This document shows, one piece after another, positions 1-64,000 of a stretch of 64,000 nt of DNA (position 1 is its first letter; every line of letters begins with the position of its first letter). The notes beneath the pieces are model-generated. The model searched no databases. It was given only the letters and a program-made list of their open reading frames with translations, and was not told the origin of the DNA. Origin of the DNA: Gammaproteobacteria bacterium HGW-Gammaproteobacteria-13 (lineage in GTDB: Bacteria > Pseudomonadota > Gammaproteobacteria > Pseudomonadales > Pseudomonadaceae); contig PGZH01000008.1 in NCBI GenBank assembly GCA_002840155.1, positions 400,062 through 464,061 of the forward strand, given 5' to 3'. The translations under genes and the position numbers were made by a program.

Positions 1-249
1 CTGATAGGCCAGTTGGTTGCGATGGCTGTGCTTCGCCACCCGCTCACCGACCTGCTGCACGTAAGCCTGCAGCTTCTCGTCGGCGTAGCGCGGGTTCTCC
101 TTGAGGATCTGCTGGTTGTAGCGACGGCCGAGATCGAGTTCCTGCTGCTCGCTCATCATCACGAAGTTGCTGCGTCCAGTGGCCGGATTGACCGCACAGC
201 CTGCCAGCTGCAGCAGCAGGGCGAACAAGGTCAGTACGCGCAGGATCAT
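1..249 (-). CDS. M48-family metallopeptidase lipoprotein (3' part outside window)
   Basis: Only the first 83 residues are inside the window; the gene runs off the left edge. The protein opens with a lipoprotein signal peptide ending in the lipobox LAGC (Cys at about residue 18). It continues with a VNPATGRSNFVMMSEQQE segment, which is typical of the start of periplasmic M48 zinc peptidases of the LoiP/BepA type. The HExxH active site would lie outside, so catalytic competence cannot be judged. The ATG overlaps the TGA of the upstream nuclease gene in an ATGA, so the two are probably co-translated. Family call is by N-terminal resemblance only. Confidence 0.75.
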   Translation of the reverse strand, partial: MILRVLTLFALLLQLAGCAVNPATGRSNFVMMSEQQELDLGRRYNQQILKENPRYADEKLQAYVQQVGERVAKHSHRNQLAYQ

Positions 250-1046
250 GGCAACACCTCCAACATGGCCTTATCGGTCAACGGCAGCATCCAACGCGCC
301 TGCCCCGCGCGCAAACCGCCACGCTTGGAGCGGTCAATGACCCAGCCGCGGGCCTCGACCTTGCGACCTTCAAGGCCTTGGACAGCACGCAGATCAAAAT
401 CGCCCAACGCACGGGGCGCGATATGCAGCACCAGCGCATCGCCCATTTCCAGCCACAGACCGCCGCCATTGCGCTCGATACGCTGGACCCGGCCCTGTAG
501 CAGAGCAAAGCCGCCGCTGCTCAGCTGTTTGGGCGTTTGCACCGGCGAACGCTGCCAGAGCCCGGCCCGCGCCTGCCGGGCACTGCGCTCGGCAGTTTGC
601 TGGCATTGCACCAACGCCAGATTAGGCGCCACGGCCACCAGATAGCCTAGGCCCTCGGCGAGCAACTGCGCCTCCAGGTTGCGCCCACGGCTGTCATAGG
701 CGTGCGCCAGGGTGCGCCCGTAGTGATCCTTGGTCTGCTGACCGTACTGCAACGAGACCCGGCCATCGCTCGCTGCTATCAATGCCTGCAAACGCTTGCG
801 AGCGGCCTCGGCAAAGGGTTCGGCAGAGCGGCCCTGACGGCCCAGCTCCGGGCTATTCAGACCGATCAAACGCACCGTGCGTCCATCGACCAGACGCAGG
901 GTGTCGCCATCCACCACGCGCTGCACCTTGGCACTGGGCAAGTTGCCTGGCGCCGGGCAGAACGCCAGGGCGACGCCTGCATAAACGCCGAAAACGAAAA
1001 AGGCGCCCACTAGGGACGCCTTTTTCAGTAGCGAGGTGCAAACCAT
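246..1046 (-). CDS. Secreted thermonuclease (SNase-like) family protein
   Basis: A 266-residue protein with an N-terminal hydrophobic export signal (about residues 5-28), followed by a staphylococcal-nuclease-like OB fold. Recognisable blocks are VVDGDTLRL, the catalytic Arg/Glu region VRLIGLNSPELG, and HYGRTLAHAY with the second catalytic Arg. The roughly 100-residue C-terminal extension is not recognised. The expected activity is Ca-dependent cleavage of DNA or RNA in the periplasm or outside the cell. I chose the ATG at 1046, which gives a clean signal peptide; an ATG 24 bases upstream also exists. Oddly, the rpmE terminator hairpin lies inside the signal-peptide codons. The 3' end overlaps the M48 gene by 4 bases. 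Confidence 0.8.
   Translation of the reverse strand: MVCTSLLKKASLVGAFFVFGVYAGVALAFCPAPGNLPSAKVQRVVDGDTLRLVDGRTVRLIGLNSPELGRQGRSAEPFAEAARKRLQALIAASDGRVSLQYGQQTKDHYGRTLAHAYDSRGRNLEAQLLAEGLGYLVAVAPNLALVQCQQTAERSARQARAGLWQRSPVQTPKQLSSGGFALLQGRVQRIERNGGGLWLEMGDALVLHIAPRALGDFDLRAVQGLEGRKVEARGWVIDRSKRGGLRAGQARWMLPLTDKAMLEVLP
996..1026 (-). terminator. rpmE intrinsic terminator embedded in the nuclease reading frame
   Basis: On the minus strand an A-rich arm with GGCG, then CCC-TAGT-GGG, then CGCC and a T run forms a strong GC hairpin followed by TTTTT. It starts about 47 bases after the rpmE stop codon, where a terminator is expected. It is also inside the first 20 codons of the nuclease gene, where it encodes part of the export signal (KKASLVGAFF). 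Confidence 0.75.
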
Positions 1047-1072
1047 GTGGGTCTGCGTCGCTGCGCGCAAGC

Positions 1073-1288
1073 TTACTGCTTGGCGCCGAACATGCCGAAA
1101 CGCTGTTTGAAGCGATCAACACGGCCGCCGGTATCCAGCATTTTCTGCTTGCCGGTGTAGAACGGGTGGCACTCGTTGCACACGTCCAGGCTCAGTGGCT
1201 TGGCCAGGGTGGAGCGAGTTTCGATCACGTTGCCACAGCTGCAGGTGGCGGTGATGGCTACATAGTTCGGGTGGATATCGGCTTTCAT
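1073..1288 (-). CDS. rpmE: 50S ribosomal protein L31 (zinc-binding type)
   Basis: A 71-residue ribosomal protein bL31 of the large subunit. It carries the four-cysteine zinc site of the C+ form (Cys16, Cys18, Cys37, Cys40), so it is the zinc-dependent paralogue that many bacteria replace with a C-minus form under zinc starvation. A GAGGAA ribosome binding site precedes the ATG. It is divergent from priA and upstream of the nuclease, the order I recall from P. aeruginosa. Length and sequence are typical. Confidence 0.97.
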
Positions 1289-1439
1289 GGTGATTCCTCA
1301 GGGCTGTCGTGCCGCCACCAGACACTATTGTCAGGTACCGCACGGAATTAGGCCGGCGATAATACCAGAGCACCGCAGCGACGCAAGGCCAGCCGTCGAC
1401 TGGCTGCATGCTAAGATCGCGACTCGCCAAGAACGTGTT

Positions 1440-1617
1440 CAAAGTCTCGCGAGCTAGAGTCATGCAAGGTGCAACGACCAACGGGAGTAACAGCCGAAGG
1501 CTGGCCCGAAGGGTAAGCGCCAGCGAATAAAACAGGCGAGGAAGCGGAGTTTACTGATGTAAATGAGCATTCCGAGCCTGTCTTTAACGCAGCAGGGTCG
1601 ACGCGCAGCAGACTTTG
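1440..1617 (+). repeat. Imperfect palindromic intergenic element, copy 1 (with about 58-bp insert)
   Basis: This fills most of the rpmE-priA gap (1289-1651). The ends are an 8-bp inverted repeat, CAAAGTCT and AGACTTTG. The interior matches the other two copies: CGCGAGCTAGAG, then ATGCAAGG, GAGGAAGCGGAGTTTAC, TGTAAATGAGCATTCCGAG and CGACGCGCAGCAG. Relative to the other copies an unrelated segment of about 58 bases is inserted near 1470-1527. Plus orientation, with its right end 34 bases before the priA start. Confidence 0.8.
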
Positions 1618-1651
1618 GGCAGGTTATTACCCGAGACTAGGAGCCTCTTGC

Positions 1652-3871
1652 TTGCCCGACGTCATTCTGCGCCTCGCCTTGCCCTCGCCGCTGCGCCGCC
1701 TGTTCGACTACCGTGCCCCGCCCGGTGTGCCGCGCAGTGCTCTGCAGCCAGGCGCACGGCTGCGCGTGCCGTTTGGCAGGAGGGAAATGATCGGCATCCT
1801 GATCGAGGTGAGCGAACACAGCGAAGTTCCGGCCGACAAACTCAAGCCCGCCCTGCAACTGCTCGACGCCCAATCACCGCTACCGCCCGCACTGTTCAAG
1901 CTGTGCCTGTGGACCGCGCAGTATTACCAGCACAGCCTCGGCGACACCCTGAGCTGGGCGCTGCCGGTGCTGCTGCGCCAGGGCGAACCGGCAGAAGTAC
2001 GCCAACAGCGTTTCTGGTCAGTCACGGAAGGCGCACAGTTCGATGATCCACGCCTGAGCCGCGCGCCGCGCCAGCGTGATGCGCTGAAAACCCTCGCCCA
2101 GCACCCCCACGGCGTCGCCCATCCGCTGCTGAGCAAGCTGCAGTTGAACAAGGACAGCCTCGACCTGCTGCTGGAAAAGGGCCTGGTCAAGGTCGAAGTG
2201 CGCCGCCATGCGCCGAGCGAGCGCCACGCCAACTGGCTGGCGCAACCGGAACTGCCACTGAATGCTGAGCAGCGCGCGGCCAGCGAAGCGATCCGTTCGG
2301 GCTTTGGCAGCTTCAACGCCTTTCTCCTGGCCGGGGTCACCGGCAGCGGCAAGACCGAGGTCTACCTGCAGCTGATCCGCGAAACCCTGGAGGCCGGCAA
2401 GCAGGCTCTGGTGCTGATCCCGGAAATCAACCTCGGCCCGCAGACCCTGGCGCGCTTCGAACAGCGCTTCAATGCGCGCATCGCCCTGCTGCACTCGGCG
2501 GTGAACGACCGCGAGCGCCTGGACGCGTGGCTGGCGGCGCGTGACGGCGAGGCCGATATCATCATCGGCACGCGCTCGGCGCTGTTCACCCCCATGCAGC
2601 GGCCGGGTCTGATCATCATCGATGAAGAACACGACGCCTCCTATAAACAGCAGGAAGGCCTGCGCTACCACGCCCGCGATCTGGCAGTGGTGCGCGCCCA
2701 TCAGGACAACATCCCGATTGTCCTGGGCTCGGCCACGCCCTCGCTGGAAAGCCTGCACAACGCCCACAACGGCCGCTACGCCCTGCTGCACCTGCGTGAA
2801 CGCGCCGGCGGCGCCAAGCAGCCGCGTTTTCTGCGCTTGGATGTAAAAAGCCGGCCGCTGGATTCCGGCATCTCCGGCCCGATGCAGCAGGCTATCGCCC
2901 AGACCCTGCAAGCCGGCCAGCAAGTACTGGTATTCCTCAACCGCCGCGGCTTCGCCCCGACCCTGCTCTGCCACGACTGCGGCTGGTTGTCCGAGTGTCC
3001 GCGTTGCGACGCACGCATGACCGTGCACCAGCGCTCGCGCGAGCTGCGCTGCCACCATTGCGGCCACGTCGAGCGGCAGCCGAGCAACTGCCCGAAGTGC
3101 AACACCGTCGACCTGCGCCCGGTTGGCGCCGGCACCGAGCGCGCCGAAGAACGCCTGGAGATTCTCTTCCCCGACGTGCCGGTATTGCGCGTCGACCGCG
3201 ACAGCACCTCGCGCAAAGAAGCCATGACCACCCTGTTCAATACCGTGCAGCGCGGCGAGCCGTGCATCCTGGTCGGCACGCAGATGCTCGCCAAGGGCCA
3301 CCACTTCCCGCGCGTGACTCTGGTGGCGATTCTCGACGCCGATGGCGGGCTGTTTTCCGCGGATTTTCGCGCCAGCGAGCGCATGGCTCAGCTGATCGTT
3401 CAGGTCGCCGGCCGCGCCGGGCGCGCCGAAGAGCCGGGCAAGGTGATTATCCAGAGCCACCTGGCCGACCATCCTTTATTGGTGCAACTGACCGAGCAGG
3501 GCTACTTCGCCTTTGCCGAACAAGCCCTCAGCGAACGGCGCAGCGCCGGCCTGCCGCCCTTTTGTCACCTCGCCCTGCTGCGCGCCGAGGCGCACAAACC
3601 GGGCCAGGCCGAAGGTTTTCTCGATGACGCCTGCACTGAAGCCGAGTTGTTATTGAATGAACTGAAACTCAGCGGCATTGAGCTGCTCGGCCCGGTGCCA
3701 GCACCGATGGAACGCCGCGCCGGCCGCTACCGCGCCCAGCTGCTGGTGCAGGCCAACGCCCGCGCACCGCTGCACCGCCTGCTCAATACCTGGATGCACG
3801 CTTTGGAGCAGATGCCCAGCGGCCGCGCCGTGCGTTGGTCGTTAGATGTCGACCCGATCGACCTGTTCTAG
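1652..3871 (+). CDS. priA: Primosomal replication restart helicase PriA
   Basis: A 739-residue superfamily 2 DNA helicase that recognises stalled or collapsed replication forks and reloads the replisome. Visible are the N-terminal DNA-binding domain (LRLALPSPLRRLFDY), Walker A GVTGSGKTEVY near residue 228, the DEEH box near residue 324, and the cysteine-rich zinc-binding insertion (about residues 440-487) with CxxC pairs. The C-terminal helicase motifs include VAGRAGRAEEPG. The start is TTG at 1652, preceded by AGGAG about 9 bases upstream; no in-frame ATG fits the family N-terminus. The gene is flanked on both sides by inverted copies of a palindromic repeat. Confidence 0.97.
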   Translation: MPDVILRLALPSPLRRLFDYRAPPGVPRSALQPGARLRVPFGRREMIGILIEVSEHSEVPADKLKPALQLLDAQSPLPPALFKLCLWTAQYYQHSLGDTLSWALPVLLRQGEPAEVRQQRFWSVTEGAQFDDPRLSRAPRQRDALKTLAQHPHGVAHPLLSKLQLNKDSLDLLLEKGLVKVEVRRHAPSERHANWLAQPELPLNAEQRAASEAIRSGFGSFNAFLLAGVTGSGKTEVYLQLIRETLEAGKQALVLIPEINLGPQTLARFEQRFNARIALLHSAVNDRERLDAWLAARDGEADIIIGTRSALFTPMQRPGLIIIDEEHDASYKQQEGLRYHARDLAVVRAHQDNIPIVLGSATPSLESLHNAHNGRYALLHLRERAGGAKQPRFLRLDVKSRPLDSGISGPMQQAIAQTLQAGQQVLVFLNRRGFAPTLLCHDCGWLSECPRCDARMTVHQRSRELRCHHCGHVERQPSNCPKCNTVDLRPVGAGTERAEERLEILFPDVPVLRVDRDSTSRKEAMTTLFNTVQRGEPCILVGTQMLAKGHHFPRVTLVAILDADGGLFSADFRASERMAQLIVQVAGRAGRAEEPGKVIIQSHLADHPLLVQLTEQGYFAFAEQALSERRSAGLPPFCHLALLRAEAHKPGQAEGFLDDACTEAELLLNELKLSGIELLGPVPAPMERRAGRYRAQLLVQANARAPLHRLLNTWMHALEQMPSGRAVRWSLDVDPIDLF

Positions 3872-4010
3872 AACCTTTTTACGATCTGCTGCGCGTCGGC
3901 CCTGCTGCGTTAAAAACAGGCTCGGAATGCTCATTTACACCAGTAAACTCCGCTTCCTCGCCTATTTTTGCCTTGCATGGCTCTAGCTCGCGAGATCGTA
4001 AATAAGGTTC
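3871..4010 (-). repeat. Imperfect palindromic intergenic element, copy 2 (abuts priA stop)
   Basis: About 140 bp, in inverted orientation relative to copy 1. The ends form a near-perfect inverted repeat (GAACCTTTTTACGATCT at the left; AGATCGTAAATAAGGTTC at the right). The interior CAGGCTCGGAATGCTCATTT and TGTAAACTCCGCTTCCTCG parts are themselves an imperfect palindrome. It begins on the last base of the priA stop codon and probably also acts as a structured 3' end for the priA transcript. The rest of the priA-dbpA gap (4011-4106) shows nothing I recognise. Confidence 0.82.
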
Positions 4011-4106
4011 TAAGCCGCGCCGGCCCACGACCGGCTGCCTGTTAACGTCGGGGCGTAGGGCGCAGCCTGTTACACTGCACGCCATTTCGTTTAGCAGGCC
4101 TGTACC

Positions 4107-5486
4107 GTGACCAACACCGCTTTCTCTTCTCTGCCGCTTTCCGCCGCCATGCTGGCGAACCTCGAGTCGCTCGGTTACACCGAGATGACCCCGATCCAGG
4201 CGCAGAGCCTGCCGGTAATGCTCAAGGGCATGGACCTGATTGCCCAGGCCAAGACCGGCAGCGGCAAGACCGCCGCCTTCGGCATCGGCCTGCTCAACCC
4301 GCTCAACCCGCGCTACTTCGGCTGCCAGGCACTGGTGATCTGCCCGACCCGCGAGCTGGCCGATCAGGTGGCGAAAGAGCTGCGTCGCCTGGCGCGCTCG
4401 GCGGACAACATCAAGATCCTCACCCTCTGCGGTGGTGTGCCGTTCGGCCCGCAGATCGGCTCCTTGGAGCACGGCGCGCAAATCATCGTCGGCACCCCAG
4501 GGCGCATCCAGCAGCACCTGAGCAAGGGCACCCTCAAGCTCGACGGCCTGAATACCTTGGTACTCGATGAAGCCGACCGCATGCTCGACATGGGCTTTTA
4601 CGACAGCATCGCCGAAATCATCAGCCAGACCCCAACGCGCCGGCAGACCCTGCTGTTCTCCGCCACCTACCCAGCCGGGATCAAGCAACTGTCTGCGACC
4701 TTTATGCGCGACCCGCAGCAGGTCAAGGCCGAGGCGCTGCACGATGACACGCAGATTGAGCAGCGCTTCTACGAAATCGCCCCGGAAGAGCGCCTGGACG
4801 CAGTGGTCAAGCTGCTCAACAGCTACCGCCCGCAATCCTGCGTGGCCTTCTGCTTTACCAAGCAGCAGTGCCAGGAAGTGGTCGATCACCTGACCGCCAA
4901 AGGCATCTCGGCCGCCGCGCTGAACGGTGACCTGGAGCAACGCGACCGTGATCAAGTACTGGCAATGTTCGCCAATCGCAGCTTGTCGGTACTGGTGGCC
5001 ACCGATGTGGCCGCACGCGGTCTAGATATCGATGCACTGGACATGGTGATCAACGTCGAACTGGCGCGCGACTCGGAAATTCACATTCACCGCGTCGGCC
5101 GTACCGGTCGTGCTGGCGAAAAGGGCCTGGCCATGAGCCTGGTAGCCCCAGCCGAAGGCCATCGCGCCCAGGCTATCGAAACCTTGCAAAGGGCGCCGCT
5201 CAACTGGCACCCGCTGAGCAGCCTGAAGCACCAGGGCGGCGCGCCGTTACAGCCGCCGATGATTACCCTGTGCATCGGCGCCGGGCGCAAAGACAAACTG
5301 CGCCCCGGCGATATTCTCGGCGCCCTGACTGGCGAGGCTGGCATCCCTGGCGCGCAGGTCGGCAAGATCGCCATCTTCGACTTCCAGGCCTATGTCGCCG
5401 TTGAGCGCGTCGTGGCCATGCAGGCACTCAAATGCCTCAGTGAAGGCAAGATCAAGGGCCGCTCGCTGCGTATTCGTACCCTATAG
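4107..5486 (+). CDS. dbpA: ATP-dependent RNA helicase DbpA
   Basis: A 459-residue DEAD-box helicase acting late in 50S ribosome assembly through hairpin 92 of 23S rRNA. It has the Q motif (TPIQAQ), Walker A AKTGSGKT near residue 47, DEAD near residue 154, SAT, and HRVGRTGRAG. The C-terminal DbpA RNA-binding domain (about residues 385-459, beginning near PPMITLCIGAGRKDKLRPGD) separates it from other DEAD-box proteins such as RhlE, also in this window. The start is GTG at 4107, matching the usual N-terminus. From memory dbpA is not next to priA in P. aeruginosa, so this junction is probably a rearrangement point. Confidence 0.95.
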   Translation: MTNTAFSSLPLSAAMLANLESLGYTEMTPIQAQSLPVMLKGMDLIAQAKTGSGKTAAFGIGLLNPLNPRYFGCQALVICPTRELADQVAKELRRLARSADNIKILTLCGGVPFGPQIGSLEHGAQIIVGTPGRIQQHLSKGTLKLDGLNTLVLDEADRMLDMGFYDSIAEIISQTPTRRQTLLFSATYPAGIKQLSATFMRDPQQVKAEALHDDTQIEQRFYEIAPEERLDAVVKLLNSYRPQSCVAFCFTKQQCQEVVDHLTAKGISAAALNGDLEQRDRDQVLAMFANRSLSVLVATDVAARGLDIDALDMVINVELARDSEIHIHRVGRTGRAGEKGLAMSLVAPAEGHRAQAIETLQRAPLNWHPLSSLKHQGGAPLQPPMITLCIGAGRKDKLRPGDILGALTGEAGIPGAQVGKIAIFDFQAYVAVERVVAMQALKCLSEGKIKGRSLRIRTL

Positions 5487-5546
5487 TTGCCGCATAAGCT
5501 AAACAGACGGCCGCAGTGACGCGGCCAGCGACAGAGGAGTATCCCC

Positions 5547-6782
5547 TTGCGCAATATTCTGGTGATCGAAGACAGCCCGCTGGTGCTGAAAATTCTCGAA
5601 CATCTGTTTCGCAAGGAGAGCGGTTTTCAGCCGATCTTCTGCGCCTCCATGGGCGAAGCGCAGGTGATGCTGGAAACCTCGGCCGAGCTGTTCTTCGCCG
5701 CCATCGTCGACCTCAACCTGCCGGATGCCCCAGACGGCGAGATCGTCGATGTGGTGATGAGCTATCACCTGCCCTGCATCGTCCTCAGCGGCACCTACAA
5801 CGAGCAGCGCCGCGACCAGATGCTGCTCAAGGGCGTGGTCGATTACGTGCTCAAGGAAAGCCAGCACTCCTACGAGTATGCCTTCCGCCTGCTGCACCGC
5901 CTGGAAAGCAACAGCGAGGTGAAGATCCTCATCGCCGAGGATTCCGACGCCACCCGCCATTACATCCGCCACGTGCTGACCCCGCATCGCTACCAGATTA
6001 TGGAAGCCTGCGACGGCGACGAAGCCCTGCGCATCCTCAAGGAACAACCGGATATCGACCTGCTGGTAGTCGACCACAGCATGCCGGGGCTCAGCGGTTT
6101 TGAGCTGGTCAAACTGCTGCGGCAAAAGATGAAGCGCCACGAGTTGATCATTCTCGGCCTGTCCGCCGACACCAAGGGCTCGCTCAGCGCCAAATTTATC
6201 AAGCACGGCGCCGACGACTTTCTGCGCAAACCCTTCTGCCCGGAAGAGCTCAACTGCCGGGTGATGTCGACCCTGGAGCGCCGCGACCTGCTGCGCGCGC
6301 TCAAGCAGGCCGCGCAGTTCGACGCCCTGACCGGCCTGAACAACCGCCGCGCGTTTTATGAGCATGGCCAGCAGCTGTTCCAGCAGGCACGCTCGGGCGG
6401 CCGCGACCTTAGCGTGGCGATGCTCGATCTGGATTTCTTCAAACGGATCAACGACGAACACGGCCACGCCAGCGGCGATGCAGCACTGATCGCCTTCTCC
6501 CGCGCATTTTCTGCCGCCTTCCCCGATGCCCTGCTCGGCCGTCTGGGTGGCGAAGAGTTCGCCATGGTCAGCCAGCAGGATGCCGCGACCCTCAGCGACA
6601 CCCTCGACCAACTGCGTACACACTGCGCCAGCCTGAAATACGCCATCGGCGCACCGCCGCTGTCGTTCAGCGCCGGCATCTACCACGGTGCCCCCGATGA
6701 TCTGGAAAGCCTGCTGCACCAGGCCGACCTGCGCCTGTATCAGGCCAAGAACCAGGGCCGCGGGCGCAACTGCTGGCAATAG
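5547..6782 (+). CDS. Diguanylate cyclase response regulator (REC-REC-GGDEF)
   Basis: A 411-residue cytoplasmic protein. The first receiver has acidic residues E8/D9 and predicted phosphoacceptor D55 (IVDLNLPD). The second (about residues 124-245) has AEDSD and D176 (VVDHSMPG). The C-terminal GGDEF domain (from about 258) has an intact active-site motif GGEEF at 334-338, so it should make cyclic di-GMP. I see no RxxD inhibitory site just upstream, so product inhibition by the usual route is unlikely. Architecture resembles GcbA/PA4843-type proteins, but orthology is not established. The start is TTG after AGAGGAGT. No partner kinase is adjacent. Confidence 0.9.
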   Translation: MRNILVIEDSPLVLKILEHLFRKESGFQPIFCASMGEAQVMLETSAELFFAAIVDLNLPDAPDGEIVDVVMSYHLPCIVLSGTYNEQRRDQMLLKGVVDYVLKESQHSYEYAFRLLHRLESNSEVKILIAEDSDATRHYIRHVLTPHRYQIMEACDGDEALRILKEQPDIDLLVVDHSMPGLSGFELVKLLRQKMKRHELIILGLSADTKGSLSAKFIKHGADDFLRKPFCPEELNCRVMSTLERRDLLRALKQAAQFDALTGLNNRRAFYEHGQQLFQQARSGGRDLSVAMLDLDFFKRINDEHGHASGDAALIAFSRAFSAAFPDALLGRLGGEEFAMVSQQDAATLSDTLDQLRTHCASLKYAIGAPPLSFSAGIYHGAPDDLESLLHQADLRLYQAKNQGRGRNCWQ

Positions 6783-6785
6783 CCG

Positions 6786-7523
6786 CTACAAACCATGGCG
6801 CTGAAAAATCTGCGCATAGCTGCCATCGGCGCGCATCTCCTCAATCGCCTTGTTGAAGGCATCGGCAATCTGCTGATGCTGCGGGTGTTTGCGGCTGACC
6901 AGAATATGCAGGCCGTTCTCACTTAACGGCTGCGGCAGAAACTCCAGCTGATTACGAATCCCGGCCAGGCTGCGGCTTAGGTGATAGCGCGCCACCAGTT
7001 CGTCCTCCAGGGTCAGCTGCACCCGCCGCGCCTGCAGCATGCGCGCGCCCACTTCAAAGCCAACCACGCCGACCTTGGTCAGCCGGCTGTCCTGATCAAA
7101 CTCGCTGGAATAGGCATAACCGCGCACCACGGCAATGCTGTAGGGGTACAGGTCGGGCAACTGGGTGAATTTGATCTGGCTGCCCTTGCGCTGCAGAAAC
7201 CGCACGCGGTTGATCAGGTAGGGCTGTGAGTAATGGCCAAAAACCGCGCGCTCGTCGGTGTACCAGGCGTTGATCAGCACATCATAGATTTCTTGCTGCA
7301 ACCCCCGCACCGCACGCTCCCACGGCACCTGCACATAGCTGGTGGTGTAACCGGCGCGAGTCAGCGCGGTGGTCACCAGGTCGGAGGACACCCCGTTGTT
7401 CAGCAGCGTCTGGTCATTGAATGGCGGCCAAGGGTCCGCCACCAACCGCAAGGTCTCTGCAGCATGGCCATACAGAGGCGCCAACAGCGCCCACGACAGC
7501 AGGCAGGCACGCAGTCCATTCAT
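6786..7523 (-). CDS. Periplasmic solute-binding protein, family 3 (orphan)
   Basis: 245 residues with a Sec signal peptide (MNGLRACLLSWALLAPLYGHA), then an SBP_bac_3 fold starting ETLRLVADPWPPFND, the usual beginning of amino-acid-type binding proteins. It lacks an adjacent permease or ATPase, so it may serve a distant ABC transporter or act as a sensor. I chose the ATG at 7523 because the longer reading frame would bury the signal peptide behind 47 unlikely residues. The stop lies 3 bases from the convergent GGDEF gene. Confidence 0.8.
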   Translation of the reverse strand: MNGLRACLLSWALLAPLYGHAAETLRLVADPWPPFNDQTLLNNGVSSDLVTTALTRAGYTTSYVQVPWERAVRGLQQEIYDVLINAWYTDERAVFGHYSQPYLINRVRFLQRKGSQIKFTQLPDLYPYSIAVVRGYAYSSEFDQDSRLTKVGVVGFEVGARMLQARRVQLTLEDELVARYHLSRSLAGIRNQLEFLPQPLSENGLHILVSRKHPQHQQIADAFNKAIEEMRADGSYAQIFQRHGL

Positions 7524-7662
7524 CAACGGCGGTTCCAGAGGAAGCGGAAAGCTAATCCTAGCTGCCACAACGCTTTTTAACAGCGCATTCATAGCCGCGA
7601 ACACGCCGAACGCTATTCTGTGCGCACAACAACCCAATACGGCACACAAGGAGTTCTGCCGC

Positions 7663-8226
7663 ATGACGCAACGCCCCCTACGTATTTACGAGGCCACGCA
7701 TGCTGATCTAGAGGTTTTGCAGCGCATCGGCTGCGAGACCTACCGTGAGCATTTCAGTGAAATCTGGACAGACGCGGGGATGCAGCGCTTTCTTTCCGAC
7801 GATTTCTCCAGCGAGAGCCTGACCAGCTCGCTCGCGGCCACAGAACAGCATCTGTGGCTGCTGGCCGAGGACGACGCTGGCAACACTCAAGGCTTTGCCA
7901 AACTCAACTGGAACAGCTCCATGCCTTTGGACAATAAAGCGGGCGTAGAACTGCAGAAGATCTACCTGCTCAAGTCCGCGACCGGCAAAGGCTATGGCGA
8001 GCAGTTACTGCGGGTTATCTGTGAACGTGTGCTGGCGCGACAACAACAGCTGCTGTGGCTGGATGTTCTAAAGAGCAATCGCGCAGCACACGCTTTCTAT
8101 ACACGGTTTGGTTTTCGTACCTGTGGCGAAATCCCATTCAACACTGACCTGTTGGAGATCGGTATGCAGGTAATGGCCTACGACCTCAGGTCTCGCCCGC
8201 AAGCGCACCCGACAACTTGCAGTTAA
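7663..8226 (+). CDS. GNAT family N-acetyltransferase
   Basis: A 187-residue GNAT protein. The central ELQKIYLLKSATGKGYGEQLL contains the acetyl-CoA pyrophosphate-binding loop (variant of Q/RxxGxG/A), followed by LWLDVLKSNRAAHAFYTRFGF, the classic C-terminal GNAT segment. It resembles small-molecule or protein-terminus acetyltransferases of the RimI/YhhY kind; the substrate cannot be read from sequence. AAGGAG sits about 9 bases before the ATG. It is divergent from the solute-binding gene with a short shared promoter region. Confidence 0.88.
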   Translation: MTQRPLRIYEATHADLEVLQRIGCETYREHFSEIWTDAGMQRFLSDDFSSESLTSSLAATEQHLWLLAEDDAGNTQGFAKLNWNSSMPLDNKAGVELQKIYLLKSATGKGYGEQLLRVICERVLARQQQLLWLDVLKSNRAAHAFYTRFGFRTCGEIPFNTDLLEIGMQVMAYDLRSRPQAHPTTCS

Positions 8227-8281
8227 GATGCGCGCTGTTTTGCGCCAGCCTTGGCGCGTGTCGCAGGTTGAGGAAATAGCT

Positions 8282-9466
8282 GTGCTTACACCCCAGGTCG
8301 TGATTATCGGAGCCGGTGCCGCCGGGCTTATGTGCGCGCTGACGGCTGCCGCGCGCGGGCGTCAGGTGCTGTTGCTGGATCACGCCAACAAGGCCGGCAA
8401 GAAAATCCTGATGTCCGGCGGTGGGCGCTGCAATTTCACCAATATGTACTGTGAGCCGAGCAACTTTCTCTCGGAAAACCCGCACTTCTGCAAGTCGGCC
8501 CTGGCGCGCTACACCCAGTGGGACTTTATCGGCCTGGTGGCCAAACACGGCGTGCCCTACCACGAGAAAAAGCTCGGCCAGCTGTTCTGCGACAACAAGG
8601 CCAGCGACATCCTCGGCCTGCTGCTCAGCGAGTGTGATGAAGCCGGCGTGACGCTGCGTCTGGACACCTCGGTGAGCGAGATCAGCAAGCTGGATAACGG
8701 CTACCAGCTGCAGACCAGTGCTGGCGCGGTGCGCTGCGAATCGCTGGTGATCGCCACTGGCGGCCTGTCGATTCCAACCCTCGGCGCCAGCGGCTTTGGC
8801 TATCAGGTGGCCAAGCAGTTCGGCCACGAGTTGCTGCCAACCCGCGCCGGTCTGGTGCCGTTCACCATCACCGACCCGCAGCTTAAGGCGCTGTGCACTG
8901 AGCTGTCCGGCACCTCGGTGGAGGACTGCGTGGTGAGCTGCAACGGCCAGAGCTTCAAGGAAAATATCCTGTTTACCCACCGTGGCGTCAGCGGCCCGGC
9001 GATTCTGCAGATTTCCTCATTCTGGCAACCCGGCGAGGCTATCAGCATCAATCTGTTGCCGCATATCGACCTGCCCGAGTGGCTGGAGCAGCAACAACGC
9101 GAACGCCCTAACAGCGAACTAAAAACCCTGCTCGCCGAGCTGTTTACCAAGAAGATGGCCGGCCTGCTGGCGGACAACTGGTTCGCCTCCAAGCCAATGA
9201 AGCAGTACACCCACGCCGAGCTCAAGGCGATTGCCGAACAGCTCGGCGACTGGCAGCTGGTGCCAGCCGGCACCGAAGGTTACCGCACCGCCGAGGTCAC
9301 CCTGGGCGGCGTGGATACCCGCGAGGTGTCGTCGAAAACCATGGAGTCGCTGAAATCGCCAGGGCTGTATTTTGTTGGCGAAGTGCTGGATGTAACGGGG
9401 CATCTGGGCGGCTTCAACTTCCAGTGGGCCTGGGCTTCGGGTTACGCCGCCGCGCAGTTTGTCTGA
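8282..9466 (+). CDS. HI0933/YhiN-family flavoprotein (NAD(P)/FAD-dependent oxidoreductase)
   Basis: 394 residues. The N-terminus VVIIGAGAAGLMCALTAA is a Rossmann FAD-binding motif. It is followed by the family signature KAGKKILMSGGGRCNFTN, an ATGGLSIPTLGASGFGY segment, and the C-terminal GEVLDVTGHLGGFNFQWAW that closes the FAD site. The family (HI0933, YhiN, BaiN) has poorly defined substrates; links to tRNA or bile-acid reduction exist only for some members. I prefer the GTG at 8282, which has GAGGAA upstream and starts right at the FAD fold; an ATG at 8228 would add 18 residues. Confidence 0.88.
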   Translation: MLTPQVVIIGAGAAGLMCALTAAARGRQVLLLDHANKAGKKILMSGGGRCNFTNMYCEPSNFLSENPHFCKSALARYTQWDFIGLVAKHGVPYHEKKLGQLFCDNKASDILGLLLSECDEAGVTLRLDTSVSEISKLDNGYQLQTSAGAVRCESLVIATGGLSIPTLGASGFGYQVAKQFGHELLPTRAGLVPFTITDPQLKALCTELSGTSVEDCVVSCNGQSFKENILFTHRGVSGPAILQISSFWQPGEAISINLLPHIDLPEWLEQQQRERPNSELKTLLAELFTKKMAGLLADNWFASKPMKQYTHAELKAIAEQLGDWQLVPAGTEGYRTAEVTLGGVDTREVSSKTMESLKSPGLYFVGEVLDVTGHLGGFNFQWAWASGYAAAQFV

Positions 9467-9467
9467 C

Positions 9468-10244
9468 TCAAGGGGCCGGGGCCGGCTCAAGCGGCGGCAG
9501 TGGCTCACCCGGCAGCCACTTCTGATGGATCGCGGCAAAGCTGCCGTCGCGTTTCATGCTGTCGAGTTCGCGCTGCCAGCGGGCGATCAAGGCGTCATCG
9601 GTCTGCTGGGAAAAGGCGATATAGCTGTCGCTATGCATAAAGTTGAACAACAGCTGCACTTCATCGGCCTGGATATCGCCCTGCGCCAAAAGCGCATTGA
9701 GGCTGAGGTTATCCAGCACCATCAGTTTGACCCGCCCGCGCTTGAGCATGCTCACCACCTGCGCCGGCCCGGTGACCGGGGTGAGGTTGCTGAAGCCCTC
9801 GGCCAGCAGGCGCTGGTGGCTGTACCAATCGCGCGGCACGGCAATTTCGCCGTACTCGCGGGCCTCTTCTAAACGGCTGATCGACAGAAAGGAGCGGCGC
9901 AGCGCGTAGAAGCTGGTGACGTTGCGGGTAATCGGTCCGACCCATTTGAACAGCTGTTCACGCTCACGGGTGCGCATGGTCACGAACAGCCCGGTATTGG
10001 CACGGGTCAGGGCTTCTTGATAACCGCGCGCCCAGGGCACCACAGTAATCGGCGCGCTCTGCCCGGTGCGCTGCATGATGGCCTGCACCACCTCGGTGGC
10101 CAGCCCTGTCGGTTTGCCATCTTCGCTGAAGTTGATCGGTGGGTATTCTTCGGTGTACAGGCGCAGCGGCTGGGCCTGTAGGCTCACACACAACAAGCTG
10201 GCAAGCAGCAACGCGAGCAATCCACGCACACAGGTGTACAACAC
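9468..10244 (-). CDS. Periplasmic solute-binding protein, family 3 (orphan)
   Basis: 258 residues with signal peptide (LLALLLASLLCVSLQAQ) and an SBP_bac_3 domain beginning LRLYTEEYPPINFSEDGKPTGLATEVV. The pattern is that of amino-acid-binding-protein-like solo proteins common in Pseudomonas. The C-terminus is proline-rich (PLPPLEPAPAP). The start appears to be GTG at 10244. No transporter partner is adjacent. It ends one base from the convergent flavoprotein gene, so no room is left for a dedicated terminator between them. Confidence 0.8.
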   Translation of the reverse strand: MLYTCVRGLLALLLASLLCVSLQAQPLRLYTEEYPPINFSEDGKPTGLATEVVQAIMQRTGQSAPITVVPWARGYQEALTRANTGLFVTMRTREREQLFKWVGPITRNVTSFYALRRSFLSISRLEEAREYGEIAVPRDWYSHQRLLAEGFSNLTPVTGPAQVVSMLKRGRVKLMVLDNLSLNALLAQGDIQADEVQLLFNFMHSDSYIAFSQQTDDALIARWQRELDSMKRDGSFAAIHQKWLPGEPLPPLEPAPAP

Positions 10245-10415
10245 GGCAGATGCCTCGCGAATGAGCGGATAGTTTCAGCGTAGCCCGGCCACGGTGATTC
10301 ACCTCACACAACCGATCAGCGCGACATTTTAATCGGCCCGAGCAGCGCTTGCTGCTGCCAAGTCGACACAGACTCCGTTAGGCTGCTACCTGTTACGGTT
10401 GATCAAGGTCGGGCC

Positions 10416-12587
10416 ATGCCGTCCACTGCGCTGCGCCACTCGCTTCGTCGTCTCTGGGCTCAGGATAAATTCAGCTACAGCCTGCGGGTGTTTATCGCCC
10501 TGAGCGGGGCGTTGCTGCTGTGCTGGTCGCAGGGCTGGATGCATGCGCTGATCCCGCTGTTTCTTGGGGTCATCGCCAGCGCCCTGGCGGAAACCGACGA
10601 CAGCTGGCAAGGCCGCGTGATGGCGCTGCTGGTCACCCTCGGCTGCTTCAGTGTGGCGGCCTATGCGGTGGAGTTTCTCTTTCCCTACCCCTGGCTGTTC
10701 GTCTGCGCCCTGGCGCTGTCGAGCTTTGCCCTGACCATGCTCGGCGCCCTCGGCGAACGCTACGCCACCCTCGGCGCGGCCACACTGATTCTCGCGGTGT
10801 ACAGCATGATCGGCGTGGAGCAGCGCGGTGGCGCCGCCGGGCTCTGGCAGGAGCCGCTGCTGCTGGTGGCGGGCGCAGCCTGGTACGGCCTGCTGTCGGT
10901 GCTGTGGAATGCGCTGTTTGCCAACCAGCCGGTGCAGCACAGCCTGGCGCGGCTGTTTCGTGAGCTGGGCCAGTACCTCAAGCTCAAGGCGGCGCTGTTC
11001 GAACCGCTGCGCCAGCTGGATGTGGAAGAACGCCGCCTGGCCCTGGCCAAACAGAATGGCCGGGTGGTGGCGGCGCTGAATGCGGCCAAGGAAATCATCC
11101 TGCACCGGGTCGGTAATGGCCGGCCCGGGCCGAAGGTCAGCCGCTACCTGAAGCTCTACTTCCTCGCTCAGGACATTCACGAGCGCGCCAGCTCCTCGCA
11201 CTACCCCTACAACGAGCTGGCCGAGGCGTTCTTCCACAGCGACGTGCTGTTTCGCTGCCAGCGCCTGCTGCGCCTGCATGGCGAGGCCTGCCAGCGGCTG
11301 GCCCAGGCCATCGAGCTGCGCCAGCCATTCGAATACCGCGAGCTGTGCCGCCAGGCACTGGACGACCTGCACGACTCCCTCGAACACCTGCGCGTGCAGA
11401 GCAACCCGGCCTGGCGCCACCTGCTGCGCTCGCTCGGCGCGCTGGCCGGCAACCTGCGCAGCCTGGATACGCTGCTGGGTAACGCCAGTAACCCCGACGC
11501 CATGGCCGAGCAGCAGGACAGCAGCCTGCTCGACCGCGAACCGCAGTCGCTCAAGGATGTCTGGGAACGCCTGCGTCTGCAGCTGACGCCGACCTCATTG
11601 TTGTTCCGCCACGCCTTACGCTTGTCCCTGGCACTGGCCGCCGGTTACGGCGTGCTGCACTGGATTCACCCGACCCAGGGCTACTGGATTCTGCTGACCA
11701 CGCTGTTTGTCTGCCAGCCGAACTACGGCGCGACCCGGCTCAAGCTGGTGCAGCGTATCAGCGGCACGGTGCTCGGCTTGCTGCTGGGCTGGGCGTTGTT
11801 TGACCTGTTCCCCAACCCGCTAGTACAGGCGCTGTTTGCGGTGGTCGCCGGGGTGGTGTTCTTTGCCCTGCGCAGCAGCCGCTACACCCTGGCCACCGCC
11901 GCCATCACCTTGCTGGTGCTGTTCTGCTTCAACCAGGTCGGCGACGGCTACGGGCTGTTTATCCCGCGGCTGGTCGACACCCTGCTCGGTAGCCTGATCG
12001 CTGGCCTAGCCGTGCTGCTGATCCTGCCGGACTGGCAGGGTCGCCGCCTGAATCGCCTGCTGGCCAGCACCCTGAGCTGCAACAGCCGCTACCTGCAGCA
12101 GATCATCGCCCAGTACGCCAGCGACAAGCGCGACGACCTGGCCTACCGCCTGGCGCGGCGCAATGCGCACAATGCCGACGCCACGCTGTCGACCACCCTG
12201 GGCAATATGCTGATGGAGCCGGGGCATTTCCGTAAGGAAGCGGATATCGGCTTTCGCTTTCTGGTGCTCTCGCACACCCTCTTAAGCTACCTATCGGGCC
12301 TCGGCGCACACCGTGGCGAAACCAGCCTGAGCGGCAGCGACAATCCGCTGCTGAGCAGCGCCAGCCAGTTGGCCAGCAGCCTGGAAGAGATTGCCAGCTG
12401 CCTCAACGAGGAGCGCCCGGTGGCCATCCACAGTGACGCCGAAGAACAACTAGCCGCCGAGCTTGAACAACTCAGCGACGATCTGGACGACCAACAACGC
12501 CTGCTGCAAACCCAGCTGGCGCTGATCTGCCGCCAGCTCGGGCCACTGCGCACCCTGGCCGCGCACCTACTGAAGAAGCAAACATGA
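10416..12587 (+). CDS. yccS: YccS/FUSC-family inner-membrane protein
   Basis: 723 residues. Two blocks of transmembrane helices (about residues 25-165 and 395-530) are each followed by a large cytoplasmic helical domain, the arrangement of the YccS/YhfK branch of the fusaric-acid-resistance (FUSC) superfamily. The second block contains HPTQGYWILLTTLFVCQPNYGATRLK, a family hallmark. Function is not firmly known; relatives are proposed aromatic-acid efflux proteins. The stop overlaps the next gene by ATGA, so the Gre-like protein is probably co-translated. Confidence 0.88.
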   Translation: MPSTALRHSLRRLWAQDKFSYSLRVFIALSGALLLCWSQGWMHALIPLFLGVIASALAETDDSWQGRVMALLVTLGCFSVAAYAVEFLFPYPWLFVCALALSSFALTMLGALGERYATLGAATLILAVYSMIGVEQRGGAAGLWQEPLLLVAGAAWYGLLSVLWNALFANQPVQHSLARLFRELGQYLKLKAALFEPLRQLDVEERRLALAKQNGRVVAALNAAKEIILHRVGNGRPGPKVSRYLKLYFLAQDIHERASSSHYPYNELAEAFFHSDVLFRCQRLLRLHGEACQRLAQAIELRQPFEYRELCRQALDDLHDSLEHLRVQSNPAWRHLLRSLGALAGNLRSLDTLLGNASNPDAMAEQQDSSLLDREPQSLKDVWERLRLQLTPTSLLFRHALRLSLALAAGYGVLHWIHPTQGYWILLTTLFVCQPNYGATRLKLVQRISGTVLGLLLGWALFDLFPNPLVQALFAVVAGVVFFALRSSRYTLATAAITLLVLFCFNQVGDGYGLFIPRLVDTLLGSLIAGLAVLLILPDWQGRRLNRLLASTLSCNSRYLQQIIAQYASDKRDDLAYRLARRNAHNADATLSTTLGNMLMEPGHFRKEADIGFRFLVLSHTLLSYLSGLGAHRGETSLSGSDNPLLSSASQLASSLEEIASCLNEERPVAIHSDAEEQLAAELEQLSDDLDDQQRLLQTQLALICRQLGPLRTLAAHLLKKQT

Positions 12588-13066
12588 ACAAACCCCAGCT
12601 GCTGCAACAGGTAATCGCCCGCCTCGAAGATGACCTGCTGCAGGCCCAGCAGGCGGCGCTGACCGCCTATGAAACGGCGACCCACGAAGAAAACATCGCC
12701 GAAAACAAATACGACACTCTGGGCCTGGAAGCTTCCTACCTGGCCACCGGGCAGGCACGCCGCGCGGCCGCTATTCGCCAGACCCTGGCAAACTGGAAGC
12801 AGCTGGTATTACGCACCTTTGACCCACAGCTGGGCATTCAACTCGGCGCGTTGATTGAGCTAAGCGACGACCAAGACCGCCGCCAATGCCTGTTCCTCGG
12901 CCCCGACGGCGCAGCAATGAAACTGCAGCAGGATGGCCAGACCGTGCAGGTGATCGGCCCGCAAGCGCCGCTAGGGCAAGTGCTGCTCGGCAAGACCATT
13001 GGCGACGAAGTGACCCTGCGTGTGGCCAGTGGCGTGCAACTGTTGGAGATTCTGTCGGTCGACTAA
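12584..13066 (+). CDS. GreA/GreB-like transcription elongation factor family protein
   Basis: 160 residues. The N-terminal half is a predicted antiparallel coiled coil containing EENIAENKYDTLGLEASYLATGQ. This resembles the Gre/Rnk-type coiled coil, although the acidic tip pair typical of cleavage factors is not obvious. The C-terminal half (about 100-160) has the FKBP-like Gre C-domain pattern ending in LLGKTIGDEVTLRV. It could bind the RNA polymerase secondary channel, but transcript-cleavage activity is uncertain. The start codon overlaps the yccS stop. Confidence 0.78.
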   Translation: MNKPQLLQQVIARLEDDLLQAQQAALTAYETATHEENIAENKYDTLGLEASYLATGQARRAAAIRQTLANWKQLVLRTFDPQLGIQLGALIELSDDQDRRQCLFLGPDGAAMKLQQDGQTVQVIGPQAPLGQVLLGKTIGDEVTLRVASGVQLLEILSVD

Positions 13067-13102
13067 AGGGCTATCAGCCGATAGCTTTCAGGGGAGACCG
13101 CT

Positions 13103-13336
13103 ATGCAAGCCAACGTCCAAGAGCTCGAAACACTGTTCCAGCAACTGGGGCTCGACCATGACCAGGAAAGCATTGACCGCTTTATCAAGCGCCACTCGCC
13201 CCTGCCGGAAGACTGCCGCTTAGCCGATGCGCCATTCTGGGACACCGCCCAAGCCGACTTTCTCCGCCAACAGCTACTGGCAGACGCCGAATGGGCCGAG
13301 GTGGTGGATCAGCTCAATCTACTGCTGCGGGGCTGA
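13103..13336 (+). CDS. DUF2789 family protein
   Basis: A 77-residue acidic, helical protein, MQANVQELETLFQQLGLDHD..., matching the DUF2789 pattern of short proteobacterial proteins with no known role. AGGGGAG (13090s) precedes the ATG. It follows the Gre-like gene by 36 bases and may be the last gene of the yccS operon. Its last 18 bases overlap the end of the convergent YgjP-like gene. Confidence 0.8.
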   Translation: MQANVQELETLFQQLGLDHDQESIDRFIKRHSPLPEDCRLADAPFWDTAQADFLRQQLLADAEWAEVVDQLNLLLRG

Positions 13337-13843
13337 CAACTCGCCGAGTGAGCCGGGCAGTTCGCGCCAGGTCAGGTACACCCGCAGATCGAACTCCAGT
13401 TGGTGGTAGCCCGGCAGCATGTATTCGCAGAGTTTGTAGAAGGCCTTGTTGTGCTCGGCCTCCTTCAAATGCGCCAGCTCGTGCACCACGATCATCTGTA
13501 AAAACTCCGGCGCGGCCTCGCGAAACAGCGAGGCCACGCGGATTTCCTTCTTCGCCTTGAGCTTGCCGCCCTGCACCCGCGAGATCGCCGTATGCAGGCC
13601 GAGGGCGCGGTGGGTCAGGTCGAGGCGATTGTCGTAGAGCACCTTGTCGATGGCCGGGGCATTACGCAGGTGCTCCTGCTTGAGGCCCTGGATATAGGCG
13701 TACAGCGCCTTGTCGCTTTGAATCGAATGCTTGCCGCTGTAGGAACGTGCCAGATAATCACCTAGGCGCTGCTCGGCAATCAGCTGGCGGATCTTGTCTT
13801 GCAGCTGGGTCGGGTAGCCTTGCAGGTATTTAAGCGGGGTCAT
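13319..13843 (-). CDS. YgjP-like M48/WLM metallopeptidase
   Basis: A 174-residue cytoplasmic protein with the zinc motif VVHELAHLKEAEHNKAFY, that is, HExxH followed about 10 residues later by a third ligand His, as in the YgjP/DUF45 group related to SprT and WLM proteases. The upstream block LTHRALGLHTAISRVQGGKLKAKKEIRV fits the same family. Substrate unknown; relatives of this fold act on DNA-protein crosslinks or ubiquitin-like proteins. Its 3' end overlaps the DUF2789 gene tail to tail by 18 bases. Confidence 0.82.
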   Translation of the reverse strand: MTPLKYLQGYPTQLQDKIRQLIAEQRLGDYLARSYSGKHSIQSDKALYAYIQGLKQEHLRNAPAIDKVLYDNRLDLTHRALGLHTAISRVQGGKLKAKKEIRVASLFREAAPEFLQMIVVHELAHLKEAEHNKAFYKLCEYMLPGYHQLEFDLRVYLTWRELPGSLGELSAPQQ

Positions 13844-13922
13844 GATCGAAGTAACGCGGCACGATAAGGCCGTGAATTATGCCGCAAGCCGCACGCAACC
13901 AGGGCGGCTTTTGGCACCCCAG

Positions 13923-15023
13923 CTACTGGCTCGGTACAACCCGCAGCAACCGACCATCTGCACTGTCAGTGAGCAGGTACAACGCGCCATCCGGACCGAC
14001 ACGCACATCGCGAATACGCTCTTCCAGTTCCTCGAACAGCACGTCCTCACCGGCCAACTTGCCGTCCTGCAGACGAATGCGTCGCACACTGCGCTCAGCC
14101 AGGGTCGAGGCAAACAGGTCGCCCTGCCATTCGGGGAACAGCGCGCCGCGGTACAGGGTCAGGCTCGACGGTGCGACCGAGGGTGTCCATTGCAACAAGG
14201 GCTGCTGCAGGCCGGGCAGCTCGGTGTAAGGCGAGATTTGTGCGCCGGTGTAATCGACGCCGAAGGTGATCAGCGGCCAGCCATAGTTGTTGCCGGGCTC
14301 GATCAGGTTCAGCTCATCGCCGCCGCGCGGGCCGTGCTCGTGGCTGTACAGGCGCTGCAGCTGGTTGTCGTAGACGATGCCCTGCACGTTACGATGGCCC
14401 AGGCTGTAGATCTCCGCGGCGGCGCCGGCCTGACCCACGAGCGGGTTATCCTTGGGAATGCTGCCGTCGCGGTTGAGGCGCACAATCTTGCCGATATGGT
14501 TGCTCGGGTCCTGGGCCTGCTCACGCAGGTCAAAGCCATCGCCCAGGGTCAGCACCAGGCTGTTATCCGGCAGCCAGGCCATGCGCCCACCATAGTGCGC
14601 GGCACCTGCTTTGGCCGGCTGCGCGCTGAACAGCACCTGCAGCTCCTGCAATTGCCCATCGACCAGCCGCGCCTTGCTCAGGCGGGTGTTGTTGGCCTGG
14701 GCGGTGCCGTAGGCGTAGCTCAGATACAGCTGCTGATTGCTGGCGAACTCGGGGTCAAGCAGCACCTCCATCAACCCGGCCTGGGCGGCGACAAAGCCCT
14801 CGGGCACGCCACCGACCGGCTGCGGATTAAGACTGCCGTCCGGCTCGATGATGCGCAGGCGGCCGACTCGCTCAGTCACCAACATGCGCCCATCCGGCAG
14901 AAAGGCCAGCGACCAGGGGTGCTCCAGGCCTTCGGTCACGGTTTCGATGCGGTAATCCATGGCGTGCGCCAGGCTGCTGCCAAGCAGACCAAGCAACAAC
15001 AGAGCGCGGGAGGTATTCAGCAT
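13923..15023 (-). CDS. PQQ-dependent sugar dehydrogenase (Asd/YliI-type beta-propeller)
   Basis: A 366-residue exported protein with a signal peptide cleaved after SSLAHA. The six-bladed beta-propeller of soluble aldose sugar dehydrogenases is indicated by LEHPWSLAFLPDGRMLVTER, the GGRMAWLPDNSLVLTLGDG segment, and GHRNVQGIVYD...SHEHGPRGGDELN, which provides PQQ- and calcium-binding residues. It would oxidise aldoses at the outer face of the cell and feed electrons to the respiratory chain. It ends about 80 bases after the YgjP-like start on the same strand. Confidence 0.88.
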   Translation of the reverse strand: MLNTSRALLLLGLLGSSLAHAMDYRIETVTEGLEHPWSLAFLPDGRMLVTERVGRLRIIEPDGSLNPQPVGGVPEGFVAAQAGLMEVLLDPEFASNQQLYLSYAYGTAQANNTRLSKARLVDGQLQELQVLFSAQPAKAGAAHYGGRMAWLPDNSLVLTLGDGFDLREQAQDPSNHIGKIVRLNRDGSIPKDNPLVGQAGAAAEIYSLGHRNVQGIVYDNQLQRLYSHEHGPRGGDELNLIEPGNNYGWPLITFGVDYTGAQISPYTELPGLQQPLLQWTPSVAPSSLTLYRGALFPEWQGDLFASTLAERSVRRIRLQDGKLAGEDVLFEELEERIRDVRVGPDGALYLLTDSADGRLLRVVPSQ

Positions 15024-15054
15024 GGTTCGGGCCTTTTGCTCACAGAGGAATCAA

Positions 15055-15510
15055 TCAGGATTGTGCAGGCGACGAGCGCCGCGCCAGCACGGCAAATAGC
15101 AGCGCGCCCAGGCTGCCACAGGCCATCAGCCCGAGGGTGCCGGCCAGCGTGCGGTTGGCGCCGATCAGCGTCGGCATCGGCAGCAGCGCGTTGGCTAGCG
15201 CCATCGCCGCCAGCACCGCAATTGCTCCGGCCAGGGCAAACAGCAACCAGCGGCCTGTTGGCCAGACGCGCGCCAGGCCGCTCGCCACCGGCAAGGCAAA
15301 GATAAATCCGAGGATCACCAGCACCGCGAAGGTCGGGCTAAAGCCCAGTAGGTCCAGGCAGGTGGTGTGCACCCGCACACCAAGCGGCATGGGCGCGCCG
15401 AGTGCTTGCAGGTTGGCCAGATTGAACTGGGTCTGCAGCACGGTGCCCATCACACTCGCCAGCAGCACAGCCAGGAAGAAGTACAGCAGGGTGCGCAATT
15501 TGCTCGGCAT
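15055..15510 (-). CDS. Hypothetical inner-membrane protein, four predicted helices
   Basis: 151 residues, very hydrophobic, with likely membrane helices near 7-25, 57-80, 85-110 and 122-143. A loop after the first helix carries LGAPMPLGVRVHTTCLDLLGFSP. I do not recognise the family. It lies 31 bases upstream of the sugar dehydrogenase on the same strand, so the pair may be an operon. The ATG at 15510 has no strong ribosome binding site. Confidence 0.7.
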   Translation of the reverse strand: MPSKLRTLLYFFLAVLLASVMGTVLQTQFNLANLQALGAPMPLGVRVHTTCLDLLGFSPTFAVLVILGFIFALPVASGLARVWPTGRWLLFALAGAIAVLAAMALANALLPMPTLIGANRTLAGTLGLMACGSLGALLFAVLARRSSPAQS

Positions 15511-15688
15511 GCGGGCGGACTTCCAGAGACGACAGTGGCCCGAGTATGGACCAGCGCGCCGTGCGGCATGTGCTCGGTGTTTTACATGGTTTTACCAAGC
15601 CCACAAATGGGCGATAGGCGCAGCCACAGCGCTGTAGCAGAATGCCAGCAGCCATCCTGCCGACAACAACCCACACAAGAACCGCACG

Positions 15689-16687
15689 ATGAAAAAAGCC
15701 CTGTCCTTCTGCGCCCTGACGCTTGCGCTATTCGCCGTAGTGTTCAGCCTCGGCCCCGTGCCACCGGTCGACACACAACTGACCGCGGTCCAGCTACCTG
15801 CCGACCTCGACCGTTATCTGGCCGAGAGCGAAGCGCGCTACCCGGACATTACCCCCGGCGCGGAAAAAACCATCGTCTGGGCCCACCCGGATCAACGCCA
15901 GACGGACCTGGCAATCATCTACCTGCATGGCTACTCAGCCACCCGCCAGGAAACCGCGCCGCTAAGTGAACAACTGGCCGAGCAACTGGGCGCCAACCTG
16001 TTCGCTACTCGCCTTAACGGTCATGGTCGCAGTGGCGCGGCGATGGCCGAAGCCAGCGTGCACGACTGGCTGCAGGACAGCCAGGAGGCTTTGCAGATCG
16101 GCCAACGCCTGGGCAAGCAGATACTGGTGATCGGCACCTCGACCGGCGCCACCCTCGCCACCTGGCTGGCGTTGCAGGGCGATAACCCGCAGGTGCTGGC
16201 CTATATCATGGTATCGCCGAACTTCGCCCCCAAAGACCCAGCCGCCACCGTGCTGACCTGGCCCTGGGCCAGCCATTTCGTGCCCTTGCTGCTGGGCCCC
16301 GAGCATCAATGGCAACCGCGCAATGCCGAGCAGGCGCGCTACTGGAGCCACCGCTACCCGGTGCAGGCGCTGCTGCCGATGATGGCGCTGGTGAAATACG
16401 TACGCGAGCAGCCGCTGGAGCAGATCAGCACGCCGATTCTCACGCTCTATTCGCAGGACGATCAGGTGGTCAGCGCCCCCGCCATCGAGGCCGCCTTCGC
16501 CCGCTTCGGCTCACCGCACAAACAGTTGGTCGCCCTCAAGGACACCCAAGACCCATCGCACCATGTGCTGGCTGGCGAGATTCTTTCGCCAAGCGACACC
16601 GCGCGAGTAAACCTGGCGATCATGCAGTTTCTAAAAGCTTTGCCGGGCCTGCCGTCAATATCGATGCGCAACGCAGACTCGCAATAA
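15689..16687 (+). CDS. Alpha/beta hydrolase with signal peptide
   Basis: 332 residues beginning with a hydrophobic signal or anchor (KKALSFCALTLALFAVVFSLG). The hydrolase fold shows the oxyanion region IIYLHGYSATRQE, nucleophile elbow GTSTG near residue 150, acid in LYSQDDQVV, and catalytic His in DPSHHVL. It looks like a monoacylglycerol-lipase or carboxylesterase-like enzyme acting in the periplasm or membrane; substrate unknown. It is convergent with the collagenase. Confidence 0.85.
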   Translation: MKKALSFCALTLALFAVVFSLGPVPPVDTQLTAVQLPADLDRYLAESEARYPDITPGAEKTIVWAHPDQRQTDLAIIYLHGYSATRQETAPLSEQLAEQLGANLFATRLNGHGRSGAAMAEASVHDWLQDSQEALQIGQRLGKQILVIGTSTGATLATWLALQGDNPQVLAYIMVSPNFAPKDPAATVLTWPWASHFVPLLLGPEHQWQPRNAEQARYWSHRYPVQALLPMMALVKYVREQPLEQISTPILTLYSQDDQVVSAPAIEAAFARFGSPHKQLVALKDTQDPSHHVLAGEILSPSDTARVNLAIMQFLKALPGLPSISMRNADSQ

Positions 16688-16695
16688 GCGGCCCA

Positions 16696-16728
16696 TAAAA
16701 AATGCTCGCATCCAAGGATACGAGCATT
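16696..16728 (-). terminator. Intrinsic terminator of the collagenase gene
   Basis: Arms AATGCTCGCATCC and GGATACGAGCATT with a 2-base centre and one mismatch, followed on the minus strand by a run of six T. It lies between the convergent hydrolase and collagenase genes and fits the minus strand best. Confidence 0.8.
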
Positions 16729-16766
16729 GATTAGCGAGCAAAGCGTGGCTCTAGGCCAGCCGTACC

Positions 16767-19259
16767 TCAGTCACGCGGTGGCCGGGCCAGGCTTGCACGC
16801 GTGTCCAGCTGACGCTGATGCACCGTGGCATGCTCCGGCATGTCCTGCACCTCACTCAGCTGCGCCGCACTACGGGGTTGTTGCAGCCAGTTGGCAAGTA
16901 GCTGGTCGCGCCACTGCGGGTACTGGGCGCCGTGCAGCCGGTTCAGCTCATCAAGCCCCTGCCGGTAGGCGCCCAGGTCATTACGGCGCAGGTGTGCGGC
17001 CAAGGCCAAATGGCGGGCTGGATCACGCTCCTGCAGGTAACGATGCAGGGTGTAAGACCAGTGATAGACCATGCTGCTGCCACTCTCGTAACTCAGCTTG
17101 GTGATCGCCTCAAGGCTCGGGCGCTGGCCAGCAGCCACTCGGCTGATGTCATTCATGCCACGCTCGAAATGGCTTCCCCAGGCCAGGTATTCCGCCAAGC
17201 CTTCCGCCCACCAAGTGGTCAGATTCAGCGGGTAGTGGCCAAACGAGCCGTATTGATTGAAGCGACCGTCCAGGTAGTGGACGTACTCATGGTTCAAGTT
17301 CCACACCTGCCCCGCCTGTACATAAGCGAAGAAACGCGCCTGATTGCCCGCCAGCCAAGGGCTACCTTCCAGGTACATGCCACCATTGTCGGTGCTGAAG
17401 CCATATAGCAGCCCGCCGAATTTCTGGTACTGCTCGCGGCTGGAGAAAATCACCAATTCCAACGCCGCGTTGAGGTCATCGGCAACCGGCGTCCAGTTGG
17501 TTTGCATGATGCGATGGAAGTCCTGCTCCTGCTTGCCCAGGCTCTGACAGATGTCCAGCATTTGCGTCTGGCTCAATGGCTGTGAACGTACCTTCAGCGT
17601 GGGACCGCAGACGTGCGTTTGCGGCAACACCTGAGCGATTTCAAACTTGTAGCACAGCCCGTTGAACAGGCTGCTGCACGCACCGTCAACATCTGCACGG
17701 TAGGCGTAGTCCACGTAATAGCTGCGGAAGTTGCTCTTCAGCTCCAGATCATCCAGCACCCCTTGCCCGAGATGCGCCTGCATCACCTGGCGTACTGCAC
17801 GGTTGCTGCCCTCACGCCAGACGCCATCACTCAGCTGGGCAAGTTTGCCCAAGGCCTCAATGGCGTTCATTACGATAAAGCCATCGCGATTGAGCCACAG
17901 CGCATTGCGGCTGCTGGCCAGTTGGGCGATCGCGTCTGGAAAGCGGCTGTCCTGGATCAACGCGCTGCGTAATGCGCCTTCGGCCCAGCCAAAACGGTCA
18001 AACAGGTTCAAAGTCTCGAATACTGCATCACCGTAACTGCGCTCCTTGCTCAGCTGCGCGGTACTGGTGAAATGCTGCAGTAGCGCCTGCAAACGCGGCA
18101 GGTGCCGCACGATACCGGCACTGGCTTGCGGTGTAGCCATCAGCGCACCCAGACCGACGACATAACCTTCGATTACCTCACCCGAGGCCTTCTGGTAGGT
18201 CAGCAATTCACGCATGTTCGACACCTGGAACAGCGCGTGCTCCAGCATGCTCAACTGCGCCGCAGTGGCCTTGCTGAAACCCAGGAAGTAGTTATAGGCA
18301 CGCACGTAGTACAACAGCTTGTTCAGGTCAGGGTCCTGAATCTGTTGCTGGCGGGCCAGGAAGTCGATGGCGGCCAATACCGCCTCCAGACGTCCAGCCT
18401 TGGCATGCTGGAAATGCTCCACGAAGAACTCGTTCTCCAGTACCTCACGGACCATTGGCGAGAAATCCGCTTTGCTCCGCAGCGAAGGGTCCAGCGGCGG
18501 CAGGGTCGGCTGCACCGGCGGTTGCGGCGTAACCGGCGGCTCTATCGGGGGCTGCACCGGTGGTGTAACGGGAGGTGTAACCGGCGGCTGTGGCTGTGCC
18601 CCGCTACGCAGCTGCAGACGAACCTGAGTAATACCAGAATGGGCATGCTTGCTGTCCCTGATCTGGTAGCTGAAGCTGTCCTCGGCGTTCTGCTCACGAT
18701 AGGCCCGATAGCTGTAGCGCCCGGTTTTACCATCCAGCTTGAGGCTACCCAGGCGTGGGTAATCAATGATGCTGAACGTCAACGGGTCGCGGTCCGCATC
18801 CCGCCCCAACAGAGTCGCTTCAAACAGCGTATTGGTACTCACAGCCAGAACCTGGCTGGTCGCCTCTGGCGCACGATTACCAGCGCTGCCGTCTGCAGGC
18901 AACAGGTTAAGCTGCACCACGGCAGGTACCGACCAGCTCTTGCCATCGGTAGCGCGGTATTCAAATTCGTCGTAATGGCCAGGGGCGCTGGCAGTCGGCT
19001 GATACTCATAACGCCCAGTGTTCCAATCCAGCTGAATACGGCCGTACTTGGGCTGCTTGGTAATCGCAAACGTGATCCGCTCGCCTTGCGCATCGCGCGC
19101 CCAGATCCAGCTGGCATTCACCTTACCCGCGGCGATGTGCTCACTGTGTCCCCGCACTTCAGGGGCCTGGTTAACCTCAGCAAGCGCGGCGCTCAGTGGC
19201 GTCAAAGCCAGGATTAGTGCGCAGGCGTGCAGGTCTTTTCTGATTATTTTTCTGAACAT
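16767..19259 (-). CDS. Secreted collagenase-like metalloprotease (peptidase M9)
   Basis: 830 residues with a signal peptide (ending LSAALA). Two tandem cadherin/Ig-like repeats follow (about residues 30-115 and 120-210), each with a GRYxYxP/A and EFEY or SFSY pattern. Next comes a proline linker of PVTPPV/PPIEPP type (about 215-255) and then the M9 collagenase body. The catalytic zinc site is HEYVH near residue 655, with the third ligand Glu in WWAEGLAEYLAWG. It should cleave collagen or similar proteins outside the cell. Ig-like domains sit before the catalytic body rather than after it as in clostridial enzymes. I chose the ATG at 19259 on the signal peptide; the ribosome binding site is weak. 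Confidence 0.88.
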   Translation of the reverse strand: MFRKIIRKDLHACALILALTPLSAALAEVNQAPEVRGHSEHIAAGKVNASWIWARDAQGERITFAITKQPKYGRIQLDWNTGRYEYQPTASAPGHYDEFEYRATDGKSWSVPAVVQLNLLPADGSAGNRAPEATSQVLAVSTNTLFEATLLGRDADRDPLTFSIIDYPRLGSLKLDGKTGRYSYRAYREQNAEDSFSYQIRDSKHAHSGITQVRLQLRSGAQPQPPVTPPVTPPVQPPIEPPVTPQPPVQPTLPPLDPSLRSKADFSPMVREVLENEFFVEHFQHAKAGRLEAVLAAIDFLARQQQIQDPDLNKLLYYVRAYNYFLGFSKATAAQLSMLEHALFQVSNMRELLTYQKASGEVIEGYVVGLGALMATPQASAGIVRHLPRLQALLQHFTSTAQLSKERSYGDAVFETLNLFDRFGWAEGALRSALIQDSRFPDAIAQLASSRNALWLNRDGFIVMNAIEALGKLAQLSDGVWREGSNRAVRQVMQAHLGQGVLDDLELKSNFRSYYVDYAYRADVDGACSSLFNGLCYKFEIAQVLPQTHVCGPTLKVRSQPLSQTQMLDICQSLGKQEQDFHRIMQTNWTPVADDLNAALELVIFSSREQYQKFGGLLYGFSTDNGGMYLEGSPWLAGNQARFFAYVQAGQVWNLNHEYVHYLDGRFNQYGSFGHYPLNLTTWWAEGLAEYLAWGSHFERGMNDISRVAAGQRPSLEAITKLSYESGSSMVYHWSYTLHRYLQERDPARHLALAAHLRRNDLGAYRQGLDELNRLHGAQYPQWRDQLLANWLQQPRSAAQLSEVQDMPEHATVHQRQLDTRASLARPPRD

Positions 19260-19448
19260 AGCGTCATCATCTTGATGAATAGTAAGGGGCGCGGATTCTA
19301 TCCAGCCCCCTACCGTGAAGACGCCAATCACCGCACGTTGCCTGCAACTTAGCCGGCTTTTACTGGTTAAATCCAGAATTTGCGCAACTGATCGCAACCC
19401 AAGTGCCAACTCGTTCGTACCGCAGACCCTCAATGCATCTACCTGGGA

Positions 19449-19850
19449 TTACTGCGCCTGATCCACACAGGACCGAGCGTCGACATGAAAATCACAGGAT
19501 TGCCCACGCAGATAACTGCGGTAGATCTGCAACAGCTGCGCATTAAAGGCAAAGGCGCTCTGCTCGGCTTCGGCCAGACGGATATATAGCGCCGGCCAGT
19601 CAGTGACCGGCGCATCGGCCGGGGTAAACAGCAAGCGTCCGTCACGCTGCACCAGCGGCGCGCCGGCTGCGGCGTAGTCGAAGACAAACAACAGTGTGCG
19701 CGAGGTCTTGGTGGTGCACTCGACGCGGCTATCACAGCGCTGCGGATCGCTCGCTACAACCATGGCGATTGGCGGCTCGCTAACCGGCGGCTGACTTGTA
19801 CAGCCGGCCAATGCGGTGAGTCCGACTAACAGCGCGATCAACCTCGTCAT
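19449..19850 (-). CDS. Hypothetical lipoprotein
   Basis: 133 residues with a lipoprotein signal (LLVGLTALAGC, acylated Cys about residue 17) and four further cysteines, which could form two disulfides in the periplasm. I do not recognise the family. It is a separate unit between the fba terminator and the collagenase gene. The 189 bases between it and the collagenase start hold no gene I can support. Confidence 0.7.
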   Translation of the reverse strand: MTRLIALLVGLTALAGCTSQPPVSEPPIAMVVASDPQRCDSRVECTTKTSRTLLFVFDYAAAGAPLVQRDGRLLFTPADAPVTDWPALYIRLAEAEQSAFAFNAQLLQIYRSYLRGQSCDFHVDARSCVDQAQ

Positions 19851-19866
19851 AGAGTCCTCCCGGATA

Positions 19867-19892
19867 ACAAAAAGCCCCGCATCGGCGGGGCT
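19867..19892 (-). terminator. Intrinsic terminator downstream of fba
   Basis: Perfect 8-bp arms AGCCCCGC and GCGGGGCT with loop ATCG, followed on the minus strand by TTTTTG. It lies beyond repeat copy 3, so that repeat is transcribed as part of the fba 3' untranslated region. Confidence 0.85.
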
Positions 19893-19909
19893 CTAAGTAC
19901 AAATTACGC

Positions 19910-20029
19910 ACGATCTTGCGAGCTAGAGCGATACAAGGCGAAAGCAGCCGAGGAAGCGGAGTGTACGAGTTGTACATGAGCATTCCGAGGCTGCTTTCAA
20001 CGCCGTAGCGCCGACGCGCAGCTGATCGT
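19910..20029 (+). repeat. Imperfect palindromic intergenic element, copy 3
   Basis: 120 bp between the fba stop and the fba terminator. The ends are ACGATC and GATCGT. The interior shares GCGAGCTAGAG, ACAAGGCGAAAGCAGCCGAG, GAAGCGGAG, TGTACATGAGCATTCCGAGG and GCCGACGCGCAGC with copies 1 and 2. It has no insert, so it shows the compact form of the element. Confidence 0.82.
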
Positions 20030-20035
20030 CCGGGG

Positions 20036-21100
20036 TTAGTTGACCTTGGCGGCCAACTCACCTTTGGCATAACGCTGGAACATGCCTTCCAGGGAGATCG
20101 GTTTGATCTTCGAGGCGTTGCCCGCGGTGCCGAAGGCTTCGTAGCGGGCGATGCAGATGTCGCGCATGGCGGTGACGGTGGCGCCGAAGAATTTGCGCGG
20201 GTCGAACTCGCTTGGGTTCTCGGCCATCAGGCGGCGCATGGCACCGGTAGACGCCAGACGCAGGTCGGTGTCGATATTGACCTTGCGCACGCCGTACTTG
20301 ATGCCTTCGACGATTTCTTCAACCGGTACGCCGTAGGTTTCTTTGATGTCGCCGCCGTACTGGTTGATGATCGCCAGCCACTCTTGCGGCACCGACGAGG
20401 AACCGTGCATCACCAGGTGGGTGTTGGGGATGCGTTTGTGGATTTCCTTGATGCGGTCGATCGCGAGGATGTCACCGGTCGGCGGCTTGGTGAACTTGTA
20501 AGCGCCGTGGCTGGTGCCGATGGCGATTGCCAGGGCATCGACCTGGGTGCGCTTGACGAAGTCGGCGGCTTCTTCCGGGTCGGTGAGCATCTGGCTGTGG
20601 TCCAGCACGCCTTCGGCGCCAACACCGTCTTCTTCGCCGGCCATGCCGGTTTCCAGGCTGCCCAGGCAACCCAGTTCACCTTCCACCGACACGCCGCAAG
20701 CGTGAGCGAAAGCCACGGTCTGCTGGGTGACGCGGACGTTGTAGTCGTAGTCGGCCGGGGTCTTGCCGTCTTCTTTCAGCGAGCCGTCCATCATCACCGA
20801 GCTGAAGCCCAGCTGGATCGAGCGCTGGCAAACGTCCGGGCTGGTGCCGTGGTCCTGGTGCATGCACACCGGGATATGCGGGAATTCTTCGATGGCCGCC
20901 AGGATCAGGTGACGCAGAAACGGCGCGCCGGCGTATTTACGGGCACCGGCGGAAGCCTGGACGATCACCGGCGAGTCGGTCTTGTCGGCCGCCTCCATGA
21001 TCGCGCGCATCTGCTCGAGGTTGTTGACGTTGAAGGCCGGCACGCCGTAGCCGAATTCGGCGGCGTGGTCGAGCATCTGGCGCATGCTGATAAGTGCCAT
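20036..21100 (-). CDS. fba: Class II fructose-bisphosphate aldolase
   Basis: A 354-residue zinc aldolase interconverting fructose 1,6-bisphosphate with dihydroxyacetone phosphate and glyceraldehyde 3-phosphate. Visible motifs are [10 protein letters not shown] (zinc ligand and neighbours), [10 protein letters not shown], the [11 protein letters not shown] block and [11 protein letters not shown]. The sequence is of the Calvin-cycle-like subtype found in pseudomonads, where the enzyme runs mainly in the gluconeogenic direction. The ATG at 21100 gives the expected MALISMRQ start. It is the last gene of the tkt-epd-pgk-mliC-fba series and is followed by repeat copy 3 and a terminator. Confidence 0.96.
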
Positions 21101-21140
21101 GTCAGACCGGGGGTGAGCCCGGCCTGTATTCAAGTCGTTG

Positions 21141-21461
21141 TCAGGGTGCCTTGCAGCCACGGCCGATCAGGTCATCCTTGGCCGTCCAGTAGACCAGCCC
21201 TTCTTCGCCCTTGGTGTGAAAGGACAACATGCCGTCGCTATACAGCACACCCGAACCGGATGGCTCCTGAGTCAGGCGATAGACAATATCGCCGCCGCCC
21301 AGACGCACATCAACGGACTCACGGCTGCTGTCGGCAAAACGCCAGAGCACTTCGGTTTGACTGTCGCACACCCAGCGCGTCCAGTTATCCGACGGCGCCG
21401 GCTGGCTGGCGCAGGCGCCAAGCAGGCTGAGCAACGTCAGCAGCGTGGTTCTTTTCAGCAT
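21141..21461 (-). CDS. MliC-family lipoprotein (C-type lysozyme inhibitor-like)
   Basis: A 106-residue lipoprotein (lipobox LLGAC) whose mature part matches the MliC/PliC barrel: [13 protein letters not shown] near the start, [19 protein letters not shown], and a terminal Cys (GRGCKAP) that would pair with the first. MliC proteins block the active site of C-type lysozymes at the outer membrane. Start chosen at 21461, behind an AGGGAG site. It sits between pgk and fba in the same direction, a position also occupied by a small gene in other pseudomonads. Confidence 0.78.
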
Positions 21462-21487
21462 CGTGGCTCGCTCCCTGATCAGGCTAT

Positions 21488-22651
21488 TCACGCTTTTGCG
21501 CGCTGTTCCAACACGTCCACGGCCGGCAACACCTTGCCCTCGACGAACTCGAGGAACGCGCCGCCGCCGGTGGAGATATAGCTGATCTGCGCGCCAACGC
21601 CGTATTTGTCGATGGCGGCCAGGGTGTCACCACCGCCGGCGATGGAGAACGCCGGGCTTTCAGCGATGGCCTGGGCCAGCACTTTGGTGCCGTTGCCGAA
21701 CTGGTCGAATTCGAACACGCCGACCGGGCCGTTCCACAGGATGGTCTTCGACGACTTCAGCAGCTCGGCGAACTGCGCAGCGGTCTGCGGGCCGATATCC
21801 AGAATCATGTCGTCTTCAGCCACATCGGCCACCAGCTTGACGGTGGCTTCGGCGTCTTCGGCGAAGGCCTTGGCGACGACCACGTCAACCGGCAACGGCA
21901 CGCTGACCTTGGCCGCGATGGCCTTGGCGGTGTCGACCAGATCGGCTTCATACAGCGACTTACCCACCGGGAAACCGGCGGCGGCAAGGAAGGTATTGGC
22001 GATGCCGCCACCGACGATCAGCTGGTCGCAGATCTGGCTGAGGCTATTGAGCACATCGAGCTTGGTCGACACCTTGGAGCCGGCAACGATAGCGGCCATT
22101 GGCTTGGCCGGGTTACCCAGGGCCTTGCCCAAGGCATCCAATTCGGCCGCCAGCAGCGGGCCGGCACAGGCGACCTTGGCGAACTTGGCCACGCCATGGG
22201 TCGAACCCTCAGCGCGGTGAGCAGTGCCGAAGGCGTCCATAACAAATACGTCGCACAGCGCGGCGTATTGCTGGGCCAGTTCATCGGCGTTTTTCTTCTC
22301 GCCCTTGTTAAAGCGCACGTTCTCGAACAGCACGATCTCGCCCGCCTTGAGCTCGACACCGTTCAGGTAATCGGCAACCAGCGGTACGTCACGGCCCAGC
22401 GCCTTGCTCAGGTAAGCGGCGACGGGCGCCAGGCTGTTCTCTTCACTGAACTCGCCTTCGGTCGGACGACCCAGGTGCGAGCAGACCATGACCGCTGCGC
22501 CCTTCTCCAGCGCCAGCTTGATGGTTGGCAGGGAGGCGAGGATGCGCGCGTCGCTCTTCACCGCGCCGTCTTTTACCGGCACGTTGAGGTCTTCGCGGAT
22601 CAGCACGCGCTTACCGGCGAGATCGAGGTCGGTCATCTTCAGAACGGTCAT
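21488..22651 (-). CDS. pgk: Phosphoglycerate kinase
   Basis: A 387-residue cytoplasmic enzyme transferring phosphate between 1,3-bisphosphoglycerate and ADP. Family motifs are clear: [13 protein letters not shown] at the start, [11 protein letters not shown], the substrate-binding [17 protein letters not shown], the hinge [14 protein letters not shown], and the nucleotide site [11 protein letters not shown] with GGGDT near the end. It begins 3 bases after the epd stop, so the two are co-transcribed and probably translationally coupled. Confidence 0.97.
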
Positions 22652-22654
22652 ATA

Positions 22655-23710
22655 TCAGTCCTTCACGGGGGCTGGAGTAGTCAGGGAGAGAAAGTGTTCA
22701 GCAACATCGAGCATGCGGTTGGCAAAACCCCACTCGTTGTCGAACCAGGCCAACAGATTCACCAGACGCGGCCCGGAGACGCGGGTCTGGCTGCCATCGA
22801 CAATCGCCGAGTGCGGGTCATGGTTGAAGTCGCAACTGGCGTGTGGCAGTTCGGTATAGGCCAGCAGGCCTTTTAGCGGGCCGCTCTCGGCCGCCTGACG
22901 CAACACGGCGTTGATCTCGGCCGCCGACGTATCGCGCGCGGTCTGCAAGGTTATATCCAGGCACGAAACATTCACCGTCGGCACGCGAATAGCTTTGGCC
23001 TGGATGCGCCCGCTTAGTTCCGGCAGCAGGCGCTCGATACCGCGCGCCAGGCCGGTGGACACCGGAATCACCGACTGGAAGGCCGAGCGCGTACGGCGCA
23101 GGTCTTCGTGGTGATAGGCATCGATCACCGGCTGGTCATTCATCGCCGAGTGGATGGTGGTGATCGACACGTAGTCGATGCCCACCGTCTCATTCAGCAA
23201 CTTGAGCAGCGGCACGCCACAGTTGGTGGTGCAGGAGGCGTTGGACACCAGCTGTTCGCGGCCCGTCAGGCAATCCTGATTGACCCCGTAGACCACCGTA
23301 GCGTCGATATCCGCCTCACTGGCCATCGGTTGCGAGAGCAACAGGCGCGGCGCGCCCGCATCGATAAAGCGCTGGGCATCGGCACGGCTGGTGTATTGGC
23401 CCGAGCATTCGAGCAGCAGGTCGATATCCAGGGCTGCCCAATCGATGGCCTCAGGCGTCGCCTGACGCAGCACTTTCACGCAGTCGCCATTGATATGCAG
23501 GCAATCACCGTCGACCTTCACCTCACCGGGGAAACGCCCGTGGGTGGAGTCGAAACGCGTCAGGTATTCGATGCTGGCCTGGTCGGCTAGGTCGTTCAGC
23601 GCGACGATTTCCAGCTGCGCCCCGGCGCCACGCTCATGCAACGCGCGCAGCACGCAGCGGCCGATCCGGCCGTAGCCGTTGAGGGCAATTCGATAGGGGC
23701 GCTTGGACAT
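22655..23710 (-). CDS. epd: Erythrose-4-phosphate dehydrogenase
   Basis: 351 residues, a GAPDH relative oxidising erythrose 4-phosphate to 4-phosphoerythronate on the way to pyridoxal phosphate. It has the NAD-binding ALNGYGRIGRCVLRAL and catalytic Cys in SNASCTTNC. The following segment IDYVSITTIHSAMNDQPVIDAYHHEDLRRTRSA is the form seen in Epd rather than in glycolytic GAPDH. Position between tkt and pgk is also classical for epd. The ATG at 23710 was chosen over an upstream ATG 51 bases away because it starts at the NAD-binding fold. Confidence 0.92.
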   Translation of the reverse strand: MSKRPYRIALNGYGRIGRCVLRALHERGAGAQLEIVALNDLADQASIEYLTRFDSTHGRFPGEVKVDGDCLHINGDCVKVLRQATPEAIDWAALDIDLLLECSGQYTSRADAQRFIDAGAPRLLLSQPMASEADIDATVVYGVNQDCLTGREQLVSNASCTTNCGVPLLKLLNETVGIDYVSITTIHSAMNDQPVIDAYHHEDLRRTRSAFQSVIPVSTGLARGIERLLPELSGRIQAKAIRVPTVNVSCLDITLQTARDTSAAEINAVLRQAAESGPLKGLLAYTELPHASCDFNHDPHSAIVDGSQTRVSGPRLVNLLAWFDNEWGFANRMLDVAEHFLSLTTPAPVKD

Positions 23711-23776
23711 GGCGATCTCGATGGGGAAGCGGAGATGGCTGAGCCGCAGAGAGCGGCCCAACCATCATGCAGCGGA

Positions 23777-25777
23777 TCAGGCTTCCAGCAGCTCGGCGGC
23801 GGTTTCCAGGATGTTTTCGACGGTGAAGCCGAATTCCTCGAACAGCGCCGGCGCCGGGGCAGACTCACCGAAGGTGGTCATGCCGATGATGCGACCTTCC
23901 AGACCCACGTACTTGTACCAGTAGTCGGCATGCGAGGCTTCGATGGCGATCCGCGCACCGACTTGCACCGGCAACACGGCTTGCTTGTAGCCGGCGTCCT
24001 GCTGGTCGAACACGCTGGTCGACGGCATCGAGACCACACGCACCTGGCGGCCCTGCTCTTCCAGCTTGGCGGCAGCCTGCATGGCCAGGCCGATTTCCGA
24101 ACCGGTGGCGATCAGGATCAGTTCCGGCTCGCCAGCGCAGTCTTTCAGCACATAGCCACCACGCGCGACATCAGCCAGCTGCTGGGCGCTGCGGGCCTGG
24201 TGCGGTAGGTTCTGCCGGCTGAAGATCAGTGCGGACGGGCCGTCGTTGCGCTCGATGGCGTATTTCCAGGCCACTGCCGACTCCACGGCGTCGCATGGGC
24301 GCCAGGTGTCGAGGTTCGGCGTGCCACGCAGGCTGGCCAGCTGCTCGATTGGCTGGTGGGTAGGGCCGTCTTCGCCGAGGCCGATGGAGTCGTGGGTAAA
24401 CACGAACAGCACACGCTGCTTCATCAGCGCGGCCATGCGCACGGCGTTGCGCGCGTATTCCATAAAGATCAGGAAGGTCGCGCCGTACGGCACGAAACCG
24501 CCATGCAGGGCCACGCCGTTCATGATCGCGCTCATGCCGAACTCGCGCACGCCGTAGAACATGTAGTTGCCGGAGGCATCGTCAGCCGACACGCCCTTGC
24601 AGCCTTTCCACAGGGTCAGGTTGGAGCCGGCCAGGTCCGCCGAACCGCCGAGGAATTCCGGCAGCAGTGGGCCGAAAGCGTTCAGCGCATTCTGGCTGGC
24701 CTTGCGGCTGGCGATGGTTTCGCCCTTCTCAGCAACTTCCTGAACATAGGCAGCGGCTTTGGCGGCGAAATCGGCGGGCAGCTCACCGGCGACGCGGCGT
24801 TTGAACTCGCTGGCCAGCTCCGGATAGGCGGCGGCGTAGGCAGCAAAGCGCTCGTTCCACTCGGCCTCGGCGGCAGCACCGGCAGCCTTGGCGTCCCACT
24901 CGGCGTAGATGTCGGCCGGGATTTCGAACGGGCCATGGTTCCAGCCTAGGGTGGCGCGGGTCAGGGCGATTTCATCGTTGCCCAGCGGTGCGCCGTGGCA
25001 CTCTTCCTTGCCCTGCTTGTTCGGCGAACCGAAGCCGATGGTGGTCTTGCAGCAGATCAGGGTCGGACGGTCGCTGGTCTTGCGCGCGGTCTCGATGGCG
25101 ATCTTGATTTCGTCGGCGTCGTGGCCGTCGACATTGCGAATCACCTGCCAGCCGTAGGCTTCGAAGCGCGCCGGGGTGTCGTCGGTGAACCAGCCATGCA
25201 CTTCGCCGTCGATGGAGATGCCGTTGTCGTCATAAAACGCCACCAGCTTGCCCAGACCGAGGGTGCCGGCCAGCGAGCAGACTTCATGGCTGATGCCTTC
25301 CATCATGCAGCCGTCGCCGAGGAAGGCGTAGGTGAAGTGGTCAACGATCTGGTGGCCGTCGCGGTTGAACTGCGCGCCCAGCACTTTTTCGGCGATGGCG
25401 AAACCCACGGCATTGGCGATGCCCTGGCCCAGCGGGCCGGTGGTGGTTTCCACACCAGGGGTGTAGCCGTATTCCGGGTGGCCCGGGGTGCGGCTGTGCA
25501 GCTGGCGGAAGTTTTTCAGGTCTTCGATGCCCAGGTCGTAACCGGTCAGGTGCAGCAGCGAGTAGATCAGCATCGAACCGTGGCCGTTGGACAGAACAAA
25601 GCGGTCACGGTCAGCGAATTTCGGATTGCTTGGATTGTGCTTGAGGAAATCACGCCACAGCACTTCGGCGATATCCGCCATACCCATCGGGGCACCGGGG
25701 TGGCCGCTGTTGGCTTTCTGCACGGCATCCATGCTCAGGGCACGAATGGCATTGGCTCGCTCACGACGGCTGGGCAT
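23777..25777 (-). CDS. tkt: Transketolase
   Basis: A 666-residue thiamine-diphosphate enzyme of the pentose phosphate pathway moving two-carbon units between sugar phosphates. The thiamine site is seen in [15 protein letters not shown]...YDDN; other family blocks are [19 protein letters not shown] at the N-terminus, [34 protein letters not shown] and the C-terminal domain. First gene of the tkt-epd-pgk group, 66 bases ahead of epd. The ATG at 25777 gives [19 protein letters not shown], the usual start. Confidence 0.97.
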
Positions 25778-25913
25778 CACTGAATCTCCTACGGGGCTGC
25801 TTGGGCAACTGGGGGTCGAAAAAGGCGGCCATTTTCGCCCAGCGGGGCCTATTGGGGCAATCACAGATGGTCGTTAACCCCGGACAATCGGCAATTAGCT
25901 CCGGCCAGACGCC

Positions 25914-27038
25914 TCAAATCGACGTTTGCGTGGCCAGGCACGGCGCGCGAAACAGCTCGCCATGCCACAAACCGTACAGAGTGCGGCGCATCACCAGCAA
26001 CCAGACCAGCACCAGCTTGGCCGCCAGCAGCAGCCCCACCCAGGTGAAGAAGGCCAAGCCGGTCAGCTGCTGCAAGGCAAAGGTGGCCAGGGTGAACACC
26101 CCCAGCGGGAAGGTAAAGCCCCACCAGCCCAGGTTGAACGGCAACTCACGGCGCAGGTAATGCTGGGTGAACAGGCTGGCCGCCACCAGCCACCACAACC
26201 CCGCGCCCCACAGCGCCAACCCGCCGACCAGGCCCAACTGCTGCGCCATCTCGGCCGCACCCTGCAGGGCCGTCCCCTGCCAGGCCTGCGGCGCTGCCTG
26301 ACCCAGGCTGATCAGGCCCAGGCAACCGGTGGCCAGCGGCCCCAATGGCAACCAGCTGCTGGCGGCAAAATCCATATCCGGCAACTTGTGCAGGGCCAGG
26401 CGCAGCAGCACCAGGGCGATCAGGGCAAACGCCAGGCTCAGCGACAACCCCCACAGCACATAGCCCAGGCTGAGCAGCAACTGCGCCGACTCTGCAGCCA
26501 GGTGTGGCGCCAGTGCCGCCGCGCCGCTGGCCACCACTTCGGGTGCGACAATCGGCAGCAGCCAAACGCCGGTCAGGGTTTCCAGCACATGCTTCTGCCG
26601 GGTGAACATCAAATACGGCACGCCGAGCGCAGCGCCCAGGGCCAAGACCAACGCCAGCCACCACAAGCCATGAGCCAGCGTCACGAGGGCGGCGCCATGC
26701 AGCGGCACGGCAAACAGCAGCAGGCCGTTGATCACCTGCACCAGCCCCATGGGGATCGCCCCCAGAAACATCGACTGCACCGGGTGATCGAGCATCGGCC
26801 AGAGGGTGTCGCGAAACAGCAGCAGGCGTGCGGCAAACAGCAGACTGAACAGCGCGAACAACAACACCGTCAGCCACCACAGGCCTTCGGCCAGCAACAG
26901 CTGCCCTGGGAAAGACAGCGGCAGCTTGGCCACCACCTGGGCCAGCACGCCGGTGCCCATGGTCATGGCGAACCAGTTGGGGGTGAATTGACGAACAAAA
27001 GCCAGCGGTTCATGCAAACGGGTAAAGGGGCGCAACAT
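25914..27038 (-). CDS. TDT/SLAC1-family transporter (TehA-like)
   Basis: A 374-residue membrane protein with about ten predicted helices. The beginning RQFTPNWFAMTMGTGVLA is the signature of the tellurite-resistance/dicarboxylate transporter (TDT) family that includes TehA, Mae1 and SLAC1 anion channels. Substrate is probably an anion; exact ligand unknown (sulfite, malate and tellurite-linked roles are known for relatives). The start at 27038 has GAGGAA at good spacing; an ATG at 27077 is an alternative. It is divergent from a LysR gene that likely regulates it. Confidence 0.85.
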   Translation of the reverse strand: MLRPFTRLHEPLAFVRQFTPNWFAMTMGTGVLAQVVAKLPLSFPGQLLLAEGLWWLTVLLFALFSLLFAARLLLFRDTLWPMLDHPVQSMFLGAIPMGLVQVINGLLLFAVPLHGAALVTLAHGLWWLALVLALGAALGVPYLMFTRQKHVLETLTGVWLLPIVAPEVVASGAAALAPHLAAESAQLLLSLGYVLWGLSLSLAFALIALVLLRLALHKLPDMDFAASSWLPLGPLATGCLGLISLGQAAPQAWQGTALQGAAEMAQQLGLVGGLALWGAGLWWLVAASLFTQHYLRRELPFNLGWWGFTFPLGVFTLATFALQQLTGLAFFTWVGLLLAAKLVLVWLLVMRRTLYGLWHGELFRAPCLATQTSI

Positions 27039-27148
27039 CACGGCATTCCTCACAGACAATCGCCACTGGCGATCCATGACTGGGAGGTTAGGCACAGCCG
27101 TGCTATAGGTAAAATACATATAAAAGATACAAGGCATACCTTCTATTT

Positions 27149-28060
27149 ATGAATCTGCACCACCTCAAGGTCTTTCTCGCCATCGCCCAGACCGGCAGCA
27201 TCAGCGCCGGGGCCGCCCGCCTGTTTATCAGCCAGCCGGCGGTGACCCGCGAGATCCGCGAGCTGGAAGCCCGCCTGCGCCTGCCACTGTTCGACCGACA
27301 AAGCCGCGGCGTCACCCTCACCGCTGCCGGGCAACGCTTGCTGCCCTATGCCGAGCGCATCTTTGCTCTGGAGCAGGCCGCCGAGCGTGACCTGCAGGCG
27401 TTCGCCAGCCTCGGCTGCGGTGAGCTGCATCTGGGCGCCAGCGCCACCCTGGGCAGCTACCTGTTGCCGGCGCTGGTGGCGCAGTTTCATCAGCAGTACC
27501 CCGGCCTGCAGCTGAGCCTGCAAATCGACAATACAGCGGCCTGCCTGCAACAGCTGGAAGACAACACCATCACCTTGGCGTTTATCGAAGGGCCATTCGC
27601 CCCGGAGCAGTTCAACCACCGCCACCTGGGCACGGATGCGTTGCTGCCCGTCGCCAGTCCCAATCATCCGCTGGCCAAGCAGGTAGCCATCAGCCCGATT
27701 GAGCTGGCCGACGCCGCCCTGCTGATCCGCGAACAGGGTTCCGGCACCCGCGCCACCCTGGAGCAGGCTTACCAGGCGCTCGGCCTGCAGCCGCGTATCG
27801 CCATGGCCCTGGGCAACAGCGAGGCGCTAAAGCGCAGCCTGTTGGCCGGCCAAACTGTGGCCTGGATCTCCGAACTGGCGGTGCAGCAGGAGCTGCGCAA
27901 CGGACAGCTGTGCCACCTGCCCGTTCGCGACTTGCAGATCAGCCGCGACCTGCATGCCGTCTGGCGCCGCGAACACAGCCTGAGCCCTGCAGCGGTCGCG
28001 CTGCTGGAACAGGTCGAACAGGCACTGAGCACCAGCAAGGGCAATATCAAAACTTTTTGA
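27149..28060 (+). CDS. LysR-family transcriptional regulator
   Basis: 303 residues. The N-terminal winged helix-turn-helix (about residues 1-60) reads LKVFLAIAQTGSISAGAARLFISQPAVTREIRELE, and a periplasmic-binding-like effector domain follows (about 90-295). Its start is 110 bases from the divergent TDT transporter gene, so that gene is the likely target and the transported anion or a precursor the likely inducer. No convincing ribosome binding site precedes the ATG. Its last codons lie inside the left arm of a long perfect palindrome. Confidence 0.9.
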   Translation: MNLHHLKVFLAIAQTGSISAGAARLFISQPAVTREIRELEARLRLPLFDRQSRGVTLTAAGQRLLPYAERIFALEQAAERDLQAFASLGCGELHLGASATLGSYLLPALVAQFHQQYPGLQLSLQIDNTAACLQQLEDNTITLAFIEGPFAPEQFNHRHLGTDALLPVASPNHPLAKQVAISPIELADAALLIREQGSGTRATLEQAYQALGLQPRIAMALGNSEALKRSLLAGQTVAWISELAVQQELRNGQLCHLPVRDLQISRDLHAVWRREHSLSPAAVALLEQVEQALSTSKGNIKTF

Positions 28061-28075
28061 TATTGCCCTTGCTGG
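28032..28075. promoter_or_regulatory. Perfect 21-bp inverted repeat, candidate operator of the arsR-metK operon
   Basis: The left arm (28032-28052) and right arm (28055-28075) are exactly complementary over 21 bases around a CT centre. The core reads GGGCAATATCAAAA and TTTTGATATTGCCC. It covers the end of the LysR gene and the -35 box of the arsR promoter. Neither strand has a T run after the hairpin, so it is not a standard intrinsic terminator, although it could still act as a 3' stability structure. An operator for the ArsR-type protein encoded 32 bases downstream is my preferred reading. Confidence 0.65.
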
Positions 28076-28097
28076 ATAAAAAGTGACCGACTAGACT
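28069..28097 (+). promoter_or_regulatory. Predicted sigma70 promoter of the arsR-metK operon
   Basis: TTGCTG at 28069-28074 and TAGACT at 28092-28097 are separated by 17 bases. A start site about 7 bases downstream would lie only about 3 bases before the ATG at 28107, suggesting a nearly leaderless mRNA, which fits the absence of a Shine-Dalgarno sequence. The -35 box is within the right arm of the palindrome. Confidence 0.5.
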
Positions 28098-28106
28098 GCC
28101 CAGCCT

Positions 28107-29134
28107 ATGAATATGCGCGCCTCCCATCTGGCCTTTGAGCCGGTCGACGCCCTCGCTGCCCTGTGCAAGGCCAGTGGTGATGCGCTGCGCCTGAACATTC
28201 TGCGCACCCTGGCCAACGACTCGTTCGGCGTACTGGAGCTGGCGCAGATCTTCGCCACCGGTCAATCCGGCATCAGTCACCACCTTAAAGTCCTGGCGCA
28301 AGCAGGCCTGGTAGCCACCCGCCGCGAAGGCAATGCGATCTTCTACCGCCGCGCCCTGGCTCAGGGTGAGCAACTGGGCAGTCGTCTGCATGCGGCGCTG
28401 CTGGAAGAGGTCGATCAGCTGTCGCTACCGGCCGAGGTGCAGGGACGGATTACCGAAGTGCATAGCCAGCGCGCGGCCGCCAGTCAGGAATTTTTCGCCC
28501 GCAGCGCGGCGAGCTTCCAGGCGCAGCAGGACCTGATCGCTGGCCTGCCGCAGTACCGCGACAGCGTGCTGGCCCTGCTCGATTCCCTGGGCTTTGCCCG
28601 TGACGCCAGCGCCGTGGAAATCGGCCCCGGTGACGGCGGCTTTCTCCCGGAATTGGCGCGGCGTTTCCAGCAGGTGCTGGCCCTCGACAACAGCGCGGCG
28701 ATGCTTGAACTGGCCCGTCAACGTTGTACCGAGGAAGGCCTGGCCAATGTTCAGCTGCAACTGGCCGACGCCCTGCAGGACGACTACCCCGCCGCCGACT
28801 GCCTGGTGCTGAACATGGTGCTACACCACTTCGCCGCCCCGGCCGACGCGCTCAAGCAGCTGGCGCAGCGCGTGAAACCCGGCGGCAGCCTGCTGATCAC
28901 CGAACTGTGCAGCCACAACCAGAGCTGGGCCCGCGAGGCCTGCGGCGACCTCTGGCTGGGCTTCGAACAGGACGACCTGGCGCGCTGGGCTATAGCCGCC
29001 GGCCTCAACACCTGCGAAAGCCTCTATGTGGGCCTGCGCAACGGCTTCCAGATTCAGGTGCGGCACTTTGCCAAACCGCCACTCACTCATGGCCCACGGG
29101 CTGCAATTACCGGTAACCAACAGGAACCCGCACG

Positions 29135-29138
<4 letters not shown>
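28107..29138 (+). CDS. ArsR-family regulator fused to a SAM-dependent methyltransferase domain (SahR-like)
   Basis: 343 residues. Residues about 10-95 form an ArsR winged helix ([25 protein letters not shown], with recognition helix [16 protein letters not shown]). Residues about 150-325 form a class I methyltransferase with motif [15 protein letters not shown] and VLNMVLHHF. ArsR-methyltransferase proteins of this type (the SahR group in Proteobacteria) control methionine-cycle genes in response to S-adenosylhomocysteine. It overlaps metK by ATGA, so it is probably autoregulated together with metK through the palindrome just upstream. Whether the domain still methylates anything is unknown. 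Confidence 0.87.
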
Positions 29139-30325
<1,187 letters not shown>

Positions 30326-30344
30326 GCCCAAATCGGCTGAATAG

Positions 30345-30369
30345 AAAACCCGCTACGGCGGGTTTTTTA
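30345..30369 (+). terminator. Intrinsic terminator of metK
   Basis: Arms AAAACCCGC and GCGGGTTTT around TACG, followed by further T residues. It may also serve the convergent gene on the other strand because of the A run on its left side. Confidence 0.88.
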
Positions 30370-30395
30370 TTGCGCTCAACAGGCGACCCGCCGCA

Positions 30396-31310
30396 CTAGG
30401 GCATCGGCGTAAACCAATAGGCAGGCTTGTCGAACGGATGGTTCGAGGAAAGATGGGGGTTGGCAATCCTCAATGTGCGCCGACGATCCAGGCCGAGCTG
30501 CTCGATGGTGGCGGCATATTCTTCGGTAAACAGCCGATCCAGGGTGCCATCGGCAATCAGCGCCAGCATGCCCTCCTCGACACGCTGCGCGCGCAGCCGC
30601 CCCTCGTCGGTACGGGCAAACCAGAAGTACACCGGCAACGGGTAATACAGCAGCAACTCGCGCTCGATGGCCATCTGCGGGTATTGCGTGCGCCAATGCG
30701 CCAGCTCGCCACTCACCTCACTGACGCCTCGGCCGAAGGCATCGAAACGCCGCAGCATCAGCATATGGAACAGACCCTCATAGCTGCTGCCGGTGACCAC
30801 CGGTAAACCAGCAGCCCGGTACACCGCGACATCAGACCACTCACGCTGCTGACCAAAGCGCAGCTGGCGTAACTGCTCCAACGACTGCACACCGGCAAAG
30901 CGTGGCTGATCTTCGGCCTGAATCAGGAACACCCGGTAACCGAGCAAGCCCTTGTCGACCGGAATCTTTACCGGCAGCAGCGCCTCTTCCAGGGTCTGCG
31001 TGGCATCCAGCACCAGGGTATTGAGGCCAATCTGCGGGCGTTGCATCTCGACTACCTGCAGCTTCTCGCTCATCGGCTGGCCAGGCTCAAGTCGATAATC
31101 GCCGTACTTGCTGCGCGTCACCTCCAGCGCCGCACGCAATACGCGCCAGTGATAGTCATAGCGCTGGTCACCCGCCGTTTCCGGCGCGTTGTGCACAAAA
31201 CGCCACTGCGGCGCCACATCATCAGCCGCACGCACCACGCCAAAAGGCGCAAAGCCCATAGCACACAGGCACACACACACCCGACTAAACCGCTGCAAAC
31301 CCATTGGCAT
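30396..31310 (-). CDS. Periplasmic solute-binding-like protein (orphan, atypical family 3)
   Basis: 304 residues with a signal peptide (VCVCLCAMGFAPFGVVRA). The body resembles family-3 solute-binding proteins of the solo type found in Pseudomonas (YRVFLIQAEDQPRFAGVQSLEQLRQLRFGQ... and EGMLALIADGTLDRLFTEEY near the end). The first lobe is less typical than in the two other binding proteins of this window. No transporter genes are adjacent. Start chosen at 31310, with a GGGGGTGG stretch upstream; ATG at 31304 is also possible. Confidence 0.7.
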   Translation of the reverse strand: MPMGLQRFSRVCVCLCAMGFAPFGVVRAADDVAPQWRFVHNAPETAGDQRYDYHWRVLRAALEVTRSKYGDYRLEPGQPMSEKLQVVEMQRPQIGLNTLVLDATQTLEEALLPVKIPVDKGLLGYRVFLIQAEDQPRFAGVQSLEQLRQLRFGQQREWSDVAVYRAAGLPVVTGSSYEGLFHMLMLRRFDAFGRGVSEVSGELAHWRTQYPQMAIERELLLYYPLPVYFWFARTDEGRLRAQRVEEGMLALIADGTLDRLFTEEYAATIEQLGLDRRRTLRIANPHLSSNHPFDKPAYWFTPMP

Positions 31311-31359
31311 AACGACAACCACCCCCAAACACGCGCTAAAGCGGACCCGACAAGCATAG

Positions 31360-33075
<1,716 letters not shown>

Positions 33076-33082
33076 GCAAGCG

Positions 33083-33532
33083 TCAGAAGGCGCGAAACTC
33101 TTCATGACAAGCCTTGCAGCTGTCTTCGACACGCTGCATCGGCGCGGTTAGCGCCTCAGGCTTTAACGGCTGTACGGCCGTGGCGGCCACCAGCGCCGCG
33201 GTGCTGGCCTCCATGGTCTGGGCCAGCTCCTGAAAACGCGCCTGGCGCTGCCAGACATCATCCTTGGCACGGCTTTCATCACCGTCGTCGCGCACCTGCG
33301 GGAAGTGCTGCCAGGGCGTGCGGGTCAGCTGATCGAGCTTGGCGGCGCCCTCAACAAATGCCTGTTCCTTGAACGCCAACCGCCCGCGCAGCATGCCGCC
33401 GAGGTCTTCGCTGACCTTGAGCATCTGCTTGAAAATGCTCTGGCGCTGGCCTTGCGGCGAATTGGGGTCGACACCGCCGCAGCCACTTACGGCCAGCGCC
33501 AGTACAACCAGGGACAAGGTTTTAAGCTTCAT
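33083..33532 (-). CDS. Cytochrome c' (class II c-type cytochrome) lipoprotein
   Basis: 149 residues with a lipoprotein signal (LALAVSGC). The single haem motif CKACH sits close to the C-terminus (DSCKACHEEFRAF), the defining layout of four-helix-bundle cytochromes c'. A WQHFP segment and several helical stretches agree. Probably anchored to a membrane facing the periplasm, binding haem and perhaps NO. AAGGTG precedes the ATG at 33532. It ends 8 bases from convergent ligB. Confidence 0.83.
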   Translation of the reverse strand: MKLKTLSLVVLALAVSGCGGVDPNSPQGQRQSIFKQMLKVSEDLGGMLRGRLAFKEQAFVEGAAKLDQLTRTPWQHFPQVRDDGDESRAKDDVWQRQARFQELAQTMEASTAALVAATAVQPLKPEALTAPMQRVEDSCKACHEEFRAF

Positions 33533-33655
33533 AACACCTTCAATGCCAACAGCCGGGTGGATAACGGGCGACAGTATCGCCACCCGTCCGTCACCGGCCA
33601 AGCGTGGTGTTTTGCCGCAGATGTCAGAAGCTGCGTGGACGCTGAAGCGCAGAGG

Positions 33656-34042
33656 TTAAGCGGATACCACAAACAGGCTGACGATCAGCGCCATCCCGGC
33701 GAACCACACCAGCGAACGGATCGGCCCCCAGTCGGCTAGGTAGCAGAGGAAATACAGCACCCGGCTGAGTACAAAGGCAATCGCCAGTTGATCCAGCAAC
33801 CCCTGCTCAGCGCCGCCAGCCTGGTGAGCGATGATCACCGCTGCGGCGAATGCCGGCGTCACCTCAAAGCCGTTGAGCTGGGCGTTGTTGGCACGTTTGC
33901 GCCAGCCCTCCAGGCCAGAGAGAAACGCGCGCGGGTCCTGATTGGCACGCGGTCCGTAGCCTGGGCCAAGGAACTTGGCAGTGGCGGTACTCAAGTAAGG
34001 CAGGAAGATAGCGATCATCACGCACCAGTAGGCGAGGGTCAT
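33656..34042 (-). CDS. MAPEG-family membrane protein
   Basis: 128 residues with four predicted helices. The loop GPRANQDPRAFLSGLEGWRKRANNAQLNGFE is the MAPEG signature (the family of glutathione-dependent microsomal eicosanoid enzymes), including the RxxNAxxNxxE core. Bacterial members are of unknown substrate. ATG at 34042 follows GGAG. Confidence 0.87.
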   Translation of the reverse strand: MTLAYWCVMIAIFLPYLSTATAKFLGPGYGPRANQDPRAFLSGLEGWRKRANNAQLNGFEVTPAFAAAVIIAHQAGGAEQGLLDQLAIAFVLSRVLYFLCYLADWGPIRSLVWFAGMALIVSLFVVSA

Positions 34043-34236
34043 ACAGGCTCCAGAGGCTAAAACAGTGAGGCTTGCAGCCTGCCTCAGGTGCACCACCAAG
34101 GCCATGGCTGAACTGGCCAGAAGGCACGGCGCAACAGCCAATTCGCCCGACAGAAAGCCTTGGGCTTATGCGCCAGGCTGGCTATACTTCGCCAGCTTCA
34201 CGCAACCGGCACAGCTCCGGTTGCTCCCGCCACCCG

Positions 34237-35801
<1,565 letters not shown>

Positions 35802-35803
35802 TG

Positions 35804-35880
35804 CGTAGGGTGGATAAGCCCCTGGCTTATCCACCGCCGACTTCCCGCAAGGTGGATGGAAAAACGCCATCCACCCTACG
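35804..35880. repeat. GTAGGGTGGAT-family palindromic intergenic element (ahcY-metF)
   Basis: 77 bp. The outer arms CGTAGGGTGGAT and ATCCACCCTACG are a perfect inverted repeat. Inside are two further hairpins, GTGGATAAGCC/GGCTTATCCAC and GGTGGATGG/CCATCCACC. It occupies nearly all of the gap between ahcY and metF. Confidence 0.85.
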
Positions 35881-35900
35881 TTTCCAAGGCTAGAAACCCT

Positions 35901-36746
35901 ATGAGCCAAGAACGCCGTTACAGCTTCGAGTTCTTCCCCACCAAGACCGAAGCCGGGCACGAAAAACTGATGAACGTGGCGCGCCAATTGGCGACCTACA
36001 ACCCCGATTTTTTCTCCTGCACCTACGGTGCCGGTGGCTCCACCCGCGACCGTACACTGAATACCGTTTTGCAGCTTGATGGCGAGATCAAGGTGCCGGC
36101 TGCGCCGCACCTGTCCTGCGTGGGTGACAGCAAGGCCGAACTGCGCGAGCTGCTGACCCTGTACAAGAATGCTGGGATCAAGCGCATCGTTGCCCTGCGC
36201 GGTGACCTGCCTTCCGGTATGGGCATGGCCAGCGGCGAGCTGCGTTACGCCAACGAGCTGGTCAGCTTTATCCGCGAAGAAACAGGTGATCACTTCCATA
36301 TCGAAGTGGCCGCCTACCCGGAAATGCACCCGCAGGCACGCAACTTCGAAGACGATATCGCCAACTTCGTGCGCAAGGCCAAAGCCGGCGCGAACAGTGC
36401 GATCACCCAGTACTTCTTCAACGCCGACTGCTACTTCTACTTCATCGAGCGCGTGCGCAAACTGGGTGTGGATATTCCGGTGGTGCCGGGCATCATGCCG
36501 ATCACCAACTACAGCAAGCTGGCGCGCTTCTCCGACGCCTGCGGTGCGGAAATCCCGCGCTGGGTGCGCAAGCAACTGGAAGCTTACGGTGACGATACCG
36601 ACAGCATCCAGGCGTATGGCGAGCAGGTCATCACTGAAATGTGCGAGCGCCTGCTGCAAGGCGGCGCCCCGGGTTTGCACTTCTATAGCATGAACCAGGC
36701 CGAACCGAGCCTGGCGATCTGGAACAACCTCAAGCTGCCACGCTGA
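35901..36746 (+). CDS. metF: 5,10-methylenetetrahydrofolate reductase
   Basis: A 281-residue FAD enzyme reducing methylene-THF to methyl-THF for methionine synthesis. The start RRYSFEFFPTKTEAG carries the catalytic Glu region, followed by FSCTYGAGGSTRDRT, RGDLPSGMG, and GANSAITQYFFNADCYFYF. Full length. It follows ahcY across the 77-bp palindromic element; co-transcription is possible but the riboswitch acts before ahcY. Confidence 0.97.
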   Translation: MSQERRYSFEFFPTKTEAGHEKLMNVARQLATYNPDFFSCTYGAGGSTRDRTLNTVLQLDGEIKVPAAPHLSCVGDSKAELRELLTLYKNAGIKRIVALRGDLPSGMGMASGELRYANELVSFIREETGDHFHIEVAAYPEMHPQARNFEDDIANFVRKAKAGANSAITQYFFNADCYFYFIERVRKLGVDIPVVPGIMPITNYSKLARFSDACGAEIPRWVRKQLEAYGDDTDSIQAYGEQVITEMCERLLQGGAPGLHFYSMNQAEPSLAIWNNLKLPR

Positions 36747-36761
36747 GGCGCACGCTCCCTT

Positions 36762-36784
36762 CCATGGCACCGCCGGTGCCATGG
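36762..36784 (+). terminator. GC-rich hairpin after metF, possible terminator
   Basis: Perfect 10-bp arms CCATGGCACC and GGTGCCATGG around GCC, 16 bases after the metF stop. It is followed only by GCATTTAG, so the U tract is poor and termination may be weak. The rest of the 189-base metF-ppnN gap shows nothing certain. Confidence 0.45.
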
Positions 36785-36935
36785 GCATTTAGCGGCACAT
36801 CGTCTTCCCGCGTCTGTGACTTCAACAGAGCGCCCTGCCTCAGACATATCCTGCAGCGACTCGACATCGACGCCGACTTGACCACAAGGTCAGCCCTGCA
36901 TAGCTTGAAGCTCAAGACCTCCATGGAGTTGCACA

Positions 36936-38309
36936 ATGGTCAGCAGAAAAACCATCAACGCCTCAGTCACCCCCAAAGGCAGCCTGGAAACCCTCTCGCA
37001 GCGTGAAGTGCAGCAGCTGCGCGAAACCGGTTCCGGCAGTGTCTATGCACTGTTCCGCCAGTGCGCCCTGGCGATCCTCAATACCGGCTCGCACAGCGAT
37101 AACGCCAAGACCATTCTGGAAGCCTACCCGGACTTCGAGATCCGCATCCTGCAGCAGGATCGCGGCATTCGCCTGGAACTGTTCAACGCTCCGGCCGACG
37201 CCTTCGTCGATGGCGAAATGATTGCCAGCACCCGCGAGATGCTGTTCAGCGCCCTGCGCGACATCGTCTACACGCAGAGCGAGCTGGAGAATAAACGGGT
37301 CGACTTCGGCAGCTCCCAGGGCATCACCGATTACGTCTTCCACCTGCTGCGCAACGCCCACACCTTACGCGCCGGCGTCGAGCCGAAGATCGTGGTGTGC
37401 TGGGGCGGCCACTCGATCAGCAGCGAAGAATACAAATACACCAAGAAAGTCGGCCATGAGCTGGGCCTGCGCGGCCTGGACATCTGCACCGGCTGTGGCC
37501 CCGGCGTAATGAAGGGGCCGATGAAAGGCGCGACCATTTCCCACGCCAAACAGCGCAACGTGCATGGCCGCTACCTGGGCCTGACCGAGCCGGGGATCAT
37601 CGCCGCCGAAGCGCCCAACCCGATCGTTAACGAGCTGGTGATCCTGCCGGATATCGAGAAGCGCCTGGAGGCCTTCGTCCGTGTCGGCCACGGCATCATC
37701 ATCTTCCCTGGCGGCGCGGGCACAGCCGAGGAGCTGCTGTATTTCCTCGGCATCCTGATGCACCCGGACAACCAGAACATCCCCTTCCCGCTGATCATGA
37801 GCGGGCCACGCAGCGCCGCCGCCTACCTCGAGCAGCTGCATGAATTTATCGGCGCGACCCTGGGTGAAGCGGCGCAGCAGCGCTACCGCATCATCATCAA
37901 CGACCCCGAACAGGTCGCCCGGGAGATGGCCGAAGGGATCAAGGCGGTGAAACAGTTCCGCCGTGAACACAACGACGCCTTCCACTTCAACTGGCTGCTG
38001 AAGATCGACGAAAGCTTCCAGCACCCGTTCGAGCCAACCCACGCCAACATGGCCAGCCTCAAGCTGACGCGCGAGCAACCGGTGCATGAACTGGCGGCTC
38101 ACCTGCGCCGGGCGTTTTCTGGGATTGTCTCGGGCAACGTCAAGGACAAGGGTATCCGCCTGATCGAACAGTACGGCCCTTACGAGATCACCGGCGACCG
38201 CGACATCATGCAGCAGCTCGACCAACTGCTGCAGGCCTTCGTCGATCAGCATCGGATGAAGCTGCCGGGCAACAGCGCCTATGTACCCTGCTACAAACTG
38301 ACCCGCTAA
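36936..38309 (+). CDS. ppnN: Pyrimidine/purine nucleotide 5'-monophosphate nucleosidase (YgdH/PpnN)
   Basis: A 457-residue LOG-family enzyme that hydrolyses nucleoside monophosphates to base and ribose 5-phosphate; the E. coli protein is activated by (p)ppGpp. The central lysine-decarboxylase-like fold has CTGCGPGVMKGPMKGA and the family motif FPGGAGTAEELLY. N- and C-terminal extensions typical of PpnN (as opposed to short LOG cytokinin enzymes) are present. Full length, single gene unit. Confidence 0.93.
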   Translation: MVSRKTINASVTPKGSLETLSQREVQQLRETGSGSVYALFRQCALAILNTGSHSDNAKTILEAYPDFEIRILQQDRGIRLELFNAPADAFVDGEMIASTREMLFSALRDIVYTQSELENKRVDFGSSQGITDYVFHLLRNAHTLRAGVEPKIVVCWGGHSISSEEYKYTKKVGHELGLRGLDICTGCGPGVMKGPMKGATISHAKQRNVHGRYLGLTEPGIIAAEAPNPIVNELVILPDIEKRLEAFVRVGHGIIIFPGGAGTAEELLYFLGILMHPDNQNIPFPLIMSGPRSAAAYLEQLHEFIGATLGEAAQQRYRIIINDPEQVAREMAEGIKAVKQFRREHNDAFHFNWLLKIDESFQHPFEPTHANMASLKLTREQPVHELAAHLRRAFSGIVSGNVKDKGIRLIEQYGPYEITGDRDIMQQLDQLLQAFVDQHRMKLPGNSAYVPCYKLTR

Positions 38310-38537
38310 TAGGTGAAACCCTCGTCGTTGCTGGCATGGCAACGGCGCGCGACCACCGAGCAGGCAGACGCTCGCACAGACCAGCCGCTCTGTTATACTC
38401 GGGCCTTCCCGCCAGGCTTGCGCCCGGATGCTAGCCCCCAGAGGCCAGTAGTACCGGACGGGATTACGCCCCCCAAGCGTGATTCAAGCCAGGCAATACA
38501 CCCCATAGGGCTGCGCCCTCACTAGACAGGATTACAC

Positions 38538-40412
38538 ATGTCCTTTGCCTCCCTCGGTCTCTCCGAGGCTTTAGTCCGTGCGGTCGAATCCGCCGGCTAC
38601 ACCCAACCCACTCCGGTGCAACAGCGGGCCATCCCCGCCGCGTTGCAAGGTCGCGACCTGATGGTGGCGGCCCAGACGGGTACAGGTAAGACAGGCGGTT
38701 TTGCCCTGCCGATCCTCGAGCGACTGTTCCCCAACGGTCACCCGGATCGCGAACAGCGTCACGGCCCGAAACAACCGCGCGTCCTGGTATTGACCCCGAC
38801 CCGCGAACTGGCCGCCCAGGTGCATGACAGCTTCAAGCTGTATGCCCGCGATTTGAAATTCGTCAGCGCCTGCATCTTCGGCGGCGTTGGCATGAACCCA
38901 CAGGTCCAGGCCCTGGCCAAAGGCGTCGATGTACTGGTGGCATGCCCCGGTCGCCTGCTCGACCTGGCCAACCAGCGCGCCATCGACCTGTCGCATGTAG
39001 AAATCCTCGTCCTCGACGAAGCCGACCGCATGCTCGACATGGGCTTTATCCATGACGTGAAGAAGGTCCTCGCCAAGCTTCCGGCCAAACGCCAGAACCT
39101 GCTGTTCTCGGCGACCTTCTCGAAAGACATCACCGATCTCGCCGGCAAGCTGCTGCACAACCCGGAGCGCATCGAAGTCACGCCGCCGAACACCACGGTC
39201 GAGCGTATCGAACAGCGAGTATTCCGCGTTCAGGCCAGCCACAAGCGCGCCCTGCTCGCCCACCTGATCACCGCGGGTGCATGGGAGCAGGTACTGGTGT
39301 TCACCCGGACCAAGCACGGCGCCAATCGCCTGGCCGAATACCTCGACAAGCACAACCTGCCGGCTGTGGCGATCCACGGTAACAAGAGCCAGAACGCCCG
39401 CACCAAAGCCCTGGCTGACTTCAAGGCCGGCAATGTACGCATTCTGGTGGCCACCGATATCGCCGCCCGCGGTCTGGATATCGATCAGCTGCCACACGTG
39501 GTCAACTTCGAGCTGCCCAATATCGAAGAAGATTACGTGCACCGCATCGGCCGTACCGGCCGTGCCGGTCGCAGCGGTGAGGCGATCTCCCTGGTTGCGC
39601 CGGATGAAGAGAAGCTGCTCAAGGGCATCGAGCGCATGACCAAGCAGAAGATCGGCGACGGTGATCTGCTCGGCTTTGATGCCAGCACCGTCGAGGCCGA
39701 GCGCCCGGAAGTGCGTGAGCCGCAGAAGCCACGTCAACCGCGCGGCGCCAAGCCGGAAGGCGAACGCCATGGCGGCGGGCGCAAGGACAAAGGCAAGGAC
39801 AGCGGTCGCGACAACAACCGCAGCAAGCCCCAGGGCGGCCGAAGCCAACAGCCGCGTGGCGCATCATCAAGCCGCGCCGCCGCGCCAGCCGTGCCCGCAC
39901 TCCCTCCGGACCGCGCGCCGGACGAGTTCCGCGACGATGAAATCGATAATTTCGGCAACCGTGCCGACTATGTAAGCCCGAACCAGAACAAGCAGCAGAA
40001 CCGTGGCCGTCGGCCCGGTGCGCCTGCAGCACCAAGCGGTCCGAGCGCCAGCAATGGCGTCGGCCTGGGTGCTCGTCCAGCTAAGCCACCGCGCAGCAAT
40101 GGCGGCGGTGCAAATGCTGGCGGCCAAGGCCGTCGCCAGGGCTCAGGCTCTGCAGGCCAGGGTGGTCAGGGCCGTAATGGCTCCGGTCGCGCACGTCCGC
40201 CGCGTGACACCCGCACCACCTCGCTGAACCGCGATGAGCTGCCACGCCAGGAAGCCGCAGTGAAAAGCCCACGCGACAAGCAACCTGTGATCGTGCACAA
40301 GGGCTCGCGCCTGGACCGCTTCCCGACGCCGGAGCAGCTCGACGAACTGGCGAGCGCACGTCCGCGCGGCGAAAAGCCGGCCCTGCTGACGCGTAACCGC
40401 GAAGAGTCGTAA
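38538..40412 (+). CDS. rhlE: DEAD-box RNA helicase RhlE
   Basis: 624 residues. A helicase core (about 1-380) with Walker [13 protein letters not shown] in [16 protein letters not shown], and [13 protein letters not shown] is followed by a long basic, Gly/Arg/Ser-rich, low-complexity tail (about 390-624) likely to bind RNA and favour condensate formation. It should act in ribosome assembly and RNA decay. A candidate -10 (TATACT near 38394) lies about 145 bases upstream, implying a long leader as seen for some cold-inducible helicases; no convincing -35 is visible. Confidence 0.93.
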
Positions 40413-40422
40413 CTCGCTAGCC

Positions 40423-40463
40423 GCCAACAAAAACGCCGCCCAATGGGCGGCGTTTTTGTTGGC
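40423..40463. terminator. Bidirectional intrinsic terminator between rhlE and yceI
   Basis: Perfect 19-bp arms (40423-40441 and 40445-40463) around AAT, with an AAAAACGCC/GGCGTTTTT core. The T run lies within the right arm on either strand, so it can stop both convergent transcripts. Confidence 0.88.
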
Positions 40464-40502
40464 GCAGGTCTAAACAGGCGGTTTATGTGCCGCCTGGCAA
40501 GC

Positions 40503-41081
40503 TTACTTGCGTACACCTTCAACCGAGATGATCAGCTCAACGCTTTCCGACGCTGGGCCCAGATCCTTGGTGATGCCGAAGTCTTTCAGCTTCAGCGTGG
40601 TGCTGCCCTCGAAACCGGCACGGTAGCCGCCCCATGGGTCCTTGCCTTCACCGATAAACTTGGCGGCAATCACCACCGGCTTGGTCACGCCATTAAGGGT
40701 CAGATCGCCGGCGATATCGGCAGTGCCTTCACCAGTGGAGGTAACGGCAGTGGAGGCGAAGGTCGCGGTTGGGTGCTTGCTGACGTTGAGGAAGTCACCG
40801 CTGCGGATGTGCTTGTCGCGCTCGGCATGGTTGGTGTCGACGCTGGTGGTGTTCAGTGTCACGTTAACCTTGCTGTCCTGCGGCTTGGCGGCGTCGAAGC
40901 TGAAGCTGCCATCAAAATCCTTGAAAGTACCGTACAGCCAGCTGTAGCCCAGGTGGCTGATCTTGAAATTGACAAAGGCGTGCTGGCCTTGCTTGTCGAT
41001 GGCGTAATCGGCAGCCATCGCCTGACCAGCGCCGATCAGTGCGCCACCAAGTGCCAGGGCTACGAGGGTTTTCTTCAACAT
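40503..41081 (-). CDS. YceI-family periplasmic protein
   Basis: 192 residues with signal peptide ([18 protein letters not shown]) and the lipocalin-like YceI barrel: [35 protein letters not shown], then [23 protein letters not shown]. YceI proteins bind isoprenoid lipids such as polyprenyl chains. In P. aeruginosa the related protein PasP is secreted; orthology here is plausible from the location but unproven. The ATG at 41081 has AAGGAG 7 bases upstream, better than the ATG at 41087. Follows a cytochrome b561 gene, the common yceJ-yceI pairing. Confidence 0.88.
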
Positions 41082-41141
41082 GGGCATGCTCCTTGTGAGT
41101 GTGGGATGGGGCCTAAACAGCCCCGGAAACAGCAAAGGTCA

Positions 41142-41687
41142 TTAGCGACCAAACATCCGCGTCAGCGTACGGTCGCGATCAATAAAGTGGTGTTTCAACG
41201 CAGCCAGGGCATGAATGCCAGCAAAGATCACCAGCGCCCACGCCAGGTATTCATGGACCAGCCCGGCAATATCTTCCTGATCAGGAATGCTGGTCAGGCT
41301 CGCCGGTACTTCAAACAGGCCGAACACCGGGATGCCGCGCCCATCAGCCGTAGAAATCAGGTAGCCAGAAATCATCAGCACAAACAGCCCCAGGTAGAGA
41401 AAGCTGTGGCCCAGCTTGCTGGCCAGACGGGTCATCCGTCCGTGGTTAGGCAAGCTCGCCGGTGGCGGGCTGAACCAGCGCCACAACACCCGAGCCAGCA
41501 TCACCGCAAACAGCACCAGGCCGATGCTCTTGTGCAGGTCCGGCGCGGTCTGCCGCCAGCTGCTGTAGTAGTCCAGGCCGACCATCCAGTAACCCAGGCC
41601 AAACAGGCCAAACACGGCCAGCGCCACCAGCCAGTGCATCAGGATGCTGACCAAGCCGTAGTGAGAAGAGCTATTGCGCCATTGCAT
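41142..41687 (-). CDS. Cytochrome b561 (YceJ/YodB-like)
   Basis: A 181-residue inner-membrane dihaem cytochrome with four predicted helices. Candidate haem ligands are His in ILMHWLVA, DLHKSIGL, LGHSFLYL and GIHALAAL. Bacterial b561 proteins exchange electrons between ubiquinol and oxidants such as superoxide. It is the first gene of a two-gene unit with yceI (61-base gap). A 20-bp palindrome lies 68 bases upstream of its start. Confidence 0.9.
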   Translation of the reverse strand: MQWRNSSSHYGLVSILMHWLVALAVFGLFGLGYWMVGLDYYSSWRQTAPDLHKSIGLVLFAVMLARVLWRWFSPPPASLPNHGRMTRLASKLGHSFLYLGLFVLMISGYLISTADGRGIPVFGLFEVPASLTSIPDQEDIAGLVHEYLAWALVIFAGIHALAALKHHFIDRDRTLTRMFGR

Positions 41688-41754
41688 TGCAAACTTTCCA
41701 AAGGAAGGACTAGGACCGCGAGTGGAGCAAGACTAGCAACAAACCTATCGACTA

Positions 41755-41774
41755 AAAGCGGAAATTTTCGCTTT
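41755..41774. promoter_or_regulatory. 20-bp near-perfect palindrome upstream of cytochrome b561
   Basis: AAAGCGGAAATTTTCGCTTT: the two halves match as inverted repeats with one mismatch. It lies in the 302-base gap 41688-41989 between divergent b561 and bioA and looks like a transcription-factor site. The rest of this gap is AT-richer near the palindrome and otherwise shows no gene I can support. Confidence 0.5.
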
Positions 41775-41989
41775 GAAATATCGAGAAATACGATGCGTTA
41801 TCCGATCCTTTAACTCAGCCGAATTAGTCTAGCGGCACTCGGCAAAGTTCAGCAGGCCGGCTACAAACGGCAGGATAGAGGGGATCAGCGGGAAGCCTGG
41901 GTCATCAAACGCAGTTGTGCCGTCCATCCTCCACAGTGCTTCTGATAGGCTTGGCGCAGATGATTGCGAGCCGAGGAAGAAGTAGAGCG

Positions 41990-43396
41990 ATGAGCCTGAA
42001 CGACCAGTGGATGCAGCGTGACCTGAAAGTGCTCTGGCACCCCTGCACGCAAATGAAGGACCACGAACAGCTGCCGCTGGTGCCGATCAAGCGCGGCGAA
42101 GGTGTTTGGCTTGAGGACTTCGACGGCAAGCGTTACCTCGATGCGGTCAGCTCCTGGTGGGTCAACGTGTTCGGCCACGCCAACCCACGGATCAATCAGC
42201 GCATCAAGGATCAGGTCGACCAGTTAGAGCATGTGATCCTCGCCGGTTTCAGCCATCAGCCGGTGATCGAATTATCCGAGCGCCTGGTCAAGATGACCCC
42301 GGCAGGTCTGGACCGGGTGTTCTACGCCGACAACGGCTCATCCTGCATCGAAGTCGCACTGAAAATGAGCTTTCACTACTGGCTCAACGTCGGCAAACCG
42401 GCGAAGAAGCGCTTCGTCACGCTCTCCAACAGTTACCACGGCGAAACCATCGCGGCGATGTCGGTGGGCGATGTGGCGCTGTTTACCGACACCTACAAGG
42501 CGTTGCTGCTCGACACCATCAAGGTGCCCAGCCCGGACTGCTACCACCGCCCCGACGGCATCAGTTGGGAAGAACATTCGCGCACTATGTTTGCAGCCAT
42601 GGAACAGACCCTGGCCGAGCACGGCCATGAAGTCGCGGCGGTTATCGTCGAGCCGCTGATCCAGGGCGCTGGCGGCATGCGCATGTATCACCCGATCTAC
42701 CTTAAGCTGCTGCGCGAAGCCTGCGACCGCTATGGCGTGCACCTGATCCATGACGAGATCGCCGTGGGCTTCGGCCGCACCGGGACGATGTTCGCCTGCG
42801 AACAGGCCGGCATTCGTCCGGATTTCCTCTGCCTATCGAAAGCGCTGACTGGCGGCTATCTACCGCTGGCAGCCTGCCTGACCACCGACGCGGTGTACCA
42901 GGCCTTCTACGACGACTACTCGACCCTGCGCGCCTTCCTTCACTCGCACAGCTACACCGGCAACCCGCTGGCCTGTGCCGCCGCCCTGGCGACCCTGGAT
43001 ATCTTCGAGCAGGACAATGTGATTGAAACCAACAAGGCCCTTGCCGCGCGGATGGCCAGCGCCACCGCGCACCTGGCCGATCACCCGCATGTCGCCGAAG
43101 TGCGTCAGACCGGCATGGCCCTGGCCATCGAGATGGTGCAGGACAAGGCCAGCAAGACCGCCTACCCCTGGCAGGAACGGCGCGGCCTCAAGGTGTTCCA
43201 GCACGCCCTGGAGCGCGGCGCACTGCTACGGCCACTGGGCAGCGTGGTGTATTTCCTGCCGCCTTACGTGATCACCCCCGAGCAGATCGACTTCCTCGCA
43301 GAAGTCGCCAGCGAAGGCATCGACATCGCCACCCGCACCTCGGTCAGCGTGGCGCAAGGCAATGCCAACTACCCCGGCTTTCGCGATCCGGGCTGA
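41990..43396 (+). CDS. bioA: Adenosylmethionine-8-amino-7-oxononanoate aminotransferase
   Basis: A 468-residue PLP enzyme of biotin synthesis that uses SAM as amino donor to make 7,8-diaminopelargonate. The beginning VLWHPCTQMKDHE is the BioA signature, followed by SSWWVNVFGHANPRIN, LSNSYHGET, HDEIAVGFGRTGTMF and the PLP lysine in CLSKALTGGYLP. ATG at 41990 follows GAGGAAG. Other bio genes are not adjacent, as usual in Pseudomonas. A palindromic element follows the stop. Confidence 0.95.
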   Translation: MSLNDQWMQRDLKVLWHPCTQMKDHEQLPLVPIKRGEGVWLEDFDGKRYLDAVSSWWVNVFGHANPRINQRIKDQVDQLEHVILAGFSHQPVIELSERLVKMTPAGLDRVFYADNGSSCIEVALKMSFHYWLNVGKPAKKRFVTLSNSYHGETIAAMSVGDVALFTDTYKALLLDTIKVPSPDCYHRPDGISWEEHSRTMFAAMEQTLAEHGHEVAAVIVEPLIQGAGGMRMYHPIYLKLLREACDRYGVHLIHDEIAVGFGRTGTMFACEQAGIRPDFLCLSKALTGGYLPLAACLTTDAVYQAFYDDYSTLRAFLHSHSYTGNPLACAAALATLDIFEQDNVIETNKALAARMASATAHLADHPHVAEVRQTGMALAIEMVQDKASKTAYPWQERRGLKVFQHALERGALLRPLGSVVYFLPPYVITPEQIDFLAEVASEGIDIATRTSVSVAQGNANYPGFRDPG

Positions 43397-43406
43397 CGTC
43401 ATGAGT

Positions 43407-43481
43407 CGTAGGGTGGATGACGCTTTACCCATCCACCGTTACAACCACCTGGTGGATGAAAAGAGCGTCATCCACCCTACG
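43407..43481. repeat. GTAGGGTGGAT-family palindromic intergenic element (bioA-rsmE)
   Basis: 75 bp. Outer arms of 18 bases, beginning CGTAGGGTGGATGACGCT, are perfectly inverted (43407-43424 and 43464-43481). An inner ATCCACC/GGTGGAT hairpin repeats the layout of the ahcY-metF copy. Confidence 0.87.
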
Positions 43482-43545
43482 GATATCAATGCGCACGGCT
43501 CAGCCTAAGGCTAAAATTTGCGCCTTTATTCTAGGTTCACCTCTT

Positions 43546-44265
43546 ATGCGCCTATCCCGTTTCTTTATCGATGCCCCCCTCTCCCTCGGCCAGCACGAGC
43601 TGCCGGAAGCCCAGGCCCACTATATCGGCCGCGTGCTGCGGCATGCCGTAGGCGATGCGCTGCAATTGTTCGATGGTAGCGGTCAGGAATACCGCGGCGA
43701 GCTGATCGAGGTGGGCAAGAAAAGCGTGCGTGTAGAGTTGCGTGAAGCCATTGCTGGCCAGGCCGAGTCACCGCTGCATATCCATCTGGGTCAGGGCCTG
43801 TCGCGTGGCGAGCGCATGGATTGGGCGATTCAGAAAGCCACCGAACTGGGCGCCAATGAAATCAGCCTGATCGTCAGCGAGCGCTGTGAAGTGCGCCTCA
43901 AGGATGAACGCGCAGATAAGCGCATGGCGCACTGGCGGCAGGTGGCGATCAGCGCCTGCGAGCAATGCGGCCGCTCGGTGCTACCGATCATTCACCCGCC
44001 CATCAGCCTGAACGACTGGCTGGGCCAGGTAACTGCCGAACTCAAGTTGGTGTTGCACCCGGTCGCTGAGCCCTGGGCCAACCATCCGCAGCCTAAGTCG
44101 CTGGCCTTTCTGATCGGTCCGGAAGGCGGGCTGAACGACAACGAAGTCGCCCTGGCCCAGACCCAGGGCTTCCACGCCGCCCGCCTCGGCCCGCGCGTGC
44201 TGCGCACGGAGACCGCACCGGTCGTGGCCTTGAGCGTGGCGCAGCAGTTGTGGGGCGATTTCTAG
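43546..44265 (+). CDS. rsmE: 16S rRNA (uracil1498-N3)-methyltransferase
   Basis: A 239-residue SPOUT-class enzyme methylating U1498 of 16S rRNA. N-terminal PUA-like domain (MRLSRFFIDAPLSLGQ, HYIGRVLRHAVGD), linker GERMDWAIQKATELG, and the trefoil-knot SAM site LIGPEGGLNDNEV with LGPRVLRTETA. Full length; follows bioA as in P. aeruginosa. Confidence 0.96.
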   Translation: MRLSRFFIDAPLSLGQHELPEAQAHYIGRVLRHAVGDALQLFDGSGQEYRGELIEVGKKSVRVELREAIAGQAESPLHIHLGQGLSRGERMDWAIQKATELGANEISLIVSERCEVRLKDERADKRMAHWRQVAISACEQCGRSVLPIIHPPISLNDWLGQVTAELKLVLHPVAEPWANHPQPKSLAFLIGPEGGLNDNEVALAQTQGFHAARLGPRVLRTETAPVVALSVAQQLWGDF

Positions 44266-44282
44266 GCCCACTTCAGCGTCAT

Positions 44283-44309
44283 AAAAAAGCCCGCAAACGC
44301 GGGCTTTTT
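44283..44309. terminator. Bidirectional terminator between rsmE and chpC
   Basis: Arms AAAAAAGCCCGC and GCGGGCTTTTT around AAAC. T runs follow on both strands, so it ends both rsmE and the minus-strand Pil-Chp operon. Confidence 0.9.
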
Positions 44310-44322
44310 CGTACAGCGGCGG

Positions 44323-44793
44323 TCAGATCAATCCGGCATCCGCCAGCTTCTGCTCCAGACCAATCAGGTCCGGAATCTTCAGCACCGCCTCACCAAACTG
44401 CACCGCATCCAGCTCCAGCGGCGACAGAGCGACATCGGCACGCACCAGCTCGGCACCGACCTTGATCGAACGCGGAATACCCTGCACCAGTACGGCAATA
44501 AACTTCACCGCCGGGCGACCGCCGAGGGCGTTGATTACCGCCACCCGCGAGCCTGGACTGACGCTGACCTGGCCATCCGATGCGGCCTCGAACGACAGCA
44601 GCGGCAGGCGCAGATCGCGCCAGGCAATCTGCCCGAGGAACCAGCTGGGCATGCCTTCGCTGACCTGCGGCGTGCGGTAGGGAATCAGCTCGGCAACCGC
44701 GACGTTGGGCAGCAGCAGAGTACGGTCAGTCAGCGGCATCAACAGGCCGGTAAGGCTGTTGGCGCTGTTCTGCGTGGCGACGGCTTGGCTCAT
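44323..44793 (-). CDS. chpC: CheW-like adaptor ChpC
   Basis: A 156-residue CheW-domain protein (LLLPNVAVAELIPYR, WFLGQIAWRDLRLPLLSFE, IPRSIKVGAEL). It is one of two CheW-like adaptors in the Pil-Chp system (with PilI) that link the receptor PilJ to kinase ChpA. ATG at 44793 follows AGGAAA. It is the last gene of the cluster here: chpD and chpE, which follow chpC in P. aeruginosa, are absent and rsmE comes next. Confidence 0.9.
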   Translation of the reverse strand: MSQAVATQNSANSLTGLLMPLTDRTLLLPNVAVAELIPYRTPQVSEGMPSWFLGQIAWRDLRLPLLSFEAASDGQVSVSPGSRVAVINALGGRPAVKFIAVLVQGIPRSIKVGAELVRADVALSPLELDAVQFGEAVLKIPDLIGLEQKLADAGLI

Positions 44794-44824
44794 GGATATT
44801 TCCTGTACAGGGCACGGCCCCGGA

Positions 44825-45836
44825 TTATCGGCACTGCTCGGCCAGGTGATTGACCAGGGCTTCGGCCAGCTCGCGCGGGTCGCCGCTGAAGCTGCTGTAG
44901 CCGGCTTCACGCAGGCTGTCCGGCATGCTCGGGCAGGCGCAGCTGTCCGCGCGCTGGGTCCAGATTACGCTGCCCTGGCGACGCACATAGGCGGCTGCGG
45001 CGCTGCCATCGCTGCCCATGCCGCTGAAGGCGATTACACCGCTGAGCGCACCAAAATGCTGGGCCAGATTAAGCATCATCTGATCAATCGACGGGCTGTA
45101 GGGTTCTGGCCAGCCGCGCTCGGCAATCTGCATCTGGCCGTCATCGCTGAAGCCCAGCTCATAACTGATCGGCACCACCACCACTTCACCGCAACGCACT
45201 GCGTCGCCATGGCGCGCCGGGTTGACATGCCACTGACTGTGGCGTCCCACCGCTTGCGGCAGTGCAGTCTCAAAACTCGCATCGATATGCTGGGCATAGA
45301 CAAAGCCCACCGGCAGACCGCCCGGCAAGGCATCCAGAAAGGCTTTTACCGCAGCCGGGCCGCCCAGGGAGGCTGCCAGCAACCACACCTGGCGCGCCGG
45401 TTCGCCCGCTACCAGCGGGGTATCGGCCAGCGCGGCCGGCAAATCCAGGCGCGATGGACGCTGCGCTTCCGCCAGCAGGGCTTCCAGGCTCGGGCCAACG
45501 GCCTGCGAGGGATCGCCAACCAGCTTCTTCAATTTGCCGAACAGGCGGCGTTCCCAGCGCGGGTAGTTTTCCGAATGACGCTCGGGGGCGTGGCCTTCGC
45601 CAAACAGCACCGGGGCCGAGGCGCTTTCCATCAGGCTGTCGACCAGCGGCAAGTCTTCCGACTGGGCCAGATCAACCAGCCACAGGTCGGTTTCGCAGGC
45701 GTTCAGGGTTTCCTGATCGAGGCGCGCCGGGTCGCTGTTCATCACCACCTGATAGCCGCTGCCGGTCAACGCCTGCTGCAGCACATGACGCTGCAGCGAG
45801 GTATCGGCAATCACCGCGATGCGGGCTGCAGTTTTC

Positions 45837-45844
<8 letters not shown>
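44825..45844 (-). CDS. chpB: CheB-like methylesterase ChpB
   Basis: 339 residues. The C-terminal methylesterase domain has the Ser of LAASLGGPAAV, the His of VYAQHIDASF and the Asp of FSGMGSDGSAA. The N-terminal region (about 1-110) resembles a receiver but reads VIADTSLQ and LWLVDLAQSEDLP, so it is divergent. It should demethylate PilJ, opposing PilK. Its start overlaps the end of chpA by 8 bases, implying coupled translation. Confidence 0.93.
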
Positions 45845-53261
<7,417 letters not shown>

Positions 53262-53294
53262 AGCCACTCCACTCATAAACTTGGCTCTTCTGCC

Positions 53295-54152
53295 TTATCC
53301 CTTGCGGGTAAACGCCAGCACTCGCTCGTCGGCTACCGGGATCAACTCCGGATGCTGCCAACCTGCTACTTCGCCCACTCCCACTACCAGCAGCCCCCCG
53401 GGCACCAGGCGCTCGGCCAGGCGGTTGAGGATCTCGCGGCGACGCCAGCGACGAAAATAGATCAACAAGTTCTGACAAAAAATAACGTCCATTCCGGACA
53501 TCGGTGCCTTGGCCAGTTCCAGCACATTGAGCCGGGCGCAACACACACGCGCGGCCAGATTCGGCACCACTTTGAAACGTCCATCGTCCTGTGCCAGGAA
53601 GTATCGCTGGCACAGATCGGCATCCAACTGCTCCAGACGGCGCGCACCATATTGGCCATCGCGCGCCTTGCTCAAGGCATTCAGGCTGATGTCAGTGCCT
53701 GTTACCCCGAAATGATCCGGGTGTTCACTTTCACGCAGAACTTCGGCCGCGCTGATGGCCAGCGAATAAGGTTCTTCACCACTGGCACAGCCAACACTCC
53801 AAAGCTCCCATGGCTGCGTCACGCCCTGCTGCAAACGCTCGCGCAAATAGCTTTCGAGCACTTCAAAGGAAGGGCGATGACGAAAGAAACGGGTTTCCTG
53901 CACAGTCAGCCGATCCAGCAGGGTCGACCATTCCACCGCACCGCGGGGACCGTCGGTTACCTGCCGGTAATACGTGGCGTAATCCATTACGCCCAGCTCG
54001 CGCATCCGCGCACTCAGATTGGTTTGCAGAAACGCCCGCCGCCGCTCATTGAGAACGACTCCGGTACGCTCCTCAAGCAGCGTCTGCCAGTCACGAAACT
54101 CCGTGGCTGTCATGTCTGCCAGAGGCTGCAAGGCCCAGACGCCTGACTGCAT
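53295..54152 (-). CDS. pilK: CheR-like methyltransferase PilK
   Basis: 285 residues (293 if the ATG at 54176 is used). CheR family: N-terminal helical domain, then LTVQETRFFRHRPSFEVLE, the SAM-binding WSVGCASGEEPYSLAI, GTDISLNALSKARDGQY, and VIFCQNLLIYF. It should methylate glutamates of PilJ. I favour 54152, with AGGGG six bases upstream; the upstream ATG has AAGGA only 2 bases away. Confidence 0.93.
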   Translation of the reverse strand: MQSGVWALQPLADMTATEFRDWQTLLEERTGVVLNERRRAFLQTNLSARMRELGVMDYATYYRQVTDGPRGAVEWSTLLDRLTVQETRFFRHRPSFEVLESYLRERLQQGVTQPWELWSVGCASGEEPYSLAISAAEVLRESEHPDHFGVTGTDISLNALSKARDGQYGARRLEQLDADLCQRYFLAQDDGRFKVVPNLAARVCCARLNVLELAKAPMSGMDVIFCQNLLIYFRRWRRREILNRLAERLVPGGLLVVGVGEVAGWQHPELIPVADERVLAFTRKG

Positions 54153-54220
54153 GTCGTGCCCCTCGCTCACGGCCATAGTCCTTGTGCGACAGGCCTTTCA
54201 GCCTGCCGCGCAGCACCTGA

Positions 54221-56266
54221 TTAAGCCTGTTCCCCACCCGGCAAGGTAAAGCCGGATACCGACTTACGCATCTCACTGGCCATCTTGGCCAGGTTACCAA
54301 TGCTCTTGGCGGTGGCAGTGGTACCGGAGGAAGTTTGCGAGGTGATTTCCTGAATCACGTTCATCGTGTTGGAAATGTGGCCCGCCGACGATGCCTGCTG
54401 GCGAGCAGCGTTGGAGATGTTCTGGATCAAGGCTGCGAGGGTCTTGGATACCTTCTCGATCTCTTCCAGTGCCACCCCGGCGTCCTGTGCCAGACGAGCA
54501 CCGCGCACCACTTCGGAAGTCGTTTGCTCCATCGAGATAACAGCTTCGTTGGTGTCGGTCTGAATCGTCTTAACCAGTGCCTCGATCTGCTTGGTTGCAG
54601 CAGACGAACGTTCTGCGAGGCGTTGTACTTCGTCCGCTACCACAGCGAAGCCTCGACCCGCATCACCGGCCATGGAGGCCTGGATCGCGGCGTTCAGTGC
54701 GAGGATGTTGGTCTGGTCAGCAATGTCGTTAATCAGGCTAACGATGTCACCGATCTCCTGGGACGATTCGCCGAGGCGCTTAATACGCTTCGAGGTGTCC
54801 TGGATCTGCTCACGGATGTTATCCATGCCGGTAATGGTGTTGTGCACCACTTCGTTGCCCTTGTTGGCGATGGCTACGGAACGTTCCGCTACCGCAGAGG
54901 ACTCCGAGGCGTTCGCCGATACCTGGTCAATCGACACGGCCATTTCGTTGATCGCCGCAGAAGCACCGGCAATTTCCTGCGCCTGATGCTCGGAAGCTTC
55001 AGCCAGGTGCATCGCCGTGGCCTGGGTTTCCTGGGCCGCACCGGCTACCTGAACGGCGGTCAGGTTGATCGTTGCTACCAGGTCACGCAGCTGGTCGATG
55101 GAGTAGTTGATGGAGTCAGCGATGGCACCGGTGAAGTCTTCGGTTACCGTCGCGGCCACGGTCAAGTCACCGTCTGCGAGGTCAGCAATTTCGTCGAGCA
55201 GTCGCAGAATCGCCGCCTGGTTTCGTTCGTTTTTCTCGGCGGTAGACGCCAGACGACGGTTGGTTTCCCGCACCATCACCAGGCCGATGAGGATAATCGA
55301 GCCGAGCGCCAGTGCACCCAGCACGTAACCGATCAGGGTGTTGATCGCACGGCCAGTGGCCAGATCATCAAAGCCGACAGCCAGCGTGGAAGCCTTGTCC
55401 AACAGGGTCTGCGAAACGCTGAAGATCACGTTAGCCGACTCACGCACCTGGAACAGCTCCGGCGAGGTTTCGAGAATCTCGTCCACCGAACCGGATACGA
55501 ATTCGAACAGTTCGGAAATTTCCGCCAGACGCTCAAGTGCCTCGGCATCGCTGACCTGGGAGATTTCCATGGCGGCGTTGCCTTCGAGCATCGCGCTCAA
55601 TACGCGACCGAACAGGCTGGCGTCACGGCCGAACATGTCAGCGGCCTGCACCGAATCCTGGTCACCAGCAAGTACCTTGTTTACCGAACCCAGGATACGT
55701 TCTGCCAGCAAGGATTGACGCTGAGCTACCGAGACCTGAGCCGCCGGCGCACCGCTTTCCAGCAGAATGTCGACCACTTCTTCGTACTCGACCTGCAGCT
55801 GCGGGATGGTTTCCGCCAGGGTGGCGGCTACCTGGTGCAGCGACAGTACGGTCTGTTCGTTGGCCAGGATGGCGTCGGTGTTCTGCCGCAGCGTATCCCA
55901 GTCCTGCTGCACCACAGCGATCTGTGGTTGCAGGGATTCCGGCGATGCAGGCAGCCCGGTCTCCTCGTTACCGTCGGTCAAATAACCCCAGCGGGTCTGG
56001 AAGTCGTTACGTGCATCGCGCAGCAAGGCGAACGCTTCGGCCGTACCGGCCGCCGCTTCCGTGGAGTTTTTCGCGATACGCTGGGACAGTACGCGCAGTT
56101 CACCGGCGTGACCGATGTACTCCGTGTCGTAGTTGGATTGGGTGTTGATGTAGGCGAAGTTGGCGAACAACAGCACGATCGAAACGATCAGGACAATAAA
56201 CAGCCCTGCGATCAATGTGCTACTGCGCGCACCTGCTAACAAATTACCTGCATTTAGTTTTTTCAT
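54221..56266 (-). CDS. pilJ: Type IV pilus methyl-accepting chemoreceptor PilJ
   Basis: A 681-residue inner-membrane chemoreceptor. TM1 is near residues 15-37, a periplasmic part carries two PilJ-type four-helix modules (about 40-300), TM2 is near 310-332, followed by HAMP and the cytoplasmic signalling domain with tip [40 protein letters not shown]. It senses surface contact, partly through PilA, and controls ChpA. The tip carries QASMAGD where typical receptors have EAARAGE, a substitution I also recall for PilJ. Confidence 0.96.
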
Positions 56267-56350
56267 TTACTGGCCCCCGCCTGGACCGACCGCACTACGG
56301 TTCCCATGTAACGCCAAAAGGCCGGCAAAGCCGACCCCACCGATAAACTG

Positions 56351-56887
56351 TTAATACGCCACGTCGAGAAAACCCGGGTTCTGGGCCAGCGCGTGTGGGC
56401 TGAACACCAACCAGGGCTGTTCACGTTGAAATACTCCGTGGATAAAAGGTGCTATGGACGCCTCGAGCGGCGGCAGCTGCTCGGAGAAGGTGTCCACAGG
56501 AAAATGCTGCATGCCGAACACTTCATCGACCGTCAGGCCGGCAAAGACTTCCTGGTGATCAACCACCAGCACTCGGCGCTTTTTGCGCAGCGGCGACAGC
56601 TCGCTGCCGAAGAAACCGCACAGATCCATCACCGGCAGCAGGCGACCACGCACGTTAGCCACGCCCTTGACCCAGTTTTTCACACCAGGCAACAAGGTAT
56701 GGCGCGGCTCATGTAACACCTCGCCAACTTCGCCCATGGGCGCGACGAAAAAACGCTCGCCCATGCGAAAACCGATACCACTCCAGGTCTGTACCACCGC
56801 TTGCTGCGAAGGCAAGCCAGCCGCCAGCGAACGACAAAGTCTGTCGATATCCTGAAGGGTTTGAAAAGGTGTTTGCGCGTCCGACAT
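56351..56887 (-). CDS. pilI: CheW-like adaptor PilI
   Basis: A 178-residue CheW-domain protein (FRMGERFFVAPMGEVGEVLH, KNWVKGVANVRGRLLPVMDL, VFGMQHFP). It couples PilJ to ChpA. Located between pilH and pilJ in the standard order; an 84-base gap separates it from pilJ. Confidence 0.94.
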   Translation of the reverse strand: MSDAQTPFQTLQDIDRLCRSLAAGLPSQQAVVQTWSGIGFRMGERFFVAPMGEVGEVLHEPRHTLLPGVKNWVKGVANVRGRLLPVMDLCGFFGSELSPLRKKRRVLVVDHQEVFAGLTVDEVFGMQHFPVDTFSEQLPPLEASIAPFIHGVFQREQPWLVFSPHALAQNPGFLDVAY

Positions 56888-56932
56888 GCCAGCTGCGGCC
56901 TTATTCTTTTTTAATTGCGGACTGACCCGGTT

Positions 56933-57298
56933 TTAGCCGGCCAATACCGCATTCAAGGTTTTAACCAGAGTTTCTTCATCAACCGGCTTGGTCAGGTAAT
57001 CCTTCGCGCCCTGGCGCTTGCCCCAGACCTTGTCGGTTTCCTGATCCTTGGTGGTGACGATGATCACCGGGATGTGACTGGTGTCCGCATCCTTGGTCAG
57101 CTGGCGGGTCGCCTGGAAGCCGTTGAGGCCAGGCATGACGATATCCATCAGCACCGCGTCCGGCTTTTCCTGGCGAGCCAGGGCAACGCCGTCGGCACCA
57201 TTTTCCGCCTTGAGTACCTGATGGCCGTGCTTTTCCAGCATGGCGGTCAGCTTGTACATTTCAGTCGGCGAGTCATCAACAATCAGAATTCGAGCCAT
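56933..57298 (-). CDS. pilH: Twitching response regulator PilH
   Basis: A 121-residue single receiver domain. ILIVDDSPTEMYKL supplies the acidic pocket, VLMDIVMPGLNG the phosphoacceptor Asp near 52, and YLTKPVDEE the conserved Lys. PilH is associated with pilus retraction control and acts as a phosphate sink for ChpA. Start at 57298 (MARILIVDDSP) rather than 12 bases upstream. Confidence 0.95.
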   Translation of the reverse strand: MARILIVDDSPTEMYKLTAMLEKHGHQVLKAENGADGVALARQEKPDAVLMDIVMPGLNGFQATRQLTKDADTSHIPVIIVTTKDQETDKVWGKRQGAKDYLTKPVDEETLVKTLNAVLAG

Positions 57299-57345
57299 GG
57301 TGTTTCCCAATACTTTAAAAAGGCGCTCAGCTGTTTAGCCGGGCG

Positions 57346-57753
57346 TCAGGACGCTTGTTCCACCGGTACAAAGTTAGGCACATGGGCTTTGATCGCACCG
57401 AGCAGCTCTTCCTTACTGAAGGGCTTGGTCAGGTATTGATCGGAACCGACAATGCGACCCTTGGCTTTATCGAACAGACCGTCTTTGGAAGACAGCATGA
57501 TCACCGGGGTGGATTTGAAAGCGCTGTTGTTCTTGATCAAGGCACAGGTCTGATAGCCATCGAGCCGCGGCATCATAATGTCGACAAAGATGATGTTCGG
57601 ATGGGTATCGGCGATCTTTGCCAAAGCATCGAAGCCGTCAACTGCAGTAATCACCTCGCAGCCCACCTTTTTCAGCAGGGTTTCCGCGGTACGACGAATC
57701 GTTTTCGAATCGTCGATCACCATCACCCTCAAACCCTCGGAATGCTGTTCCAT
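57346..57753 (-). CDS. pilG: Twitching response regulator PilG
   Basis: A 135-residue single receiver domain. VMVIDDSKTIRRTAETLLKKVGCEV, IIFVDIMMPRLDG (phosphoacceptor near residue 58) and YLTKPFSKEE are typical. PilG promotes pilus extension and stimulates the adenylate cyclase CyaB in P. aeruginosa. First gene of the pilGHIJK-chpABC operon, divergent from gshB over a 240-base gap that should hold both promoters; the TGATATAAC on the minus strand near 57795 is a possible -10. Confidence 0.96.
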   Translation of the reverse strand: MEQHSEGLRVMVIDDSKTIRRTAETLLKKVGCEVITAVDGFDALAKIADTHPNIIFVDIMMPRLDGYQTCALIKNNSAFKSTPVIMLSSKDGLFDKAKGRIVGSDQYLTKPFSKEELLGAIKAHVPNFVPVEQAS

Positions 57754-57993
57754 GTTTGCCCTACCATCGCCTCGGTGAGTCGTTATTTTTGCGTTATATC
57801 AGTGCGCCTGAGGCCCTGTCACCGACGGGCTACAACCCAATCGTCGGGCCTTTTTAGCACACTCTCCAGATGCAATCTATAAGCCGCGCGGGGCCAAGGT
57901 TTTTCCTTGACCACCCGACTTGTCAGCGCCACCCTGACGCCACATCACGTCTTAGCACACTTTAATCGCTGCCATTTTACGGAGAACACCGCC

Positions 57994-58956
57994 ATGAGCG
58001 TCCGCCTCGGCATTGTCATGGACCCCATCGCCCAGATCGCCTTCAAGAAGGACAGCTCGCTGGCCATGTTACTGGCCGCCCAAGCGCGCGGCTGGACCCT
58101 CTTCTATATGGAGCAGAAAGATCTTTACCAAGCCAAGGGCGAAGCACGCGCTCGACTTTCAGAGCTTAGCGTATACAACGACCCACAGCGTTGGTTCGAA
58201 CTGGGTAACGAGCAGGATATCGCGCTAAGCGAGCTGGACGTGATCCTGATGCGCAAGGATCCGCCCTTCGATAACGAGTTTGTCTACTCCACCTACCTAC
58301 TGGAACAAGCCGAGCAAGCAGGCGTTCTGGTGGTCAACCGCCCGCAAAGTCTGCGCGACTGTAATGAAAAGTACTTTGCCACCCAGTTCAGCCAATACAC
58401 ACCGCCGACCGTGGTCAGCCGTAGGGCCGACATTCTGCGCGAGTTTGCCAAAGAGCAGCGTGACATCATTCTCAAACCCCTCGATGGAATGGGCGGATCG
58501 ATGATATTTCGTCACCGCGAGGGCGATCCCAACCTTTCGGTGATTCTCGAGACCCTGACCAACCACGGCCAGCAGCAGATCATGGCCCAGGGTTACCTGC
58601 CGGCGATCAAGGATGGTGACAAGCGCATCCTGATGATTGACGGTGAGCCGGTGCCCTATTGCCTGGCGCGCATTCCGGCGGCTGGCGAAACCCGCGGCAA
58701 CCTCGCCGCTGGCGGTCGCGGCGAAGCCCGCCCGCTGAGCGAGCGCGACCATGAAATCGCTGCCGCCGTCGGCCCGACGCTGCGCGAGAAAGGCCTGCTG
58801 TTCGTTGGCCTGGACGTGATCGGTGAGCACCTGACCGAGATCAACGTGACCAGCCCGACCTGCATTCGCGAGATCGACGCGGCCTTTGATACGCGCATCG
58901 GCGAACGATTGATGGACGTGATTGCCGAGAAGCTCAATGCGCGCAGTGCTTCATAG
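57994..58956 (+). CDS. gshB: Glutathione synthetase
   Basis: A 320-residue ATP-grasp enzyme joining gamma-glutamylcysteine and glycine. Family blocks are IVMDPIAQIAFKKDSSLAMLL, MRKDPPFDNEFVYSTYLLE, NRPQSLRDCNEK, ILKPLDGMGGSMIFR, GDKRILMIDGEPVPYCLARIP and EINVTSPTCIREID. ATG at 57994 follows ACGGAG. First of a run of plus-strand genes continuing to pyrC'. Confidence 0.97.
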   Translation: MSVRLGIVMDPIAQIAFKKDSSLAMLLAAQARGWTLFYMEQKDLYQAKGEARARLSELSVYNDPQRWFELGNEQDIALSELDVILMRKDPPFDNEFVYSTYLLEQAEQAGVLVVNRPQSLRDCNEKYFATQFSQYTPPTVVSRRADILREFAKEQRDIILKPLDGMGGSMIFRHREGDPNLSVILETLTNHGQQQIMAQGYLPAIKDGDKRILMIDGEPVPYCLARIPAAGETRGNLAAGGRGEARPLSERDHEIAAAVGPTLREKGLLFVGLDVIGEHLTEINVTSPTCIREIDAAFDTRIGERLMDVIAEKLNARSAS

Positions 58957-59012
58957 ACTTTTCCATGCGCCCTCGGCAGACTGCGCGGCAACCTGAGCAG
59001 ACCCGACACGCG

Positions 59013-59909
59013 ATGAACGCAGCAGCCCAACTCCCTGAACTTTCCAGCGCCGGCGTACAGCCGGCGGACCGCCTGGGCTTTACCCTGTTCCTTGCTGCCG
59101 CACTGCATGCTGCGCTGATCCTCGGCCTGGGTTTTACCCTGGCCGAGCCGAGCCAGATCAGCAAAACCCTGGAAATCACCCTCTCCACCTTCAAAAGCGA
59201 AGAAAAGCCTAAAGAGGCCGACTTCCTCGCCCAGGACAACCAGCAAGGCAGCGGCACCCTGGATCACAAGGCCGCGCCGAAAACCACCGAGCAAGCGCTG
59301 TTTCAGGACAGCGAAGTCAAACGCATCACCCCGCCCGCCTCGCCGCAACAGCCCGCCGTGCGCCAGGAAGCACCGAAAGCTGCCGTCGCCACCCGCACTC
59401 CGCAACAGCAGAAAACCCCAGTCAAGCGCGAAGAAGCCAAGCCCACGCCGCAAGCCCGGCCAGCGCCGGTGTTCGACAGCGCCCAGCTGTCTTCGGAAAT
59501 TGCCAGCCTGGAGGCCGAACTGGCCCAGGAAGTTCAGCAATACGCCAAACGCCCGAAGATCCACCGCCTCAACGCCGCCTCGACCATGCGCGACAAAGGT
59601 GCCTGGTATAAGGATGAGTGGCGCAAGAAGGTCGAGCGGGTGGGCAACCTCAACTATCCGGATGAAGCGCGCCGCCAGGGTATTTACGGCAGCCTGCGCC
59701 TGCTGGTGTCGATCAACCGCGACGGCACCCTGTACGAAGTACAGGTACTGGAATCCTCCGGCCAGCGCACGCTCGACCAGGCCGCCCTGCGCATCGTGCG
59801 CCTGGCCGCACCGTTCGCCCCATTTACCGGCGACCTGGCCGATGTTGACCGCCTGGAAATCATCCGCACCTGGCGCTTCGAGCGCGGCGACCGCCTGTCG
59901 AGCAACTGA
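59013..59909 (+). CDS. tonB3: TonB-family energy transducer (TonB3-like)
   Basis: 298 residues. One membrane helix (about 22-42), a long periplasmic linker rich in Pro, Gln and Lys, then the C-terminal TonB domain (about 210-298: WYKDEWRKKVERVGNLNYPDEARRQGIYGSLRLLVSINRDG). In P. aeruginosa the tonB gene between gshB and yqgE (PA0406, tonB3) is needed for normal twitching and pilus assembly, matching its location beside Pil-Chp here. No exbB/exbD adjacent. Symbol assigned by synteny. Confidence 0.85.
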   Translation: MNAAAQLPELSSAGVQPADRLGFTLFLAAALHAALILGLGFTLAEPSQISKTLEITLSTFKSEEKPKEADFLAQDNQQGSGTLDHKAAPKTTEQALFQDSEVKRITPPASPQQPAVRQEAPKAAVATRTPQQQKTPVKREEAKPTPQARPAPVFDSAQLSSEIASLEAELAQEVQQYAKRPKIHRLNAASTMRDKGAWYKDEWRKKVERVGNLNYPDEARRQGIYGSLRLLVSINRDGTLYEVQVLESSGQRTLDQAALRIVRLAAPFAPFTGDLADVDRLEIIRTWRFERGDRLSSN

Positions 59910-59981
59910 TCAGCCAGACTTTTACCCAGCGATGCCGCGTCGCGCTTGAAGCCAATGGCCTGAAGCCTGAAACTAACGCCC

Positions 59982-60551
59982 ATGAAAGACGCCAGCCCCA
60001 GCTACCTCAAGCACCACTTCCTGATTGCCATGCCGCACATGGCCGATCCGCATTTCGCGCAGACTGTCACCTACCTGATCGATCACAACGAGTTCGGCGC
60101 CATGGGCCTGGTGATCAACAAGCCCAACGGCCTCAACCTGGCTGACGTACTCGAACAGTTGCGCCCGGATGATGAACCGCCAGTGCTGTGCCAGAGCCTG
60201 CCGATCTTTACCGGCGGCCCGGTGCAGACCGACCGCGGCTTTGTTCTGCATCCCAGCGGCCCGCAGTTTCAGGCGACCCTGGAGCTGGGTGAGCTGGGCC
60301 TGTCGACCTCGCAGGACGTGCTGTTCGCCATCGCCGACGGCACCGGCCCGGAGAAATACCTGATCACCCTCGGTTATGCCGGCTGGGAGGCTGGGCAGCT
60401 GGAAGCTGAACTGGCCGACAACGCCTGGCTGACCTGCCCCGCCGACAACGCCATCCTCTTCGACCTGCCCTTCGACCAGCGCCTGAACGCCGCGGCCGCC
60501 CGCCTGGGCGTCAACCTCAGCCTGCTCACCTCACAAGCCGGGCACGCCTGA
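59982..60551 (+). CDS. yqgE: YqgE/AlgH family protein
   Basis: A 189-residue member of the UPF0301/AlgH family. Visible family blocks are YLKHHFLIAMPHMADPHF, TVTYLIDHNEFGAMGLVINKP and FTGGPVQTDRGFVLH, with GYAGWEAGQLE near the C-terminus. AlgH was named for an effect on alginate in P. aeruginosa; its molecular function is unknown. Its last base is the first base of the ruvX ATG. Confidence 0.93.
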   Translation: MKDASPSYLKHHFLIAMPHMADPHFAQTVTYLIDHNEFGAMGLVINKPNGLNLADVLEQLRPDDEPPVLCQSLPIFTGGPVQTDRGFVLHPSGPQFQATLELGELGLSTSQDVLFAIADGTGPEKYLITLGYAGWEAGQLEAELADNAWLTCPADNAILFDLPFDQRLNAAAARLGVNLSLLTSQAGHA

Positions 60552-60994
60552 TGGCCGAGGCGAATGCAAAACCGCTGCGCCTGCTGCTGGGCTTTGATTA
60601 CGGCAGCAAACAGATCGGCGTTGCGGTCGGCCAGGTGATCACCGGTCAGGCCCGCGAGCTGTGCATCCTCAAGGCGCAAAACGGCGTGCCGGACTGGCAG
60701 AAAGTCGAAGCGCTGATCAAGGAATGGCAGCCGGACGCCATCGTGGTCGGCCTGCCACTGAACATGGATGGCACGAAAAGCGAGATGAGCGACCGCGCCG
60801 AGAAATTCGCCCGCCGCCTTAACGGCCGCTTCAATCTGCCCGTGCACACCCACGACGAACGCCTGACCACCTACGAGGCTAAAGGCCAGCGCCTGCAGCA
60901 GGGGCAGAACAGCGGCTACCGCGAACGCCCGGTCGATGCGCTGGCCGCAGCCTTACTCCTACAAGGTTGGCTTGAAGAAAATTGCCTGGGCTGA
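60551..60994 (+). CDS. ruvX: RuvX/YqgF RNase H-like nuclease
   Basis: A 147-residue RNase H-fold protein with metal-binding Asp in LLGFDYGSKQIGVAVG, IVVGLPLNMDGTKSEM, and HTHDERLTTYEA. The family is implicated in pre-16S rRNA 5' maturation and earlier as a Holliday-junction resolvase-like protein. The start overlaps the yqgE stop by one base (TGATG), and pyrR follows after 31 bases. Confidence 0.94.
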   Translation: MAEANAKPLRLLLGFDYGSKQIGVAVGQVITGQARELCILKAQNGVPDWQKVEALIKEWQPDAIVVGLPLNMDGTKSEMSDRAEKFARRLNGRFNLPVHTHDERLTTYEAKGQRLQQGQNSGYRERPVDALAAALLLQGWLEENCLG

Positions 60995-61025
60995 CGCCTA
61001 CTAAGATTGCATCTGGAGTGTTGCC

Positions 61026-61532
61026 ATGAGCTTACCCAACCCGGCCGAACTGCTACCGCAAATGGCCGCCGCCCTGACCAGCCACCTGAATCAGCGGCAG
61101 ATCAGCGAACCGCGCTTTATCGGCATCCGCACTGGCGGCGTCTGGGTCGCCCAAGCACTGCTTGAAGCCCTCGGCCGCGACAACGCGCTGGGCATTCTCG
61201 ATGTGTCCTTCTACCGTGATGACTTTACCCAGAACGGCTTGCACCCACAGGTACAACCGTCCGAGCTGCCGTTCGAGATCGAAGGCCAGCACCTAGTGCT
61301 GATCGACGACGTACTGATGAGCGGCCGTACCATCCGCGCCGCGCTCAATGAGCTGTTCGACTACGGCCGCCCGGCCAGCGTAACCCTGGTCAGCCTGCTC
61401 GACCTGAATGCCCGCGAGCTGCCGATCCGCCCGGACGTGGTCGGTGCCACCCTGTCGCTGGAAGGCGACCAGCGGGTAAAATTGTCCGGCCCCACGCCGC
61501 TGACCCTCGAACTCCAGACGCTTGCCCACTGA
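61026..61532 (+). CDS. pyrR: PyrR, pyrimidine regulator / uracil phosphoribosyltransferase
   Basis: A 168-residue type I PRTase fold. PRPP loop [31 protein letters not shown] (second loop), and DVSFYRDDF. In Gram-positives PyrR binds RNA to attenuate pyr genes; in Pseudomonas it lies upstream of pyrB and its mode of action is less clear. I saw no obvious anti-terminator pair in the 31-base gap before it. Ten bases separate its stop from pyrB. Confidence 0.93.
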
Positions 61533-61542
61533 GACTCGCCAG

Positions 61543-62553
61543 ATGACGACCATAGCCGCCAAGCGCCCGCTGCAGCTGAATGACCAAGGCCAACTGCGCC
61601 ACTTCCTGTCCCTCGACGGCCTGCCGCGCGAGCTGCTGACGGAAATCCTCGACACCGCCGACTCCTTCCTCGAAGTCGGCGCACGGGCGGTGAAGAAAGT
61701 CCCTCTGCTGCGCGGCAAGACCGTGTGCAACGTGTTCTTCGAGAACTCCACCCGTACCCGTACCACCTTCGAGCTGGCCGCCCAGCGCCTGTCCGCCGAC
61801 GTCATCACCCTCAACGTGTCGACCAGCTCGACCAGCAAGGGCGAAACCCTGTTCGACACCCTGCGCAACCTCGAAGCCATGGCCGCCGACATCTTTGTCG
61901 TGCGGCATGCCGACTCCGGTGCCGCGCACTTTATTGCCGAGCACGTGTGCCCAAACCTGGCGATCATCAACGGCGGCGACGGTCGTCACGCCCACCCGAC
62001 CCAGGGCATGCTCGACATGCTGACCATCCGCCGGCACAAGGGCAGCTTCGAGAACCTCTCGGTAGCCATCGTCGGCGACATCCTGCACTCGCGGGTGGCG
62101 CGCTCGAACATGCTCGCGCTGAAAACCCTCGGTTGCCCCGATATCCGCGTGATCGCGCCGAAAACCCTGCTGCCGGTCGGCATCGAGCAATACGGCGTAA
62201 CGGTCTACAGCGACATGGCTGCAGGCCTCAAAGATGTCGACGTGGTGATCATGCTGCGCCTGCAGCGTGAGCGCATGACCGGCGGCCTGCTGCCTAGCGA
62301 AGGCGAGTTCTACCGCCTGTTCGGCCTGACTGAAGAACGCCTGAAGCTGGCCAAGCCAGATGCGCTGGTCATGCACCCAGGGCCGATCAACCGTGGCGTG
62401 GAGATCGAATCGGCAGTGGCCGATGGCCCACAGTCGGTGATTCTCAATCAAGTCACCTACGGCATCGCCGTGCGCATGGCCGTGCTGTCCATGGCCATGA
62501 GCGGGCAGACCGCGCAACGCCAACTCAACCTAGATGCCGAGGAGCAAAACTGA
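61543..62553 (+). CDS. pyrB: Aspartate carbamoyltransferase catalytic subunit
   Basis: A 336-residue enzyme of the first committed step in pyrimidine synthesis. Carbamoyl-phosphate site [14 protein letters not shown], the flexible loop [27 protein letters not shown], and LRLQRERM. The longer N-terminus before [15 protein letters not shown] is typical of Pseudomonas class A ATCases, which assemble as a dodecamer with the inactive PyrC'. ATG at 61543; stop overlaps the pyrC' start by one base. Confidence 0.96.
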
Positions 62554-63824
62554 TGCGCATCCGTATCCTCGGTGCCCGGGTTATCGACCCCAGCAGCGGC
62601 TTCGATCAACTTACCGACCTCTATATCGAAAGCGGCAAGATCATCGCCATTGGCCAGGCGCCGGCCGGCTTCGTCGCCGAGCAGAGCATCGATGCCCAGG
62701 GCCTGGTCGCCGCACCCGGGCTGGTCGACCTTAACGTCGCCCTGCGCGAGCCGGGCTATAGCCGCAAAGGCAGCATCGCCACGGAAACCCTGGCCGCAGC
62801 CGCCGGTGGCGTCACCAGCCTGTGCTGCCCACCCTTTACCAAACCGGTGCTGGACACCCCGGCCGTGGCCGAGCTGATCCTCGACCGCGCTCGTGAGGCC
62901 GGGCACACCAAGGTGTTCCCGATTGGCGCGCTGAGCAAAGGTCTGGAAGGCGAGCAGCTGGCCGAACTGGTAGCCCTGCGCGACGCCGGCTGCGTGGCCT
63001 TCGGCAACGGCCTGGACAGCTTCCGTAATAACCGCACCCTGCGCCGCGCCCTGGAATACGCAGCGACCTTCGACCTGACGGTGATCTTCCATTCCCAGGA
63101 CCATGACCTCGCCGAAGGCGGCCTGGCCCACGAGGGCGCCACTGCCAGCTTCCTCGGCCTGCCAGGCATTCCGGAAAGCGCGGAAACCGTGGCCCTGGCC
63201 CGCGACCTGTTGCTGGTCGAGCAGACCGGCGTGCGTGCGCACTTCAGCCAGCTGACCAGCGCGCGCGGCGCCCAACTGATCGCCGACGCCCAGGCCCGCG
63301 GCATGCCGGTCACCGCCGATGTGGCGCTGTATCAACTGATCCTTACCGATGAAGCGCTCAGCGATTTCTCCAGCCTTTACCACGTACAGCCGCCGCTGCG
63401 CACCGCTGCCGACCGCGACGGCCTGCGCGCCGCGGTGAAAAGCGGAGTGATCTCGGCCATCGCCAGTCACCACCAGCCACACGAACGCGACGCCAAACTG
63501 GCCCCCTTCGGTGCCACCGAGCCGGGCATCAGCAGCGTGCAACTGTTACTGCCGCTGGCCATGAGCCTGGTGCAGGACGGTTTGCTCGACCTGCCCACCC
63601 TGCTCGCTCGCCTAAGCAGCGGCCCAGCGCAGGCGCTGCGCCTGCCCGCTGGCAAACTAAGCGTGGGCGCACCCGCCGACCTGCTGCTGTTTGACCCGCA
63701 GGCCTCGACCCTGGCCGGCGAAACCTGGTATTCGAAAGGCGCTAACTGCCCGTTTATCGGCCATTGCCTGCCCAGCGCCGTGCGTTTCACCCTGGTGGAT
63801 GGGCACGTCAGCTACCAGGCCTGA
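62553..63824 (+). CDS. pyrC': PyrC', non-catalytic dihydroorotase-like subunit of ATCase
   Basis: 423 residues with an amidohydrolase fold. The metal-binding DxHxH motif of true dihydroorotases is replaced by DLNVALREPG, so both first-strand histidines are missing and the enzyme should be inactive. It instead holds the PyrB dodecamer together, as described for Pseudomonas ATCase. Other lost features are expected, but C-terminal ASHHQPHERDAK remains recognisable. Start overlaps the pyrB stop (TGATG), ensuring equal synthesis. Confidence 0.94.
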   Translation: MRIRILGARVIDPSSGFDQLTDLYIESGKIIAIGQAPAGFVAEQSIDAQGLVAAPGLVDLNVALREPGYSRKGSIATETLAAAAGGVTSLCCPPFTKPVLDTPAVAELILDRAREAGHTKVFPIGALSKGLEGEQLAELVALRDAGCVAFGNGLDSFRNNRTLRRALEYAATFDLTVIFHSQDHDLAEGGLAHEGATASFLGLPGIPESAETVALARDLLLVEQTGVRAHFSQLTSARGAQLIADAQARGMPVTADVALYQLILTDEALSDFSSLYHVQPPLRTAADRDGLRAAVKSGVISAIASHHQPHERDAKLAPFGATEPGISSVQLLLPLAMSLVQDGLLDLPTLLARLSSGPAQALRLPAGKLSVGAPADLLLFDPQASTLAGETWYSKGANCPFIGHCLPSAVRFTLVDGHVSYQA

Positions 63825-63950
63825 TGCCCATGGCACAAAAAAACCGCCAATTGACGCAATGCTGTTCAGTTAAGTGGGGCCGCTTTACGCCCTATAGAGC
63901 TGCGGGCTTTGAAATCTTCCTCGCTCTAAGTCTTTGGCAGTGGTTCAGGC

Positions 63951-64000
63951 CGTAGGATGGGTGCTAACCCATCAGCCAATTGATGGGTTAGCACCCATCC
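63951..64000. repeat. GTAGGATGGGT-family palindrome (cut by window end)
   Basis: Perfect 20-bp arms (63955-63974 and 63981-64000) around GCCAAT, preceded by CGTA; the closing TACG presumably lies just outside. Related to the two GTAGGGTGGAT elements but with a different internal sequence. The 126 bases between pyrC' and this element hold no supported gene. Confidence 0.82.

What the first reader, a model, noticed from the sequence alone, without database searches (positions are those of the whole stretch)
1440..20029. Three-copy 120-180 bp palindromic element whose terminal inverted repeats co-vary
Copies at 1440-1617, 3871-4010 and 19910-20029 share a conserved interior (GAGCTAGAG, GAGGAAGCGGAG, GAGCATTCCGAG, GACGCGCAGC). 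Their ends differ between copies but stay complementary within each copy: CAAAGTCT with AGACTTTG, TACGATCT with AGATCGTA, ACGATC with GATCGT. Compensating changes imply selection for pairing, either as an RNA or cruciform structure or as recognised ends. I know of no established name for it.
Basis: partly seen in the sequence, partly recalled or inferred. Interest (0 to 1): 0.72.

Follow-up and report, generated by a model that had tools for sequence, protein, structure and literature searches.

The report
ERIC-like folded mobile repeat, swapped ends
The three repeats are copies of a small parasitic DNA element, present about a hundred times in this genome and in many other bacteria, which keeps one folded core but carries end sequences of several kinds, some shared with known transposons; the classic ERIC repeats of gut bacteria look like a branch of the same family.

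Summary
Spans: 1431-1626 (+), 3871-4010 (-), 19900-20035 (+). A covariance model of the core finds 105 matches in this genome and matches in 136 of 398 sampled Pseudomonadota genomes. Pairing is kept through change: 27 of 29 core pairs show double changes, 91.4% of cells pair, shuffled 70.5%; terminal stems co-vary even within one end class. These are MITEs. Ends fall into at least five classes that tend to have their own target duplications; classes A and B share ends and duplications with IS5-family elements, class C shares ends, not duplication length, with an IS1182-family element. G.T exceeds A.C on one strand in most stems, so a folded single strand is probably under selection. Six ERIC loci, absent from training, match both models, some weakly. 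What the fold does is inferred: most likely RNA, since insertions at stop codons are oriented (97 against 36).

The parts
1431..1626 (+). copy 1, whole element, class A ends, with an extra ~60-base hairpin module in the left arm
   Evidence: lies between rpmE (1073-1288, -) and priA (1652-3871, +)
1470..1529 (+). inserted arm module of copy 1 (approximate limits)
   Evidence: by eye about half of the 36 irregular copies listed have a similar insert at this arm position
1507..1610 (+). structured core of copy 1 as matched by model R1
   Evidence: 71.8 bits; the left part of the match falls in the insert
3871..4010 (-). copy 2, whole element, class A ends; its right end supplies the G of the priA stop codon TAG (3869-3871)
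   Evidence: (103.1 bits); no model match at the same priA-dbpA junction in relative G014
19900..20035 (+). copy 3, whole element, decayed class A ends; its right end abuts the stop codon of a fructose-bisphosphate aldolase gene read leftwards (20036-21160)
   Evidence: (106.8 bits)

Best explanation
Each copy is a non-autonomous transposable element (MITE) of about 140 bp. SHOWN: the ends are terminal inverted repeats of several classes which tend to have their own target duplications; classes A and B share ends and duplications with IS5-family elements, class C shares its ends with an IS1182-family element; the interiors of these IS elements are unrelated. SHOWN: the ~105-nt interior and the terminal repeats can fold together into one long hairpin on the strand that reads GCGGAG, with stems that change by compensation and three recurrent non-Watson-Crick motifs. 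INFERRED: transposases of those IS elements move the element in trans; because the base of the hairpin is free to vary so long as it pairs, it can drift into or acquire the ends of another IS, so that one folded passenger is served by different transposases. Model matches SHOWN, homology INFERRED: ERIC has the same motifs in the same order. INFERRED, most likely: the folded strand acts as RNA, as proposed in print for ERIC, affecting transcripts it is joined to; this would explain why insertions sit at stop codons mainly in the orientation in which the neighbouring mRNA carries the other strand.
For: Distribution: 54 exact-pattern copies and 105 model matches, some partial (150 of 2165 candidates scored) in the own genome; 66 of 149 genus genomes; 136 of 398 phylum genomes; copies in two Bacteroidales MAGs, not in R1's training, at 51.6, 47.2 and 39.2 bits. 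Covariation. The pair next to the bulged G switches GC 34, CG 11, AT 3 of 52 rows. Duplications: 3 bp TNA for GARCCTG ends in 31 of 77 rows, TA for GGSTCTG in 17 of 20, 4 bp (mostly YTAR) for CAGGCYGTTGAAAAA in 8 of 15, 5 bp for CAGGCYGTGTGAAAAC in 4 of 17, 4 bp for GGGCACCTCTAAAAA in 4 of 9. IS elements. Strand asymmetry: G.T 67 vs A.C 14 in three core stems, 132 vs 29 in the 130 better terminal stems. ERIC: R1 25.1, 25.0, 19.9, 11.5, 9.6 and 7.1 bits on six loci, R2 34.9 to 14.9; in 49 kb of E. coli the ERIC is the only match up to E 10. Orientation at stop codons: right end 97, left end 36 of 224 copies, p 1e-7; class A 49:16, the rest 48:20. Absent in a relative.
Against: 64 of 224 copies have ends I could not classify. 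No IS was found for the TACGATCT variant of class A (ends listed for G000, G118, G109 and, cut short, G123; 18 viral stretches), for the YTAR class (cut listing; 12 viral stretches) or for class D (43 viral stretches). The IS1182-type element is flanked by 4-bp repeats (GACC or GGTC), not the 5 bp of class C copies. 40 of 77 class-A rows show no duplication, some because my end-finder misplaced the left end; the window's own copies keep at best a TA (copy 2). In the outer 8-position stem, which I left out of the core count, A.C exceeds G.T 87 to 55 (75 of the 87 at its outermost position, which I read as unpaired). The G.T:A.C ratio is 50:25 in the thinned set and 42:22 in distant rows, so relatedness inflates the larger numbers. 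Three of six ERIC alignments with R1 skip part of the hairpin; E. coli's own ERIC alone is not significant genome-wide. No expression, processing or transposition was measured.
Confidence: 0.78

Rival explanations
1. The selected form is single-stranded DNA, not RNA: the hairpin forms on one strand at replication forks, which pairs the two terminal repeats into one duplex end that a transposase can cut.
For: Terminal repeats themselves show the G.T over A.C bias (132:29); the C-GA-G tandem mismatch is stable in DNA as well (recalled).
Against: No orientation bias to replication in a small count by eye from the listing (G078 and G064, 14 vs 19, with the origin assumed at base 1). The stop-codon orientation bias fits RNA better.
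Confidence: 0.2
2. The core is a bidirectional intrinsic terminator kept because hosts benefit or at least tolerate it between converging genes.
For: A and T runs flank a GC-containing stem on both strands; many copies lie at gene ends.
Against: A terminator needs no conserved GCGGAG/TGAGCA, CGAG/CGAG and AAGGC/AACGC loops. The simple terminator scan flagged none of the three copies. Tail-to-tail is not the commonest arrangement (44 of 184).
Confidence: 0.12
3. Ends match only because template switching in palindromes copies one arm onto the other; there is no selection.
For: It would give compensatory changes in any long palindrome.
Against: It should erase the recurrent internal mismatches, and it predicts no G.T over A.C bias.
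Confidence: 0.07
4. The core is itself a mobile element that inserts into loops of pre-existing palindromes such as terminators or other MITEs.
For: The same core carries many different ends, and a few copies look as if they sit inside terminator-like palindromes (for example L096, L220, L087; by eye).
Against: Arm length is near 50 nt in every class, apart from copies with arm inserts, and the target duplications lie outside the terminal repeats.
Confidence: 0.08

Closest known systems
[quoted passage not shown]
   Same: Intergenic palindromic MITE-like repeat; AAGGC/CAACGC, CGAA or CGAG tandem G.A and GAG/TGA motifs in the same order in the fully aligned loci; model matches on six loci. Printed: an RNA-level, orientation-dependent effect on mRNA stability (PMC2229807, passages).
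   Different: Different stem and terminal sequences; by my reading ERIC lacks the bulged G. Other end classes and target duplications here. ERIC is described from Enterobacteriaceae and Vibrionaceae (PMC10969869, passages).
MITEPsy1 of Pseudomonas syringae
   Same: 100-nt Pseudomonas MITE with IS5-like ends and a 4-bp duplication, reported to transpose in vivo (PMC3189936, passages).
   Different: Its terminal repeat (GGAAGGTCTGAAAAAGCC) is not one of the classes here; whether its interior is this core was not tested.
Intergenic repeat families of P. fluorescens and P. putida (R178, R200; Ppu-9)
   Same: Repeats of roughly similar size in Pseudomonas; Silby et al. report a gene-tail bias for several of their families (PMC2718517 and PMC2267715, passages).
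   Different: Sequences are in supplements or figures that I could not read, so identity is unknown.
IS5-family and IS1182-family insertion sequences
   Same: Share terminal repeats with classes A, B and C, and duplications with A and B.
   Different: Carry a transposase and lack the folded core; the IS1182-type element's flanking repeat is 4 bp, class C copies have 5.

Membership tests
MITE (non-autonomous transposable element) | short, terminal inverted repeats, no transposase gene | tested here: met
   about 140 bp; terminal stems
MITE (non-autonomous transposable element) | target-site duplication | tested here: met
   class-typical duplications; missing in many copies and in the window's copies 1 and 3
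MITE (non-autonomous transposable element) | autonomous element with the same ends | tested here: met
   ends and duplication for classes A and B, ends only for C; none found for the YTAR class and D
MITE (non-autonomous transposable element) | mobility (sites without the element) | tested here: inconclusive
   one syntenic relative (G014) has no model match at copy 2's junction, but the rest of its intergenic spacer has diverged; no transposition assay
ERIC | ERIC central sequence | tested here: not met
   the window copies have GCGGAG-stem-TGAGCA instead of the ERIC centre; none of the 70 rows used to train R2 has the 32-base ERIC centre within 9 edits
ERIC | ERIC fold and loop motifs | tested here: met
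   weak for three of six loci with R1
ERIC | TA at the ends / TA target duplication (table in PMC2229807) | tested here: not met
   class A, to which the window copies belong, has TNA; class B has TA
Known Rfam family | match at gathering score | tested here: not met
   only an SAH riboswitch matches in the window
R178 of SBW25 | published consensus sequence | not testable with these tools
   the supplement could not be read; only its size (101 bp), internal repeat and counts were seen

The most novel reading that the evidence does not exclude
A single ancient, folded nucleic-acid parasite, of which ERIC is one branch, has spread through Pseudomonadota and into Bacteroidota by keeping a conserved structured core while repeatedly changing its ends to suit different transposases (IS5 groups, perhaps IS1182), the core being a functional RNA or ssDNA rather than an IS remnant.
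Probability: 0.42. Interest if true: 0.85.

Novelty: new variant of a known kind. Interest (0 to 1): 0.72.

Why it matters
MITEs are usually taken to be deletion remnants of one parent IS, and ERIC has been an orphan of the enterics. A conserved, strand-specific fold shared by elements with at least five kinds of ends, and with ERIC, would mean that the interior is what is selected and the ends are replaceable. It makes the old question of what ERIC does testable with many natural variants, gives a model to annotate a common repeat, and warns that many gene ends carry the same structured insert.

Tried and rejected
Rfam: no named family at the element. Phage records: no match; plasmids gave 5 records, all Pseudomonas, the two fetched being a class-B copy and a near relative of it. 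Literature: searches showed me no paper that joins ERIC with the Pseudomonas repeat or describes one core with several end classes; I saw listings and, of six papers, passages only, and most subscription papers are not in the library. MITEPsy1 as the same element: not shown. Autonomous class-A element in G000, G118, G109 and G123: by eye no clear pair of ends at IS distance, G123's list being cut. Viral contigs as a source of copies: 8 stretches, of which 3 look real (two alike) and 5 look like chance hits in coding DNA. My loose core regex was faulty, and its 'core' column was ignored. GC skew as a replication-orientation test: 67 of 111 negative, confounded by gene orientation. Replication orientation by eye: 14 vs 19, origin assumed. 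Dropped rows: L095, L165, L151, L196, L229 and L239 as chance or coding matches before the counts from then on, 7 further copies with short flanks and 36 without regular arms were left out of the rigid set of 181; one search used 180 distinct ones; for alignment A2 I left out by hand 4 of the 68 rows of A1 (L039, L064, L174, L191), which had inserts or misaligned arms.
Full report
WHAT IS THERE. The complete elements are 1431-1626 (+), 3871-4010 (-) and 19900-20035 (+); for copies 1 and 3 the stated coordinates stop short of the outer part of the terminal repeats. Copy 1 carries an extra hairpin module of about 60 bases in its left arm. Copy 1 lies between rpmE and priA, copy 2 between priA and dbpA, copy 3 at the 3' end of a class II fructose-bisphosphate aldolase gene. 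Copy 2's right end supplies the last base of the priA stop codon TAG, and copy 3's right end abuts the aldolase stop codon.

COPIES. A BLAST-type search gave 62 matching pieces in the own genome (40 of 121 candidates scored), an exact pattern 32 copies, a second pattern that leaves the stem bases free 54, and model R1 105 matches at E up to 0.01, some partial (150 of 2165 candidates scored). The second pattern, CGAG-3-GCGGAG-(12-17)-TGAGCA-3-CGAG, does not force any pair of the variable stems. In all, 230 distinct hits were parsed; six chance or coding matches were then dropped, leaving 224.

PAIRING. Within-copy pairing exceeds cross-copy pairing in every stem: outer 20 positions 13.5 vs 9.2; 9-bp stem 8.43 vs 5.94; 3-bp stem 2.92 vs 2.26; apical 5-bp stem 4.97 vs 4.29; 8-position stem 6.01 vs 4.12. 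On a 64-sequence alignment whose members were picked to be less than 90% identical in the core (64 of the 68 picked), 27 of 29 pairs have changes on both sides, 91.4% of cells pair (shuffled 70.5%, slid by 1-3 columns 31.5-41.9%), covariation score 0.563 (shuffled 0.171; 0 of 500 shuffles reach any of the five observed values). Its outermost helix of three pairs is weak (66.1% paired). Sequence relatedness is not removed by these controls. Within class A alone the terminal stems co-vary: 12.45 vs 9.84 of 17, 66 copies, largest of 2000 permutations 10.62.

RECURRENT LOOPS. Three interior motifs do not pair by Watson-Crick: AAGGC opposite AACGC, a C-GA-G tandem opposite itself, and GCGGAG opposite TGAGCA. 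The last two were part of the search pattern, so their invariance in pattern-derived copies means nothing; a search that allowed 3 mismatches shows variants such as GCGCAG. In 52 rows that came from model searches the last motif reads mostly N1-C-G-G-A-G / T-G-A-G-N1'-A with N1-N1' = GC 34, CG 11, AT 3, so it is best read as two pairs with a bulged G and a bulged A next to a tandem G.A and a G.T. Closing pairs of the C-GA-G motif also switch (GC 27, AT 13, TA 5). These rows were picked by a model trained on the motif, which biases them towards it.

STRAND. Among stem cells of 180 copies, G.T mismatches outnumber A.C 67 to 14 in the apical, 3-bp and 9-bp stems and 132 to 29 in the 130 terminal stems with at least 12 of 17 Watson-Crick pairs. 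In the outer 8-position stem the order is reversed, 55 to 87, but 75 of the 87 A.C cells are at its outermost position, which I read as unpaired. In the thinned alignment, that stem included, the ratio is 50:25 (p 0.005), and in distant rows 42:22 (p 0.017; these came through a model that itself tolerates G.U). A symmetric process, such as palindrome correction or selection on duplex DNA alone, predicts 1:1. I conclude that the strand reading GCGGAG is the one whose folding matters, with the caution that related copies are not independent.

ENDS. The same core carries ends of at least five classes, about 50 nt from the C-GA-G motif where the arms hold no insert, and each class tends to have its own target duplication. 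Class A: GARCCTGTT..., TNA, 31 of 77 rows with a 3-bp repeat, 40 with none. Class B: GGSTCTGTRYGAAA, TA, 17 of 20. A YTAR class: CAGGCYGTTGAAAAA, 8 of 15 with 4 bp (six of the eight fit YTAR). Class C: CAGGCYGTGTGAAAAC, 4 of 17 with 5 bp; three more with 4 bp are rows that also fit the YTAR class. Class D: GGGCACCTCTAAAAA, 4 of 9 with 4 bp. In a second, stricter assignment of 224 copies, 100 are A, 22 B, 15 the YTAR class, 14 C, 9 D, and 64 unassigned.

IS ELEMENTS WITH THE SAME ENDS. Class B: an IS with GGCTCTGTACGAAA ends and TA, lying directly against an element in G108, has two consecutive open frames that match an IS5-family transposase model at 123.9 and 102.1 bits. Class A: an 846-bp IS in viral contig L283 with GAACCTGTTCAAAGTCT ends and TTA on both sides; a 177-aa stretch matches the same IS5 model at 151.6 bits. 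Class C: a 1678-bp IS with CAGGCTGTGTGAAAACG ends in four viral contigs, three of them read, IS1182 family (457 bits); it is flanked by GACC or GGTC, 4 bp, which does not agree with class C's 5 bp. I saw no core in the class B element read in full; the interiors of the other two were read only as ends and protein. So the element is not an evident deletion remnant of these IS elements. That these transposases move it is inference from shared ends. IS5 subgroup names were recalled and are not used as evidence.

STOP CODONS. In 97 of 224 copies the right end of the GCGGAG strand has, from 12 bases outside to 3 bases inside, the stop codon of a frame open for 80 or more codons that reads into the element; for the left end the figure is 36 (p 1e-7). 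The bias holds in class A (49:16) and in the rest together (48:20). Chance stop codons formed at the junction should affect both ends alike. The neighbouring mRNA therefore tends to carry the strand whose fold is not conserved. For ERIC, a review I read in passages (PMC2229807) reports an orientation-dependent destabilisation of upstream transcripts through RNase E in Yersinia. A cost of the GCGGAG-sense RNA in a neighbour's 3' UTR is my inference.

ERIC. Model matches in distant genomes led me to compare ERIC. With six ERIC loci (E. coli, Citrobacter, Providencia, Rahnella, Enterobacter and an E. coli plasmid), model R1, trained without them, gives 11.5, 25.1, 19.9, 9.6, 25.0 and 7.1 bits, each the best match of its locus; in the alignments of Providencia, Rahnella and the plasmid copy part of the hairpin is skipped. 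Model R2, trained on 70 wider matches none of which holds the ERIC centre within 9 edits, gives 20.9, 34.8, 30.4, 23.6, 34.9 and 14.9. The best two would be significant in a whole genome; the E. coli one alone would not (E 6e-4 in 49 kb). The full alignments shown put AAGGC on AAGGC, AACGC on AACGC (AACAC in Providencia), and GAG/TGA on GAG/TGA, with the tandem G.A at its equivalent in most. I take ERIC as a distant branch; convergence to one fold cannot be excluded.

MOBILITY. In relative G014 the priA and dbpA flanks match at 84% and 94%. The priA stop codon is followed by unrelated spacer, and the locus has no model match. This fits an insertion at the stop codon, but the spacer has diverged too much to show a clean empty site.

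VERDICT. Structured MITE family with exchangeable ends, kin of ERIC: well supported. Function of the fold: open, RNA favoured.

Noticed in passing
window 34234-34384 +: SAH riboswitch, 55 bits, above the Rfam gathering score.
   Followed up: no
window 21994-22094 +: A weak fourth match of model R1 (15.0 bits, E 0.025), probably chance.
   Followed up: no
window 1470-1529; loci L002, L010, L103, L105, L148, L207, L213, L271-L275: Extra hairpin modules are inserted in the arms, often at the same positions, in copies of different end classes, as if the arms accept further palindromes.
   Followed up: partly
L269 343-395; L270 286-368: Elements with the terminal repeats but most of the core missing.
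   Followed up: no
L354, L360, L367 and other viral contigs: A different MITE of about 159 bp with IS1182-type ends and no such core.
   Followed up: no
L143 and L199 (Bacteroidales MAGs): Three element copies with their own terminal stems; neighbouring frames read, to my eye, like guaB, guaA and pgk.
   Followed up: partly
G123: A 4.2-Mb genome of the genus with 102 core matches at up to 3 mismatches and 93 exact class-A ends, possibly a recent expansion.
   Followed up: partly
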